Below, piece by piece: positions 1 to 64,000 of a stretch of DNA of 64,000 nucleotides. How positions within the stretch are numbered: the first letter of the stretch is position 1; every line of letters starts with the position of its first letter. The translations under genes and the position numbers were made by a program. The stretch covers positions 1,141,065-1,205,064 of the forward strand of contig RPFO01000448.1 in the NCBI GenBank assembly GCA_009746045.1, written 5' to 3'. The notes below the pieces were generated by a model. The model did no database searches. It had not been told where the DNA came from and worked only from the letters and a program-made list of their open reading frames with translations. This DNA comes from Mesostigma viride. Taxonomy: Eukaryota > Streptophyta > Mesostigmatophyceae > Mesostigmatales > Mesostigmataceae.

Positions 1-2112
1 GCATAATACCTGTATTTTAGTCTGTACTAAGGCTCATGGACCATGGTACACTCACTCTGATTTTAATCAGGATACAGCCAGGTTTTGGCTGGGGTTCATG
101 CTGTTGACTACACAAGGTTGACAGGTCCATTACAGACCATGTATTCTATTTTAAAAGAATGTATATTTGTACATACTTCTCACAATGGTCTGGGAACCTT
201 TATTCTGGGGTTTATAGGGCGGGGTTCGATTCCCTGGTATTATGTTTCTACAAGCTGGCCTGTTCAGGTGTTTGCCTGTTCAGACTTCCCTAGTTCCCCA
301 GGGCAGGATTTAATTGTTGCCTATGTGTTTCATTTTGTCATTTGTTTGCTGTGGCAGTTTACCATCTGGCAAGTAGACGGGCGCCGTAAGACGGGCGCCA
401 ATAGACCCCTGTTGAGAGAATGACAGGCAAACTATTGTAATACGCCTTACTTTGTCAAGTGGTATTTTAATTGTCATGGATTTATTGTACTTATATTGAA
501 TATGTACTGGGTCTTATGGGATTAGTATCTGGGATTAATGTAACTCACCGCCAGAAGGTCATTGTACTGGAGGCTCTACCGAGGTGATGGGATTAATTCC
601 TGGAGAAGACCTCATAGAATTAACCTGTATGTATTTAATTTTGTGTGCTTCTAATATCTGGTGGTACTCTGTAATGCCACTTCCATAGGTTTTTATCCAT
701 TTCTCATGGAATGGTTTTCCCTGTGGCAGATCTGTTTCTTTTCCAGTTCCTTAAAAGAAAGGGCTGGGGGAATGGCATTGGCCATCAAAGACATCTGTTC
801 AAGCGTCAAGCTGGAGTGAAGGACATTTCAAGCTACTTCAAGGGTCCCTGGCAGGGGATGTGATCCCTAAAGAAAAGAAGGGATTGGAGTTAACGTAAAG
901 GATTTACGTTAGATGGATAGAGATTGTTACGCTCTTTCCAACGGCACCTTGAACGCCTCATTTGGTTAAGGGACGTAAAAGTTATGACGTTTCCTAGGCT
1001 GTGCCGACAGTACCCGGCGCGCCACTGTGGGCGCGTACGGACACAGGATGTACAAGTGTCACTTTGATAGTCCGCAGGACGTTGACAGGACTTGTACAGG
1101 ACTTGATGGTCAATTGATAGGTAGGCGTGCTGTAGCGCGCCAGGACCTATGAGACAATTGATGCTGAGTAGTGTACGGATAGGTCCACAGGACTAGCCGT
1201 ATGGACAATTGATAGATCTGCGCGCCAAAGGCGTGCCAGAGTCTGTGTAATCAATTGATTGACAGTTCGGCTGTGACAGTGCAGCTGATTACTTGGACGC
1301 GTCCCTAACAACCTATATGTGTGACTTGGTCGCACCGGGACGCTAGTTCTTGCGTGCACGTTCTCTGGGCACTGCGACCCTGTCGCCTGTGCTGCGTGCA
1401 GTCTTGGAAGTGACGTGACTTACGTCTGTGTTTCCTTGTTATTAATAAAGGCAACTTCCTGCAAGAATCATGGCGGAATTCGTGGCATTCTCACTCTTAC
1501 AACTTATTGTCCGGAATTCGTCCGAGATCTAGATTTTTCCCGCCACGTACGCGAGAGCCGGCGAAAACGACGAAAACACCCATGGCGGTCGAGCATGAGC
1601 TAGCGTTCTGAGAAACTTGCGTCATTGCAGCCGCTCGAGGTGTCAAAACGAAGCTTACATCACGGTTAATCCATGGAATAATTTTGGACTTATATACGCT
1701 GTGATTGCGACGCGGGCATTGAACGGGACAAAAAGTTTTTTTCACAGCGGACCAGTTTTTCGCGAAAACCGGATTTCTCGGTGGTACGTGTCTCAAAGTC
1801 TTGGTCACATGAGGATACGAAAATCCCGGCACGATAGCTCAGCTTGTTCGTTATAATATTCCCGAAAACGTTAGTGTTTTCGTTTTTTGAGTTTCGCTTT
1901 TAATTGTCCGGCATTGACGTGAATAAATATGGGGGTGCGAAATCCGTCTGTTTCTTGCTTCATGCAATGCATATCTTTGTCGTCAGATAATCAGCTCTTT
2001 AGGCTATGCCCGACCTTCCTATACTGCCAGCCTGCGGCAGTAAGCCCCCAGAGGATATGGCGTGCCCAAGGTTCCGCGCTAAGGCCGCTAATGGTCTTCC
2101 GGATGTGCAGTA
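1..2112. other. no supported gene; degenerate repetitive DNA
   Basis: I see no credible gene here. The longest open frames (about 110 codons) have no recognisable motif and no Met or splice context that convinces me. Around 1015-1300 short motifs recur: CAATTGATA-like words appear several times, next to GCGCGCC-containing hairpin-like words. That is consistent with a decayed repeat or transposon end. An AATAAA-like word sits near 1445. The stretch ends exactly where the palindrome array begins. Confidence 0.5.
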
Positions 2113-2413
2113 AGTTAGGTTAAACAGTGCCGGAACCTTTTGCCCACTGAGGCAAATCGGGCCGGAACACTATTTTGCCCGGAATAACCACTTCCGAGCA
2201 CCCAAGTTAATTCGGCCGAATTAACTTGGGTGCTCGGAAGTGGTTATTCCGGGCAAAATAGTGTTCCGGCCCGATTTGCCTCAGTGGGCAAAAGGTTCCG
2301 GCACTGTTTAACCTAACTAAAACCTGGCCTCGTGGAGGGGGGACGAAGAGCCCGAGACATCCGCCTAGGCCGCTGAGCACGCACCACTAAATGCGCCGGA
2401 GCTGCCTCAGTGA

Positions 2414-2424
2414 GGATTCGAACC
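2414..2424 (-). promoter_or_regulatory. pol III B-box-like motif in left spacer
   Basis: The reverse complement reads GGTTCGAATCC, a perfect match to the tRNA/SINE B-box consensus GGTTCGANTCC. No complete tRNA can be folded around it. It is mirrored in the right spacer, so it may be a relic of a tRNA-derived sequence rather than a working promoter. Confidence 0.4.
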
Positions 2425-2679
2425 CCTGACCTCCAAGGTGCACGGGTTTTAGTTAGGTTAAACAGTGCCGGAACCTTTTGCCCACTGAGGCAAATCGGGC
2501 CGGAACACTATTTTGCCCGGAATAACCACTTCCGAGCACCCAAGTTAATTCGGCCGAATTAACTTGGGTGCTCGGAAGTGGTTATTCCGGGCAAAATAGT
2601 GTTACGGACCGATTTGCCTCAGGCAAAAGGTTCCGTCACTATTTAACGTAACTAAAACCTGTGCACCTTGGAGGTCAGG

Positions 2680-2690
2680 GGTTCGAATCC
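2680..2690 (+). promoter_or_regulatory. pol III B-box-like motif in right spacer
   Basis: GGTTCGAATCC on the + strand, flanked by a T-arm-like stem and a CTGAGGC stretch that resembles a tRNA acceptor 3' strand. An A-box-like TGGCCTAGGCGG lies downstream near 2733, not upstream, so the two boxes are in permuted order. I could not pair an anticodon arm. This is a tRNA-like relic at best. Confidence 0.4.
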
Positions 2691-2991
2691 TCACTGAGGC
2701 AGCTCCGGCGCATTTAGTGGTGCGTGCTCAGTGGCCTAGGCGGATGTCTCGGGCTCTTCGTCCCCCCTCCACGAGGCCAGGTTTTAGTTACGTTAAATAG
2801 TGACGGAACCTTTTGCCGCCTGAGGCAAATCGGTCCGTAACACTATTTTGCCCGGAATAACCACTTCCGAGCACCCAAGTTAATTCGGCCGAATTAACTT
2901 GGGTGCTCGGAAGTGGTTATTCCGGGCAAAATAGTGTTACGGACCGATTTGCCTCAGGCGGCAAAAGGTTCCGTCACTATTTAACGTAACT

Positions 2992-3595
2992 CAGTAAGTG
3001 CGGTAAAAGCTGCGAAAATTGCTTATAATGCCTGTAGGAAGCTGTTTGCGACAGTGTTTTCCAAGCGAGTTCATTGTTCTTTTGACGCCAGATACAAAAG
3101 GCAAAGGGGGGCATCGTTTTTATTAGTCGGCAGTGCGGTTGCGAGATGTGATGAGTCGGGCAGACGATCTCGCCACGACACGCTCGGCTCAAGCTTCGCA
3201 CATCCCGGCTGCCATAAAGAAGCGCAGATTAAGCGAGGTGAGCGAGCCAGAGGGCCCAGAATCGTTGCTAACGCAAGGCAGCTTCTGAAAGGGTAGAAAG
3301 CTGGATTGTTAACACTTTCTCAAGAGCATGGTGCAGTGGTTATTGCCACCTTGTCCAGATATTTGCCTTTGTCTTTCTGATTTAAAGACTGTTTTAAAGA
3401 GGAGTGGGAGAGCGTTTCCAACGTTGTTGCTTATTCATTACTGTGAAGAAAGAGCCTTTTCAGTTGCTGACAATGAGATGGAAGCTGTCTCATGCAAATT
3501 ACCCAGGCAATGCAAGTGGTGCAAGGTGAGGCCATGCATGGCTGATGTTGCCTTCATGCGTGAGACTGCAGGGTGTGTGGCTGGCTAGGTGAGCG
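2992..3595. other. no supported gene
   Basis: Open frames of up to about 86 codons exist on both strands, but none carries a domain, signal peptide or splice structure that I recognise. Confidence 0.4.
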
Positions 3596-4790
3596 GGGCG
3601 TGTACGGGGTGTTGCAATGGTGAGGGCATGCGAGGCGGGCACATGCCTGGTGGTGTGGGTGTTGGGTAGTTAGTTGGTTCGGTGATTGTGTTGTTGAGTG
3701 GTTAGGTGGTTAGGTGGTTGTGTAGCTGGGTGATTGGTTGTTTGGTTGTTTGATTGCCCAGAGAGCCTTGGGTGGGAGGCTTGGGCTATAGATGCTTCAA
3801 GGGATGCCTAGGCGTGGGTGGGTTCAATGGCAGGTGGCTGGCTTATAGGTGGATGCCTTGGTAAATTAATGGCTGGCTGCGTAGGTGGGAGCACAGGCAG
3901 TTGGAGAGGGTGGGTGGGTGGCTGGCTGGTCATGGTGGATGAGTGCAAGGGCGGTCGGTTATTGGCAGATGGCCATGCAGGTGGCTGGGTGATGATAGGC
4001 TTTGGGGACTTTGAAGTGGGTGTTTTGTTGGATGCATGAGTGAAACAACTGCACGGTTTTGAGGGTGGTGGGTTGGTGGTTGGTTGGTTAGGGATGTGTG
4101 CGGGTGGGTGGGTTGGTGGGTGGGCCATTGGTGGTTGGTGGCTGGTGGATGTGTAGATGACTAGATGTGGGTGGGTGGGCGAAGGGACGGGTAGATGGAC
4201 GCGTGGGCGCACCGATATGGATGCGTGGATGGGTTTATGGTTGGGACCGACTCACCTGTCGCGGGTGAAGGGCTGTGCAGGTTTGGGGTGAGGTAGGTGT
4301 CGGGGTGCTGGCTGAGAAAATGCATGTGTGGGTGGGTCAGTGGGTGGGTCACTGGGTATAAGGGTGTGGGGGCAGTGAGTGGTTGAGTGGGTAGGTGCGT
4401 GGGTGGGTCAACTGTGGGTGGCCGGACGGGTGCATATGGGGCCAGCTGGCTGGGTGTTTAGGTGGTTGGGTGGTTGGGTGGTTGGCTCATTGGATGGAGG
4501 AAATTGCCTCCTTATTACCTATAGTTGGTGTGTGGCGGTTGCGCAGGTGCCTTGGTGGGTGGGTGGATGTCCAAGTGGGTTGGTAGGTGGTTGGGTGCCT
4601 AGGTGCACGCATGGTTATATAAGTTGGGTAAGCACGTGCGCGGCTGGCTTGGTGGGTGGGTCACTGGGTGGGAGGACAGGTGGCTGTCTGGGTGCACGGG
4701 CGCGCGAGTGTGTGAGCAGTTGTGTGGGTGCATGGGTGGCCAGGTGGCTGCATGGGTGGGCGACTGCATGGGTGGCTTGGTGCGCACAAA
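3596..4790. repeat. degenerate TGG/TGGG-rich minisatellite
   Basis: A strongly strand-biased G/T-rich stretch built of drifting TGGTTGG, GGTGGGTGG and GGCTGG words, with very few C bases on the + strand. Long open frames on both strands here (Gly/Trp-rich on +, Pro/His/Thr-rich on -) are composition artefacts. Runs of GGG at short spacing could form G-quadruplexes. Confidence 0.75.
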
Positions 4791-5689
4791 GTGCAGGAGA
4801 TGGAGACATGGGATATGCCAATGCCATATCATTTGAGCATACGTGGATGTCAGGTGACACGTGCCAGCGTTGGGGTCACTGCACCTTGATATGCTCGCTC
4901 GGCATATTCTCGACATGTATTACACGTAGTGTATATCATGCATGGTGCGTGTTGGTAGCATTCAAATGGCTGTGTTAGTGATGTGGCATGTATTGTTCAC
5001 CTTTCCTTCCCATTTTGCAATGTGCCAAGTAGTTTAGAGGCATGGTGTCATGGGGTATACATATGGACATGCACTACACATCACAGCTTTGTGGCATAGT
5101 GGGAATGCCTACCTTACATGACGGATTCTGCTAGCAATGGTCACCACTCAGGCATTCACATGCACCAAGTTTTTGCACACTGTTTGTACCAGTCATTCTT
5201 GAGTTGCCTGCAAAGATTTAAATGATGTGCCCCAGCTTGGAGAGTGTTTTGGTGGTTAATGAGTAAAAAAGCAAAAAATGGTGACAATTGCTGGCAAATG
5301 TCACCATTTGGAGCTCTGCATGATCGATCTGAATTTTTGCTCATGACTTGTTGAGACCATTCGTCAGGTGCTGGCATGATGGCAATAAGTTTTGGTGGCA
5401 TTCTGACATTATTTGGGTTAAATATTGATTTAAAATGGCCATTAATGACAAATGCTAGCAAAAGTTTGCTAGCATTTGTCACCAACTAGGGCTCCAAATG
5501 GCGTAGAACTTTGTACAAGGTCAGAACAACTATTATTCATCACCACTGCAAAGTTACAGCATATAATCTGATGTCAACTATTGTTTCTATGCAAGTGCAA
5601 GTGGTTTAGGTGGCCAGTTTTGGCCTTGGATCTGGAGTTAACTTAAGAAGGGAGTACCATGTAAACTTAACATTTTGACTCAACTACTC
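4791..5689. other. no supported gene; possible diverged dispersed repeat
   Basis: No coding signal. Words near 5240-5480 (GCTAGCATTTGTCACCA, CTGAATTTTTG) resemble words in the 173-bp tandem repeats at 18,485-18,990, so the two stretches may be diverged members of one dispersed repeat. Confidence 0.3.
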
Positions 5690-5698
5690 CACCGGCCA

Positions 5699-6796
5699 CT
5701 AGCCAGACACATCCCGGGGAGTGGTGGGATCCAATCCTAGGTCAATCTGACAATAAACTTGCCATGGGCCATAATTTATGTAAAAAAAAGGCCATTTCAA
5801 GGTGTTGTGTCGCCGCAGGTATAACACGTAGATGTTGTTCTGCATGGCGATCTTGTGATGCTTGTTATCCACCAGCACCACTGTCTCTTTGTGGAAATCC
5901 ACCTTGTGACCTGCCTTTGCGAGTTGCGCGACTGAAAGGAGTCGTGCATTCATGCAGGCCAGGTACAAGCAGCGCTCCTTGCAAGCGCATGCTGTGGCCA
6001 GGAAGCTCCACAGCGATGGTGCCCAGGCCGGTAGCGTGCAGCTGTCCGCCGGAGCCAGCGATTGCCCTGCTGTGGGGGGTCAGAGACACAAAGTCAGAAC
6101 GGCACGGGGACATGTGGCTGCTCGCAGCCGAGTCCAGCACCCAGCAGGTGAGGTTGTCGCATGTATACTGCGTGAGAGCAGCAGCCTCCAGCGGCGTCGA
6201 CGGCCACTCCTCGGCGATGGTGACCATGCAGAAGCCATGCAGGCGGCAGTTCAGCCGCCTCCTGAGTTGCGTTGGCAGCGGATCCAGCAGGTGCGTTGCG
6301 TCCCTTGTTCTGCATGGTTCCCTCGGTTGCCGCCCTTGCCCCCCCTGGGCTGGTTGCATGTTGTACCAGCGTGGGGCCTTCTCAGGATGCTCCTTCCAGC
6401 AGTCCTTGTCCTTGTGATTCAGGCTACAGTGACTGCATTTCTTGGTCCCCCCGTTCCCCTTGCTGTTGGTGTGGTAGACCTGGCCAGTGCCAGCACTCTC
6501 CTTTTTCACCACAGCACGCCCCCCCTTGAGCAGATCCTCCGCCTCCATGAGTGCCCTCTTCACCACAGGTATAGATAGTGGGTCCTCTGAGCTCCTCGTT
6601 GAACCGTACAGACACCAGCGCAGGGCGGTACTCGTCTGTCAGTGCTCCCAGTAGAATGGCAGCGAAATCACGGTCCTGGATGACTCCACCTGCAGCCTGG
6701 TAGTCAGCACGTAGAAGCTCTGCCCTCCTCACGAGTTGTTGCATTGTCTCGTTAGGCAGCTTCTCTAGGCGGTGCAGCTTACTCCTCAGCTAAAAT
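5699..6796 (-). pseudogene. copia gag (C-terminal part), zinc knuckle, protease, pre-integrase
   Basis: The 3' part of the broken copia polyprotein. The frame downstream of the hAT insert gives a typical gag stretch ending in an LLGAL-like segment. It shifts frame near 6560 into a region with a CCHC-type knuckle (CSHCSLNHKDKDC). An LTR-retroelement aspartic protease follows, with the active-site signature WVLDSAASSHM. A second frameshift near 5940-5965 leads into the gag-pre-integrase signature (LLSVAQLAKAGHKVDFH), and the similarity ends near 5690. Protease followed by pre-integrase with no RT between is the copia order, not the gypsy order. It is not functional. Confidence 0.8.
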
Positions 6797-6804
6797 CTGT
6801 GGCT
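6797..6804. repeat. 8-bp target-site duplication (left) of hAT-like element
   Basis: CTGTGGCT, repeated exactly at 8131-8138. Removing the element and one copy rejoins the copia gag reading frame on the minus strand, with a single stop codon just after the junction. This supports the boundary call. Confidence 0.8.
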
Positions 6805-8130
6805 CCTGGAAGTGTATAATCATACGCCGTATTATACGCCGTATCGCGCGTATTATACGCGATACGCGAGCAGCGCGTACGAAAACGGGGTACTTTCGTA
6901 CGCGCCGCGTATTTTTAGGGTATTTCTTGCGTATCGCGTATTTTTTAGCGTATTTTTTGCGTATTTTTGGCTCCGGCATCAGTTTACAGCTCGGGTGAAG
7001 CGGAAGTTTCTAGACTAGGCTGCGGCGCGCCGAGTAGTAGAAACAAGTGAGCAGCAAGGTGCCACTTGGCCAAGATCAATGCATATGGCTGCGTGTATTG
7101 GCAGGACAGGAAGGCACCGTTCAAGAAGACAAAATGTGCCAAGATCGCGGTCTGCCAGCAAGATCGCGGTGGTCACCTATCGTAGCATATGAACAGGCGC
7201 CATGGCTACGGAGAGTGAGGAGATGGACCATGATGATGATGGGGCCGATCGACGAGTTAGAGGCTGATTCTGAGGATGTTTGGACATATGTCAGCAAAGA
7301 GCGTGTCTTCAAGGATGGGCAGCAGACAAATAACTACCAAATGACGTGCTCAGAATGCAAGGCACATTTCAAGGGTTCTTCTACCCGAGGAAGGTGCCAT
7401 ATCACTGTGGGCGGCACGTATGCCAAGGATGCGAAAGTGTGCCCATGCTGCTTGAAGCCGCCCAAGGCATTGCGTCTCAAGCTGTTGAGGGAGCTAGCAG
7501 GCGGAGAAGGATGACAAGGCCAGGAAGAGAAAGGCGGGTAGTGACGCCGGGAAGCAGGCTGATGCGCGGGCGGCAGCCAAAGGCAATTGCTTACTGACCT
7601 TGTAGAAACCGACGCCTCCGAGTGGCAGTCCGCTCATGCCAGCTCCTCCGGCATGGCCGGCTCTGGGCGCACTACTGCTGGGCCATCCGGTGCACTTTGT
7701 TAGCCTGCATGCCAGCCATAGAGCCTTTTGTATCCTTGCTTAATGCAGAACCATTAGTAATGGCCGGCCTACGATGAGTAGGCAATGTGTCTTATTTCTG
7801 GCAAAATGTCTTATTCAGTACCCCTAGTTGAATATAAACTTGACGTTTTGTTGTGCTTTTATTGAGTAACTATTCATTAGGGACAGCGCTTGTTGTTCTA
7901 GGTAGTGACGACATTGGCAAGGCCATGTGATAATGTGGCATATAAAGCCAAACTTGTGATGCTGGAGAACATGTTGGGTTGGTCAGATTGATGAATGATC
8001 ATCAAAACCATGCAAAAACAGACTTTTAAGGGGTTAGCGTACGATTAGCGTATAATACACCGTATGAAGCGTATTATACATTATACACCTGGGCCGCGTA
8101 CGATAGCGTATTGCGTATGATTATACAATG
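6805..8130. mobile_element. non-autonomous hAT-like DNA transposon inside copia gag
   Basis: A 1326-bp insertion flanked by the 8-bp duplication CTGTGGCT, the duplication length typical of hAT. The termini contain inverted TATAATCATACGC / GCGTATGATTATA, followed inward by many GCGTA and TATTATACGC words (6812-6975 and 8038-8126), the usual subterminal repeat pattern of hAT ends. The only coding remnant is a BED-type zinc-finger ORF; the catalytic RNase-H-like domain is absent. It inserted after the copia element. Confidence 0.75.
7047..7514 (+). CDS. BED-type zinc-finger protein fragment of hAT-like element
   Basis: An open frame of 155 codons. Its C-terminal half (about residues 77-145) resembles a BED finger: an aromatic pair (WTY), then CSEC, a conserved GRCHI with a following GG, and a closing CPCC. 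BED fingers bind transposon ends in hAT transposases. The catalytic part that should follow is missing: the frame ends at 7514 and nothing transposase-like lies in the remaining 600 bp. The true start is uncertain. Another ATG near 7202 opens a different frame with an acidic N-terminus, so a frameshift is possible. It is probably not a host gene. Confidence 0.5.
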   Translation: MSSKVPLGQDQCIWLRVLAGQEGTVQEDKMCQDRGLPARSRWSPIVAYEQAPWLRRVRRWTMMMMGPIDELEADSEDVWTYVSKERVFKDGQQTNNYQMTCSECKAHFKGSSTRGRCHITVGGTYAKDAKVCPCCLKPPKALRLKLLRELAGGEG

Positions 8131-8138
8131 CTGTGGCT
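8131..8138. repeat. 8-bp target-site duplication (right) of hAT-like element
   Basis: Second exact copy of CTGTGGCT, immediately outside the CATTG terminus of the hAT-like insert. Confidence 0.8.
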
Positions 8139-8492
8139 TTTGGTCAGCCTGGTTTGCTCATAGTTCTCCATGAGACACTGCCATGCCTGACTACCAGTCT
8201 TGTTGGCCACAGTGGCCATGAGGCGTGCAGCTTCACCTGTCAGCGCAGACAGGTGAGCAAAGCTGCCCGCCCACAGGGCCTTATCAGCCCTGTCATTCTC
8301 CTCAGTGCCCAGCAGGACAGCATCCAAACTGAAAAGACTGACAACAGCCAAAAACAAGTTCTTCCACTCCTCCCACTTGCTGTAATCATCACCAGCTGCT
8401 CCAACAAATTTCTTGCAGCTCTTGGCAACTGTTGAAACAAGGGAGGTGTAGTCAGGCTGTCTGGTAGCAGTTTGGGTGTCTTGATCCTCCAT
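8131..8492 (-). pseudogene. copia gag, N-terminal part
   Basis: Read on the minus strand from the ATG at 8492 (MEDQDTQT...). It has the pattern of the copia gag_pre/UBN2 family: a KWEEWKNLF tryptophan motif, an aliphatic segment, then a TGSQAWQCLMENYEQ motif (the usual A-x2-W-x2-L-x3-Y). The frame is cut by the hAT-like insert at 8130. An upstream in-frame ATG at 8570 lies next to the primer-binding site, so the internal start is more plausible. Confidence 0.75.
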
Positions 8493-8571
8493 GGTGGATC
8501 TGGGTCTGGGTGTTGTCTCTGGGGAAGTCAGATGAATGTCTCTGCTCCTCAAATGCAGGGTAGGCATCAAA

Positions 8572-8583
8572 CCTCCGATACCA
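8572..8583 (-). other. primer-binding site of the copia element
   Basis: The minus strand reads TGGTATCGGAGG immediately inside the LTR edge. This is close to TGGTATCAGAGC, the initiator-tRNA-Met-complementary site typical of plant and algal copia elements. Confidence 0.65.
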
Positions 8584-8911
8584 TGTTGAAAGAACTGACA
8601 GGGTTTGCCTTTTCAATGCTGTGATTGGAACCCTTTGTGCCTGACCTTGCAGGTGCAAGCTTAGTATGGAGGAGTAAAGAGACTCAGAGGCAGAGACCTG
8701 ATTGAGGCAGAATGAAGAGTACCCTCAATAGGAGGGCTACTCCTTTTATTGTTTCTTAGAATAGAAAAGATGCCATTTAGATGCTGCAGCATAATATTCT
8801 AGGAATATGCTGAGAAAGATGTTGTGGCAGATGCTTAAGAATATGCTCTAGCATATGCTGGGAATATTCTGTCCAGCTCACAGGTTTCTAGAAAGTTCTG
8901 AGCATGAAACA
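8584..8911 (-). repeat. copia 5' LTR
   Basis: A 328-bp segment bounded by TGTT...AACA inverted ends on either strand and directly abutting the primer-binding site. It contains many AATATGCT-like words and a TTTTATTG stretch that could be a promoter or polyadenylation region. The partner LTR is not in the window. The outer edge (8911) is inferred from the TGTT/AACA ends and from the LINE tail that begins about 20 bp beyond it. Confidence 0.55.
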
Positions 8912-8929
8912 GCAAGCTGCCATTAAAAT

Positions 8930-10475
8930 TAAATTAAATTAAATTATAACATGCCTCCGTGGGGAGGTCATGTAGCACATATTCCATGATGGATGGGGTG
9001 GAGGAAGCCGCGTGATCGAACTATCCTAACTCTAAGCTATCTATAGAAAATCCTAACTACACTACTCATCAAAACGCCTCCTCCGCTTGGGGGGAGGTGG
9101 CTTGCCCACAGGGTCGGGCGTGTGCGCCTTGACAATCTTCTTCCACCGCGTCTTGTCCTGCATGACAGTCCAAAGACGGGAGAGAGAGTGGATGCGGTGC
9201 TCAAACTGGGCTGGGACCACTATAGGTCGTCCAGCAACATCTGAACGTAGCTCGTGACAGATTTCCCTACCCTTTTGGGAATGTCCTCAGGGCCAGGCCA
9301 GGTCAGAATGTGCCGCCCTGGCTGGCCAAGCCGCTGGGGGCCGGCCAGACCCAGGGTGGTGTCGACCTGGCTGGTGCGGGCAAGGTGTCCTACAAATGCT
9401 ATCCTACGCTGCCTAATCTCGTCCGAAACACGAGGCATGCCATGATACAAAGACTCTGATGACGGACGCTCGGAAAAACCTACGTTAAGGACCTGTCGGA
9501 GCATCCTGTAGTAAACCGTGCCGTCTAGCCTAGCTGCCAGTTTGGGTGGGAGGGTCCACGCCTCGGCGCCATACGTGAGCACCGTGAGGACGAGGACCTT
9601 GAAGAGCATGCGCTTGCAGTCGGTGCCCGCCCAGGCCCTTCGAGCGCCAGTAGGGTGTGAGCGAACGGAGCTTGGCCCATGCAGGCAAGGCCGATGCGGG
9701 TGTCCACATCGTCGGCGGTGTCAGGAAGCCAGCTCCCCAACAGCTTGAAGCGGTCGCGGAACGGGACCTCCGTCCCGTCGAGCAGGCGCGGCAGCGGTGG
9801 TTTACTGGAGGCCCCCATCACCATCGCCTCGGTTTTGACACTAATCTCCAACCCCACCGCCCGCGCCTCCAGGCCCAGGCAGTCCAGCCAGGTCTGAATG
9901 TGCTCGGGGCTCTCGATGAGGGTGGTATCATCCGCATAAATCAGGTCGGCAAGGCGGTAACCAGGTCTAACCCCGCCGTGCTCTTTCACGTTAAGGATGT
10001 CCAAGCCTGGCTCGAACCCCTTAAGAGCAGTAAAGCGCGCACGTGCCCGGCGCATGACGTGATCCACGACAATAATGAACAGGTATGGGGACAGGACACA
10101 AACTTGCCACACCCCGTGGTGAAGGGGGAATGGTGGGGTGGTGCCTTCCGCAGTCCGCACTACTGCCTGTGAGCCCTTATACAGTCGGCGAATGGCAGCA
10201 ATAAACGCAGGTGGCACCCGATCCAGAGCTACTAGGGTGGCCCAAAGAGCCTCCCAGAGAACCGTGTCAAAGGCTTTGATATAGTCAACAAAAATGAAGA
10301 CCAGCGGCAAACTGTCAGGGGGAAGGCGACGCACCTCCTCCATCAATCGGCGCGCGACAAACACAGCCATGACAGTGTTACGACCACGACGGAAACCCAT
10401 CTGAGACTCACCCAGGTGTGGGTCCAGCGCGGCGCGGAGCCTGTGCAGCATCATGCGCATGAAGCTGCCATCTGT
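8930..10475 (-). mobile_element. 5'-truncated LINE relic (LINE-A)
   Basis: A minus-strand non-LTR retrotransposon fragment. It runs from part of the reverse transcriptase (about 10,475) through the ORF2 C-terminus (9220) and a short 3' UTR to an A/T tail of AATTT repeats at about 8931-8947. The last 80 bp of the 3' UTR plus the tail are shared with a 72-bp insertion in an intron of the giant gene at 58,518, which identifies this as the family's 3' end. It is related to, but distinct from, LINE-B at 12,471-18,007, which has a different tail. Confidence 0.8.
9220..10475 (-). pseudogene. LINE-A ORF2 fragment: reverse transcriptase and C-terminus
   Basis: The upstream frame carries RT motifs in order: HLGESQMGFRRGRNT, FVDYIKAFDTV (motif A), a GVWQVCVLSPYLF block (motif B region) and the active site YADDTTL (motif C). 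The downstream frame (9220-9609) carries the usual LINE C-terminal pattern VLTYGAEAWTL and a GHLART motif. The two frames are out of phase near 9600, so at least one frameshift has occurred. The endonuclease is missing through 5' truncation. It is inactive. Confidence 0.8.
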
Positions 10476-12160
10476 CATGATAATATTGAAACACCTATCT
10501 ATTCTAATGAAAAGACACTTGTCAAACAAAGAGCACCCACATCTGTTCAGTGAGTGACACCGGTTGGCATGACCACTGCATGGTGTCAGACTGTTGTCAG
10601 AACACTGTCATGTCAGATCCTACATGTCAGATCCTATACAGTATACTTGTCAGATCAGTTGCCACTTGTGCTGCCAAGACACTAGGAAAGCTGTGACAGG
10701 CCATAACTCACTAAATACTTGTCCAAATTAAACCGGGACAAGTTCTGTAGAAACGTTAAAACAAACTCTATCTCAGTGGCCAGTCAGCAGCACTGTCTAG
10801 TCAGGGCAGGTGGGTACAATACAAGGACCATGTCCTTGACAGAAGGCATGGTGGCCTTCCCCACTTGGCCCACCTATTACAGGTTGAAGGCCTTAGAAGA
10901 TGAGATGGCTAAAGCTGCGGGGGTGGAGCAGAGTGAAGTTGGTATACCTTTAATTGTTAGTGCCAGCCTAGAGGTGGAAGTCATTGAGGCCATCATGCAC
11001 ATATATATAGAGAAGGTGTGCGATCGAAGTGCAGCTGGACCTGGCGGGTGGGTTTGATATTCAGATCCAGGTAGATGGAGCCCATCTCACCCGTGGTACC
11101 AGTCAAGCCACCATTGTTGCCAACATCACACCGAGCGATCCGCAGTTGAAGCTCAAGGTGAAGGCCCAGTCACCGTTTGGTTTGTGCGCAGTGCCTGTGT
11201 ACAAGGGCTGTGATAGCAAGCACGATGTGTTGCAGGGTGCCTTCACGCGTGTGTTAGGGGAGTCGGACACAATCAACAAGAACCATGGCATTTTTCACCA
11301 GGACTCTGCTAGGTTGGTGCCGTTGACAAGGGTGGTGGTGGGGGGAGACAAGCATTATGTCAACGCTGAAAGGGGGCAGAGCACATGCGCGCACACCTTC
11401 CCATGCAACAAATGGCTCTGCCCCAAGGCCAAGTTCGGCTACCTGGAAGAGTGCAAGGCCTATCCCCTGCGCACAACCGCCCTATCATGCCAGCTGGCCC
11501 ATGTCTGGGATGTGAAAAAGCAAGGCCCCTTTAAGTGCAAGGGATGCAACGTCACGTTCACCACGCAGGCCCAACTTGCCAACACAAGGCCCAGCCCTAC
11601 CAAGGCTGCTGCACATGCCCTAGATCACTATGGCCAGCGGTGGGGTTGCACCCCCATTCTTCCCATCGAGCATGATGACCACCCTGATTGCATCCTCCAC
11701 CTCCTGCTCAACGTCGTGTGCTCCCTGGTTGACCACACCCTCCTGGCAAACTTGCTGAAAAGCCAGGAGGAGGCAATGCTCAAAACGCTGCACGAGGAGT
11801 GTGGGGTGTACATCAAGGCTAAGCATGTGAAGGCTACCTCCAAGAGTGGCAATGCCAGAGCCCCTGAGAAGCCCACCATCATAGGCAGGGAGGCACTCTC
11901 TTTGCTAGAGAAATTCGATGTATGCGTGGACAAGTTGGGGGAGGATCTCCCACCTGGGAAGGGTGAGGCCATTTCACTTGCCTGGGAGTCTACGCGAAGC
12001 CTGTGGGTCACCCTCTCTGATCCGGATTTCAAGGATGATGGCCCCGGGGGAGCCAAGCGGGCACACAAGGCTAGTGAGGTGCAGGAGCAGGCAGAACTTT
12101 TATTCAGCGCCTTCTTGCACATTGCCACACCTGAGGCTGTCACAACGTACATGCACGACC

Positions 12161-12262
12161 CCCGGCCTCCCTCCTTCTCGCCGTGTATATAGGGTTGAAG
12201 GTTCCTTTACTCTGTATTGGCACCCACGTGACGCAGTCACGTGCTTATTAATTAATTAATTA
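12161..12262 (+). mobile_element. 102-bp LINE-tailed insert (SINE-like or truncated LINE)
   Basis: Flanked by the direct repeat ATGCACGACC (12,151-12,160 and 12,263-12,272). Its last 40 bp match the LINE-B 3' end: the hairpin CACGTGACGCAGTCACGTG plus a TTAATTAATT tail. The first 60 bp do not match LINE-B, so it is either another subfamily or a SINE that borrows the LINE tail. It interrupts the unclassified transposon ORF. A duplicated copy lies at 14,746-14,847. Confidence 0.75.
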
Positions 12263-12470
12263 ATGCACGACCTTGTTTGCCACATCCCCTCCCAGGTCCT
12301 CAAATTTGGGGACCTGCGCCTCTACGTACTCTCAGGAGGGGCTGGAACACATGCACCACATGCGCAAGGAGGACACCAAGCGCTGCACCAACCACCGTTC
12401 AAAGCTGGGCCGTGATGCCAAGGGCAAGGGTATGGGGGTGTCCATGTTGACGCAGGGCATGAAGGCTGAC

Positions 12471-14226
12471 GGTGGGCGTTGGTTACGCACCCCACTCCGG
12501 CCACCCAGAACAAGACCGCAAGGACTTCTTTGCAGCGCTGGAGAACCTGGCGAACGGCATCCCTGGTCGCAACTACCTCGCTCTGCTGCTGGACGCCAAC
12601 GCCACGCTACCACCGGGTACTGGCGGATGTCAGCACGCCCCCAACGGTACGGTCTCCAATGCCAACACCGAACTTTTTGCTGATTTGCTTACGACATGCG
12701 ATTTGGTCACTGCCAACACGCGCTTTCCACATAGTCCAGATGCTTTGGTCACACACACCTCGCCAACTGGCACTGAACGCTGCATTGACTATGTTGTAAT
12801 ACGCAAGCGTCATCAAGGATCTGTACTAGCTGCTCGCTCGCATGTGATCGATCCCCCTGGTGCGCTCCGATCATCGCATCGTCACCGCCCGCATCCGCCT
12901 GCGATTCCCCTCGCCCTTTCGTAAGCACGTGGCACCACCTGATTTGCGCACACTTCAGTTGCTCGAGAAATCTGACGACGCTCTGGAGGACTTCCCTGAA
13001 AAACGCGCCCACAAGCGCGCCGCAGAGGCGTTCGTCGACGCGCTGGACATCCCGGCCAGCCACGCCCAGCTGTTCGCTGCCGGCCCGGCATCGGCCCTTC
13101 GGCACCTCGCTGACAAGCTGCCCGCGGCCGGGGCCCTACTGCCCCCCCGCCGCCCGCCCCGCTTCACCAGCCTGCACCGGCTCCCCGCCGTCATCCAGGC
13201 CCGGCAAGCCCTGCGCGACAACCGCGACCCCGCCCGCTACGCCCGCCTCAAAGCCGATTACCACTCGGCCATCCGGCAGGCGACTAAGGAGCAGGAGGAC
13301 CTTCATGTCCGCGAGTACTTCGCCCACCTCAAGGACCAGCACGGCAAGTACGCCTGGACCCGCCTGCGTCACGCCCAACGGCCCGCCGGCGGCGCGCAGC
13401 CGGCGCCGCGGACGCTCTCTGGCTCACCGCAGCAGCAGCTCGACCAGTGGTATTCCTCCCAGTCCCGGCTGCTCGGCGCCCCCCGCCGCCTCCGCCGCTT
13501 GCATGGCCCTCTGGCGGCCGCACGCCTGGCAGTAGCACCGGCGGACGTCCCTGCGCCGCCCACGCCGCCCGCCGCTGAGCAGGACTACACGTACCCAGCC
13601 CTGACGGAACCCCTGGCCCACCCCAACGAGCTCCCGCCGTTCACCGAGCTCGAGCTGAGCACCGCCGCCAAGCAACTCCGCTTCTATGCTGCCGTTGGAC
13701 CTGACCAGCTCCCAGCCCCGGTGATTAAGCTGACGGCGCTCACGGGGTTCCTGCTTGACGTCTGCAACCGGATCCTGCTTGCCGACGCGCCGCCGATTCC
13801 TGAGTGGCAGCACAGCTACCGTATTATGCTGTACAAAAACAAAGGTTCCCCTGACGACCCCGCCAACTACAGAGGAGTCTGCATCCAGAGCGCCGCACTT
13901 AAGTTGTTCATGCGCATGATCCTCAACCGCCTTCGTTCTGCTCTCGACTGTCACCTTGGGGAAAGTCAAATGGGCTTCCGTCCTGGGCGCAACACCGTCA
14001 TGGCCATCTTCGTCGCGCGTCGCCTCTTCGAGGAAATCGCTCTCCTGCAACCTGGTGAGTTTCCCGCCATCCTGATCTTCGTCGACTTCATCAAGGCTTT
14101 TGATTCTGTCCTCTGGGACGCTCTATGGGCTGTACTTGCTCGCGCTCGCGTCCCCACTCCCCTGATCACCGTCATCCGCACGCTGTATGAGGGGTCGACC
14201 ACTTCGGTGCGCACTCAACACGGCAT
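12471..14226 (+). pseudogene. LINE-B ORF2, 5' half (duplicated partial copy)
   Basis: Partial copy of the LINE-B ORF2 in the first unit of the tandem duplication. It begins inside the apurinic endonuclease domain (YAPHSGHPEQDRKDFF...; DANATLPPG; CIDYVVIR; SDHRIV region). A GATC duplication near 12,847 breaks the frame. From about 12,860 the frame is open through RT motifs (YRIMLYKNKGSPDDPANYRG, MGFRPGRNT, FVDFIKAFDSV) until the duplication junction at 14,226. The region the second copy has shifted at a C-run is intact here, so the two copies are broken at different places. Confidence 0.75.
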
Positions 14227-15055
14227 GGGGTTGCACCCCCATTCTTCCCATCGAGCATGATGACCACCCTGATTGCATCCTCCACCTCCTGCTCAACGTC
14301 GTGTGCTCCCTGGTTGACCACACCCTCCTGGCAAACTTGCTGAAAAGCCAGGAGGAGGAAATGCTCAAAACGCTGCACGAGGAGTGTGGGGTGTACATCA
14401 AGGCTAAGCATGTGAAGGCTACCTCCAAGAGTGGCAATGCCAGAGCCCCTGAGAAGCCCACCATCATAGGCAGGGAGGCACTCTCTTTGCTAGAGAAATT
14501 CGATGTATGCGTGGACAAGTTGGGGGAGGATCTCCCACCTGGGAAGGGTGAGGCCATTTCACTTGCCTGGGAGTCTACGCGAAGCCTGTGGGTCACCCTC
14601 TCTGATCCGGATTTCAAGGATGATGGCCCCGGGGGAGCCAAGCGGGCACACAAGGCTAGTGAGGTGCAGGAGCAGGCAGAACTTTTATTCAGCGCCTTCT
14701 TGCACATTGCCACACCTGAGGCTGTCACAACGTACATGCACGACCCCCGGCCTCCCTCCTTCTCGCCGTGTATATAGGGTTGAAGGTTCCTTTACTCTGT
14801 ATTGGCACCCACGTGACGCAGTCACGTGCTTATTAATTCATTAATTAATGCACGACCTTGTTTGCCACATCCCCTCCCAGGTCCTCAAATTTGGGGACCT
14901 GCGCCTCTACGTACTCTCAGGAGGGGCTGGAACACATGCACCACATGCGCAAGGAGGACACCAAGCGCTGCACCAACCACCGTTCAAAGCTGGGCCGTGA
15001 TGCCAAGGGCAAGGGTATGGGGGTGTCCATGTTGACGCAGGGCATGAAGGCTGAC

Positions 15056-17914
15056 GGTGGGCGTTGGTTACGCACCCCACTCCGGCCACCCAGAACAAGA
15101 CCGCAAGGACTTCTTTGCAGCGCTGGAGAACCTGGCGAACGGCATCCCTGGTCGCAACTACCTCGCTCTGCTGCTGGACGCCAACGCCACGCTACCACCG
15201 GGTACTGGCGGATGTCAGCACGCCCCCAACGGTACGGTCTCCAATGCCAACACCGAACTTTTTGCTGATTTGCTTACGACATGCGATTTGGTCACTGCCA
15301 ACACGCGCTTTCCACATAGTCCAGATGCTTTGGTCACACACACCTCGCCAACTGGCACTGAACGCTGCATTGACTATGTTGTAATACGCAAGCGTCATCA
15401 AGGATCTGTACTAGCTGCTCGCTCGCATGTGATCCCCCTGGTGCGCTCCGATCATCGCATCGTCACCGCCCGCATCCGCCTGCGATTCCCCTCGCCCTTT
15501 CGTAAGCACGTGGCACCACCTGATTTGCGCACACTTCAGTTGCTCGAGAAATCTGACGACGCTCTGGAGGACTTCCCTGAAAAACGCGCCCACAAGCGCG
15601 CCGCAGAGGCGTTCGTCGACGCGCTGGACATCCCGGCCAGCCACGCCCAGCTGTTCGCTGCCGGCCCGGCATCGGCCCTTCGGCACCTCGCTGACAAGCT
15701 GCCCGCGGCCGGGGCCCTACTGCCCCCCGCCGCCCGCCCCGCTTCACCAGCCTGCACCGGCTCCCCGCCGTCATCCAGGCCCGGCAAGCCCTGCGCGACA
15801 ACCGCGACCCCGCCCGCTACGCCCGCCTCAAAGCCGATTACCACTCGGCCATCCGGCAGGCGACCAAGGAGCAGGAGGACCTTCATGTCCGCGAGTACTT
15901 CGCCCACCTCAAGGACCAGCACGGCAAGTACGCCTGGACCCGCCTGCGTCACGCCCAACGGCCCGCCGGCGGCGCGCAGCCGGCGCCGCGGACGCTCTCT
16001 GGCTCACCGCAGCAGCAGCTCGACCAGTGGTATTCCTCCCAGTCCCGGCTGCTCGGCGCCCCCCGCCGCCTCCGCCGCTTGGCCCTCTGGCGGCCGCACG
16101 CCTGGCAGTAGCACCGGCGGACGTCCCTGCGCCGCCCACGCCGCCCGCCGCTGAGCAGGACTACACGTACCCAGCCCTGACGGAACCCCTGGCCCACCCC
16201 AACGAGCTCCCGCCGTTCACCGAGCTCGAGCTGAGCACCGCCGCCAAGCAACTCCGCTTCTATGCTGCCGTTGGACCTGACCAGCTCCCAGCCCCGGTGA
16301 TTAAGCTGACGGCGCTCACGGGGTTCCTGCTTGACGTCTGCAACCGGATCCTGCTTGCCGACGCGCCGCCGATTCCTGAGTGGCAGCACAGCTACCGTAT
16401 TATGCTGTACAAAAACAAAGGTTCCCCTGACGACCCCGCCAACTACAGAGGAGTCTGCATCCAGAGCGCCGCACTTAAGTTGTTCATGCGCATGATCCTC
16501 AACCGCCTTCGTTCTGCTCTCGACTGTCACCTTGGGGAAAGTCAAATGGGCTTCCGTCCTGGGCGCAACACCGTCATGGCCATCTTCGTCGCGCGTCGCC
16601 TCTTCGAGGAAATCGCTCTCCTGCAACCTGGTGAGTTTCCCGCCATCCTGATCTTCGTCGACTTCATCAAGGCTTTTGATTCTGTCCTCTGGGACGCTCT
16701 ATGGGCTGTACTTGCTCGCGCTCGCGTCCCCACTCCCCTGATCACCGTCATCCGCACGCTGTATGAGGGGTCGACCACTTCGGTGCGCACTCAACACGGC
16801 ATTACCCCGCCCTGCCCACTGCAGACCGGCGTCTGGCAGGGTTGCGTCCTGTCGCCATACCTGTTTATTATTGTAGTGGATTATGTTATGCGCCAGGCAC
16901 GTGCTCGCTTTGCTAGCATTGCAGGCCGTGCCCCTGGCCTAGCGATCACGAACGAGCTTGGGGAAGGGGGGCCGACTAACAAGCAGAATTTACTAGCTGA
17001 CCTCATTTATGCCGACGACATCACGCTCATCGAGAAGCCGGAGTCTGCCCAACTTTGGCTGGACTGCCTGGCGCTCGAGGCTCGGGCGGTTGGTCTAGAA
17101 ATCAGCCCCAAAACGGAGGCCCTGGCCCTCGGCATGGCAGGGCCCCCACCCACACTCCGCCTCTTAGACGATGCCGAGGTCAACTACCCTACTTCAGGCC
17201 GCTTCAAGCTGCTCGGCAGTTGGCTTCCCGACTGCGAGGACGACATGACGACACGGATCGGCATGGCGTGGGCGCACCTCCATGACCACCGCCGCTGGTG
17301 GAGCAACCCCGCCCTACCCCGGATCGTCAAGCGTGACCTCTTCAAGGTCGTCATTCTGACGATCCTGACCTACGGCGCCGAGACGTGGACACTGATGCAG
17401 GAGCTGGAGCAACGACTCGACGGCGCCGTCACCAAGATGCTGCGCAAGGCCCTTAACATCCCCTTTGGTTTCAGTGCACATTAGTAATGAGGATTTGTAC
17501 GCTGATTTGCCCTATGTTTCCCACATTATTAGGCACAGGCGCCTGGGCCTAGCCGGGCACCTGGCCCGCACAGATCAGGTAGATACATCAGATAGACTAG
17601 CTGGCACCAAGCCCGCCCAGCCTGGGCGATATGTCCTCACCTGGCGTGCCCCCGGCCGCGCGCGGCAGGGCCGCCACCCGTGGACTTTTCGTGATAGACT
17701 CGGCATGGACATGTGCTACACTAGACGTGACGGGCTCACCCCCGGGCAGCCTCCTGGTTTGTCTGTAATATGGAGGCAGATGGTGCGCAAGGATAGATGG
17801 CAAGTAGTGATGAAGGAGACCACCCCCAAGCCTGTGGGGGCTCCGCGTGTGACCAAGTATGGCATTCATAGCGATTCGGGCCGCGGTGCCCACACCCCTG
17901 TAACTAGGACCTAG
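15056..17914 (+). pseudogene. LINE-B ORF2: partial endonuclease, reverse transcriptase, C-terminus
   Basis: Endonuclease remnant (YAPHSGHP, CIDYVVIR, VRSDHRIV), then RT with FVDFIKAFDSV (motif A), QGCVLSPYLF (motif B) and YADDITL (motif C), then ILTYGAETWTL and GHLARTDQVDT in the C-terminus, ending at 17,914. Frameshifts lie at about 15,726 (C-run), about 16,080 and about 17,470. The RT core from 16,027 to 17,484 is uninterrupted. Together with the 5' truncation this makes the copy non-autonomous, although its RT domain is well preserved. Confidence 0.8.
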
Positions 17915-18007
17915 ATAGCTTATACCATCCATTCCATCCCATGTTCCGCTCCCACTGAGGGCTTACTTATGCTCACGTGACGCAGTCACGTGTCTATTAA
18001 TTAATTA
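15056..18007 (+). mobile_element. 5'-truncated LINE (LINE-B) with 12-bp target duplication
   Basis: It begins inside the endonuclease domain and ends with the hairpin CACGTGACGCAGTCACGTG and a TTAATTAATTAA tail. The direct repeat ATGAAGGCTGAC occurs at 15,044-15,055 (and in the duplicate at 12,459-12,470) and again at 18,008-18,019, exactly at the tail. Removing the element rejoins the unclassified transposon ORF in frame. This is a classic target-primed reverse-transcription insertion. Confidence 0.85.
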
Positions 18008-18119
18008 ATGAAGGCTGACAAAGTCAGGCAGAAATTGTGCAGGGAGGTGCCACTACCTCCTAGCGATACCGAGATGAGGGCGCGCAAACGCATCAATGCC
18101 ATGCCGCCTGTTGAGTAAT

Positions 18120-18484
18120 TTGCAGCTACAATGTTGGCATGCTGCATGGGTGTACGTGTAAAATGACCTTTCTAGCCCATGCGACAGCTGCCAATATATT
18201 TTCAGCAAGCTCCTCGATCCGTGAGATTGCGTGAGCATCCACATGGCCACGTACATGTGCATATTGTCAGCTGTGCCCAGCCAGTGTTTATATCGATGAA
18301 CTTTTGTGTGTGGCTCCTGGAGGTTGTGTTTTATCACTTGTGAATGGTTTTCATGTTTTAATGAGTAATCTAATTTGGAGCTGACCATGTATTCCACAAT
18401 GGCAGTTTCGCATCCATGGGTATAGTAAGCATTTGCAGTGGAAACTGGCAGGTATGGCGTTGATAACTCTACCAAATAGAATAT
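18120..18484. other. no supported gene
   Basis: Non-coding DNA between the end of the unclassified transposon ORF and the 173-bp tandem repeats. I see nothing that I can name. Confidence 0.4.
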
Positions 18485-18990
18485 GATGGGCCTGAGTTTT
18501 TGTGGAATGTCTAAAATAATGATGGCAAAGGTGCATGCAAGTTTCCAGCCTCAACAGAGCACATCTTGTATGGAAACTGCAATGAAATGTGTTGAAAATT
18601 GCGAAATAGGTGCATTTTTGGTAACATTTGTGAGCAAACTGACATCAAATAAACCATGATGGGCCTGAATTTTTGTGGAATGTCTAAAATAATGATGGCA
18701 AAGGTGCATGCAAGTTTCCAGCCTCAACTGAGCACATCTTGTATGGAAACTGCCATGAAATGTGATGAAAAATACGAAAAACGTGCATTTTTTGTAACAT
18801 TTGTGAGCAAACTGACATCAAATACCATATGATGGACCTGAATTTTTGTGGGATGTCTAGAATAATGATGTTTAAGATGCCTGCAAGTTTCCAGCCTCAA
18901 CGGAGCACATCTTGTATGGAAACTGCCATGAAATGTGATGAAAAATACGAAAAACGCACATTTTTGCTAGCATTTGGTGGCATTTTGTCA
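18485..18990. repeat. 173-bp tandem repeat, about 2.9 copies
   Basis: Copies start at 18,485, 18,658 and 18,831, each opening with GATGG(G/A)CCTGA and followed by TTTTTGTGG(A/G)ATGTCTA, an AGTTTCCAGCCTCAAC block and GAGCACATCTTGTATGG. The third copy decays near 18,990. No coding potential. Diverged related words appear near 5240-5480. Confidence 0.85.
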
Positions 18991-19217
18991 CCAAATGCGG
19001 TTGGATGACCATCAGATCTTGTGTACAGTCATTAGTCATGAGTATCAACTTACTTGCAAACAGCCAGGTCAAGAACTCTTTATTTGCATATTAGAAGGTA
19101 TTTGTTTATATTAAAATCCTGAAAAATGCTAAAAATAGACATGCCAAAAATAGGTCAGCTGAGGTCCGGTAGGTCCGGAAAGTTGCAATCCTTCTACTAG
19201 CTAGTGTCCTGAAGATG

Positions 19218-19833
19218 CTACCTACCAAGATCTAGCATGTTTCGACTATAATTGCATCGTGCAGGAGTAATAAGGCTATTTTTTGGCACTTTCAGACCGT
19301 TGTGCTTGACCTCGGCCATGTTGGAGTGGAGCTCAGGCTGCTCAGCAGTGTCTTGGCGGATAGCAGTGGATAGGGCGCCGAGTTGAGCGGCCATGTCTTC
19401 GACTTTCTGGTTGAGCTGGCGCAGGTTTGCGTCCGGGGAAGCAATTGGGGTATTGGCGGTGCCTTCGGCATCCTCGAAAGCGGCAACAAGTGCCCGGAGG
19501 CAAGGGGCCTTCGCGTAGCTTAGAAAAACAGAAAGACGGAGCTGGGGCAGCTCCAGGTCGCGAACGTCGTCCACTGAAATGGTCTCGCTAGACGTGATGG
19601 GAAAATATATCGCATTGCCGTTGTCGTGCAGGCGGTGCATGATAGCCTTCGCCTCCTTGGCAGTGAGAGAGAAGAAGCGTGCCTCGCATACCGGCTTCCC
19701 CGCCAAGCATGAAGTCCGCGGGGTTAAACTCAGCGTCGTCGATGGCGTCGTCGTCGTCGTCGTCAAGGGGGTCGTCCTCACGGATAACCTCGCTGGAAAA
19801 AGGAGCCGGAGGCGGAGGGATCTGGCTGTCCAT
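19218..19833 (-). pseudogene. possible retroelement gag-like ORF, frameshifted
   Basis: Two overlapping minus-strand frames join into one plausible protein. The N-terminus (from 19,833) is MDSQIPPPPAPF followed by an acidic DDPLDDDDDD tract. After a frameshift near 19,690 it continues with ARFFSLTAKEAKAIMHRL and ends in a predicted coiled coil (LRQLNQKVEDMAAQLGALSTAI). An acidic head and C-terminal coiled coil next to LINE debris suggest a gag/ORF1-like protein, but I recognise no specific family. Confidence 0.3.
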
Positions 19834-19844
19834 CTCGTCGGCTG

Positions 19845-19985
19845 GTCATGATATGCTGCCCATGCTGGCCAAGCCGCTGGGCGGGGGGCCGGCCAAACCG
19901 AGGTCCGTTCGGCGGTGTCACTACATGACTGCCGGTGCGAGCAAGATGTCCCGGCCTACGAATGTTGTCCTACACTGTCTAATCC
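19845..19985 (-). mobile_element. short LINE C-terminus relic
   Basis: The + strand sequence from TGCTGGCCAAGCCGCTGGG to CCTACACTGTCTAATC parallels LINE-A at 9320-9420 (the GHLART / LAGPQRLGQPGRH region on the minus strand), with many substitutions. It is a decayed fragment of the same ORF2 C-terminal family. Confidence 0.55.
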
Positions 19986-20656
19986 CCCCCACTATTTGCC
20001 CTGCTAGTACTGCATAAGGGGGGTAGGGGGGGGAGGGGGTCTCGACCCGCCCCTACCCCCTCGACCAGTCAGTACCAGGGTGTGGGGGGACCCTCAACAC
20101 CCCCACCACCCCTGGGGGTCGGGGGGAGGGCTGACCCCGCCCCCCCCCTGCACACTCGCTCCGGGCTTGTCGCAAGCCATCGAAGTAGGAGCCAGTTGTG
20201 CTGTATGTGCTCTCGCTGACAGCCCGACCAACTCAGAAATTAAATGCAAGCCGCGAAACTGCCGCTGACTCCCTACGGCTGACCTTTGATCCTATTTGCC
20301 GATGAATGCTCGATCAGGGCGCGATCATAATTTTTGCTGAAAATGCTGAAAAATCCACGCAAGTTGTGTGGCCATTTGGCAGCGCGCAGCCGCGTCCGTG
20401 TAGATCCCCGACAGCGCGCTTTCTGATTGGTGTCTCGGTGATCGAAACCCCCGATGTGGATATTTTTTGCGTTTAAAAGGTCCTTGAGTATCTACCAATT
20501 TAAGTAGTAATCAATAGACTTTCAGTAATCAACAGTTGACTTAGCTGGGCATAAACTTGTAGGATATCTCTGGACATCTCTGGCTGCATGCATTGGGTAA
20601 ACAGCTGGTCGCTACTTGTTGCCCCTGTACGTAAAGGTATTACAATTGGTTAATAT
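19986..20656. other. low-complexity C/G-rich tract and unannotated sequence
   Basis: From about 19,984 to 20,155 the + strand alternates long C-runs and G-runs (CCCCCCAC, GGGGGGGGAGGGGG, ACCCCCCCCC). The rest, up to the target site of the L1-like element, has no coding signal that I can support. Confidence 0.5.
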
Positions 20657-21057
20657 AAAAAAAGGAATTAGTAAGCACCTGCAAACCACATTGTTCTCAT
20701 GACGGCTAGCCCGGATTGCGGTTGGATTACGGGTAAAGTGCTGTTCGTAGGACGGTACAAGCTATGGTCAGTGCATACCCGGCAGGTGCTGGGTTTCCTG
20801 ACTATGCAAATACCCCCTTACCGCAGGTGCGGACGACACACTTTAACCCCTGGTTACGGAATTACCATGCACTGGCGGTTTAGTGGAGGAACCACTAACG
20901 CCTTCCCTGGCGATTCGACTTCGCCTAGAAACCCCCCCCTGAGATCTGCCGTCATTGCTAGACACGGCAAGGCAATGAGGCTTCCACCCATGGTCATCAC
21001 CCATCAGCTCAATTCCGGCACCCCACCACCACCCGACACTGACATTCTTCCTCGTTT

Positions 21058-22725
21058 GTGGTTTGTCTGCGCTTTTCCATGGTTGCCCCGCAGGCCCCGT
21101 ACGCCATGAGCCACACCGACCTTGTCCATGGCAAAGTTCCACCGTCCCCTGAATTGAAAGCTGCGCTTCAAGCATCTACAGAGAAAATCTTGGTCATCAT
21201 CCTACACGGCATGGATGCTTCGGTCTCTGACAGGAATGAGCTGAGGAAGCTGATGGCCGAGCGGGGCGGTATAATAGTGGGCGGCGTAAAAAACCAACCA
21301 AACTTCCATGTACGCTTCCCATCCGCAGAAGCTGCTGAGGCAGTTCTTAAAGCTTACGTCCACGGCAAGGGCAACCCGTCCATCATGGTGGGCCCCAAGG
21401 TCTTCCGGCTTCACAAGTACCAGCCCGAGTACAGTGGTGCCGAATTCACCCTCACTCTGTCGCACTTACCGGCAGAAACACGCGACATTGCGGTGATACC
21501 TATGCTTATCAGACCCTGGGGCACGCCGTCGAACCCGGCGCTCTACGAGGAATCCGTTCAAGGCAAAGCATCACGGGCCGCAAAAGAAGAAATCAAGGTG
21601 AACTCCGCAGCCATGGGGTTCACACCCAACTTCGACCCGGCACGTGGGCTTACAGGAGACGGTCTAAACCTGATCTACGGCATGCCGGGCGGCTACTCGG
21701 AGGATGGGCCCCGCTGCATTCCGGACATCATCACGGTGCAAACTCACGACAACTCCGGCAAGATCGCCAGCAACCACAAGATCACCACGCAGATCGACAT
21801 GGAGCGCCCGGTGTGCACCAGCTGCATGAGGAGCCGGGAACATGAGCCTAAGGACTGCCCGCACAGGTCCACGGCTAACAGGGCTAAGAAGGACCGCATG
21901 GCTCATGCCAACCTCGGCCCCACACCGCGCCCCGATAATGCCCAGGATCCCAACGGCAGCCGGAACACAACCATGGGAGAGGATATCAACCGCTTCCTCT
22001 GGAACGGACTGGCCGACTGGAGGGTCTGTCACGACCTGGGTATGCCGGCGGGGGCAAGGATTGCCCTCAAGCTCCACCTTCTCATCACCTCAACCGGCAA
22101 CGAGGACTCCATTTTCTGCCCGCTCAACGAGGCCAACGAACCCTACCTGTACGTCTGGGAACCTCGTGGGTACAAAACACAACGCCCACTCGACTTCTGG
22201 ACCGACGCGCAGATGCACATTGACAGCCTGGCGCTGAACCCACTGGTCACACTCAACCCGGAAACCCCCACCCTTCACATGGCCCACGTTGAGAATGGGG
22301 GTCCCAGGAGGGGAATTGACCTAGTGAAGATCCTCCTCCCAGGCACATACCAGCCAGATGACACGGGCAAGATACCGGATGCGGCCGGGCGATGGCTACT
22401 AACGTCCAAGAAGCAACTTTTCGAGGGCAGCAGCACCCCCTGGCCACAGTACAGGCCTGTCCGCCGCAAGGACCAGCCAACCGCGGACACCGAGCCACCG
22501 GGATCGCCGCTGCACATTCCCAACGCCGCCAACGGGGCAGAGCTCAGCCTACCGGAGAATCTTGAGGAGGGGGACGAGATCGGGGAACACATGGACACGG
22601 AGGCGCCGGGGCAAGGAACTAAGCGCGCCCGGCCGGCAGCCACCGGGGTCACTCACAACACCGGCCTGGACATCCGTGGCGGCGCCGGACGCAACGGACG
22701 TGGCGGCCGCGCCCACCGTGACTAG
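21058..22725 (+). CDS. LINE ORF1 protein (nucleic-acid-binding, zinc knuckle)
   Basis: An open frame of 555 codons directly upstream of the LINE ORF2, in the position of L1 ORF1, the RNA-binding chaperone of the retrotransposition particle. A CCHC-type knuckle is visible at about residues 253-267 (CTSCMRSREHEPKDC). The C-terminus (about 480-555) is low in complexity and ends Arg/Gly-rich (RGGAGRNGRGGRAHRD), typical of RNA-binding tails. Starts at 21,058, 21,079 or 21,106 are all possible. I prefer the first only because it is the longest. An overlapping frame at 20,699-21,109 probably belongs to the 5' UTR. Confidence 0.7.
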   Translation: MVCLRFSMVAPQAPYAMSHTDLVHGKVPPSPELKAALQASTEKILVIILHGMDASVSDRNELRKLMAERGGIIVGGVKNQPNFHVRFPSAEAAEAVLKAYVHGKGNPSIMVGPKVFRLHKYQPEYSGAEFTLTLSHLPAETRDIAVIPMLIRPWGTPSNPALYEESVQGKASRAAKEEIKVNSAAMGFTPNFDPARGLTGDGLNLIYGMPGGYSEDGPRCIPDIITVQTHDNSGKIASNHKITTQIDMERPVCTSCMRSREHEPKDCPHRSTANRAKKDRMAHANLGPTPRPDNAQDPNGSRNTTMGEDINRFLWNGLADWRVCHDLGMPAGARIALKLHLLITSTGNEDSIFCPLNEANEPYLYVWEPRGYKTQRPLDFWTDAQMHIDSLALNPLVTLNPETPTLHMAHVENGGPRRGIDLVKILLPGTYQPDDTGKIPDAAGRWLLTSKKQLFEGSSTPWPQYRPVRRKDQPTADTEPPGSPLHIPNAANGAELSLPENLEEGDEIGEHMDTEAPGQGTKRARPAATGVTHNTGLDIRGGAGRNGRGGRAHRD

Positions 22726-22752
22726 GTAAGACCTGCCTGATACGCCACTAAC

Positions 22753-25700
22753 ATGAGCCAACTCACCATAGTATCATGGAATGTACGTGGTCTCAATAGC
22801 TATGGAGTACGTACTGCTAATGGCATTCCCAATACTACTCGTATCAAGCAATTAACCCTTCACCTCGCATCATTACTGCAGGGCTACGGCGGCCCAGCCC
22901 ATGAGATCTGGCTGGGCCTGCAAGAGCATAAAATTCAAGGCCCCGGGGTCACGGCCAACAAAGCAGTGAGAGCACTAGCTCCTAATAGTGAGAGTCGATG
23001 GGCTTGGGCGCGAGGAACCCAGGGGGGCACAGCTTTGATTCAATACCGTAAAACGGCTTCCTCACACCTCACCTGCCACACTTGGTCCCAACCGGTAGAT
23101 ACGGCGGCGGCTCAATGGCAAGGCCGCTGGGTACGACAGCACATCACCTGGGGTAGCAAGCAGGGGTACCTTCTTTCAATTTACGCCCCAACCGACCCAG
23201 CTGAACAACATAATTTTTTCAAAGACATGTTTCAGATGATCCACGCCATTATTTCCCACGGCCTGGAGGTCATATTGATGGGTGATTTCAATCTAGACAT
23301 GGCGGCGCACCCTCAATCACGTACAAACCCCTTTCACGAACAGCTACTAGAGCTTAACCTACACGACCTACTGCGCTCCAGGGACAACGACCACACTTGG
23401 CTTGCAACACGCGACGGTCACCGCATCACACGCCGTCTAGACAGAATCTATGCCACGCACGCTTGGGCGGACCTTGTATGTCATGCTAGGGTAGATCGCT
23501 CTATCACTCTTTCGGACCACTACCCTTGTATTATCACCTTAACGCACCACACCCCACCGACGCGGGGACCCGGTATCCCCCGCTTCAACCGAGACTTATT
23601 GAGGGATCAAACATTCACGGCTCAAGTAAAAGCTTTTTGGCGAGAGTGGGTGGCCAGCATCCCTCACTATACCGATCATTGTCGATGGATGCAAGCCGGC
23701 CTACAACATGTACTGCAACTTTCTAAGAAATACACTGCTGAGCTTAGACAACAGAAAGGCCATGAATACCGATGTTACGAACGTATTGTCAATCGTCTAC
23801 AACTTAAGCAAACACTCACTACTTATGACATGGCGAAAATGCAACAAGCCCAGCTAGCCTTGGACAAACTACGATACGAAAGACACGCTAACGCCATAGA
23901 TGCGGAAAACCTTTGGTGGCACACAACGGGGGAAAAAATGAATAAAGAATATTTTGCACTCCTCCCGAAGCAACGAACACACACGCTGATAACTGAAATT
24001 CACGACGACCAGGGCATCCACACCGACACCCATTCCATACTAAACAGCGGTCATCAATATTTTACGAAGCTATTCCGAAGTAAACCGCACCCTCAAGCAC
24101 CTCAAGCTATCCACCAAGTCCTTCAGGCGATACCACGGCGCCTCACCACCACGCAGCAGCAAGAACTAGATCAGACACCCACACAAGCTGAGACACAGGC
24201 TGCTATGCTCAAAATCAAACTCGGTAGTGCACCCGGAGTGGACGGCATCCCTGTAGAATTTTGGAGGAAGTTTTGGCCCGACCTTTCTGCCGGCTTTTAC
24301 AAATGCGTCCTCGAAGTATGGCGCACAGGTATCGTCCCTGGCAACTGGGCAGAAACCGCACTAATCCTCATATTTAAAAAGGGGTCTAAAACTCAATGGC
24401 AAAACTACCGTCCCATACGACTACTCACGGTTGCGTACAAAATCATCAGTAAAATACTACAACTACGCATTTACACAGTACTCGACGACCTAATCGGTCC
24501 GGAACAAGTCGGCTTCCGCGCTAACCTACACATAAACGATAGCATTACCATGCTTATGGACATAGTGGAAAAAGCGTGGCGCCACAACATACTCGGCATC
24601 ATACTATTCTGGGATTTCAAAAAAGCTTTTGACCGCATGTGTTGGGACTACCTTGAGAAGACATTGCGCGGTTTCGGATTTGGTGGCACTTTCACGCATG
24701 TCACCATCGGTATGATTCAATCGCTCTCATGGACCCTACTCCTAAACGGGCACTTCTCACGCACAGGCACTAGCTCTAGGTCACTCCCACAAGGCGACTG
24801 CATGTCCCCGCTCCTGTTTCTTCTTGCGCATGCCGGGCTGTTCTTTTTGCACGCTCGCGACAACAGGATCAGGGGCTTCCCCATCCAAGGTAAACCGCGA
24901 GGTTTGTTCCAAACTGCTTATGTTGATGACACCACTAATGTCTGCACCTCCACTACCGATGTGCATGCTATCATGGAGAATATCACGACATACTCTATGG
25001 CCTCTCAACAGCGGTGTAACGTGCAAAAGTCCACGGGGCTGCACATCGGGAGAGGATCCTCCCCCCGCTTATCACTCCCTAATCTGCCTGTGACATGGGT
25101 CCAGCCAGACGGTCACCACCTATTACACAACTGCCCTATCGGTTGCACTATGGATGGACGTCTTGCTGAACACCCCACCTTTTTGTATGACAACACAACA
25201 CACAGTGGCAAACTCACAGGCATGCTCCAAGCGGCATCAAGATGGGCAGCGGTTCCCCGTCTCAGCCTACGGGGCAGGGTCCTCATCACCAACCAAATGT
25301 TATTCTCCAAAGTGCTCTACTACTGCCAAGGTCACCCACCTAACGAGTACACCACCAAGATCATCCAACGAATCGGCAGCAATTTTGTTTGGAAACAGCA
25401 GGGTATCATAACACACACGGTGCCGGGATGGATCGATCGGGACATGTCCTATATGCCATGGGTTCAAGGAGGCTTGGGCTTACATAATATGGAGTGGCGC
25501 TTATGGTCAGTGTACACCAAACAGATCCTAACCGCTTTCATAGGCGTAAACGCACACCCTGGTTGTATGTTGGCACAAGAAGCTTTCGCCACAACCTATA
25601 CCCACAACAATGGTACATCATGGCACTTGGGGGCAGCAATACTTACATGTGCGCTCACTTCGTATAAAGGCTTATCATGGTACTGGGCACGTATGTGGAA

Positions 25701-27159
25701 AGGTTATAAGAACCTAAAACCGGACAGAATTGCTCACCCTACCACGCGGGAAGAGGTGGCACGCCAACCATTATATTTCAATGATTTGCTGCGCGATAGT
25801 GAGCATAATGTGTTTGGTGTTTTAAGCGGCCGCAACCCATATGAGGGCTTTTTGACGGCCAACCCGCCGGTTACGCGAATCATCGATTTATACGCGGCTG
25901 ACGGTGACCGATATCGCCTCCTAACATACACGGAAATCAGTGCGTGGATCGCAAACATGCCCAGCCGACCAGCTTGGGACAACCTTCTACAAGCAATTCC
26001 CGCAGGATGGCATACCCTCATGACAACCCCACGCAAACCCCTACAAGTCGGGGAATGGGTGAGCTATTACCCGGATCGCGACACGCCCATACATAAGGGC
26101 TGCATCGTTGCGGTCGCGTCGACGGGCGTTACCATACAATTGCTCCAGGAGACACCCGACGGTCAAGGACTTCTCGGCAAATTGATTACATCGTACGCCT
26201 ACATTCCAGCATTTCAATGTCACCGCATTCGAGTGGTCCCGTGGTCACTGTCACAGGCGTGCATGTTACCCTTGGACCCCACCACAGTGATACGCGACAC
26301 CACATGGCTACATGTTGGCAAAGGGCGACTGGACACGCTTGCTCTAGACCCGCTAGAATTTGGGTGGGTCCTCACATCTGGCGGCACCCCCATGACGAAG
26401 TGCCTTTTCGAGTACACGGCAGACTGGGGATACCGGCTACTTCTACATAAAAATCATAGGATGCACCCGGGTCGCCTCCGCTGGCACCCCGAGTGGCCGG
26501 GCTACACCTGGATCAAGAACATTACCTTGGCAGTTGATCACCCATTGGTTGACAAACGGGCCACCGACGTCCAGCACCTGCTTATGCATCGGGCCATCGG
26601 GGTCAATTCCCAATTGCACCACCGGTACTCCCACGCGGCGGCGTGCTTATGCAACTTTCCAGATGAAACAATTGAGCACAGATTTCTGGACTGCCAACTC
26701 GCCGGGGTTTGGCAATGGCTGCTGGGTATATGGGCCAAGTGGATGGCTATTACAGCTCCCCCCACCACCGTCACACTATCTACGGTTATTTTCGGCATCA
26801 CGGGATTACGGGACGCGAGCCTCACAGCCAACCAGATGGCATGGATATGGCTACGCACGACGATGCTTCACACCATATGGCAAGTTCGCAACGAGACCGT
26901 ATTCACGTTACGTGCCGCGTACACGAGAGGTGCCGTGGTCCGCCGGTTTATCTCCTCTTGGAACCTGGCTATGCGTCGTTACTGGCTCCTGGCGACGGAA
27001 CAACACAAAGTATGGGACCCGGGCCCTAACAATGACACCCCCAGCCCCCTGGAAGTCTTCCATGCACTCATGGGCATGAACCAGGTCTTTACACGTATGC
27101 CGGATGACGATATATCTACAGTACAATGGCTACCTTGGTCGCAGGGCGCGCCTTATTAA
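22753..27159 (+). CDS. LINE ORF2: endonuclease and reverse transcriptase polyprotein
   Basis: A single uninterrupted frame of 1468 codons. The N-terminal AP-endonuclease domain shows SWNVRGLN (about residues 8-15), GLQEHKI, MGDFNLD (about 176-182), RRLDRIY and SDHYP (about 254-258). The RT domain shows NYRPIRLLTVAYKI, GFRANLHINDSI, WDFKKAFDRM (motif A), LPQGDCMSPLLF (motif B) and TAYVDDTTNV with the catalytic YVDD at about residue 723. A C-terminal zinc-binding region typical of L1-clade ORF2 follows (CLCNFPDETIEHRFLDC, about 1298-1314). The enzyme would nick target DNA and copy the element's own RNA in place. Length and order fit a plant/algal L1 element. Confidence 0.9.
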   Translation: MSQLTIVSWNVRGLNSYGVRTANGIPNTTRIKQLTLHLASLLQGYGGPAHEIWLGLQEHKIQGPGVTANKAVRALAPNSESRWAWARGTQGGTALIQYRKTASSHLTCHTWSQPVDTAAAQWQGRWVRQHITWGSKQGYLLSIYAPTDPAEQHNFFKDMFQMIHAIISHGLEVILMGDFNLDMAAHPQSRTNPFHEQLLELNLHDLLRSRDNDHTWLATRDGHRITRRLDRIYATHAWADLVCHARVDRSITLSDHYPCIITLTHHTPPTRGPGIPRFNRDLLRDQTFTAQVKAFWREWVASIPHYTDHCRWMQAGLQHVLQLSKKYTAELRQQKGHEYRCYERIVNRLQLKQTLTTYDMAKMQQAQLALDKLRYERHANAIDAENLWWHTTGEKMNKEYFALLPKQRTHTLITEIHDDQGIHTDTHSILNSGHQYFTKLFRSKPHPQAPQAIHQVLQAIPRRLTTTQQQELDQTPTQAETQAAMLKIKLGSAPGVDGIPVEFWRKFWPDLSAGFYKCVLEVWRTGIVPGNWAETALILIFKKGSKTQWQNYRPIRLLTVAYKIISKILQLRIYTVLDDLIGPEQVGFRANLHINDSITMLMDIVEKAWRHNILGIILFWDFKKAFDRMCWDYLEKTLRGFGFGGTFTHVTIGMIQSLSWTLLLNGHFSRTGTSSRSLPQGDCMSPLLFLLAHAGLFFLHARDNRIRGFPIQGKPRGLFQTAYVDDTTNVCTSTTDVHAIMENITTYSMASQQRCNVQKSTGLHIGRGSSPRLSLPNLPVTWVQPDGHHLLHNCPIGCTMDGRLAEHPTFLYDNTTHSGKLTGMLQAASRWAAVPRLSLRGRVLITNQMLFSKVLYYCQGHPPNEYTTKIIQRIGSNFVWKQQGIITHTVPGWIDRDMSYMPWVQGGLGLHNMEWRLWSVYTKQILTAFIGVNAHPGCMLAQEAFATTYTHNNGTSWHLGAAILTCALTSYKGLSWYWARMWKGYKNLKPDRIAHPTTREEVARQPLYFNDLLRDSEHNVFGVLSGRNPYEGFLTANPPVTRIIDLYAADGDRYRLLTYTEISAWIANMPSRPAWDNLLQAIPAGWHTLMTTPRKPLQVGEWVSYYPDRDTPIHKGCIVAVASTGVTIQLLQETPDGQGLLGKLITSYAYIPAFQCHRIRVVPWSLSQACMLPLDPTTVIRDTTWLHVGKGRLDTLALDPLEFGWVLTSGGTPMTKCLFEYTADWGYRLLLHKNHRMHPGRLRWHPEWPGYTWIKNITLAVDHPLVDKRATDVQHLLMHRAIGVNSQLHHRYSHAAACLCNFPDETIEHRFLDCQLAGVWQWLLGIWAKWMAITAPPTTVTLSTVIFGITGLRDASLTANQMAWIWLRTTMLHTIWQVRNETVFTLRAAYTRGAVVRRFISSWNLAMRRYWLLATEQHKVWDPGPNNDTPSPLEVFHALMGMNQVFTRMPDDDISTVQWLPWSQGAPY

Positions 27160-27282
27160 TGCGGGCACCCCAATTTAGGCAAAACTAGGCATTTCAGGCT
27201 ATTTTTGGCATACCTGGGTCACCTTAACTGTTATATGGAAATAAACTAACACCCATTTCACCGGAAAAAAAAAAAAAGGAAT

Positions 27283-27446
27283 CTCTCTGGTTGCAGGATA
27301 TACCTCTGCTGTTGACTGTTGAGCACTTGGGTTGCAAAGGCTGACAATCTTGTTAACATCATTTCCTTGTAAGCTTAGCCCGGGCGTACCACTGCAGCAG
27401 ATGGCCCGCCGTAGTATTAGGGGTTAGCTATGGAGGTAATGTGTTA
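27283..27446. other. short spacer, nothing recognised
   Basis: Sequence between the L1-like insertion and the long-TIR element. It carries no gene or repeat that I can name. Confidence 0.5.
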
Positions 27447-29373
27447 GTCGGGGTAAAATTGGCTCTTTTTTAGCAAATTTAGCAAATTAGCAAATTACCG
27501 GAAGGCGGGGGCCGAGATTAATTAAGAGGTACCTTGAAATTAAATAAGACGCATACCTCTATCGAGATATATGTTTGGAGGCGAGTTTCTATTGGCGTTA
27601 ATTTGTACTATTGTACGACAACTGTCAAGGGTGACGGCATGTACTGAAAATTGGCTCTTTTTTAGCAAATTTAGCAAATTAGCAAATTAGCGGAAGGCGG
27701 GGGCCGAGATTAATTAAGAGGTACCTTGAAATTAAATAAGACGCACACCTCTATCGAGATATATGTTCGGAGGCGAATTTCTATTGGCGTTAATTTGTAG
27801 TATTGTACGAAAACATGTCAAGGGTGACGGAAAGAAGGACTTATGTTCCAATTCAATTCAATGCACGACGGTATTGGACGGAGTTCCCGGTCTGGCAAGC
27901 GGATTTTGGATCTCACGTTCAGAAAAGGGCTTGGGTACACGACGCGGCGCGACGTACGTTGTAAAATGGCTCGCAGAAAAGGAACCGTGGCGACTATTTG
28001 GCGCCGCGTCGGTCTTGACGTTGTTTGCTCCGTTGGATCTGCATCTACGGCGTTCGTGGGTTGTTTCGAAACCCGGTCGATGAGATTTTACGGAGAAGTA
28101 GGGTATATAATTGATCTTTATTGTTTTCATAAGTGATCCTTTTTTGACCAAGCGGTGAACTGAATGTAGAAGTCGGAATGAATTATACGGTCTGACACGT
28201 TGTCGTACTATACTACAACTTAACGCCAATAGAAATTCGCCTCCAAAAATATATCTGGATAGAGGCATGCCTCTTATTTAATTTCAAGGTACCTCTTATT
28301 TAATCTCGGGCGGCGCCCTCCGGGAGTCGGGGTAAAATTGGTTAATTTGTAAACTGGGGACAACCTAGTCAAAAAAAAAGAGCCAATTTTACCAAAAAAA
28401 GAGCCAATTTTACCAAAAAAAGAGCCAATTTTACGCCAATTTTACCCCGACTAGGTTGTCCCCAGTTAACAAATTAACAAATTAACAAATTAACGCCGGC
28501 GGACTACCTGCGGACTGCTGTACGTGGAGTCGCCGGGCTACAAGTTGCGTACTTGACCAAACTCAGCCTGAGAGGCCGCCGCACCAATTTTTACTTCTTT
28601 TCGTCACATGGCTTGCGTTGGGTTCATCGACGAGCATCGACGCTCATCGACGGTGCAATCTGACGGCGGAGAATAAGTTCGCCACAGCATAGCGCGACGC
28701 AAGGGCTAAGATCCGACAACGTGACATGCAAAGCTTTAGACCGCATCGCTAACCGGAAATTCCGTCCAACACCGTCGTACAGTACTGCCAGTCGACCGCA
28801 CCTCTGCCTCTTAACCGTCGAATGCGCAATCGATCTAGAAAGTAGAAACGTCTCCGCGACACTTCCGCGATTTCAGTACTTTCCGTCACCCTTGACAGTT
28901 TTCGTACAATACTGCAAATTTACGCCAATAGAAACTCGCCTCCAAACATATATCTCGATAGAGGCATGCGTCTTATTTAATTTCAAGGTACCTCTTAATT
29001 AATCTCGCCCCCCCGTTGTAACACCGTCCCCCCGTTGTAACACCGTCCCCCCCCCCCCATAAATGCGTCCCCCCCCCCGTTGTAACACCGTCCCCCCCAC
29101 GTACAGTACTTTCAACCGCAGCTCTGCCTTTTAACCGTCGAATGCGCAATCGATCTAAAAAGTATCCGCGATTTCAGTACATGCCGTCACCCTTGACAGT
29201 TGTCGTACAATACTACAAATTAACGCCAATAGAAACTCGCCTCCAAACATATATCTCGATAGAGGCATGCGTCTTATTTAATTTCAAGGTACCTCTTAAT
29301 TAATCTCGCCCCCCGGCCTCCGCTAATTTGCTAATTTGCTAAATTTGCTAAAAAAGAGCCAATTTTACCCCGA
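27447..29373. mobile_element. long-TIR foldback element with internal repeat copies
   Basis: The left end (27,447-27,640) and the right end (29,181-29,373) are inverted copies about 190 bp long, beginning GTCGGGGTAAAATTGGCTC and containing AGCAAATT repeats, GAGATTAATTAAGAGGTACC and CAATAGAAACTCGCCTCC. A second direct copy of the left end starts at 27,651 (192-bp offset). Partial inverted copies lie at about 28,205-28,335 and 28,885-29,010. A central hairpin has arms GGGGACAACCTAGTC (from about 28,357) and GACTAGGTTGTCCCC (to about 28,463), with three 21-bp AAAAAAAGAGCCAATTTTACC repeats between them. No transposase ORF is visible. The superfamily is uncertain because I see no clean target duplication. 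Confidence 0.7.
29014..29100. repeat. C-run / GTTGTAACACCGT short tandem repeat
   Basis: About three to four imperfect copies of a roughly 20-bp unit, CCCCGTTGTAACACCGTCCC, with variable C-run lengths, inside the long-TIR element. C-runs of this length are likely to be miscounted in assemblies. Confidence 0.75.
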
Positions 29374-30160
29374 CCAGTATAAAATGCAGTCTATGTAATG
29401 TAGTATAGGGGAAGCTAGGGTAGAATCGGCACTCGGTTTCATCGCGATCAACGTTGCTCGATCGTCATTGCGCTGCTCGTGTCATAGTTAGGTATGTTAG
29501 CGTGCGCCGGCCGGTGCGTGTTCGAGTTTTCTCAGCGCTAGTGCAGCACATGGCGAACGCATTCCATAGCTACAGTATTTTAATTTTTCCTGGATCCTCT
29601 AACATGTCCCGCCTGTTTTTTTTTTTTTTTTTTTTCTCGCAGGAGATTTTCTTTAACGTTACCAGGCCGGCTTCCGGCATCGTGCGGATGGGGGTACGTG
29701 AGGCTGCCACCATTAGCCAGCCTCTGCCTGACGCGAGGTTTCCCCTAGCTGAGCATGCAGAGCAGAACTACGAATTATATTAAAGCGAGCCGCGTTAAAT
29801 GTCTATAAGCCATTTCATCGCAGGTGGCATCCGTTGCAACGCATCCCGAAGTTGTTGTAGGAGTGGCGTGATGAGCCGAGCTTGTCCGCCATTCCATCCT
29901 GTAAATGGATGCTTTAATTAACCCTTGCTCGAGTAATCGCAATCAAGTATTCTGCTGCGTCGTTATTTTGCCCGTGACTGAAAACAGCGTTTAATTTTGA
30001 ATAGCGGACGTTGGTTTGAGTTACCGTCTAAGCTTCGAGAGCTAATTCCTCATGATTCCGGCCCCGTTACGCCTTTTTGCTTTATGATCGTTCATTCCAG
30101 GCCAAGCCTGGAGCCGGCGTGGCCTCTTCCGCCCGGGTGATTCCAAGTCGGCAGCGAGCT
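29374..30160 (+). promoter_or_regulatory. upstream region of the giant matrix gene, TATA-like box at 29,378
   Basis: The interval between the long-TIR element and the signal-peptide ATG. TATAAAA lies at 29,378-29,384, immediately outside the transposon end, about 780 bp before the ATG. A T-run of about 18 lies near 29,617-29,635. If the TATA word is used, a 5' UTR of several hundred bases, possibly with an intron, would be needed. I cannot fix the transcription start. Open frames here are short and unconvincing. Confidence 0.3.
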
Positions 30161-32135
30161 ATGTTATACGCGGTGTTCTTATCTGCCCTTGTATGTGCAT
30201 CTGCGGGGCTGACAGATGAAGGAATACAGTGGGAGTACCATGCCCAATCGGAGTCAGCTTCGCATGGCCGGCACCTGCTCAGGATTACTGACTGGGAGCC
30301 GTATGTCACATCGGCAGACAGCCAAGGGGAAAAGGCTGTGAGCACGTGCACGCAGACATCAGAATGCCTGCCTGTGCAGAGCCTCACACTGCTGTACGTG
30401 GGCAGCCAGCAGAGTGTGCAGTTATCGGCAGAGGATTTCCCAGAGCTGGGCATGTACAGCTGGCCATTGAAGCAATGGTCCCAGGTGACCGTGTTGCCAA
30501 GGGGCCGGGAAAAAGTGGAGATCAAGGATGTGTCAATGGGCACAGTCGCAACCTTTTCCATGTCATGCGCCGAGCTCGGGATTGGTGTTGCCAATGGCAT
30601 GTTCCGGGTCGTGCGTGCAGAGAGGGGTGCCGCGGACGGGTCGGGTCGCTGCCGTGTCATGGAGATGGTTGCAGTGCCCAAGAAGGTTGTGGCTACAAAG
30701 GTGGGGGCCCGGGCAGTCGCAGTGTCATCACCGCCTCTTACCGGGTCTGCGTCGCCTTCGCCTGGACTGCTGGCGACCACATCAGCGGTGACAAGCACAG
30801 CTTTTTGTGGTGATGCGCCGCCATTGATATCGTGTGATGGCGTCGACTACCCAGAGTATGTGTTCAACAACGCGGGGGTTTCAACGCTGGGGGGCAGGCC
30901 TGCACCCGTGGTGAACGGCAACTACAGCGATTGGACGACAACATGCTCGGGCATTCCCAACACATGCGCGAACAAGACTCTTGGCCTCTACCCAGATGGC
31001 TGGGGGTTTATTATGTTTGAGTCTGGTCAGTTGGACCTGTATCGCACGAAGATTCAATTCGCAGATGTGTTCATGAAGTACGATTGCACGACAGGATACA
31101 TCTACTTCTTGGTTCTGAATCGACGTGTGTCGGGCTGCTCAGGCACAGACTACGACGCCGATTGCCGGTGAGCATATTTGTCAGGTTCAACTAGGCGGGG
31201 TGCCGTGTTGACGTAGTGGAATAAAGCAGCTCTTTGAAATGCACTTTGCAAGCTTTCAATTATCCGTCAGGAGGTTTTAGGGTTGCTGTCTTGCACGTAG
31301 GCAAATGTCAAGCAGAGTGCTGTGTTGTTTTGGCATGAATGGCATGAGTGATGCTGTGCGTTCCTATTGGATACGCCCACGAAGCATGATGGTGCACACC
31401 CTGGATGTCGCTGCACTAACGAGCTAATATCTCAACAACCAGAGTGTCTTTTCAGTCGCGGACCTGCTGTTAATGGTAGTTCTAGCGACTTGGGAGTATT
31501 ACAAATACCCCGTGGATTTTGTGCATGGAACACACGCCCTGATCAAGCATGCTGTTTCCGGCCCCACCGTCTTGGTCATCTAGTCGCTCTACACGTAAGC
31601 CAGCCATAATTTCAATGCACAACGATACACCTTTCCATCGCCATTCATCTTCATCATCCTGAACGACTCGAACACGCGGACAAGATAACGGCAGGCTCGA
31701 GCTACCATGGTCCGGATTCTCCCGATTTCTGGCCTGCGCTGGTTGTCTCCTTGATGGAATAGTTATATGCATTTAGCTGTGGTCCTTGATGCTTGATTGT
31801 GATAAATCATTGGGAGCATATGTCACAGTTAAAGACAACACGCCTTCCCTGTTATATAAGATTGCCATAACCATATCTTGTCTTGTCCGTTGCTGTCCTC
31901 TTGGCCATGCAGGTGGATGATGTCAACGAGTGGTGGGAAAGATGAGTGGCGAATTGTTGTGAACGACACACGAATGGTGGATGCCTCGTTCCCAACAAGT
32001 CAGTTCCGTTTTGTTCCTGCTGTAGGAAGGACGGGGAGCATCGGTTACGAGGCAGTCTTTGCTCTGGCACCAGGGGTGTACACCATATACGTCCATGCGC
32101 TGGTGGGCAACCTGAGGACTTCTTCTACGCCTAAG
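30161..32135 (+). CDS. module 1: signal peptide, unique N-terminal region, first A/B domain
   Basis: Exon A1 is 30,161-31,167, intron 31,168-31,912, exon B1 31,913-32,135. After the signal peptide come about 200 residues found nowhere else in the gene (SLTLLYVGSQQSVQLSAEDF ... FSMSCAELGIGVANGMFRVV), then a Ser/Thr/Pro spacer with no polyproline. The first A domain follows: CGDAPPLISCDGVDYPEYV, NGNYSDW, NTC, GFIMFESG, FADVFMKYDC and FLVLNRRV. B1 reads WMMSTSGGKDEWRIVVNDTR, FRFVPAVG, IGYEAVFALAPG and TSSTPK. In this first module the usual DG before DW is NG. The intron shares an exact 28-mer with an intron near 54,374. Confidence 0.8.
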
Positions 32136-35100
32136 GTGAGGGAGGGTACGCGTGATATATACTAAGGCTCTGTCATGGCTAGGCATGCCGCTGTCAGGTG
32201 ACGTTGTTGGTAGCCTGCAAACCCAAGGTTTGCATAGGAAGTCCGGTTTGGACAGTCTATGTTGTAATACCTCTTTATTGTCCCATTAAAAAAGGTATCT
32301 ATGATGGGATCTTTGACCTTGCATTACAGTCCATTCCACTTGTTATTTTGTTGAATTGATCAGGGCTCTGCATTTGGCTAGCCTGGAAGGCAAGCCGTGT
32401 TGGCCGAGTCCAACTAACGCACGGTGATGCATTGTCTTTTTTCTCAATCTCTCGATGCTTTTTGCAGTTCTGCCCAGCTTCAATTGCTATTCGTAGCTGC
32501 ACGTGCAAGTTCCCACCACCTCCAAATCCGCCACCACCATCACCTCCTCCGCCAAGCCCGCCACCATCACCCAACCCACCACCATCACCTCCTCCGCCAA
32601 GACCACCACCACCTAGCCCGCCCCCCAGGCCACCTCCTCCAAGGCCACCTCCAAGCCCCCCACCCAAACCTCCGCCTCCCAGCCCACCTCCTAGTCCGCC
32701 CCCTCCACCTAGCCCATCACCACCTCCGTCCCCACGCCCGCCTCCCAGCCCCCCTCCAAAGCCTCCACCTCCCAGCCCGCCTCCCAGCCCCCCCCCTCCT
32801 AGCCCGCCACCCCCTCCAAGCCCCCCTCCCCCTTCCCCCCCCCCTCCGAGCCCGCCTCCTAGCCCCCCTCCCCGTCCACCACCTCCCAGCCCTCCACCGC
32901 GGCCACCTCCTCCCAGTCCACCACCCAGCCCGCCTCCACCCCGTCCACCACCACCTAGCCCACCACCCAGCCCTCCACCTAGCCCGCCACCTCCAAGTCC
33001 ACCTCCTCCCCCAAGCCCGCCCCCCCCTCCCCCCTCCCAGTCCCCCTCCAAGGCCCCCCCCCTCCCCCCTCCCAGCCCCCCTCCCAGCCCGCCACCGAGT
33101 AAGAGTCCGTCACCTCCTCCTCCTCGTCCACCACCCAGCCCGCCTCCGCCCCGACCACCACCACCTAGCCCGCCACCCAGCCCCCGCCTCCCCGTCCGCC
33201 ACCTCCAAGTCCACCTCCAAGGCCACCCCCACCCTCGCCACCTCCTAGCCCGCCTCCGAGTCCACCCCCCTCACCCCTCCCCCTCCACCTAGCCCCCCGC
33301 CTAGCCCGCCCCCACCCCGTCCCCCACCTCCCAGCCCTCCTCCCCGTCCCCACCTCCCAGCCCACCGCCAAGTCCACCACCTAGCCCACCACCACCTAGC
33401 CCCCCACCTCCCAGCCCTCCCCCCGCCCGCCACCACCCAGCCCACCACCCAGCCCACCGCCTAGCCCGCCACCCAAACCGCCACCACCTAGCCCACCTCC
33501 AAGCCCACCTCCGCCAAGGCCACCGCCCAGCCCCCCACCAAACCCACCGCCACCCAGACCACCACCCAGCCCACCACCGCCCAGACCTCCTCCCCCAAGC
33601 CCACCGCCCAGACCTCCACCACCCAGCCCGCCTCCCAGCCCATCGCCACCTGTCGCTCCTGACTCCCCCAACACGCCGACGAGCCCAGCATGGCCAGGTC
33701 TACCCCCAGCCCCACCTGGGTGGATTGTTCCATGTGATGGAACCAGCCCGCCCATTCTGGGCTGCTCTAATGTGGAATACCCAGAATATGTCTACAATAA
33801 TGCGGCCGTGGCATTTGTCACTGGCAGCATGCCCGTTGTGGATGGCGTGTACACAGAGTGGAACACGGCATGCTCAGGCCTCGTAAATACGTGCTCAGAT
33901 CAGGGGGCGAATGGGTTGTATCCTCCGACATGGGCATATGTCATGTTTGAGTCTGGTATTATTGATTTGTACGAGACCAAGATCCAGTTCGCGGACGTGT
34001 TTGTCCAGTACAGCTGTGCAGCCTCGCGGGTGTACTTCCTCGTTCTGAACCGGCAGGTGGCAGGTTGTGGTGGAGGCTCATCATTTGACAACAATTGCAG
34101 GTGAGTCTTACAGGGCGTTGCTGCAAGTCAGCTGGAATGAATTTTCAATAGAATGCATGTCTCAGCAACCATTCCTGTAACTTCGTGGTCCCTAATTTTT
34201 TAACAGATATTATCTCTGTTCTTTTCTCTGTGCTCATGGCATTAACAGCCAAAAATCTTGCGTACTTTAGTGCTGGGCGCCTGGCCTGTCAGCTCCGTGC
34301 TACATTGCCTGCACATAATGCTGGCGGGCTTACGTCTGTTGATCTTGGGACGCCGTTTTGCCATGCTGCCACTGCCCAGGTGGTTGATGGAGTCAAGGAG
34401 CGCCAAAGATGAGTGGAGAATCGTGGTTAATGACACCAAGAGAGTAGACGCTGCAAGCACGGGGTTTGCATTCATCCCTGCGGTGGGCAAGTCTGGTTAT
34501 GCTATTGGGTATGAGGCCTCCTTCGACCTTGATCCAGGCGCGTGGGAGCTGTATGTCCACGCTCAAGTGAAAGGGGGCCGGACCTCTGCAACACCCAAGG
34601 TAGGTGAATTTTCTGAGCAAGGGTTTCTTGACTGTGTGATAATACTGCTAATGCTCAACCTCTTACCAAGAAGAGTAGCCACACTGCCCTGGAGTTGGAT
34701 GAGCAAGGTTGCGGGGCTTTGCTTAATCCACATGTGGGAAAGAGGGGTGTTGGTTCTTCTATGCTTTCTTGTTTGGTCAATAATAGCATTTTCTGCTTGG
34801 CAAGCAGCTTATTACAGCCTAGCTGGCACTGTCAAGTGGTTGCTGATTCAGCTCCAAGTGCTCCTCCACAGTAGAATATGTTTGCTGATGAAAGAAAGAC
34901 GAAGCTTCAACCTCAGATTCATTTCTTGCATCATTCTGCGCCGATGAGATGCAGGAGCCCTCGGATGTATTAGTCTACATTGTCTGCAAATTTTGCTCGT
35001 CAGCCAATCATGTTCAGGTATTGGATGTGTACTGACAACATCTTATGCCCCATGGCATCCTGTGGTTGAATCCGTGACCCTGCGGCATTTTTGTCACTGC

Positions 35101-38100
35101 AGAATTGCCCGGTGCCAATGGCCATCCAACCTTGTTCTGGTTGCACATACCCTCCCCCTCCCAGTCCACCACCAAGCCCGCCGCCACCTCGGCCGCCACC
35201 ACCTTCCCCGCCACCTAGACCTCCTCCGCCCAGCCCCCCTCCCAGCCCCCCCCCCCAAGCCCCCCTCCAAGCCCGCCCCCTCCTCCTAGCCCTCCTCCTC
35301 CGAGGCCCCCTCCAAGCCCTCCTCCCAGCCCACCACCCCGCCCACCACCTCCCAGCCCTCCGCCTCTTCAGTTTCCTGCACCACCAAGCCCACCACCGAG
35401 CCCGCCACCAAGCCCCCCTCCAAGGCCCCCACCCTCTCCTCCCCCGCCTCCTCCCAGTCCCCCCCCCCAGCCCACCACCTCCGAGCCCACCCCCTAGCCC
35501 ACCGCCGCCAAGCCCGCCACCACCTCCCAGCCCTCCACCTCCGCCCAGCACCTGCATTCAGCCAAGCCCCCCGATAATAAGCTGCGATGGGGTGGACTAC
35601 CCTGAATACGTCTACAATATCCAGCCGGCCGCCATTTTCTTTGGAGGATCCAACTCACCCCTGGTTGATGGCAACTACACGGAGTGGGGCATCACATGCT
35701 CGGGCATTCCTAACACATGCGCGACCATGACCAATGGCGTCTACCCTCCCTACTGGGCATTCATCATGTTTGAGAGCGGCATCATGGATCTTTATACTAC
35801 CAAGATTAAGTTTGCGGATGTGTTCTTCAAGTATGATTGCACCAACAACCGGCTTTTCGTCCTGGTGCTGAACCGCAGGGTCAACAAATGCGGCTTCACG
35901 TCTAGTTTTGACTCGGAATGCAGGTATGAGCTGCTCCTTTGTACCTCGTGCTGCTGATGGACACGCATTGTCTGATTGCCTGCGAATTTCTTTCAGTGGT
36001 CTTTCTGGCATTGGATTTCCAGGCTGCTAAGGGTTTTTTCTTTTTAGTTTGTGTAGATGGGATTGTGGCAATGTAAGATAATGGACCCTAATGATGGGAA
36101 GTTGCACTGAAGCAAGCGTACATGCTGCGCATCTGTTTCTTGTTCATGTATTGTAACAGGTGGCTGATGTCCAAGAGCTCTGCAGATGAGTTCAGGGTTA
36201 TTGTCGATGATAACAGAATGGTTGATGCTGGTTCAGGCCCTGGCAGTTTCCAGTTCATCCCTGCAGTCGGGAAATTGGGCTACTATGTCGGTTATGAGGC
36301 GGTCTTCCCTCTGGCGTCTGGGAACCACGGGTTGTACATTCACGCCAATGTGTTCGGTGGAAGAACTTCAGCTACTCCGAAGGTAAGTCATACTACGTGT
36401 ATCTGTTTTCTTTGTAAGTGGTATGCTCGACCATCCTAGCTATGCTAGCTTTCTGCATGTTTATGGCTGGCTATGCTAGCTTTCTGAGTGTCTATGGCTG
36501 GCTATGCTAGCTTTCTGCGCGTCTATGGCTGGCTATGCTAGCTTTCTGCGTGTTTATGGCTGGCTATGCTACCTCAGGTGTTCTTTCGTTGGTTCATTGC
36601 AGGCTTATTTTCTCATCCATTTTTTTTTCTCCTCTTGTTCGTTCTCCTCCGTGTTTTTTGTTGGTTCTTGCAGAATTGTCCGGTGCCCCTTGCCGTACCA
36701 TCCTGCACCGAGTGCACAAGCCCGCCACCGCCCAGCCCTCCCCCTCCAAGTCCCCCTCCCCCCAGTCCACCTCCCAGCCCTCCCCCCCCAAGCCCCCCCC
36801 CAAGCCCCCCCCCCCAAGCCTCCCCCCCTAGCCCTCCACCCACTGGCACCCCGAGACCCCCCCCCCCTCCCAGCCCGCCTCCCAGCCCCCCCCAGCCCGC
36901 CGCCTCCCCCTCCCAGCCCCCCACCCAGTCCGCCCCCACCTAGCCCACCGCCTAGTCCACCGCCTAGTCCACCTCCTCCGAGCCCGCCGCCACCCAGCCC
37001 ACCACCTGGCCTGGTGCCATGCGGGCAGAAGAGCCCTCCGTACCTCGTCTGTTCGAACGTTTCGTATGCTGCGTATCCCTACAACAATGTGGCGGCTCTC
37101 AAGGTTTCTGATACCCCGCCTGTTGTGGATGGGAGCTTTACTGAGTGGAACACGACCTGCTCAGGGGTGAACAACACCTGCGCCGTGAAGACGAATGGCG
37201 AGTATCCGTCGTCATGGGCATATGTAATGTTCGAGAGCGGACAGGTGGAACTTTTTGAGTACAAGATCCGCTTTGCTGATGTGTTCGTCAAGTACGACTG
37301 CGCGACATATCGGCTATATATCCTGGTGCTGAACCGCATCATGCCAGGGTGTTCAGGCAGCGGCTTCGACCTCAATTGCAGGTGGGTTGAGGGTGTGTCA
37401 GGGTATCTAGAAGCTCTGAATTCCCGTCTGGCACGTCTGGCAAGACCACAGAGGGGATCTGACCTGCGGCAATTCAGTGCCTGACAGTCAGTGCATTTGG
37501 AAAGCTGCCGGACTTCAAAACCTAGCAATACACCCTGCCTGTGGATGATTTATCATGGTGCATTGGAGCAGGCTGCTATCCTCTTAGCCGTGCTTGGTTG
37601 GTGTAGTTATGCATGGCTGCTGCAGATGTGGCATTATGCGATGTTTCAGCCCTGCTTCGTGGTGTTCAGTGGTCATCTAAAGCCATATGATGCCATGGTA
37701 GCAGGCACACAACATTTGCTGAGTAGAACTTGATGAGTAAAAGGTGTGTGCATTGTCTGGTGTCTGTAAACTGCAGGTGGCTCATGGCAAGCCAAGCCTC
37801 AAAGGATGAGTGGAGAGTGGTCGTCAACGACAAGAGAATGGTTGATGCTTCGTTTAATTCTTCAAGCTTCCAGTTTATTCCTGCCAACCAAACTGGCGGG
37901 AAGCAGTACTACATTGGATATGAAGCCACCTTTGCCATCGAGCCAGGTTTCTGGGAGCTTTACATCCATGCACAAATCTGGGGGTTGCGAACATCTTCTA
38001 CTGTAAAGGTAAGGCTCTCAAAATCGACTCGTTTTGCATGTTCATCTTTCTGATGTCTGTGCAGGTCACGATGGCTTGTGAGAGGTATTCATGTTTGGTG

Positions 38101-41100
38101 GAGATCTTTCTTAATCTATTGTTGGTCACATAACAGCAGCTTTCAATGTGCGTAGCATGCTTGGAAGGGACCATTCACACCGTGAAGCCTAATTTAATGA
38201 CAGAGGATGTATTATGTGTGGGTCCACTATGTTTTGCTGGTCATGCCTTTCTAACGCCTTCTTTTTTTGCCTTTGTTGATTCTGGGTGTTTTTCGCAGTT
38301 TTGCCCGGTCCCTCTGGCAATTGAATCCTGCACTTACTGTGACCAACCGCCTGCACCCAGCGCTCCACGGCTGCCTCCACCGCCACCTGCCAGTCCTCCT
38401 CCACCTGCGCCACGCAACCCACCCGGCCCGCTCACACCGGCACCCCCCTTGGCGCCACCTCCTAGCCCTCCCAGTCCACCAACATGTTACCAGGGAACAT
38501 CCCCCCTGCTGGAATGCTATGGTGTCGAATACCCCGAGTATGTTTACAACCATGCTGCAGCCTACCTCGTGGGCAACAGCACGCCACCCGGCATTGATGG
38601 CGATTACACCGAGTGGAATACAGCCTGCTCGGGCATCCCCAACACCTGTGCTACCAAGACCAATGGCACCTACCCAGCCAGCTGGGCATTCATCATGTTT
38701 GAGAGCGGCATCATTCGTCTGTATGATACAAAGATCAAGTTCGCGGATGTTTTCTTCCAGTACGACTGCGCCACAAAACGGGTCTACGTGCTCGTGCTGA
38801 ATCGGCGTGTCCCGAACTGCGCGGCAGACTACCTAGACTATGATTGCAGGCAAGTTTACCACCATCGGTTCCCGCCAGTCCAGTAATGAAGAATTAGTGT
38901 GTTTGGAATCTTTTTTTCAGTTTTTCATGACATTTTGTGCCATCCTTAATGACATAATTTCTTACATGACATGACATGACATGACATGACATGACATGAC
39001 ATGACATGACATGACACGACACGACACGACACGACACGACACGACACGACACGACACGACACGACACGACACGACACGACACGACACGACACGACACGAC
39101 ACGACACGACACGACACGACACGACACGACACGACACGACACGACACGACACGACACGACACGACACGACACGACATCACATTACACCACATTACACCAC
39201 ATTACACCACATTACACCACATTACACCACATTACACCTCATTACATTACATTACATTACACTGCACTACATTACATTACATTACATAATTTCTTCCAGC
39301 AGCTCGTATCTGCGTAGTCTACCTCCACATGACCACATACATCGTTAATATCTCTTACTTATGTGCTTGTGGTCATAAGACTTTCCTGCATGCCCATTGG
39401 CTTTTGCTTAGAAGTATTTGTGTAAGCTTTCACACATTGGATGGTCTTGTCTCGGTGGAAGTTTCCTGATACCACGCAAAGCTTTCCTTGGTAACTTTTC
39501 TTGTTCCATCTGTTTGCAGGTGGCTCCTTGCAAAGGCGTCAAAGGACGAGTTCAGGGTCATTGCTAATGAGACGCGGGTCGTTGATGCAGGCTATGGCCC
39601 TGCTAACTTCCAGTTTATCCCTGCACGGGGAACACCAGGATACGTGGGCTATGAGGCAATGTTTTACTTGGATCCTGGCGTCTACGTGTTCTATATCCAT
39701 GCTCAGATTTACGGGCTGAGAACATCGGCAACGCCCAAGGTAAGCCCGTTTGAGCAAGCAACTCTTTTGTTTGTGCCAATGATGAGGGGAATAGTTGAGT
39801 GCACTGTGAAGTGCAAATAGGTATTCATGCACCGTTCTGATACCCTCTGATATCCTGCCTGATGACTTTTAGCAGAACATAATATAAGTAAATATAGACA
39901 CATGCTTAGAGATAAGCCAAGTAAAATGTACACATATGAATAAATATGTGCGAGAAATCGCAGGCAAAAGATTGGCATACTATGCCTCATGTTGCGGCAG
40001 GCAACTTCCACATTAGATGGTTTCGTAGTACTGGCTAGAACAGGCAGCCTGTTTGACTTGTTGTCCACAAGAACCAGTCTTGAGTAATGAGTAAGCCTTT
40101 CCGCTGTATGTAATTATTTTCTAATGAGATTAGCATAGTACTCCGTGGCATGCCCATGCGCATGACACGCAAATACTTACTTAAGCCATTCCACTGTAAA
40201 CAATCCGCATCGGCAGGTCTTTGCAATGCCAGGCCATGGAGGCTCATAATCCCTGTGATTCCTTTGACATCCCATTGTGTGGTCTGCCATATGCAGAACT
40301 GCCCAGTGCCTCTTGCTCTGGACTGCCTTGGAATCTGCGGGAACCCGCCGCCACCACCGCCCAGCCCTCCCCCACCGCCTCCGAGTCCATCGCCGCCACC
40401 ACCTTTTGTGGGCCCACAGCCACCGCACCCCCCACCATCGCCACCACCTCCGAGGCCCCCCCCTCCAAGCCCACCACCGAGCCCACCGCCGCCTAGCCCC
40501 CCTCCTCCTTCCCCCCCTCCAACAAGAGTGGCACCTTGCTGGCAAGGCAGTCCACGCAATCTCTCATGCGATGGAACGACATATCCGGAGTACATTTACA
40601 ACCCTGCGCCGGTGTCAAAAGTTCTCAGCTATCAAGTGCCACCCTTTATCGATGGATCCGCGGATGACTGGGACACCAGCTGCTCGGGTTATATTAACAC
40701 TTGCGAGGTCAAGGTCGACGGTTTATACCCTGATGGCTGGGCATTCGTCATGTTTGAGAGCGGTATCATGCGTCTGTACGAGACAAAGATTAAGTTTGCA
40801 GACGTATTTTTCAAGTATGACTGCAACACCCGCAAGCTGTACATCCTGGTGCTGAACCGTGTCAACCCTGACTGTGCGGGCAACGGATTTGATGCAAACT
40901 GCAGGTATGTCTGGAATGCCTACTTTTCATGGATGCCCCATGGTTATAAGCGCAGTGCATTTCTGACTGTTGCAGTCTTTTTGGCACCTTAATGGGAATT
41001 CCAGGCCAAATACTTTGTGCGCACGAGTAGTGCACAAGGATCCTGGATGTGACTAATTTGTTTTATCTTTGTACATCGCTGTCGTTGGTTCGTTGCCCGT

Positions 41101-44100
41101 GCTAACAGGTGGCTGATGGATGACCGAGCATCTACAGATGAATGGAGGGTTGTTGTTAACGACAACAGGATGATTGATGCATCAGCCAATTCTGAGTTTT
41201 TCCGTTTTATTGGAGGTAATGGTGGGGGTTCAGTGGGCTATGAGGCTGTGTTTGACCTTGAGCCAGGCGCATGGGAGCTCTACATCCATGCCCAGATCGA
41301 CGGTCTGAGGACATCTGCAACACCGAAGGTAATTGCCAGCCTGTTAACCTTGCGAATGTTGCCTTTTCTTACCAGGCATGCCCTTTTTTTGGCGACAGCA
41401 GGCATCCAAGCTGAGTATTTCCAGCCTCGGAGCTTCCTTTACTCTCAGGCTTGCCATTTGTGTTCCTTGCTGCATGAACCGCAGTTTCACAGCAGCCTTC
41501 CCGCAATTACACTTCCCTCAATCGTTAGTTGAAGGTCTACCCGCTGAAACCGCGCCTTGCTTTTGTCACCAATTTGGCACCACGGCTTGGTCCGTCGTTT
41601 TGATACCACAGAATGTGCTATGGCATCTCGGTGTGACCAACAGGGAATTTTTCCTGCGGAAATTGTGTAGTTGCTTACGGAGCGTGCTCAAGTGCACTTT
41701 TGTACTGTGGCGTGGGCAACCTTGCGGCACGCATATTTCTGCAGCATGGCAACGTATCTTTTCACTTTCTCAGCTGATCCCTTGCTGGCATATTTAAGTA
41801 ATTGGGCCATGGTAAATTTCATCGTGCGCTGGCCTCTTCCTTTTTTGCACTGCAGAATTGTCCGGTTCCGCTGGTTGTGGACTCCTGCACAGAGTGCCAG
41901 GAGCCGCCACCACCCCTTGCGCCGCTGGCCCCAGCACCTCCGGTGCCACCCTTGTCGCCGTGCTACATGGATTACCCTCCTGCACCGGCTCGTCCACCCA
42001 GCCCGCCCCCGCCATCACCCGCGCCACCCCCACCCAGCCCTCCTCCTTCCCCACCACCCCCCAGCCCTCCGCCCCCACGTCCTCCACCGCCAAGTCCCCC
42101 ACCAAGTCCGCCACCGCCTAGGCCCCCGCCTAGCCCACCACCACCACCTCCTCCACCTAGCCCCCCGCCTCCGGCTTACATGGGTCCCTGCAATCGCCCG
42201 AACGATACCTATGTTTGCGGCGCCACATCGTACCCAACATATCCACTTAATACACTAGCTCCAGCCATCTTGGCATACAATGCTGCTGCGCCAGTGGTTG
42301 ATGGAAGCTATGGTGACTGGAGCACCAGCTGCTCGGGGCTTAACAACACTTGCTCAACTAAGACAAGTGGGCTGTACCCATCTCAGTGGGCATATGTCAT
42401 GATTGAGACGGCTAAGGTCAATGGCATTGCAAGCAAGCCCAGCTACGCAGACGTCTTCCTGACGTATGATTGTACAAACTCGAAGCTCTATATCTTGGTG
42501 CTTACCCGGAGGGACGCTGGCTGTGCTGACACAACAAAGCACGATCTGGACTGCCGGTAGGTTGCTCTTGCTTTTTCCCGCTCCATTTTACCTGCACTTC
42601 TTTGTGCGGATGCGACAAGTTTGCTTTCAAGCACATGCTAAAGAGACATGCATGCTCGCAGCAGCTCTTGCCTGCCACTCCGATCTCTTCTCTTCATTTC
42701 CGCATCCTCACATTTTTTGGCCATTCTTCTTGTATGGCAATGGTGGGCTGTTGATCTTACTGCGATGAGCAAAATTTTTTTTATGGATGCTGGGCGTCTT
42801 GCCTCGTTCAGGTGGCTGCTGGAGAATGGTGTCACCAATGCAAGCTTTGGTGTTCAGGTCAACACCAGCTCCAAAATAGTCGATGGGAGCAATAGCTCCA
42901 GCGTCTTCCGGTTTATTCCAGCCAATGGGGTCACGGGCTTTAACATTGGTTTCGAGGCGGTGATTCCAATGAGTCCAGGCGTATACGGCATGTACTTTTA
43001 TGCAAAGGTGGAAGGTGGAAAAGTATTTGGCACACCACAGGTGAGTACGTCTGCTCAGGCCAAGCGAACAACAACCTCATCTGATTGTCTGGCTGTGGTC
43101 AGGCATCTGGCTGGCTGGCTGGCTGGTCGGCTGTCTGTCTGGATGCTTTAATGGGTGGGGGTCTGTGGTGTAGTGAGATGCATGTTGGCCTTTGTCTTAC
43201 TAGCAAAGGCTTTTTGCAGCTATGGGTCATATTTGCAGGATGGATGGCTGGTGTAGGCCTAGCGATGGATGTGGCACGTATTGCTGCAGTTCTAAGCATG
43301 GCAAGCATGGCTGGAGAGGTATGGTTCTAAGCAGAACTGGTCACCACATCTTTTGTATCATGGAGCAGCCCATGGCCAGATTTGGGGATGAAAGGTAGCT
43401 AACTAGAAAGCGCTGCTGTTGAAGCGTTGCTCCTTGGCATAGTATACCTTGAAAACTGCTAAAGCAAACGCTGGTTAGCCTGTCAATCGCGTTTTCTGTG
43501 CCTGACGCGTCTCTTTTGCATCATGGTAACTAGCTTATCAGCATTGGACGGAAAGCAATTACGTGCAATGTGTTACGGCCTCCAGCTTGTGCATCGGAAT
43601 GTCAGGGTTTGAGAATGGACTTATGAAACTTGTACAAAAGAGAAATGTAGGAGACTGATGCATCGCGGTTCCACCTTTGGTAATTCTAGTGCCAGTTCTT
43701 CTTGTGTGTAGTCAGACCTGCAATCAAAGACTGGGAAGTTCCAGTTGGCTTGCCAACACCCTGTTTCAATATTGCAAACTGCTGTATGCCACCATTATCG
43801 CGGCACCTGTAAACCATGGTCATCCAGAGATTGACTGATGTTGGGAAGGGCATGAAGGTAACTTGTGTAGTTACATGTTGTAGGGAATGTCTGGGTCTTG
43901 TGCTGAGGTCCATGTTTACACATCACGTACTCTGTGCCCGCCCATCTGCTTAGCTGGCCCCTGCTCGCGTGTTGGTGGTTTAAGGTCTACTGAACTAGGG
44001 AACTTGTCTAAGAAATAGGAGCCCTTTATGCCTGTGCGTCGCTTTCTCAGGTGTGTGGATGGCTGATGTGTGTCCGGCTCTCACATGATGGACTGTCTCA

Positions 44101-47100
44101 TCCAACCACCGAAGCAATTGCATAGTGCAGGAGTCTTAGGGGCAGCATCCGTGTTTGTGCGGGCGCAGCCCTAAACTGTCTAGTTTACAATGAATGTCTG
44201 ATGTTACCATTCTGTGTCTATGAATGTTCTTTCTGGATGCACTGCAGGAGTGCGATATGCCACTCTATATATCCTGTGTGACTTGTGGGCCGCCACCGCC
44301 AAGCCCACCGCCTCCCTCTCCAAGCCCACCCCCTCCACGGCCACCGCCTCCAAGCCCACCTCCGAGCCCCCCACCGAGCCCCCCACCTCCTCGACCTCCT
44401 CCCAGTCCTCCGCCACCAAACCCACCTCCAAGCCCACCACCACCAAGTCCCCGGCCTCCATCGCCTCCACCTAGCCCCCCGCCCAGCCCACCACCACCGG
44501 GGACGCCCTGCATGCCACCACCTCCACCACCTCCACCACCGCCCCCCCCTGCCCCTCCACATCCTCCACTTCCCCCGCCTCCAACCCCGCCTTTGCCACC
44601 ACCTCCACCTCCACCACCACCGCCTCCACAGCCTCCAGTGCCTCCAGCACCTCCGGTACCACCACTTTCTCCATGCTATATGGACAACCCTCCTGTGCCC
44701 AGTCGTCCACCCAGCCCGCCGCCGCCACCACCCAGCCCTCCGCCGCCCAGGCCGCCGCCTTCTCCCCCTCCGCCCTCCCCCAGTCCCCCTCCAAGCCCCC
44801 CCCCTCCAAGTCCCCCCCGCCCCCTAGCCCCCCGCCTCCACGCCCCCCACCCAGCCCGCCACCCAGCCCCCCTCCCCCTCCTTACAGTGGGCCTCCTCGA
44901 CCCCCCCCCTCCGAGTCCGCCCCCCCCAGCCCCCCCCGGCCCAGCCCCCCTCCCCCGCCACCACCTAGCCCCCCCCCTCCTCGCCCACCTCCTACCCCTC
45001 CCCCTCCTCGCCCGCCACCCAGCCCACCCCCACGAAGTCCTCCACCCCCACCTAGCCCTCCGCCCAGCCCCCACCGCCTGGGGTCCCTTGCATGCCTCCT
45101 CCCCCCCCCCCCCCCCTCCGCCTCCTCCCCCTCCGCTTCCTCCCCCCCCACACCACCGGCACCCCCTCCCCCTCCGCTCCCACCGCCACCTCCTGTAGCT
45201 CCAGCACCTCCAGTGCCACCCTTGTCGCCCTGCTACATGGATTACCCTCTCGCACCGGCCCCCCCCCCCCCCCCCCCCCCCCATCCCCAAGGCCACCGCC
45301 ACCCAGCCCTCCTCCCTCCCCACCACCCACCAGCCCTTCGCCCCCACCCCCCCACCGCCACCCAACCCGCCACCTCCACCACCACCACCCAGCCCACCAC
45401 CTCCACCTCCACCACCGAGCCCACCACCACCTCCCTACACAGGCCCTTGCCAGCATCCTAGCGAGACCTACTTCTGTGGCAACGCATCGTACCCAGCATA
45501 CCTGTTCAACACGCATGCGCCAGCCATCCTGCTATACAACAGCATTCCGCCATCCATTGACGGCAGCTTGGGTGACTGGAACACTGCCTGCTCTGGCCTG
45601 AATATCAACAATAATTGCTCGAGTAAATCGAATGGCCTGTACCCAGAACAGTGGGCATTTGTGATGTTTGAGACGGGCCAGGTGGTGAATTATGGCAGCA
45701 GGCCCAATTACGCGGATGTGTTCATGCAGTATGATTGCACCAATTCGCGTCTCTACGTGCTGGTGCTGAACCGCCATTTCCCTGGCTGCACAGCTGCGTC
45801 GAAATATGACGACGATTGCCGGTAAGTTTTTATTTAACTTGTCGCTACGCTACGCCGTGTACTGTATCATTTGTCCCTCGCCGGTCAGCCCTGCATGTGT
45901 TTCACATTTCTTATATGGGAGTTTATAATCGCAGGGGCGGCGTAAGTCCATGGATGGTATTTTTCATAGAAGGACATGGGAGCAGTTGAAGTTATAGCTG
46001 TTCACTTCAATGCTGACTTAACGGATAAATGACACACGGCCTACAATCAGTCAATGCTTGCCATGGATCGTGGCGGTGACATTAACGACTGCAGTGTAAG
46101 CGACAGGGGCTTTGTTTATTTTCCTACTGGCTGAGGTGATTGCGCCATGAAATGTTGAGTCGATTTTGCTAAAATGTCATAACCTGTTTTTCCAATGGCC
46201 AGTAAAGTGCCCTGCTAACAAGGATTGATGCTTCAGGAACTTTCCCCACTTTCCTGAATGCTTAATTTTAATTGTTATGTCAGCTGATTATTTGTCAGCT
46301 GATCCTGATTGGCAGGTTGGCCACTGAGGGTTCATTTTCTGGTAGAGTTCTGGAAACTGTAACTGAAAAAGTGGCTTTCTTCAGCGGTTGGGGCGTGGTG
46401 TTGAGCATTTTAAATGCAGAGCTGGCCGCTCTGGCGTAAGAAGCATAGGCCTTGTCTATACCTGGTAGTGGAGAATGGCATGTGAACAGACATTGTGGTA
46501 AGAGAAAGTCCGCTTGTCCCTGGGCTGCCTGCTCATATCAGCTGCATTATCTTTTTTATGTGCGTAAACCCTATCCCATGAATGTCCTGGTGCCTGCAGG
46601 TACCTGTTGGAGAATTCAGTCAGCGGCACCGAATTCGGTGTTAAGGTGGATGGCATCAAGGTTGTGGATGGGACCAACAGCACCAGTGTATTCCGCTTCA
46701 TTGCTGCTAATGGTGTCGCTGGGTATTACGTTGGTTTTGAGGCGGTCCTCCCCTTAAGCCCAGGCGCATATGGTCTATATATCTACTCACAGGTGGAGAA
46801 CCTGAAGATATCATCGACGCCACTGGTAAGCATTCTGTGCACTCAGCCGTGTTGTGATTTGTTGTTAGCTGGTTGCATCACCCATCTTTGTTCTTCCTTC
46901 TTTGGCTGCCGTCTGTTGTTGAATCAATGCTTCTTCCACACTTGCGGATGCACCACGGCTCGATGCACAATGTGCATGATCCTGTGCTTACTTTTCGAAT
47001 AAATTGACTTAAGTCAGAGGATTGCAAGTTACTAGTTGACAAGAGCCTGCATGCCTAAGGCTCGTGTGGTGCTACCAGTTAAAAAATGACAGCGGCTAGC

Positions 47101-50100
47101 AGCGCATGTGAGGTTTCCCCAGTAGCTGTGGCATCATCACTGGTGGATCACTCTTTCATTCCATCACCAAGTTCGTAGATTTGTCTACTTTTGGGAAGGA
47201 TGGTTTCCACACAAGCTTGCAAGTTAGTTAGCGCAGTAGTTGCCCGTTAGGTTGTGCGCGTCCCAAGAGATTTCCAAGTATTGTGCAGACACTGAAAAAG
47301 CCGCACTTGTATACTACTATGCGTAAAAAAGCAACTCTGACAGAATGCACTTTAGAGACGATGTGCTTTTCTTTGGATTTCACTTATCATTATCAGGTAT
47401 CTGAAGAAAAGCATGCAGAGCAAGAGCACCTTCGCTAGACAAGTTTGCTCTTGCATTAACTGGGCAAGGTTGCATTAGCAATAGACCCTCCTTCCCATAA
47501 TATTTTGTGCTCTTGCAGTTTTACCTGCAGTCAAGTAAATGTAGCTGTGTGTAATGCATCCACCCACATTGGGATGCTGTTGAGACATGGGGCCCGTATC
47601 ATCAGCAAGTGCGTGTAGCCGAATGTACTGTTAATAACAACAAATGATAGAAAGTTTTATGGCTGTGCTGTTGCTTTGTTGGCGCTCCGGGTTCCCAGAT
47701 CCACAGCCACTTGTATTGAAGAGCCATGTGCCCTCCAATGCTGGGTGCAGCGTTATCTTTTCTTTTTTCTCCTGTTCTACCCATTGTATGATGATGTCCT
47801 GCAACAATTATGTTCATACGATGTCCCTGGCTGTTTGGAATGTGCAGGATTGTGACGTGCCTCTTTACGTCACATGCATGGCTTGTAGCCCACCGCCGCC
47901 GAGCCCGCCTCCACGTCCCCCTCCACCAAGCCCACCCCCTCCCAGTCCGCCACCGAGCCCACCCCCCTTCCCACCTCCGCCCAGACCACCTCCTAGTCCA
48001 CCTCCTACCCCTCCGCCCCCTAGGCCCCCGCCCAGCCCCCCTGCTCCTAGTCCACCTCCCCCCAGCCCCCCGCCGAGTCCCCCCCCACCCGGCACGCCAT
48101 GCATGCCGCCTCCTCCACCCCCACCCCCACCGGCGCCGCCGGCACCTCCCCTTCCTCCACCACCACTGCCGCCTCCCCCTGCACCCCCTCCCCTTCCCCC
48201 TCCACCTCCATTGAACCCAGTGCCGCCGGCTCCGCCTGTGCCACCCTTGTCGCCGTGCTACATGGACTACCCTCCTGCACCAACTCGCCCACCCAGCCCC
48301 CCCCCCCGTCACCCAGGCCGCCACCACCCCGACCGCCACCACCTAGCCCACCCCCTTACCCCCCGTTCCCTCCTTCGACGGGCCCATGCCAGCATCCCAA
48401 CGAGACATATGTCTGTGGCAATGCATCCTACCCAGCATACGTGTTCAACACGCATGCCCCGGCCATCCTGCCATTCAGGGCTCCCACGCCGGTCATTGAC
48501 GGCATCTTTGGTGACTGGAACACGGCCTGCTCCGGCCTGACCAATACTTGCTCGACCAAGGCAGGCGGCGTGTACCCGTCCCAGTGGGCATTTGTGATGT
48601 TTGAGACGGGCCAGATGGTGAACTATGGCACCGCGCCCAACTACGCGGATGTGTTCATGCAGTACGACTGCTACAGTTCGCTTCTGTATGTGCTGGTGCT
48701 GAACCGGCGGGTGGCTGACTGTTCTGGTGTCGGCTACGACGCCCAATGCCGGTGAGTTTGCTCAGCCTTTTGGAAGTTACTATGCACAAAGGTGTCTCAA
48801 GTTCTGTCACCCTGCTTCGGTCTGGTTGTGGTCTGTGGTCTGCATCCCTTCTTGTTGATCGTGGTCCTCAAACCAACTGTCTCTGGGCTCAATGGGGTCT
48901 TAAAAGCTATGTGTTTCACACAATATTTGCCCATAGTTTTAAATCAAGTTATTGTTTTTTTAGATCAGGCATAGGTAGTTGAGTGGCAAGGGGTCGGTCA
49001 GCGCACCCTGCTTGCTCTACCTGGCACATTTCTTCCCTGGCTTCCTCAACCAGTTCTGCGCCTAACAACTGGTTAAGCGCCAATGCCCGGGGTTTGCCTG
49101 CAGATACATGATGGAAGGCTCGGCCAGTGGCGTAGACTTTGGCGTTGAGGTGGATGGTGTCAAGGTTGTGGACGGGACGGACAGCTCCAGCGTGTTTCGG
49201 TTCATTCCAGCCGTTGGTATCAATGGCTACAGCGTCGGCTTTGAGGCGGTTTTCTCCATGGAGCCTGGTTTGCACGGTCTCTACTTCTACTCAAAAGTGG
49301 AGAACATGACGAGCTCGTCCACAGCTCAGGTGGGCATTGTGTGTAGCTTCATATTGTGCTTGTCTGTTGTGCTGCAGCATCGCATATGTGAGTGCCCTAG
49401 TGATTGGCCTCCGGGGCTTTTTGTTGTACTCCATCTGCTTTGCATAAAGGGATGTTGACATATCATCGGTTTTGTTGCATCTGGGAAGGTTATGGTAACT
49501 CATGCAGCTTCCAGCGAGGATGCTTATGTTCCTTTTCTTTCTTCCTTAATGGAAGCCTAGTTTTTTTCTTTTCATATAAAAGGTAGTGTTTTTATGTGTT
49601 GTTGGGTTTTATGTGTTTTTAGGTGGATGGGGGGGGGGGGGGAAGAGGCAAGAGGATGTAGCCGCCAGGGCATGTCGCCCTTCCCTTAAAAATGCAGCCT
49701 GGTGGTAGCTCACTTCCCACTGCTATAAGGACACCTTGCTCTGTGAATTCCATTACGCAAGCTTTGCACAATTCTAATTGGGTACCCACCATGGGATATT
49801 AAACAAGCTGGTTGTTTCCGGCTCAATCTGCCAAAGTGAGATGCTTACTCTCCATGCACCTTACGTTGTGGGCCTGATGGTGCTCGTCATGCCAGCGAGC
49901 TTGTTTGCGTGGCTGCAGAGTATGACCTGCTAATCCGTCCCGCAGTAGGCTGTGCTCGGTAATCTTCCTATGGTCACTTGCTTTGCCCTATTCTGTCACT
50001 GTTGGCCTTTTATGCACTTGTCAACTTGCGTCCTCATATCTCTTGGCTATCGAATGTGCAGGATTGCGATGTGCCTATCAACGCAATGTGCTGGTCATGT

Positions 50101-53100
50101 AGCCCGCCGCCACCAAGGCCTCCACCTCCTCCACCAACCAGCGCGTGTGTGCATCCCAACGAGACCTACGTTTGCGCCAACGCGTCGTACCCAGCCTACC
50201 TGTTCAACACGTACGCCCCGGCCATCCTGCCACACAACGCTGCTGCGCCGGTCGTTGATGGCAGCTTGGGTGACTGGAACACGGCCTGCTCTGATTTCAT
50301 CAACACCTGCTCGACCAAGGCGGGGGGCCTGTACCCTTCCCAGTGGGCGTTTGTGATGTTTGAGACGGGCCAGATGATGAACTACGGCACCGTGCCGAAC
50401 TATGCAGACGTGTTCATGCAGTACGACTGCTCCACTTCTCTGGTGTATGTGCTGGTGCTGAACCGGCGTGTGGCCAGCTGCAATGGCGCTCCTGGATATG
50501 ATGCGACATGCCGGTGAGTTGGTTGGCCATACACACTCTTATCTTCCTTCATATGGAGAGGGCACTGCCATGGCCTCACTGCCCCGCGATGTAGCCATGT
50601 TGTCTGTAGCTCTTTGCCTTGGTGTGCATCTGAGCCAAGGCATCGTACTTGTCGATATAAATTTGTGCTCCAGTCTTCGGCGCAAGAGCAGCATTTGAGT
50701 CCCAGAAGTTGTCAATGCGCCTGGCAACGCCGTTATTGAGATGCTCATGTTGTGCCCAATGCTTTTTATTGCACCTGCAGAATGGTGATGGAGAGCTTGG
50801 CCAGCGGGGCGGACTTTGGTGTTGAGGTGGATGGCGTCAAGGTTGTGGATGGGACCGGCGGTCCCAGCCAGTTCCGTTTCATTCCTGCCGTTGGAGCCCC
50901 TGGGTTCAGTGTTGGCTTTGAGGCGGTGTTCGCGCTGGATCCAGGTGTGCACGGGCTGTACTTCTACGCACAAGTGGAGAACATGAAGCTTTCGGCCAGC
51001 GCACAAGTGAGCATCCTGCTAAGTTGCACGACATGGATGCCATGGTCTGCGGTTGCATGCCTAAGCACCAGTGTGTGTGGATGGGGGAGCCGTAGCTAGC
51101 TTGTTGCTGGATATGCTGACAGTGGTGTGTTGGTTTATGTTGCAGCATTATTAACCCTGAGAGTGCGTTCATGGCATCACAGTTAGTAGTCAGCTCAAGT
51201 ATTTTGCTTCGCATGCTGTTCCCCATGTTCCATTACTGGCCAGCTCATGCTTCTTACATATTTTGTATGCAAGTCGGTTGGCACGTGCTGCGCAGGACTG
51301 CGACGTGCCTCTCCACGTGATGTGCGGCCCATGCACCCCGCCGCCACCGCCACCTCCAACCAGCCCGTGCGTGCGTCCCAACGAGACCTACGTTTGCGCC
51401 AACGCGTCGTACCCAGCCTACCTGTTCAACACGTACGCCCCGGCCATCCTGCCATACAACGCTGCTGCGCCGGTCATTGATGGCAGCTTGGGTGACTGGA
51501 ACGCTGCCTGCTCTGGCCCAACCAATTCTTGTTCCACCAAGACGGGTGGCCTGTACCCGTCCCAGTGGGCATTTGTGATGTTTGAGTCAGGCCAGATGGT
51601 GAACTACGGCACCGCACCCAACTACGCGGATGTGTTCATGCAGTACGACTGCTACAGTTCGCTTGTCTATGTGCTGGTGCTGAACCGGCGCGTTGCCAGC
51701 TGCGGCGGTGCCTCCGGATATGACGGAACATGCCGGTGAGAATGCTTTACCTTCTTAAACACAAGTTCGGTTTGTTATAAGGTGCATCATGTAGTCACCG
51801 TCTGTGGTTGCGTTGCTCTTCTGTTTTTGAGAATATGTAGTCAGGTGATGATAGTGGCTGTGCTGTCTGTAGCCAATATGTTGATTGCCAGACTTGCTGT
51901 GCCATGCTTTCGCAGGACTAAGAGCCAAGCGTGATGTTGATGGGTATATCCAGAGTTGTACAGGACAAGGTGTCAGTGGATTATGCATGATGGGTAGGTA
52001 TGGGCTGGAAACCACCTGGTGAGGAGTTAAGGAAAGGTCCAGCCCCATTTTGCTCAATCCCCAGTGTGTGTCACCGCATCTGAGATGACCCCTTGGCGTG
52101 GCCAACACCCCACGTGTGCCTGCAGGTACCTGATGGAGAGCACGGCCGCTGGCGAGGACTTTGGTGTTGAGGTGGATGGCATCAAGATGGTGGACGGAAC
52201 CAGCGGTTCCAGCATGTTCCAGATTATTCCCGCCGTTGGAGCCCCTGGTTTTGTTGGTTTTGAGGCGGTCTTTTATCTGGACCCAGGTGTGCACGGCCTC
52301 TATTTTTACGCAAAGGTGGAGGACATGATGCTGTCGGCGACTGCGCAGGTGAGGCCCTCATGGAGTATCACGGAAAGTTTCTTTCCTCACGAGTGCCCTG
52401 ACCGGCGGTGGATGTTTTCCTATCATTGGATGCATTGATATAGGCTCTCTTGTAGCCATGTGCTTTTTTGCACGTTGTCATGTAACAACAGCAGCGACCT
52501 TCCGAGATGTGTCTCTGGATACTGTCAGACCAACTCTATGCGAGGCTGGCGTGTTTGTCTTGTCAACCGGTTAGGAGCCTAATTTTTATACTGCAGTGTT
52601 CTCTTTCCCATACATAGGCATGAGTGCAGGTGGTGCGGGGTCCAAGCGTCAGTTTTGTCCTTGCACCTGTCTGCTTTAAGCGTACGCGTCATGGCTGTGG
52701 TGCGCTTGCAGTGCTGGGTACACAGATTTTGCGAAGTGCACGGTTACTAGCAATCATCGGTTGCATTCAAATTGACATTGATCAAACTAGCCCCTTGGCG
52801 TCACTGGGACACATCTGCCATGCTTCTGTGGCTAAGTTCTGGCCTTGGATTAGTACTTGCTAAACTCGACGGTGCTACGACCCTGTGTCCAGCAAGCAGC
52901 GTCATGTGTGTTGCCTCAGAAAATTTCCTGGAAAAGTATTGTTTGGGGATATTATTTGTCCGCTTATGTGACGGTGCTCTATCTTACGGACATGTCCTCA
53001 TCACTAACTCTTTGTATGCATGCATCTGGTCTATTGCCTCTGACATGCGCAGGACTGCGACGTGCCAGTCAATGTGATGTGCGGCCCGTGCATCCCACCA

Positions 53101-56100
53101 CCGCCACCTCCAACCAGCCCGTGCGTGCGTCCCAATGAGACCTACGTTTGCGCCAACGCGTCATACCCAGCGTACCTGTTCAACACATATGCCCCGGCCA
53201 TCCTACCACACAACACTGCCTCGCCGGTTATTGACGGCAGCTTGGGTGACTGGAACGTTGCCTGCTCTGACTTCATCAACACCTGCGCGACCAAGGCGGG
53301 CGGCCTGTACCCATCCCAGTGGGCGTTTGTGATGTTTGAGTCGGGCCAGATGGCAAACTATGGCACTGCGCCCAACTACGCGGACGTGTTCATGCAGTAC
53401 GACTGCTCCACTTCGCTTGTCTATGTGCTGGTGCTGAATCGGCGCGTGGCCAGCTGCGGTGGCGCTCCTGGATACGACGCTGAGTGCCGGTGAGCTTGCT
53501 TTAACATTTCTTTTAGGTTTCTTGACTAGAAAATAGGATTTTGGTGGTGTTCCGACTCCCACCTGTTGCATTCCTTTGTAAGCCTGGATGTAGCCCTTCC
53601 TGCCTGTGTCCTGCTGGTGTGCATCTCAGTTCTGCAATTGGCAATGGCTTTTGCAGCCCAGTGCCAGTGTCCGAGGCGTTTGTTCAGTGCTTTCAACATG
53701 ATTGGTAACCCAACATCTTTTACGCGTTCCAATAGCCCCAGAAAGGGAATCGACCCCTGAAATGGGGTTTCATTGAATGCATGGCTTGGAAGAGGATTAG
53801 CCGGCGTGCATGGCCAAGGCAGTACCGAGAAATGTACATCAGCACGATGTCTTGGGGCCATGCATCATGGGTATTCATGTAGGTATGCATGGACCCAATG
53901 ATGAGGAAGCTCACGAAAGGTTTTGAAAATATTTTGCACTTCCCAGAAGTTGGTAATAGCTGTGATGACTGACCATGCGTGGCCATTGCCTGGGTGGTGC
54001 CTACAGGTACCTGATGGAAAGCATGGCTACAGGCGCGGATTTTGGCGTTGAGGTGGATGGTGTGAAGATGGTGGACGGAACCAGCAGTTCCAGCGTTTTC
54101 CGTTTCATTCCAGCCCTTGGTGTGCCCGGGGCCTCAGTTGGTTTTGAAGCAGTCTTCTCCCTTGATCCAGGCGTGTATGGTCTTCAGTTCTACGCATTGG
54201 TGGAGGACATGAAGCTGTCGACGACCGCACAGGTGAGCTTCCCAGAGAGTAGTGCATGTGACTAATGTGCATGGTACTGATGTTGCTGCGCTGCAAGTAT
54301 GCCTGCTTGCCAGGGTGGCCTGTCTTTGGCCTGTTCTGCTGGTGGATGTAATGTTGGTAATTTATCAAATATGCTGGCCTGCGCTGGTTGTCTCCTTGAT
54401 GCTGTGGCGATGTATGCTGAGTGCAGTAGTCCTGCAACAGGACGTACCATGAGACTTGTTCCTCCTCCATTCCACCCTGTTTGGTAACTGTTGGTTCATG
54501 GTACTCATGTTTGCGTATATCCATGTATGTTTCTCTTCTTGTTACCCCACTTTTGTTTCTGCTTGTTCCTGCCACTAATATGTATGTGTATATGTTGTCT
54601 TTTTCTATGGCATACGCAGGACTGCGACGTGCCTCTCCACGTCATGTGCGGCCCGTGCACCCCGCCGCCGCCGCCTCCAGTGAACCCGTGCGAGCATCCC
54701 AACGAGACCTACGTTTGCGCCAACGCGTCGTACCCAGCCTACCTGTTCAACACGCATGCCCCGGCCATCCTGCCACACAACGCTGCCGCGCCGATCATTG
54801 ATGGCAGCGTGGGTGACTGGAACACGGCCTGCTCTGGTCTGGTCAACACCTGCACGACCAAGACAGGCGGCCTGTACCCGTCCCAGTGGGCGTTTGTGAT
54901 GTTTGAGACGGGCCAGATGGTCAACTTCGGCAGCGTGACCAACTATGCGGATGTGTTCATGCAGTATGACTGCTCGAGCTCGCTTCTGTATGTGCTGGTG
55001 CTGAACCGGCGTGTCGCGTACTGTTCCGGCGCCAACTACGACTTTGAATGCCGGTATGTGCATACGTGCCTGAAATTCTTAGGCCACTGGTTCTGGTGGT
55101 ACCCTGCTTCCGCCCACATGCCCACCCCCAATCCCCAGTGTTTCTTTCAGCTCATCCCCATGCCACCCCGCCCACAAGCTTGCCGATTAATTCCACCACT
55201 ACAAACCCCATGCCACTCCACCAGACTTCTTTTTGTACCCTTCTACATCTTCTGCTCTAACATTAGAATTTCTGGCTTGTTGGGAACATCCATATGTGGC
55301 TTGGAAACGTCTGCCCTGGATTTTGGGGTCGCTCTGCAGGTACCTGATGGAGAGCACGGCCACCGGCCTGGACTTCGGCGTCGAGGTGGACGGTGTCAAG
55401 GTTGTGGACGGGACCAACAGCTCCAGCGTGTTCCGCTTCATTCGAGCGGTCGGTGTCTCCGGGGCTTCTGTCGGCTTTGAGGCGGTCTTCTCCCTGGACC
55501 CAGGCCTCCATGGCTTCTACTTCTACGCCCAGGTGGAGAACATGACGAGCTCGGCCACAGCACAGGTGGGCCCCCTGTTTTGCGGCTGGACTGTGGTCAT
55601 GCCTTAGGCTCACCCCGTGTTTTTTTTCTGCATCCACTTCTGGTAAGCAAAATAGTTATTTGTAAGGCAGATACTCCCCTTTTACTGTACGTCCTGTTTG
55701 TAGTTCATACGTCCTGGTTGCATGTCGGACAAGACTTCGATTGTTCTTGCACAATTTTGTCAACACCATGTTCAGAAAGCGCTGTTTGGGCCAACAGCTC
55801 GTCATTAGCCTGTGAGTCTATGGTTACTATCTGCTGTCTAACGTGCGCACCAACATGCTTCTGTGTCTTTATTTTACATGCAGGATTGTGATGTGCCAGT
55901 AAACGTGATGTGCAGCACCTGCAGCCCACCGCCACCACGGCCGCCACCCCCATCGCCGCCTCCTCGACCGCCACCGAGCCCACCTCCTCGTCCTCCTCCC
56001 CCAAGCCCCCCACCCAGCCCCCCACCCCCTGGAACGCCGTGCATGCCACCTCCTCCACCCCCGCCCCCACCGGCGCCGCCGGCACCTCCCCTTCCTCCAC

Positions 56101-59100
56101 CACCACTGCCGCCTCCCCCTGCACCCCCTCCCCTTCCCCCTCCACCTCCATTGAACCCAGTGCCGCCGGCTCCGCCTGTGCCACCCTTGTCGCCGTGCTA
56201 CATGGACTACCCTCCTGCACCAACTCGCCCACCCAGCCCACCCCCCCGTCACCCAAGCCGCCGCCACCCCGACCGCCACCACCTAGCCCACCCCCTTACC
56301 CCCCGTTCCCTCCTTCGACGGGCCCATGCCAGCATCCCAACGAGACATATGTCTGTGGCAATGCATCCTACCCAGCATACGTGTTCAACACGCATGCCCC
56401 GGCCATCCTGCCATTCAGGGCTCCCACGCCGGTCATTGACGGCATCTTTGGTGACTGGAACACGGCCTGCTCCGGCCTGACCAATACTTGCTCGACCAAG
56501 GCAGGCGGCGTGTACCCGTCCCAGTGGGCATTTGTGATGTTTGAGACGGGCCAGATGGTGAACTACGGCACCGCGCCCAACTACGCGGATGTGTTCATGC
56601 AGTACGACTGCTACAGTTCGCTTCTGTATGTGCTGGTGCTGAACCGGCGGGTGGCTGACTGTTCTGGTGACAGCTATGACGCTCAGTGCCGGTGAGTTTG
56701 CTCAGCACTTTTGAGTTTTGTCTCATTGACTGTCAAGCCTCCTTCAGTCTCCTTTCGGGTTCTGCCCGTCCGCTCCTTGCTGTATTGGCTGGGGTTTACT
56801 CATTAATGGACTTCAACCTTGCTGTTTAACACCAGTGTATCTGGGCAGTCAACGATTCTATACAGATTCGTTTTTTCCTATATGTAAGAATTAGCAAATC
56901 GTGTCATGTATCAGGCAGTGCATGGAAGAAGATTGCCTGTTGACAATACTTCACAGCTGGTGTAAGTGGATGTTGGGCGGAGGGTAGAGCCGGCTTGCTC
57001 TCCATTGCACGTTTTTTTCACCTGGCTTTGTCAGCGTGGTCTCTGCTTAACAACTGGTTGGTGGCCAATTCCTGGGGTTTGCCTGCAGGCACCTGATGGA
57101 AGGCACGGCCAGTGGCGTGGACTTTGGCGTTGAGGTGGACGGTGTCAAGGCGGTGGACGGGACGGACAGCTCCAGCGTGTTTCGGTTCATTCCAGCCGTT
57201 GGTATCAATGGCTACAGCGTCGGCTTTGAGGCCGTTTTCTCCATGGAGCCTGGTTTGCACGGTCTCTACTTCTACTCAAAAGTGGAGAACAACAAGAATT
57301 CGGCCACAGCTCAGGTGAGCGGCCAGTTGCGTTATGCTGCATGACCAGATGGACGACCGCCCTGGTGGTTGCCCACCAGGGCTGTTGGCACGGTCTGCAT
57401 GTTTGCACAATTAGTTGTGGGCACCTCATCAACCATGCCTTTAAGCAGCCTTATGGAGTTGTAGTGGTTCCAAGAGCGGAGCCTCATGCCTGCGTGGTGT
57501 TGCGTGGATAAACCCAAGTATCTTTGTTTAAGGCTGGTGTGGGGCATGGTAAGGAAGCAACCCTCACAGATGTAGAAATCTACGCCTACAGAACTTGTGT
57601 TTCAGGCAGACTACACCTGCCAGATGGACATGTGGCCTTACCCTGTCAAATCTGTAAGTGCTAAATGCTCTCGCATTTCATGGTTTACACTCCTACCGGA
57701 CAGCGTGCTCGTAGTGGCTAGCACACACATGGTGCACTATCTTCATGTGGTACTTGCAAACGGAAGTGTCCTGCCTCCTGCTTGATCTGTCAGTGTATTT
57801 TGCCGGCACTGATGTGCATGCATGTTACCTTGTGGGCACGAAGGTGTCAGTAATGCTAGCTGGCCTTCTGGCCGGGCTGCAGAATATGGCCTGCTAGTCC
57901 TTCCTGCTGCAGGTCGTGCATGGGGACCATACCTTAGTCACTTCCTTTGCCTCCATTTCTTGCTGCTGAGTTTTGTTTGCGGCTCATACCCATTTGTACG
58001 CATGCACCTGTACCTGGTGACCATGGAATTTGCAGGACTGTGACGTGCCAGTCAACGTTATGTGCTGGTCATGTAGTCCACCTCCACCAAGGCCTCCGCC
58101 TCCTCCACCGACCATCCCGTGTGTGCATCCCAACGAGACCTACGTTTGCGCCAACGCGTCGTACCCAGCCTACCTGTTCAACACGTACGCCCCGGCCATC
58201 CTGCCATACAACGCTGCTGCGCCGGTCATTGATGGCAGCTTGGGTGACTGGAACATGGCCTGCTCTGATTTCATCAACACCTGCGCGACCAAGACGGGGG
58301 GCCTGTACCCGTCCCAGTGGGCGTTTGTGATGTTTGAGTCGGGCCAGATGGCTAACTTTGGCACGGCAGCCAACTACGCGGACGTGTTCATGCAGTACGA
58401 CTGCTCCACTTCGCTTGTCTATGTGCTGGTGCTGAACCGGCGTGTGGCCAGCTGCAGTGGCGCCGATGAATTTGATGCTGAGTGCCGGTGAGTTCGCCTC
58501 ATACATTGCTGCCTCCACCCATCCATCATGGAATATGTGCTACATGATCTCCCAACGGAGGCATGTTATAATTTAATTTAATTTTTTAAATTGCTGCCTC
58601 CAATTGTTCTATTACCTTTCCCAGCCTTCCCAGCTGCTGGCAACAGCCCCTTGAAAACTGTAGCCTGCACTAACCGTTCAGCTAGACTGGAGGAGGAAAA
58701 CAACTCTTTTTGTATTTTGCTGTCACAGCTGGATGTATAAAAGATGAGTGTTGCAGATTGTAGCAACTAATCATTGCAGGATTTCCATGGACTGACAGGA
58801 TGATGCTAGGATTGAAGTGCCTAACAATGAGCAAATTCAACTGCGCCTCCAGGCAGTATGGGAATCATTTCTTAAAAGATTCGTACTGCTGGTGCTGCCC
58901 ATTAGGATGCCAACACCCAGGTTTGCGCCTGCATATTCCTTCGGGGTACTTGCGTGGCCAATGGCTGGGGTGTGGTTACAGGTACCTGATGGAGAGCTTG
59001 GCCAGCGGGGCGGACTTTGGCATTGAGGTGGACGGCGTCAAGGTCGTGGATGGGACCAGCGGTCCCAGCCAGTTCCGTTTCATTCCTGCCGTTGGAGCCC

Positions 59101-62100
59101 CTGGGTTCAGTGTTGGCTTTGAGGCGGTGTTCGCGCTGGATCCAGGTGTGCACGGGCTGTACTTCTACGCACAAGTGGAGAACATGAAGCCTTCGGCGAC
59201 TGCTCAGGTGGGCAGTTATTAAATGTATTGCTCCTGCGTCCCCGGGGTGTCATGCGTATGCTTGCCCACCAAACTCAAGCGGCTGACCACATTATCTTAT
59301 AACCTATGACCACATTCCTATCTTTGGCCATTCCTCCAGACAGGGTATGGGCACTTTTTCCTTAGTTTTGTGTAGGTATTGGATAGACGTGGCTGTCATG
59401 CTGAATGCATGTGTAAGTTTTTTGTGCCCGCAGAAATCCCGACGGCTTGGGAATTCTTCCCACCTGATGGTGATGGCATTTCCAATCCAGGATATCTGCT
59501 TCTGATACACCCTACCGCCATGTATCCACATCTTGTGCAGGAGTGCGATCTGCCTCTCCACGTGATGTGCGGCCCATGCACCCCGCCGCCGCCGCCGCCG
59601 CCGCTGCCGCCGCCACCGCCACCTCCAACCAGCCTATGCGAGCGTCCCAACGAGACCTACGTTTGCGCCAACGCGTCGTACCCGGCCTACCTGTTCAACA
59701 CGCATGCCCCGGCCATCCTGCCATACAATGCCGCTGCGCCGGTCGTTGATGGCAGCTTGGGTGACTGGAACGTTGCCTGCTCTGATTTCATCAACACCTG
59801 CGCGATCAAGACAGGCGGACTTTACCCGTCCCAGTGGGCGTTTGTGATGTTTGAGACGGGCCAGATGGCTAACTTTGGCACGGCAGCCAACTACGCGGAC
59901 GTGTTCATGCAGTACGACTGCTCGAGCTCGCTTCTGTATGTGCTGGTGCTGAACCGGCGCGTGCACAACTGTGGTGGAGCCCCCGGATATGACGCCGACT
60001 GCCGGTGAGTGTGGCCAACCTTTCATCCACACCGAATCGGGCTCGCTCCTTGCCAGGGCCCTCACGATCTTGCCGAGATTGTTTTCTTTCTCCGCCACCC
60101 TGCGACTGTTCCGGGGGGGGTGATGCCCACGCTTTGTAGCGAAATCGCATGTTAGGACAACGAGATGGCTTCGGGGCTAACGGGTCAAAGATGTTGCGTA
60201 GCGATTGTGATGTAGGGAGGATCGCCTGGAAGAGAGCTCATCGGTAATGAAACAAGGGCAGCTTCTTTTTCCTCAGTCGGCCCTATCCATTGCTCCTGTG
60301 GCCTTGGCAGTGTGTCAGCGTAACCATTTGTCTTGTGTGGCCAATGCCCGGCGTGTGCCGTGCAGGTACTTGATGGAGAGCTCGGGCTCTGGCGAGTACT
60401 TTGGCGTCGAGGTGGACGGTGTCAAGGTTGTGGACGGGACCAACAGCTCCAGCGTGTTCCGCTTCATCCCCGCCGTTGGTGTCCCCGGTGCCAGCGTTGG
60501 TTTCGAGGCGGTCTTCCCTGTGGAGCCGGGCATTGGTGGTGTGTTCGTGTACGCCGAGGTGGAGGACTGGAAGCTGTCAGCGACGGCGCAGGTGAGCCCA
60601 CCGCATTGTCTACTGCATTGGATGTTGGCCTTGTCCTGTACGAATACACGGTGCATCTTCTGGATCCCCACCTTTTTCCCTGCGCGTTGCTGGCGTGGGT
60701 GCTCACCTGTGCATCTGGCCCTGCTTCTACACACCCTTCTCCAACCCTTGCCCAACTTGTGCAGGAGTGCGATCTGCCTCTCCACGTGATGTGCGGCCCA
60801 TGCACCCCGCCGCCGCCGCCGCCTCCAACCAGCCCGTGCGTGCGTCCCAACGAGACCTACGTTTGCGCCAACGCGTCGTACCCGGCCTACCTGTTCAACA
60901 CGTACGCCCCGGCCATCCTGCCATACTACGCTGCTGCGCCGGTCATTGATGGCAGCTTGGGTGACTGGAACACGGCCTGCTCTGATTTCGTGAACACCTG
61001 CGCGACCAAGACGGGGGGCCTGTACCCGTCCCAGTGGGCGTTTGTGATGTTTGAGACGGGCCAGATGACAAACTTTGGCACGGCAGCCAACTACGCGGAC
61101 GTGTTCATGCAGTACGACTGCTCGAGCTCGCTTCTGTATGTGCTGGTGCTGAACCGGCGCGTGCACAACTGTGGTGGAGCCCCCGGATATGACGCCGACT
61201 GCCGGTGAGTGTGGCCAACCTTTCATCCACACCGAATCGGGCTCGCTCCTTGCCAGGGCCCTCACGATCTTGCCGAGATTGTTTTCTTTCTCCGCCACCC
61301 TGCGACTGTTCCGGGGGGGGTGATGCCCACGCCTTGTAGCGAAATCGCATGTTAGGACAACGAGATGGCTTCGGGGCTAACGGGTCAAAGATGTTGCGTA
61401 GCGATTGTGATGTAGGGAGGATCGCCTGGAAGAGAGCTCATCGGTAATGAAACAAGGGCAGCTTCTTTTTCCTCAGTCGGCCCTATCCATTGCTCCTGTG
61501 GCCTTGGCAGTGTGTCAGCGTAACCATTTGTCTTGTGTGGCCAATGCCCGGCGTGTGCCGTGCAGGTACTTGATGGAGAGCACGGCCACCGGCCTGGACT
61601 TTGGCATCGAGGTGGACGGTGTCAAGGTTGTTGACGGGACCAACAGCTCCAGCGTGTTCCGCTTCATCCCTGCCGTTGGTGTCCCCGGTGCCAGCGTTGG
61701 TTTCGAGGCGGTCTTCCCTGTGGAGCCGGGCATTGGTGGTGTGTTCGTGTACGCCGAGGTGGAGGACTGGAAGCTGTCAGCGACGGCGCAGGTGAGCCCA
61801 CCGCATTGTCTTCTGCATTGGATGTTGGCCTTGTCAAGCCATGCAAGTAAAGACGCATCTTTTGGATGGCTTTGGCCGTCGTGTCCCTTCCTAGGTCATA
61901 TTTTCTGGTGCGGTCGGATGGGTGTGCTGCTTGATACTGCGCCCGTTGTATTTGTGTAGGATTGCAGTTATCAAGGTTTTTGAAGGTGCGTTGGTTCAAT
62001 ACCATTATTTTTCTTTTGACTCGTGTTGCTGACTGGTGCACCTTTATCGTTGTAGCTTCGCAGCCGTGTGTGGCACTGCTAACGTGTGGTGAAGACATGG

Positions 62101-64000
62101 CGCTTTTCCTAGACGCTGCATGTTTGCCACGTCTTCTCGGAGAATGTGGTGGTCTCCCGCTTGTCCAACCAAAGCACAGGTTTCCCTGGCCACACCGTCC
62201 CCACATTTTTGCCTGCTCGTTGCTGGCGCGGGTGCTCACCTGTGCATCTGGCCCTGCTTCTGCACACCCTTCTCCAACCCTTTCCCAACTTGTGCAGGAG
62301 TGCGACCTGCCTCTCCACATCATGTGCGGCCCGTGCACCCCGCCGCCGCCGCCGCCGCCGCCACCGCCACCTCCAACCACCCCATGCGTGCGTCCCAACG
62401 AGACCTACGTTTGCGCCAACGCGTCGTACCCGGCCTACCTGTTCAACACGTACGCCCCGGCCATCCTGCCATACAACGCTGCTGCGCCGGTCGTTGATGG
62501 CAGCTTGGGTGACTGGAACATGGCCTGCTCTAATTTCATCAACACCTGCGCGATCAAGACAGGCGGACTTTACCCGTCCCAGTGGGCGTTTGTGATGTTT
62601 GAGACGGGCCAGATGGCTAACTTTGGCACGGCAGCCAACTACGCGGACGTGTTCATGCAGTACGACTGCTCGAGCTCGCTTCTGTATGTGCTGGTGCTTA
62701 ACCGGCGTGTGCCGTACTGTTCCAGCGCCAACTACGACTTTGAATGCCGGTGAGTATTGCCATTGGTTTCATTCATTTGCCGTGTAAAAGGGAGGGCGGA
62801 GGGGGGAGGGGGGAGGGGAGGGGGGAGGGGGAGGGGGGAGGGGGAGGGGGAGGGGGGAGGGGGGAGGGGGGAGGGGGAGGGGGGAGGGGGGAGGGGGAGG
62901 GGGAGGGGGTAAATCCTGTTGTTGTACTCTCTTTTTGTATTATATCAGCGCGATCCTTTCCTTTCGGTTTGGTATCCTGGGGTGCATTCCGTCAGTAAGT
63001 GTGATTCTGAGGCCCTTGCCACCTGCTGGCTCCTTGCGAGGGTTTACTGTGTTTTCACACTAGGGGTTAATTCCGGGGAGTTGTTTTGTAAACTTGACGC
63101 GATTTTCCCCGACATTCTGGCGCCAGTAGCAATCGACGCGATCCAACGCTCAAAAGGGTCGATGCGGAAATTTCCGGCAATTGTTCCGTGGCAGCTGGAC
63201 ACGTTCACACTTGGTGCAATTCTGCACTGAAAAATTTCCAGACAATGTAGTACGGACATGGTGCGGTACCGGGCCAATTGGTAGACGTTCGGTGCGGAAG
63301 CCTGGTGGAAGTTGGGCAATGAATGTGCCGCTTGTAAACAACGCGGCGCGGGGCTGGTCAGGCGCGGCGCGTGGGTCAGCCAGTCACCACCTGCTGGTAT
63401 GTACTGAACAGGCAAGAAAGACACGGAAGCACTAGATCTTAAGTATCAAGGTGGGAAGAGAAACTGAACTATACTGAACGCCCTGTGGACCCCGCCAGAC
63501 GAGTGCGCAAAAGTCGGGCAATTCAAGGTGGAAGTTGGCAGAAGAGCTCCGAGGCCATTTCCACCGATATCCACGGAATTCCGGATTTTCAGCCAATTCT
63601 CTTTTCTCAGTGGCCATATACGCGGGATATGTGGTTCGATAGGTCGATGTACTGGTTGGCTTGGAAGTTGCAAGCGTGAACACAAAACAGGGATATTTAA
63701 TGTTAACTTAACCCGAATTCCCGGCAATTCACCCCCTAGTGTAAAAACACCGTTATTCTAGAAAAGTAACTTGGTTACTTTTGCATGGCAGGGACATTTT
63801 GTTAGAGTACTCATTGGCAAACATAGAAACTGTCATACTGCACTGTTTTGCCTTGCGTAGTACCTCGTTGGCCTTTCTGCTGCATTATCATAACTCCCAA
63901 CAACCAGCAATGGCCATGCAGGTACCTGATGGAGAGCTCAGCCACTGGCGAGTACTTTGGCGTCGAGGTGGACGGTGTCAAGGTTGTGGACGGGACCAAC
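30161..64000 (+). CDS. giant modular secreted Pro-rich matrix glycoprotein gene, 18+ two-exon modules (3' end outside window)
   Basis: A single inferred gene of at least 36 coding exons (A1,B1 to A18,B18), with about 16.8 kb of coding sequence visible. I start at the ATG at 30,161 because MLYAVFLSALVCASAGL is a good signal peptide (cleavage probably after ASA); an in-frame ATG at 30,077 would bury it. Every A exon begins in phase 0 and ends in phase 2, and every B exon ends in phase 0. No later module has a signal peptide and no terminal stop follows any B exon, so I read one transcription unit. The likely product is a secreted or wall protein: the SPPPP linkers should be hydroxylated and arabinosylated, and sequons (NET, NAS, NSS) recur in each later module. 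Function is inferred from composition; there is no known orthologue that I can name. Confidence 0.75.
32468..34599 (+). CDS. module 2: very long polyproline linker plus A/B domain
   Basis: Exon A2 is 32,468-34,100 and exon B2 34,380-34,599. A2 opens with FCPASIAIRSCTCKF, then about 400 residues of SPPP, SPPPP and RPPPP repeats, then CDGTSPPILGCSNVEYPEYV and the A domain with VVDGVYTEWNTACSG and FADVFVQYSC. Within the linker the frame is lost at four C-runs (near 33,185, 33,280, 33,348 and 33,425). Adding one C at each restores the frame exactly, with the expected phase-2 exon end, so these are probably homopolymer undercounts. B2 carries DEWRIVVNDTK and IGYEASFDLDPGAWELYVHA. Confidence 0.75.
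35103..36382 (+). CDS. module 3: polyproline linker plus A/B domain
   Basis: Exon A3 is 35,103-35,923 and exon B3 36,160-36,382. It begins NCPVPMAIQPCSGC, followed by a linker of about 130 residues. The frame slips at a nine-C run near 35,250 and returns near 35,465, so the exon keeps its overall phase. The A domain reads CDGVDYPEYVYN, LVDGNYTEWGITCSG and FADVFFKYDC; B3 reads WLMSKSSADEFRVIVDDNRM and YVGYEAVFPLASG. Modules 1-6 share the DEWRVVVND / LYIHAQ type of B exon. Confidence 0.75.
36440..36571. repeat. 31-bp tandem repeat in intron before module 4
   Basis: A little over four copies of a unit beginning CTATGCTAGCTTTCTG and ending TATGGCTGG, 31 bp each, with few substitutions. It lies just downstream of exon B3 and creates short spurious open frames. 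Confidence 0.85.
36674..38008 (+). CDS. module 4: polyproline linker plus A/B domain
   Basis: Exon A4 is 36,674-37,381 and exon B4 37,777-38,008, the longest B exon (77 residues). Opening NCPVPLAVPSCTEC, a linker of about 100 residues, then CGQKSPPYLVCSNVSYAAYPYNN, VVDGSFTEWNTTCSG and FADVFVKYDC. One C-run near 36,890 carries a net shift (one C too many or two too few). B4 reads DEWRVVVNDKRMVDASF, FQFIPANQ, IGYEATFAIEPG. The preceding intron contains four 31-bp tandem repeats. Confidence 0.75.
38299..39739 (+). CDS. module 5: short Pro/Ala linker, intact frame, GC-AG intron
   Basis: Exon A5 is 38,299-38,849 and exon B5 39,520-39,739. Opening FCPVPLAIESCTYC, with a short loose linker (PPAPSAPRLPPPPPASPP). 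The A domain is intact: CYGVEYPEYVYNH, GIDGDYTEWNTACSG, FADVFFQYDC and VLVLNRRV. The only donor that keeps the phase-2 ending is GC (AG|GCAAGT at 38,850), a GC-AG intron. B5 reads DEFRVIANETRVVDAG, FQFIPARG, VGYEAMFYLDPG. The intron is filled with a pentanucleotide satellite. Confidence 0.8.
38964..39290. repeat. pentanucleotide microsatellite (ACATG/ACACG/ATTAC) in intron of module 5
   Basis: A run of ACATG units, then more than 30 ACACG units, then ATTACACCAC decamers and ATTAC pentamers. The blocks are successive variants of the same 5-bp period. Its 5-bp period leaves all three frames open on each strand, giving long but meaningless repetitive ORFs on both. Confidence 0.95.
40297..41328 (+). 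CDS. module 6: polyproline linker plus A/B domain
   Basis: Exon A6 is 40,297-40,904 and exon B6 41,109-41,328. Opening NCPVPLALDCLGICG, a linker of about 65 residues with one FVGPQPPHP interruption, then CWQGSPRNLSCDGTTYPEYIYN, FIDGSADDWDTSCSG, FADVFFKYDC and ILVLNRVN. The frame is open throughout. B6 reads WLMDDRASTDEWRVVVNDNRM and VGYEAVFDLEPGAWELYIHA. It is the last clear member of the first module type. Confidence 0.8.
41856..43040 (+). CDS. module 7: transitional module between the two types
   Basis: Exon A7 is 41,856-42,556 and exon B7 42,812-43,040. Opening NCPVPLVVDSCTEC (type I), but with the linker sub-cassette PPVPPLSPCYMDYPPAP that recurs in modules 8, 9 and 14. The A domain has a type-II-like end: NDTYVCGATSYPTYPLN, VVDGSYGDWSTSCSG, SYADVFLTYDC. 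B7 starts like type I (WLLENG) and continues like type II (DGSNSSSVFRFIPANG, IGFEAVIPMSPG, MYFYAKVE). The whole frame is open. Confidence 0.8.
44248..46825 (+). CDS. module 8: double-length polyproline linker plus type II A/B domain
   Basis: Exon A8 is 44,248-45,821 and exon B8 46,600-46,825. Opening ECDMPLYISCVTC, then a linker of about 380 residues containing two copies of a Cys sub-cassette (a G-x-P-C-M-PPP start at about 44,501 and 45,077, a PLSPCYMD end at about 44,664 and 45,223). The frame is lost and regained at long C-runs (for example near 45,108 and 45,262), with no net phase change. The A domain reads SETYFCGNASYPAYLF, IDGSLGDWNTACSG and NYADVFMQYDC; B8 has EFGVKVDGIKVVDGTNSTSVF. 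Confidence 0.75.
47848..49329 (+). CDS. module 9: long linker, type II A/B domain, frameshift shared with module 14
   Basis: Exon A9 is 47,848-48,751 and exon B9 49,104-49,329. Opening DCDVPLYVTCMAC, a linker with one Cys sub-cassette (GTPCMPPP ... PLSPCYMDYP), then HPNETYVCGNASYPAYVF, IDGIFGDWNTACSG and NYADVFMQYDC. Near 48,302, eleven bases lie between AG and GTC, which puts the A domain one base out of frame. The same 11-base spacing occurs in module 14. B9 begins with CGA (A at 49,104) and reads DFGVEVDGVKVVDGTDSSSVF. Confidence 0.75.
50062..51006 (+). CDS. module 10: short linker, type II A/B domain
   Basis: Exon A10 is 50,062-50,513 and exon B10 50,781-51,006. Opening DCDVPINAMCWSC with the short linker SPPPPRPPPPPPT, then HPNETYVCANASYPAYLF, VVDGSLGDWNTACSD and NYADVFMQYDC. 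B10 is unusual in starting MVMESLASGADFG and in having GGPSQFRF in place of SSSVFRF. Both traits link it to module 15. The donor after B10 is CAA|GTGAGC. Confidence 0.8.
51296..52348 (+). CDS. module 11: short linker, type II A/B domain
   Basis: Exon A11 is 51,296-51,735 and exon B11 52,126-52,348. Opening DCDVPLHVMCGPC, linker TPPPPPPPT, then RPNETYVCANASYPAYLF, IDGSLGDWNAACSG, PTNSCSTKTGG (one of the few departures from the NTC motif) and NYADVFMQYDC. B11 is one residue shorter than the usual type II exon and has MFQIIPAVG. The frame is fully open. Confidence 0.8.
53053..54232 (+). CDS. module 12: short linker, type II A/B domain
   Basis: Exon A12 is 53,053-53,489 and exon B12 54,007-54,232. 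Opening DCDVPVNVMCGPC, linker IPPPPPPT, then RPNETYVCANASYPAYLF, IDGSLGDWNVACSD, MANYGTAPNYADVFMQYDC and VLVLNRRV. B12 has DFGVEVDGVKMVDGTSSSSVF and SVGFEAVFSLDPGVYGLQFYA. The 704-bp intron upstream is the least conserved of this block. Confidence 0.8.
54620..55565 (+). CDS. module 13: short linker, type II A/B domain
   Basis: Exon A13 is 54,620-55,053 and exon B13 55,340-55,565. Opening DCDVPLHVMCGPC, linker TPPPPPPV, then HPNETYVCANASYPAYLF, IIDGSVGDWNTACSG and SVTNYADVFMQYDC, ending CSGANYDFECR. That ending is matched only by module 18. B13 has FRFIRAVG where other modules have FRFIPAVG. Confidence 0.8.
55884..57314 (+). CDS. module 14: long linker, type II A/B domain, paralogue of module 9
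   Basis: Exon A14 is 55,884-56,691 and exon B14 57,089-57,314. Opening DCDVPVNVMCSTC. From about 56,041 to the end of the exon it is nearly identical to module 9, including the GTPCMPPP / PLSPCYMDYP sub-cassette and the one-base frameshift before the A domain (near 56,243), although here the run is interrupted (CCC A CCCCCCC). B14 begins HLMEGTASGVDFG, and its flanking intron also resembles that of module 9. Confidence 0.75.
58036..59207 (+). CDS. module 15: short linker, type II A/B domain, paralogue of module 10
   Basis: Exon A15 is 58,036-58,487 and exon B15 58,982-59,207. Opening DCDVPVNVMCWSC and linker SPPPPRPPPPPPT as in module 10, then HPNETYVCANASYPAYLF, IDGSLGDWNMACSD, NYADVFMQYDC. 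B15 shares SLASGADFG and GPSQFRF with B10. The internal intron carries a 72-bp LINE insertion. Confidence 0.8.
58518..58589 (+). mobile_element. 72-bp 5'-truncated LINE-A 3' end in intron of module 15
   Basis: Flanked by the exact 13-bp direct repeat ATTGCTGCCTCCA (58,505-58,517 and 58,590-58,602). The insert (CCCATCCATCATGG ... GAGGCATGTTATAATTTAA tail) matches the reverse complement of LINE-A's 3' end at about 8931-9003. It shows the LINE-A family has been mobile since this intron formed. Confidence 0.85.
59541..60591 (+). CDS. module 16: type II A/B domain, first copy of a recent duplication
   Basis: Exon A16 is 59,541-60,004 and exon B16 60,366-60,591. Opening ECDLPLHVMCGPC, linker PPPPPPPLPPPPPPP, then RPNETYVCANASYPAYLF, VVDGSLGDWNVACSD, NFGTAANYADVFMQYDC, ending CGGAPGYDADCR. 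B16 reads YLMESSGSGEYFGVEVDG and the divergent end FPVEPGIGGVFVYAEVEDWK. The internal intron differs from that of module 17 by only about one base. Confidence 0.8.
60765..61791 (+). CDS. module 17: type II A/B domain, second copy of the duplication
   Basis: Exon A17 is 60,765-61,204 and exon B17 61,566-61,791. Opening ECDLPLHVMCGPC, shorter linker TPPPPPPPT, then RPNETYVCANASYPAYLF, YYAAAPVIDGSLGDWNTACSD and NYADVFMQYDC, ending CGGAPGYDADCR like module 16. B17 starts STATGLDFGIEVDG, like B13, then switches to the module 16 ending (PVEPGIGGVFVYAEVEDWK), which suggests gene conversion between modules. Confidence 0.8.
62298..64000 (+). CDS. module 18: type II A domain and start of B exon, cut by the window edge
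   Basis: Exon A18 is 62,298-62,749; exon B18 starts at 63,922 and runs off the window. Opening ECDLPLHIMCGPC with a linker of about 11 prolines, RPNETYVCANASYPAYLF, VVDGSLGDWNMACSN and NYADVFMQYDC, ending CSSANYDFECR as in module 13. B18 begins YLMESSATGEYFGVEVDG. The 1172-bp intron holds a polypurine tract and a MITE. The gene continues beyond 64,000. Confidence 0.8.
62789..62908. repeat. GGGGGA polypurine tract in the last intron
   Basis: About 120 bp of almost pure purine built of GGGGGA and GGGGGGA units on the + strand. It can form G-quadruplexes on the transcribed RNA and triplex DNA, and could slow polymerase. Its exact length is unreliable in an assembly. Confidence 0.95.
63047..63752. 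mobile_element. 706-bp MITE, Harbinger-like, in the last intron
   Basis: Imperfect terminal inverted repeats CTGTGTTTTCACACTAGGGG and (reverse complement of the right end) CGGTGTTTTTACACTAGGGG, flanked by TTA on both sides (63,044-63,046 and 63,753-63,755). A 3-bp TTA/TWA duplication is the PIF/Harbinger signature. No transposase is encoded. Confidence 0.6.

Follow-up and report, generated by a model that had tools for sequence, protein, structure and literature searches.

A tandem array of at least 18 exon pairs in Mesostigma viride that may encode one giant secreted proline-rich protein

The stretch of Mesostigma viride DNA analysed here (64,000 nucleotides of contig RPFO01000448.1, called the window below) carries a long series of alternating exons, and the locus raises the question of whether these belong to one giant gene for a secreted protein or to several genes, and of what kind such a protein would be. 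A six-frame HMM search of the window revealed a strict alternation of 18 A and 18 B exons on the + strand at 30161-64000, and no A or B exon in positions 1-30160 or on the - strand. The exons are as follows.

30161..31167, +, exon A1: signal-peptide-like start, N-terminal domain, Ser/Pro stretch, first two thirds of domain 1
31913..32135, +, exon B1
32468..34100, +, exon A2: domain 1 tail, long Pro linker with frame switches, domain 2 core
34380..34599, +, exon B2
35103..35923, +, exon A3: out-of-frame patch in linker
36160..36382, +, exon B3
36674..37381, +, exon A4: frame switch in linker
37777..38008, +, exon B4
38299..38849, +, exon A5, followed by a GC donor
39520..39739, +, exon B5
40297..40904, +, exon A6
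41109..41328, +, exon B6
41856..42556, +, exon A7
42812..43040, +, exon B7
44248..45821, +, exon A8: long Pro linker with frame switches
46600..46825, +, exon B8
47848..48751, +, exon A9: frame switch in linker
49104..49329, +, exon B9
50062..50513, +, exon A10
50781..51006, +, exon B10
51296..51735, +, exon A11
52126..52348, +, exon B11
53053..53489, +, exon A12
54007..54232, +, exon B12
54620..55053, +, exon A13
55340..55565, +, exon B13
55884..56691, +, exon A14: frame switch in linker
57089..57314, +, exon B14
58036..58487, +, exon A15
58982..59207, +, exon B15
59541..60004, +, exon A16
60366..60591, +, exon B16
60765..61204, +, exon A17
61566..61791, +, exon B17
62298..62749, +, exon A18
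63922..64000, +, exon B18, cut by the window end (full B profile, E 4.6e-9)

Throughout the array, A exons are followed by phase-2 introns and B exons by phase-0 introns. Of the donors, 18 follow A exons and 17 follow B exons; all 35 are GT except the one at A5, which is GC, and all 35 acceptors are AG. The complete B exons all have lengths of 1 mod 3 (17/17), and 14 of the 18 A exons have lengths of 2 mod 3. Circularity of the search was tested with held-out profiles, trained on one subset of the modules and run on the remaining ones. With the profile of modules 1-6, all 12 later A exons were recovered at E 3.5e-40 or better, and 11 of the 12 later B exons at E 4e-18 or better. The one exception was the truncated B18, which the full B profile, built without it, did find. 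The profile of the later modules recovered all six early A and all six early B exons. It is clear from the agreement of HMM search, held-out profiles and splice sites that the 18 consecutive exon pairs of constant phase described on one strand by the initial annotation are present. Its figure of more than 5,500 codons also stands, the spliced length being 16,789 nt or about 5,596 codons with the frame still open at the window end. Two repeats seen by eye lie in introns: short tandem arrays (ACATG, then CACGA-type units) between A5 and B5 (38970-39290), and a long G-rich array after A18 (62790-62910). Rfam and tRNA scans of the window gave no match.

The start at 30161, MLYAVFLSALVCASAG, is signal-peptide-like as judged by hydropathy only, and to that extent agrees with the signal peptide proposed earlier; the product would probably be secreted. 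It is followed by an N-terminal domain present once in the window, at the start of the array (E 7.7e-65; next best 1.8). No Pfam family was found in the first exons of the window gene and its paralog. DUF7467 (PF24269) was considered for the N-terminal domain but found no support, since Pfam scans returned 0 families and hhalign gave a probability of 0.4% against a consensus recognised by PF24269; a whole-genome search for DUF7467 yielded none, but its controls gave no match either.

Beyond the window the contig continues with 5,000 N, 2,722 readable bases in which neither A nor B is matched, and another 19,260 N. The 18 modules are therefore a minimum. When the genome (439,911,974 bases in 2,243 contigs) was searched with exon A11, 20 places were found, 18 of them in the window and two on contig C1. 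The latter belong to a two-module paralog on the - strand (13905815-13901200) that consists of a signal-peptide-like start, an N-domain, and A, B, A and B exons. Its N-domain is 42% identical to that of the window gene (E 4e-40), both intron phases are kept, and its first exon has a Ser-Ser-Pro linker instead of poly-Pro. The paralog would be 947 residues long if it ended after the second B exon; a tail exon, expected from the domain layout, was not found by motif scan, and a 2,500-base N run lies within about 2 kb.

The region upstream of the gene contains mobile elements. In a long open LINE-type retrotransposon (21064-27156, +), the first ORF has no Pfam match and the next, of 1,469 residues, encodes an endonuclease and reverse transcriptase. 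Three more reverse transcriptase ORFs lie at 9528-17481, those at 12.8-14.3 and 15.4-17.5 kb being similar copies, and a Copia-like remnant with a Pol beta-barrel domain at 5868-6638 (-). Just upstream of the gene, at 28770-29310, a stretch of some 200-250 bases was seen by eye to occur twice in near-identical form.

Each module had been described as carrying two conserved domains. A and B instead encode a single domain interrupted by an intron. It takes in A and B and is completed by approximately the first 15 codons of the following A exon, and this tail is kept at the head of all 17 internal A exons. With this composition exactly ten cysteines were counted in each of the 18 units tested, 17 from the window and one from the paralog, module 18 and the second paralog module being outside the count. 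The proline rod therefore lies within the A exon, preceded by the tail of one unit and followed by the core of the next.

The same boundaries emerged from the comparison with bacterial proteins. The query used for them was a bacterial domain pattern. A scan of bacterial and archaeal contigs detected one real protein, in a Chloroflexi MAG, with 54% identity over 127 residues, and matches were found in 3 of 301 Chloroflexota genomes, that MAG included.

1384-2046, L015 (in JABMQN010000027.1): secreted-looking Chloroflexota protein with an unnamed domain and a hydrophobic C-terminal end
1453-2154, L023: secreted-looking Chloroflexota protein with an unnamed domain and a hydrophobic C-terminal end
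1162-2052, -, L024: secreted-looking Chloroflexota protein with an unnamed domain and a hydrophobic C-terminal end

An HMM of the algal modules, built without bacterial sequences, scored 29.6 bits for L015 and 29.1 bits for L023 versus 6.1 for the best of 3,000 shuffles. L024 (7.2 bits) was inseparable from background; with the extended profile one other frame of 400 reached 10.2. In the reverse direction, the bacterial profile scored all 19 algal modules at 17.0-33.4 bits versus 9.0 for the best of 1,900 shuffles. Adding the head of the next A exon (its first 15 codons) raised the scores from 29.6 to 35.4 bits for L015 and from 29.1 to 32.0 bits for L023, and hhalign aligned 146 columns running through A, B and the next-A head with a probability of 98.1%. 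The gain in score, together with the exact ten cysteines obtained with the next-A head, identifies the folded unit as A core, B and next-A head. Judged from these profile comparisons, the algal domain is distantly related to a domain of secreted Chloroflexota proteins. Common to both are, in collinear order, VVDG..W, (L/V)Y.RYDC, LYVLVL, G(Y/F)EA, a C-terminal strand and a closing cysteine. The Chloroflexota proteins have one copy of the domain, few cysteines, no proline rods and no introns, and they end in a possible sorting signal (matches below cut-off), whereas the algal domain has an additional cysteine loop and a cysteine-bearing N-terminal extension.

The earlier statement that the protein could not be matched to a named family thus holds for names, but the domain does have a distant relative in Chloroflexota. 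No Pfam family exceeded the cut-off in the six modules scanned of the 20 known, no NCBIfam family was found in the two modules scanned, and the domain of L015 received no name in Pfam or NCBIfam scans. Profile searches of PDB sequences gave no relative of the modules and none of the bacterial domain. A search of 5.8 billion proteins, covering only candidates of 0.55-1.75 times the query length and therefore able to miss long eukaryotic models, returned no relative either, nor did viral contigs or, with the algal profile, GTDB contigs; in plasmids and phages no relative was seen, a single match at E 0.7 being taken as chance.

The unit is probably a beta-rich domain of about 200 residues held by ten cysteines, presumably in five disulfides. 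AlphaFold2 models of two modules (intron read through; 30 and 28 rows), predicted with low confidence (mean pLDDT 49 and 58, pTM 0.48 and 0.55), place three strands in exon A and six in exon B, and structural alignments of these models extend across both parts. In structural comparisons of the low-confidence models no solved fold stands out, and the viral structure library gave no match below E 0.2. For an Ig, NEAT, CBM21 or CrdA fold the comparison scores were too low to use. A CBM9 or DOMON-like fold would be a further candidate.

The linkers between the units vary from 5 to about 400 residues. Eight of the 17 are short (5-14 residues) and nearly pure proline, and the nine longer ones, six of them read along the frame path of a script, contain 58-77% proline and 1-21 SPPPP each; the linkers of A2-A18 sum to about 1,577 codons. 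Two cysteine-containing motifs recur within the rods and add cysteines to them, PLSPCYMD in A7, A8, A9 and A14 and GTPCMPPPP in A8, A9 and A14. In a study of Chlamydomonas, a polyproline-II helix of 429 residues measures ~133 nm, and the prolines in such helices are proposed to be hydroxylated and glycosylated (PMC11015965). By that measure the longest rod would reach ~125 nm and all linkers together ~490 nm, and by analogy the prolines of these linkers may likewise be hydroxylated and glycosylated.

The array had also been described as free of internal stops, which is not the case. The incoming frame meets a stop in A2, A4, A8, A9 and A14, always within the proline linker, and the linker of A3 contains an out-of-frame patch, so that the frame changes inside the linker in six of the 18 A exons. 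These breaks, the matching place at which A9 and A14 (modules 95% identical) are broken, and the N runs beyond the window could be explained by a decaying or misassembled locus that is non-functional through its frameshifted linkers. This is quite unlikely, as the domain parts are open in all 18 A cores and 17 full B exons with good splice sites, the linkers of the paralog are in frame, and 11 of the 12 switches placed by the frame-path script across the six linkers fall in C-rich sequence, where sequencing errors are expected. Furthermore, the domain parts are under purifying selection: among the 45 of 136 module pairs with dS between 0.05 and 1.5 (Nei-Gojobori script), the median dN/dS was 0.25 and the maximum 0.40, and even the youngest pairs gave 0.32-0.40. 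Because the domain parts are clean and under selection, we read the frame breaks, without proof, as sequencing or assembly errors; the match between A9 and A14 also fits an inherited real change.

The modules differ widely in how alike they are. Modules 1-6 share 54-63% identity among themselves and 40-49% with the remaining modules, and modules 9-17 are 73-95% alike, the closest pairs being 9/14 (95%), 16/17 (93%) and 10/15 (89%). In a tree of 17 window and two paralog modules, module 1 of the paralog groups with module 1 of the window (support 87/86); module 18 was left out of both the tree and the dN/dS analysis because B18 is cut. The array probably grew by tandem duplication of the A+B exon pair, which is symmetric (phase 0 to phase 0), and the short gene from which it started would have resembled the surviving two-module paralog.

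Whether the modules are joined in one transcript can be approached from the domain itself. Since the ten-cysteine domain is complete only when a B exon is joined to the head of the A exon that follows, the modules are tied to one another, and one gene is favoured because splitting the array at any module border would cut a domain. If instead the locus were a row of adjacent secreted genes of one family, each would have a short first exon in an inter-module intron, and candidates for such exons do exist: five signal-peptide-like ATG frames with a possible phase-0 donor lie in 4 of the 17 B-to-A introns, at 0.56 per kb versus 0 in A-to-B introns and 0.15 in shuffles, and two of these four introns are the longest of the 17 (1207 and 1022 bp). 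A gene ending at a B exon would, however, be missing the end of its domain and three of ten cysteines, one beginning at an internal A exon would open with an orphan tail, and the window contains a single N-terminal domain, which makes the division into several genes distinctly improbable. The claim that no internal start exists consequently has to be softened for these frames, but agrees with the single N-terminal domain. We infer from the exon sequences that the whole array would be transcribed as one unit.

We consider it rather probable that the locus encodes one giant secreted hydroxyproline-rich glycoprotein of the cell surface or matrix, in which disulfide-bonded beads are set on rigid glycosylated rods. 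The single gene would supply a signal peptide, a family-specific N-terminal domain and at least 18 copies of the domain joined by proline-rich linkers. Once hydroxylated and glycosylated, the SPn linkers would become stiff polyproline-II rods by which spacing and length are set, the domains may act as sticky beads binding neighbours or wall polymers, and a single molecule could reach several hundred nanometres across the wall, matrix or surface coat. Of the giant filamentous matrix or surface glycoprotein originally envisaged, the very large and probably secreted repeat protein is borne out, but its place in a filamentous matrix stays an inference. The bead-and-rod layout would also suit an adhesin or recognition receptor for mating, bacteria or a polysaccharide, with the domains as putative binding heads rather than parts of a structural matrix. 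The relationship of the domain to secreted bacterial proteins with a possible C-terminal sorting signal points the same way, as does the divergence of modules 1-6 beside the likeness of modules 9-17. Such a role is nevertheless somewhat unlikely, since structural comparisons matched no lectin or carbohydrate-binding fold with confidence. The structural glycoprotein, which we prefer, might even represent a new class of giant extracellular filaments in eukaryotes, a suggestion made tentatively and short of probable. Along its more than 5,500 residues, 18 or more disulfide domains with counterparts in secreted proteins of bacteria would alternate with glycosylated polyproline rods whose lengths differ greatly (~2 to 125 nm at 0.31 nm/residue), forming a molecular ruler of at least half a micrometre built by symmetric exon-pair duplication.

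Among known surface proteins, the pherophorins of volvocine algae combine globular domains with a variable hydroxyproline-rich rod (PMC9818292). The protein encoded here has globular domains with a proline-rich rod between them, a likeness of layout only: a typical pherophorin consists of two globular domains and a single rod, and the array has 18 domains; the pherophorin domain (DUF3707) was not found by Pfam in six of the 20 modules or in the first exons of the window gene and paralog. MST1 and MST3 of the Chlamydomonas mastigoneme are, according to PMC11015965, extracellular hydroxyproline-rich glycoproteins with glycosylated polyproline-II helices, and MST1 resembles the present protein also in its tandem beta-rich domains. 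MST3 has a transmembrane domain, and MST1 is made of nine Ig-like domains, a Cys-rich domain and one C-terminal rod (PMC11015965); the window model does not have that order of parts, its rods and domains alternating instead. Profile searches of PDB sequences, a set that may not contain MST1, gave no match. No account of this gene was found in the literature searched, to which that statement is confined. Extensins and other SPn wall proteins share the SPPPP/SPPP repeats. Extensins are not known to have repeated globular domains. The SPn-rich linkers are a trait of hydroxyproline-rich glycoproteins, and the SPPPP-rich rods fit the known algal members (PMC11015965). To these algal wall proteins the present locus would add a giant whose folded domain, unnamed in the libraries scanned, is tied to secreted proteins of bacteria. 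Growth of a giant structural protein by exon-pair duplication would be directly traceable here, through the two-module paralog and the gradation in similarity among the 18 modules, and the rod lengths would provide a testable spacing rule for the algal coat.
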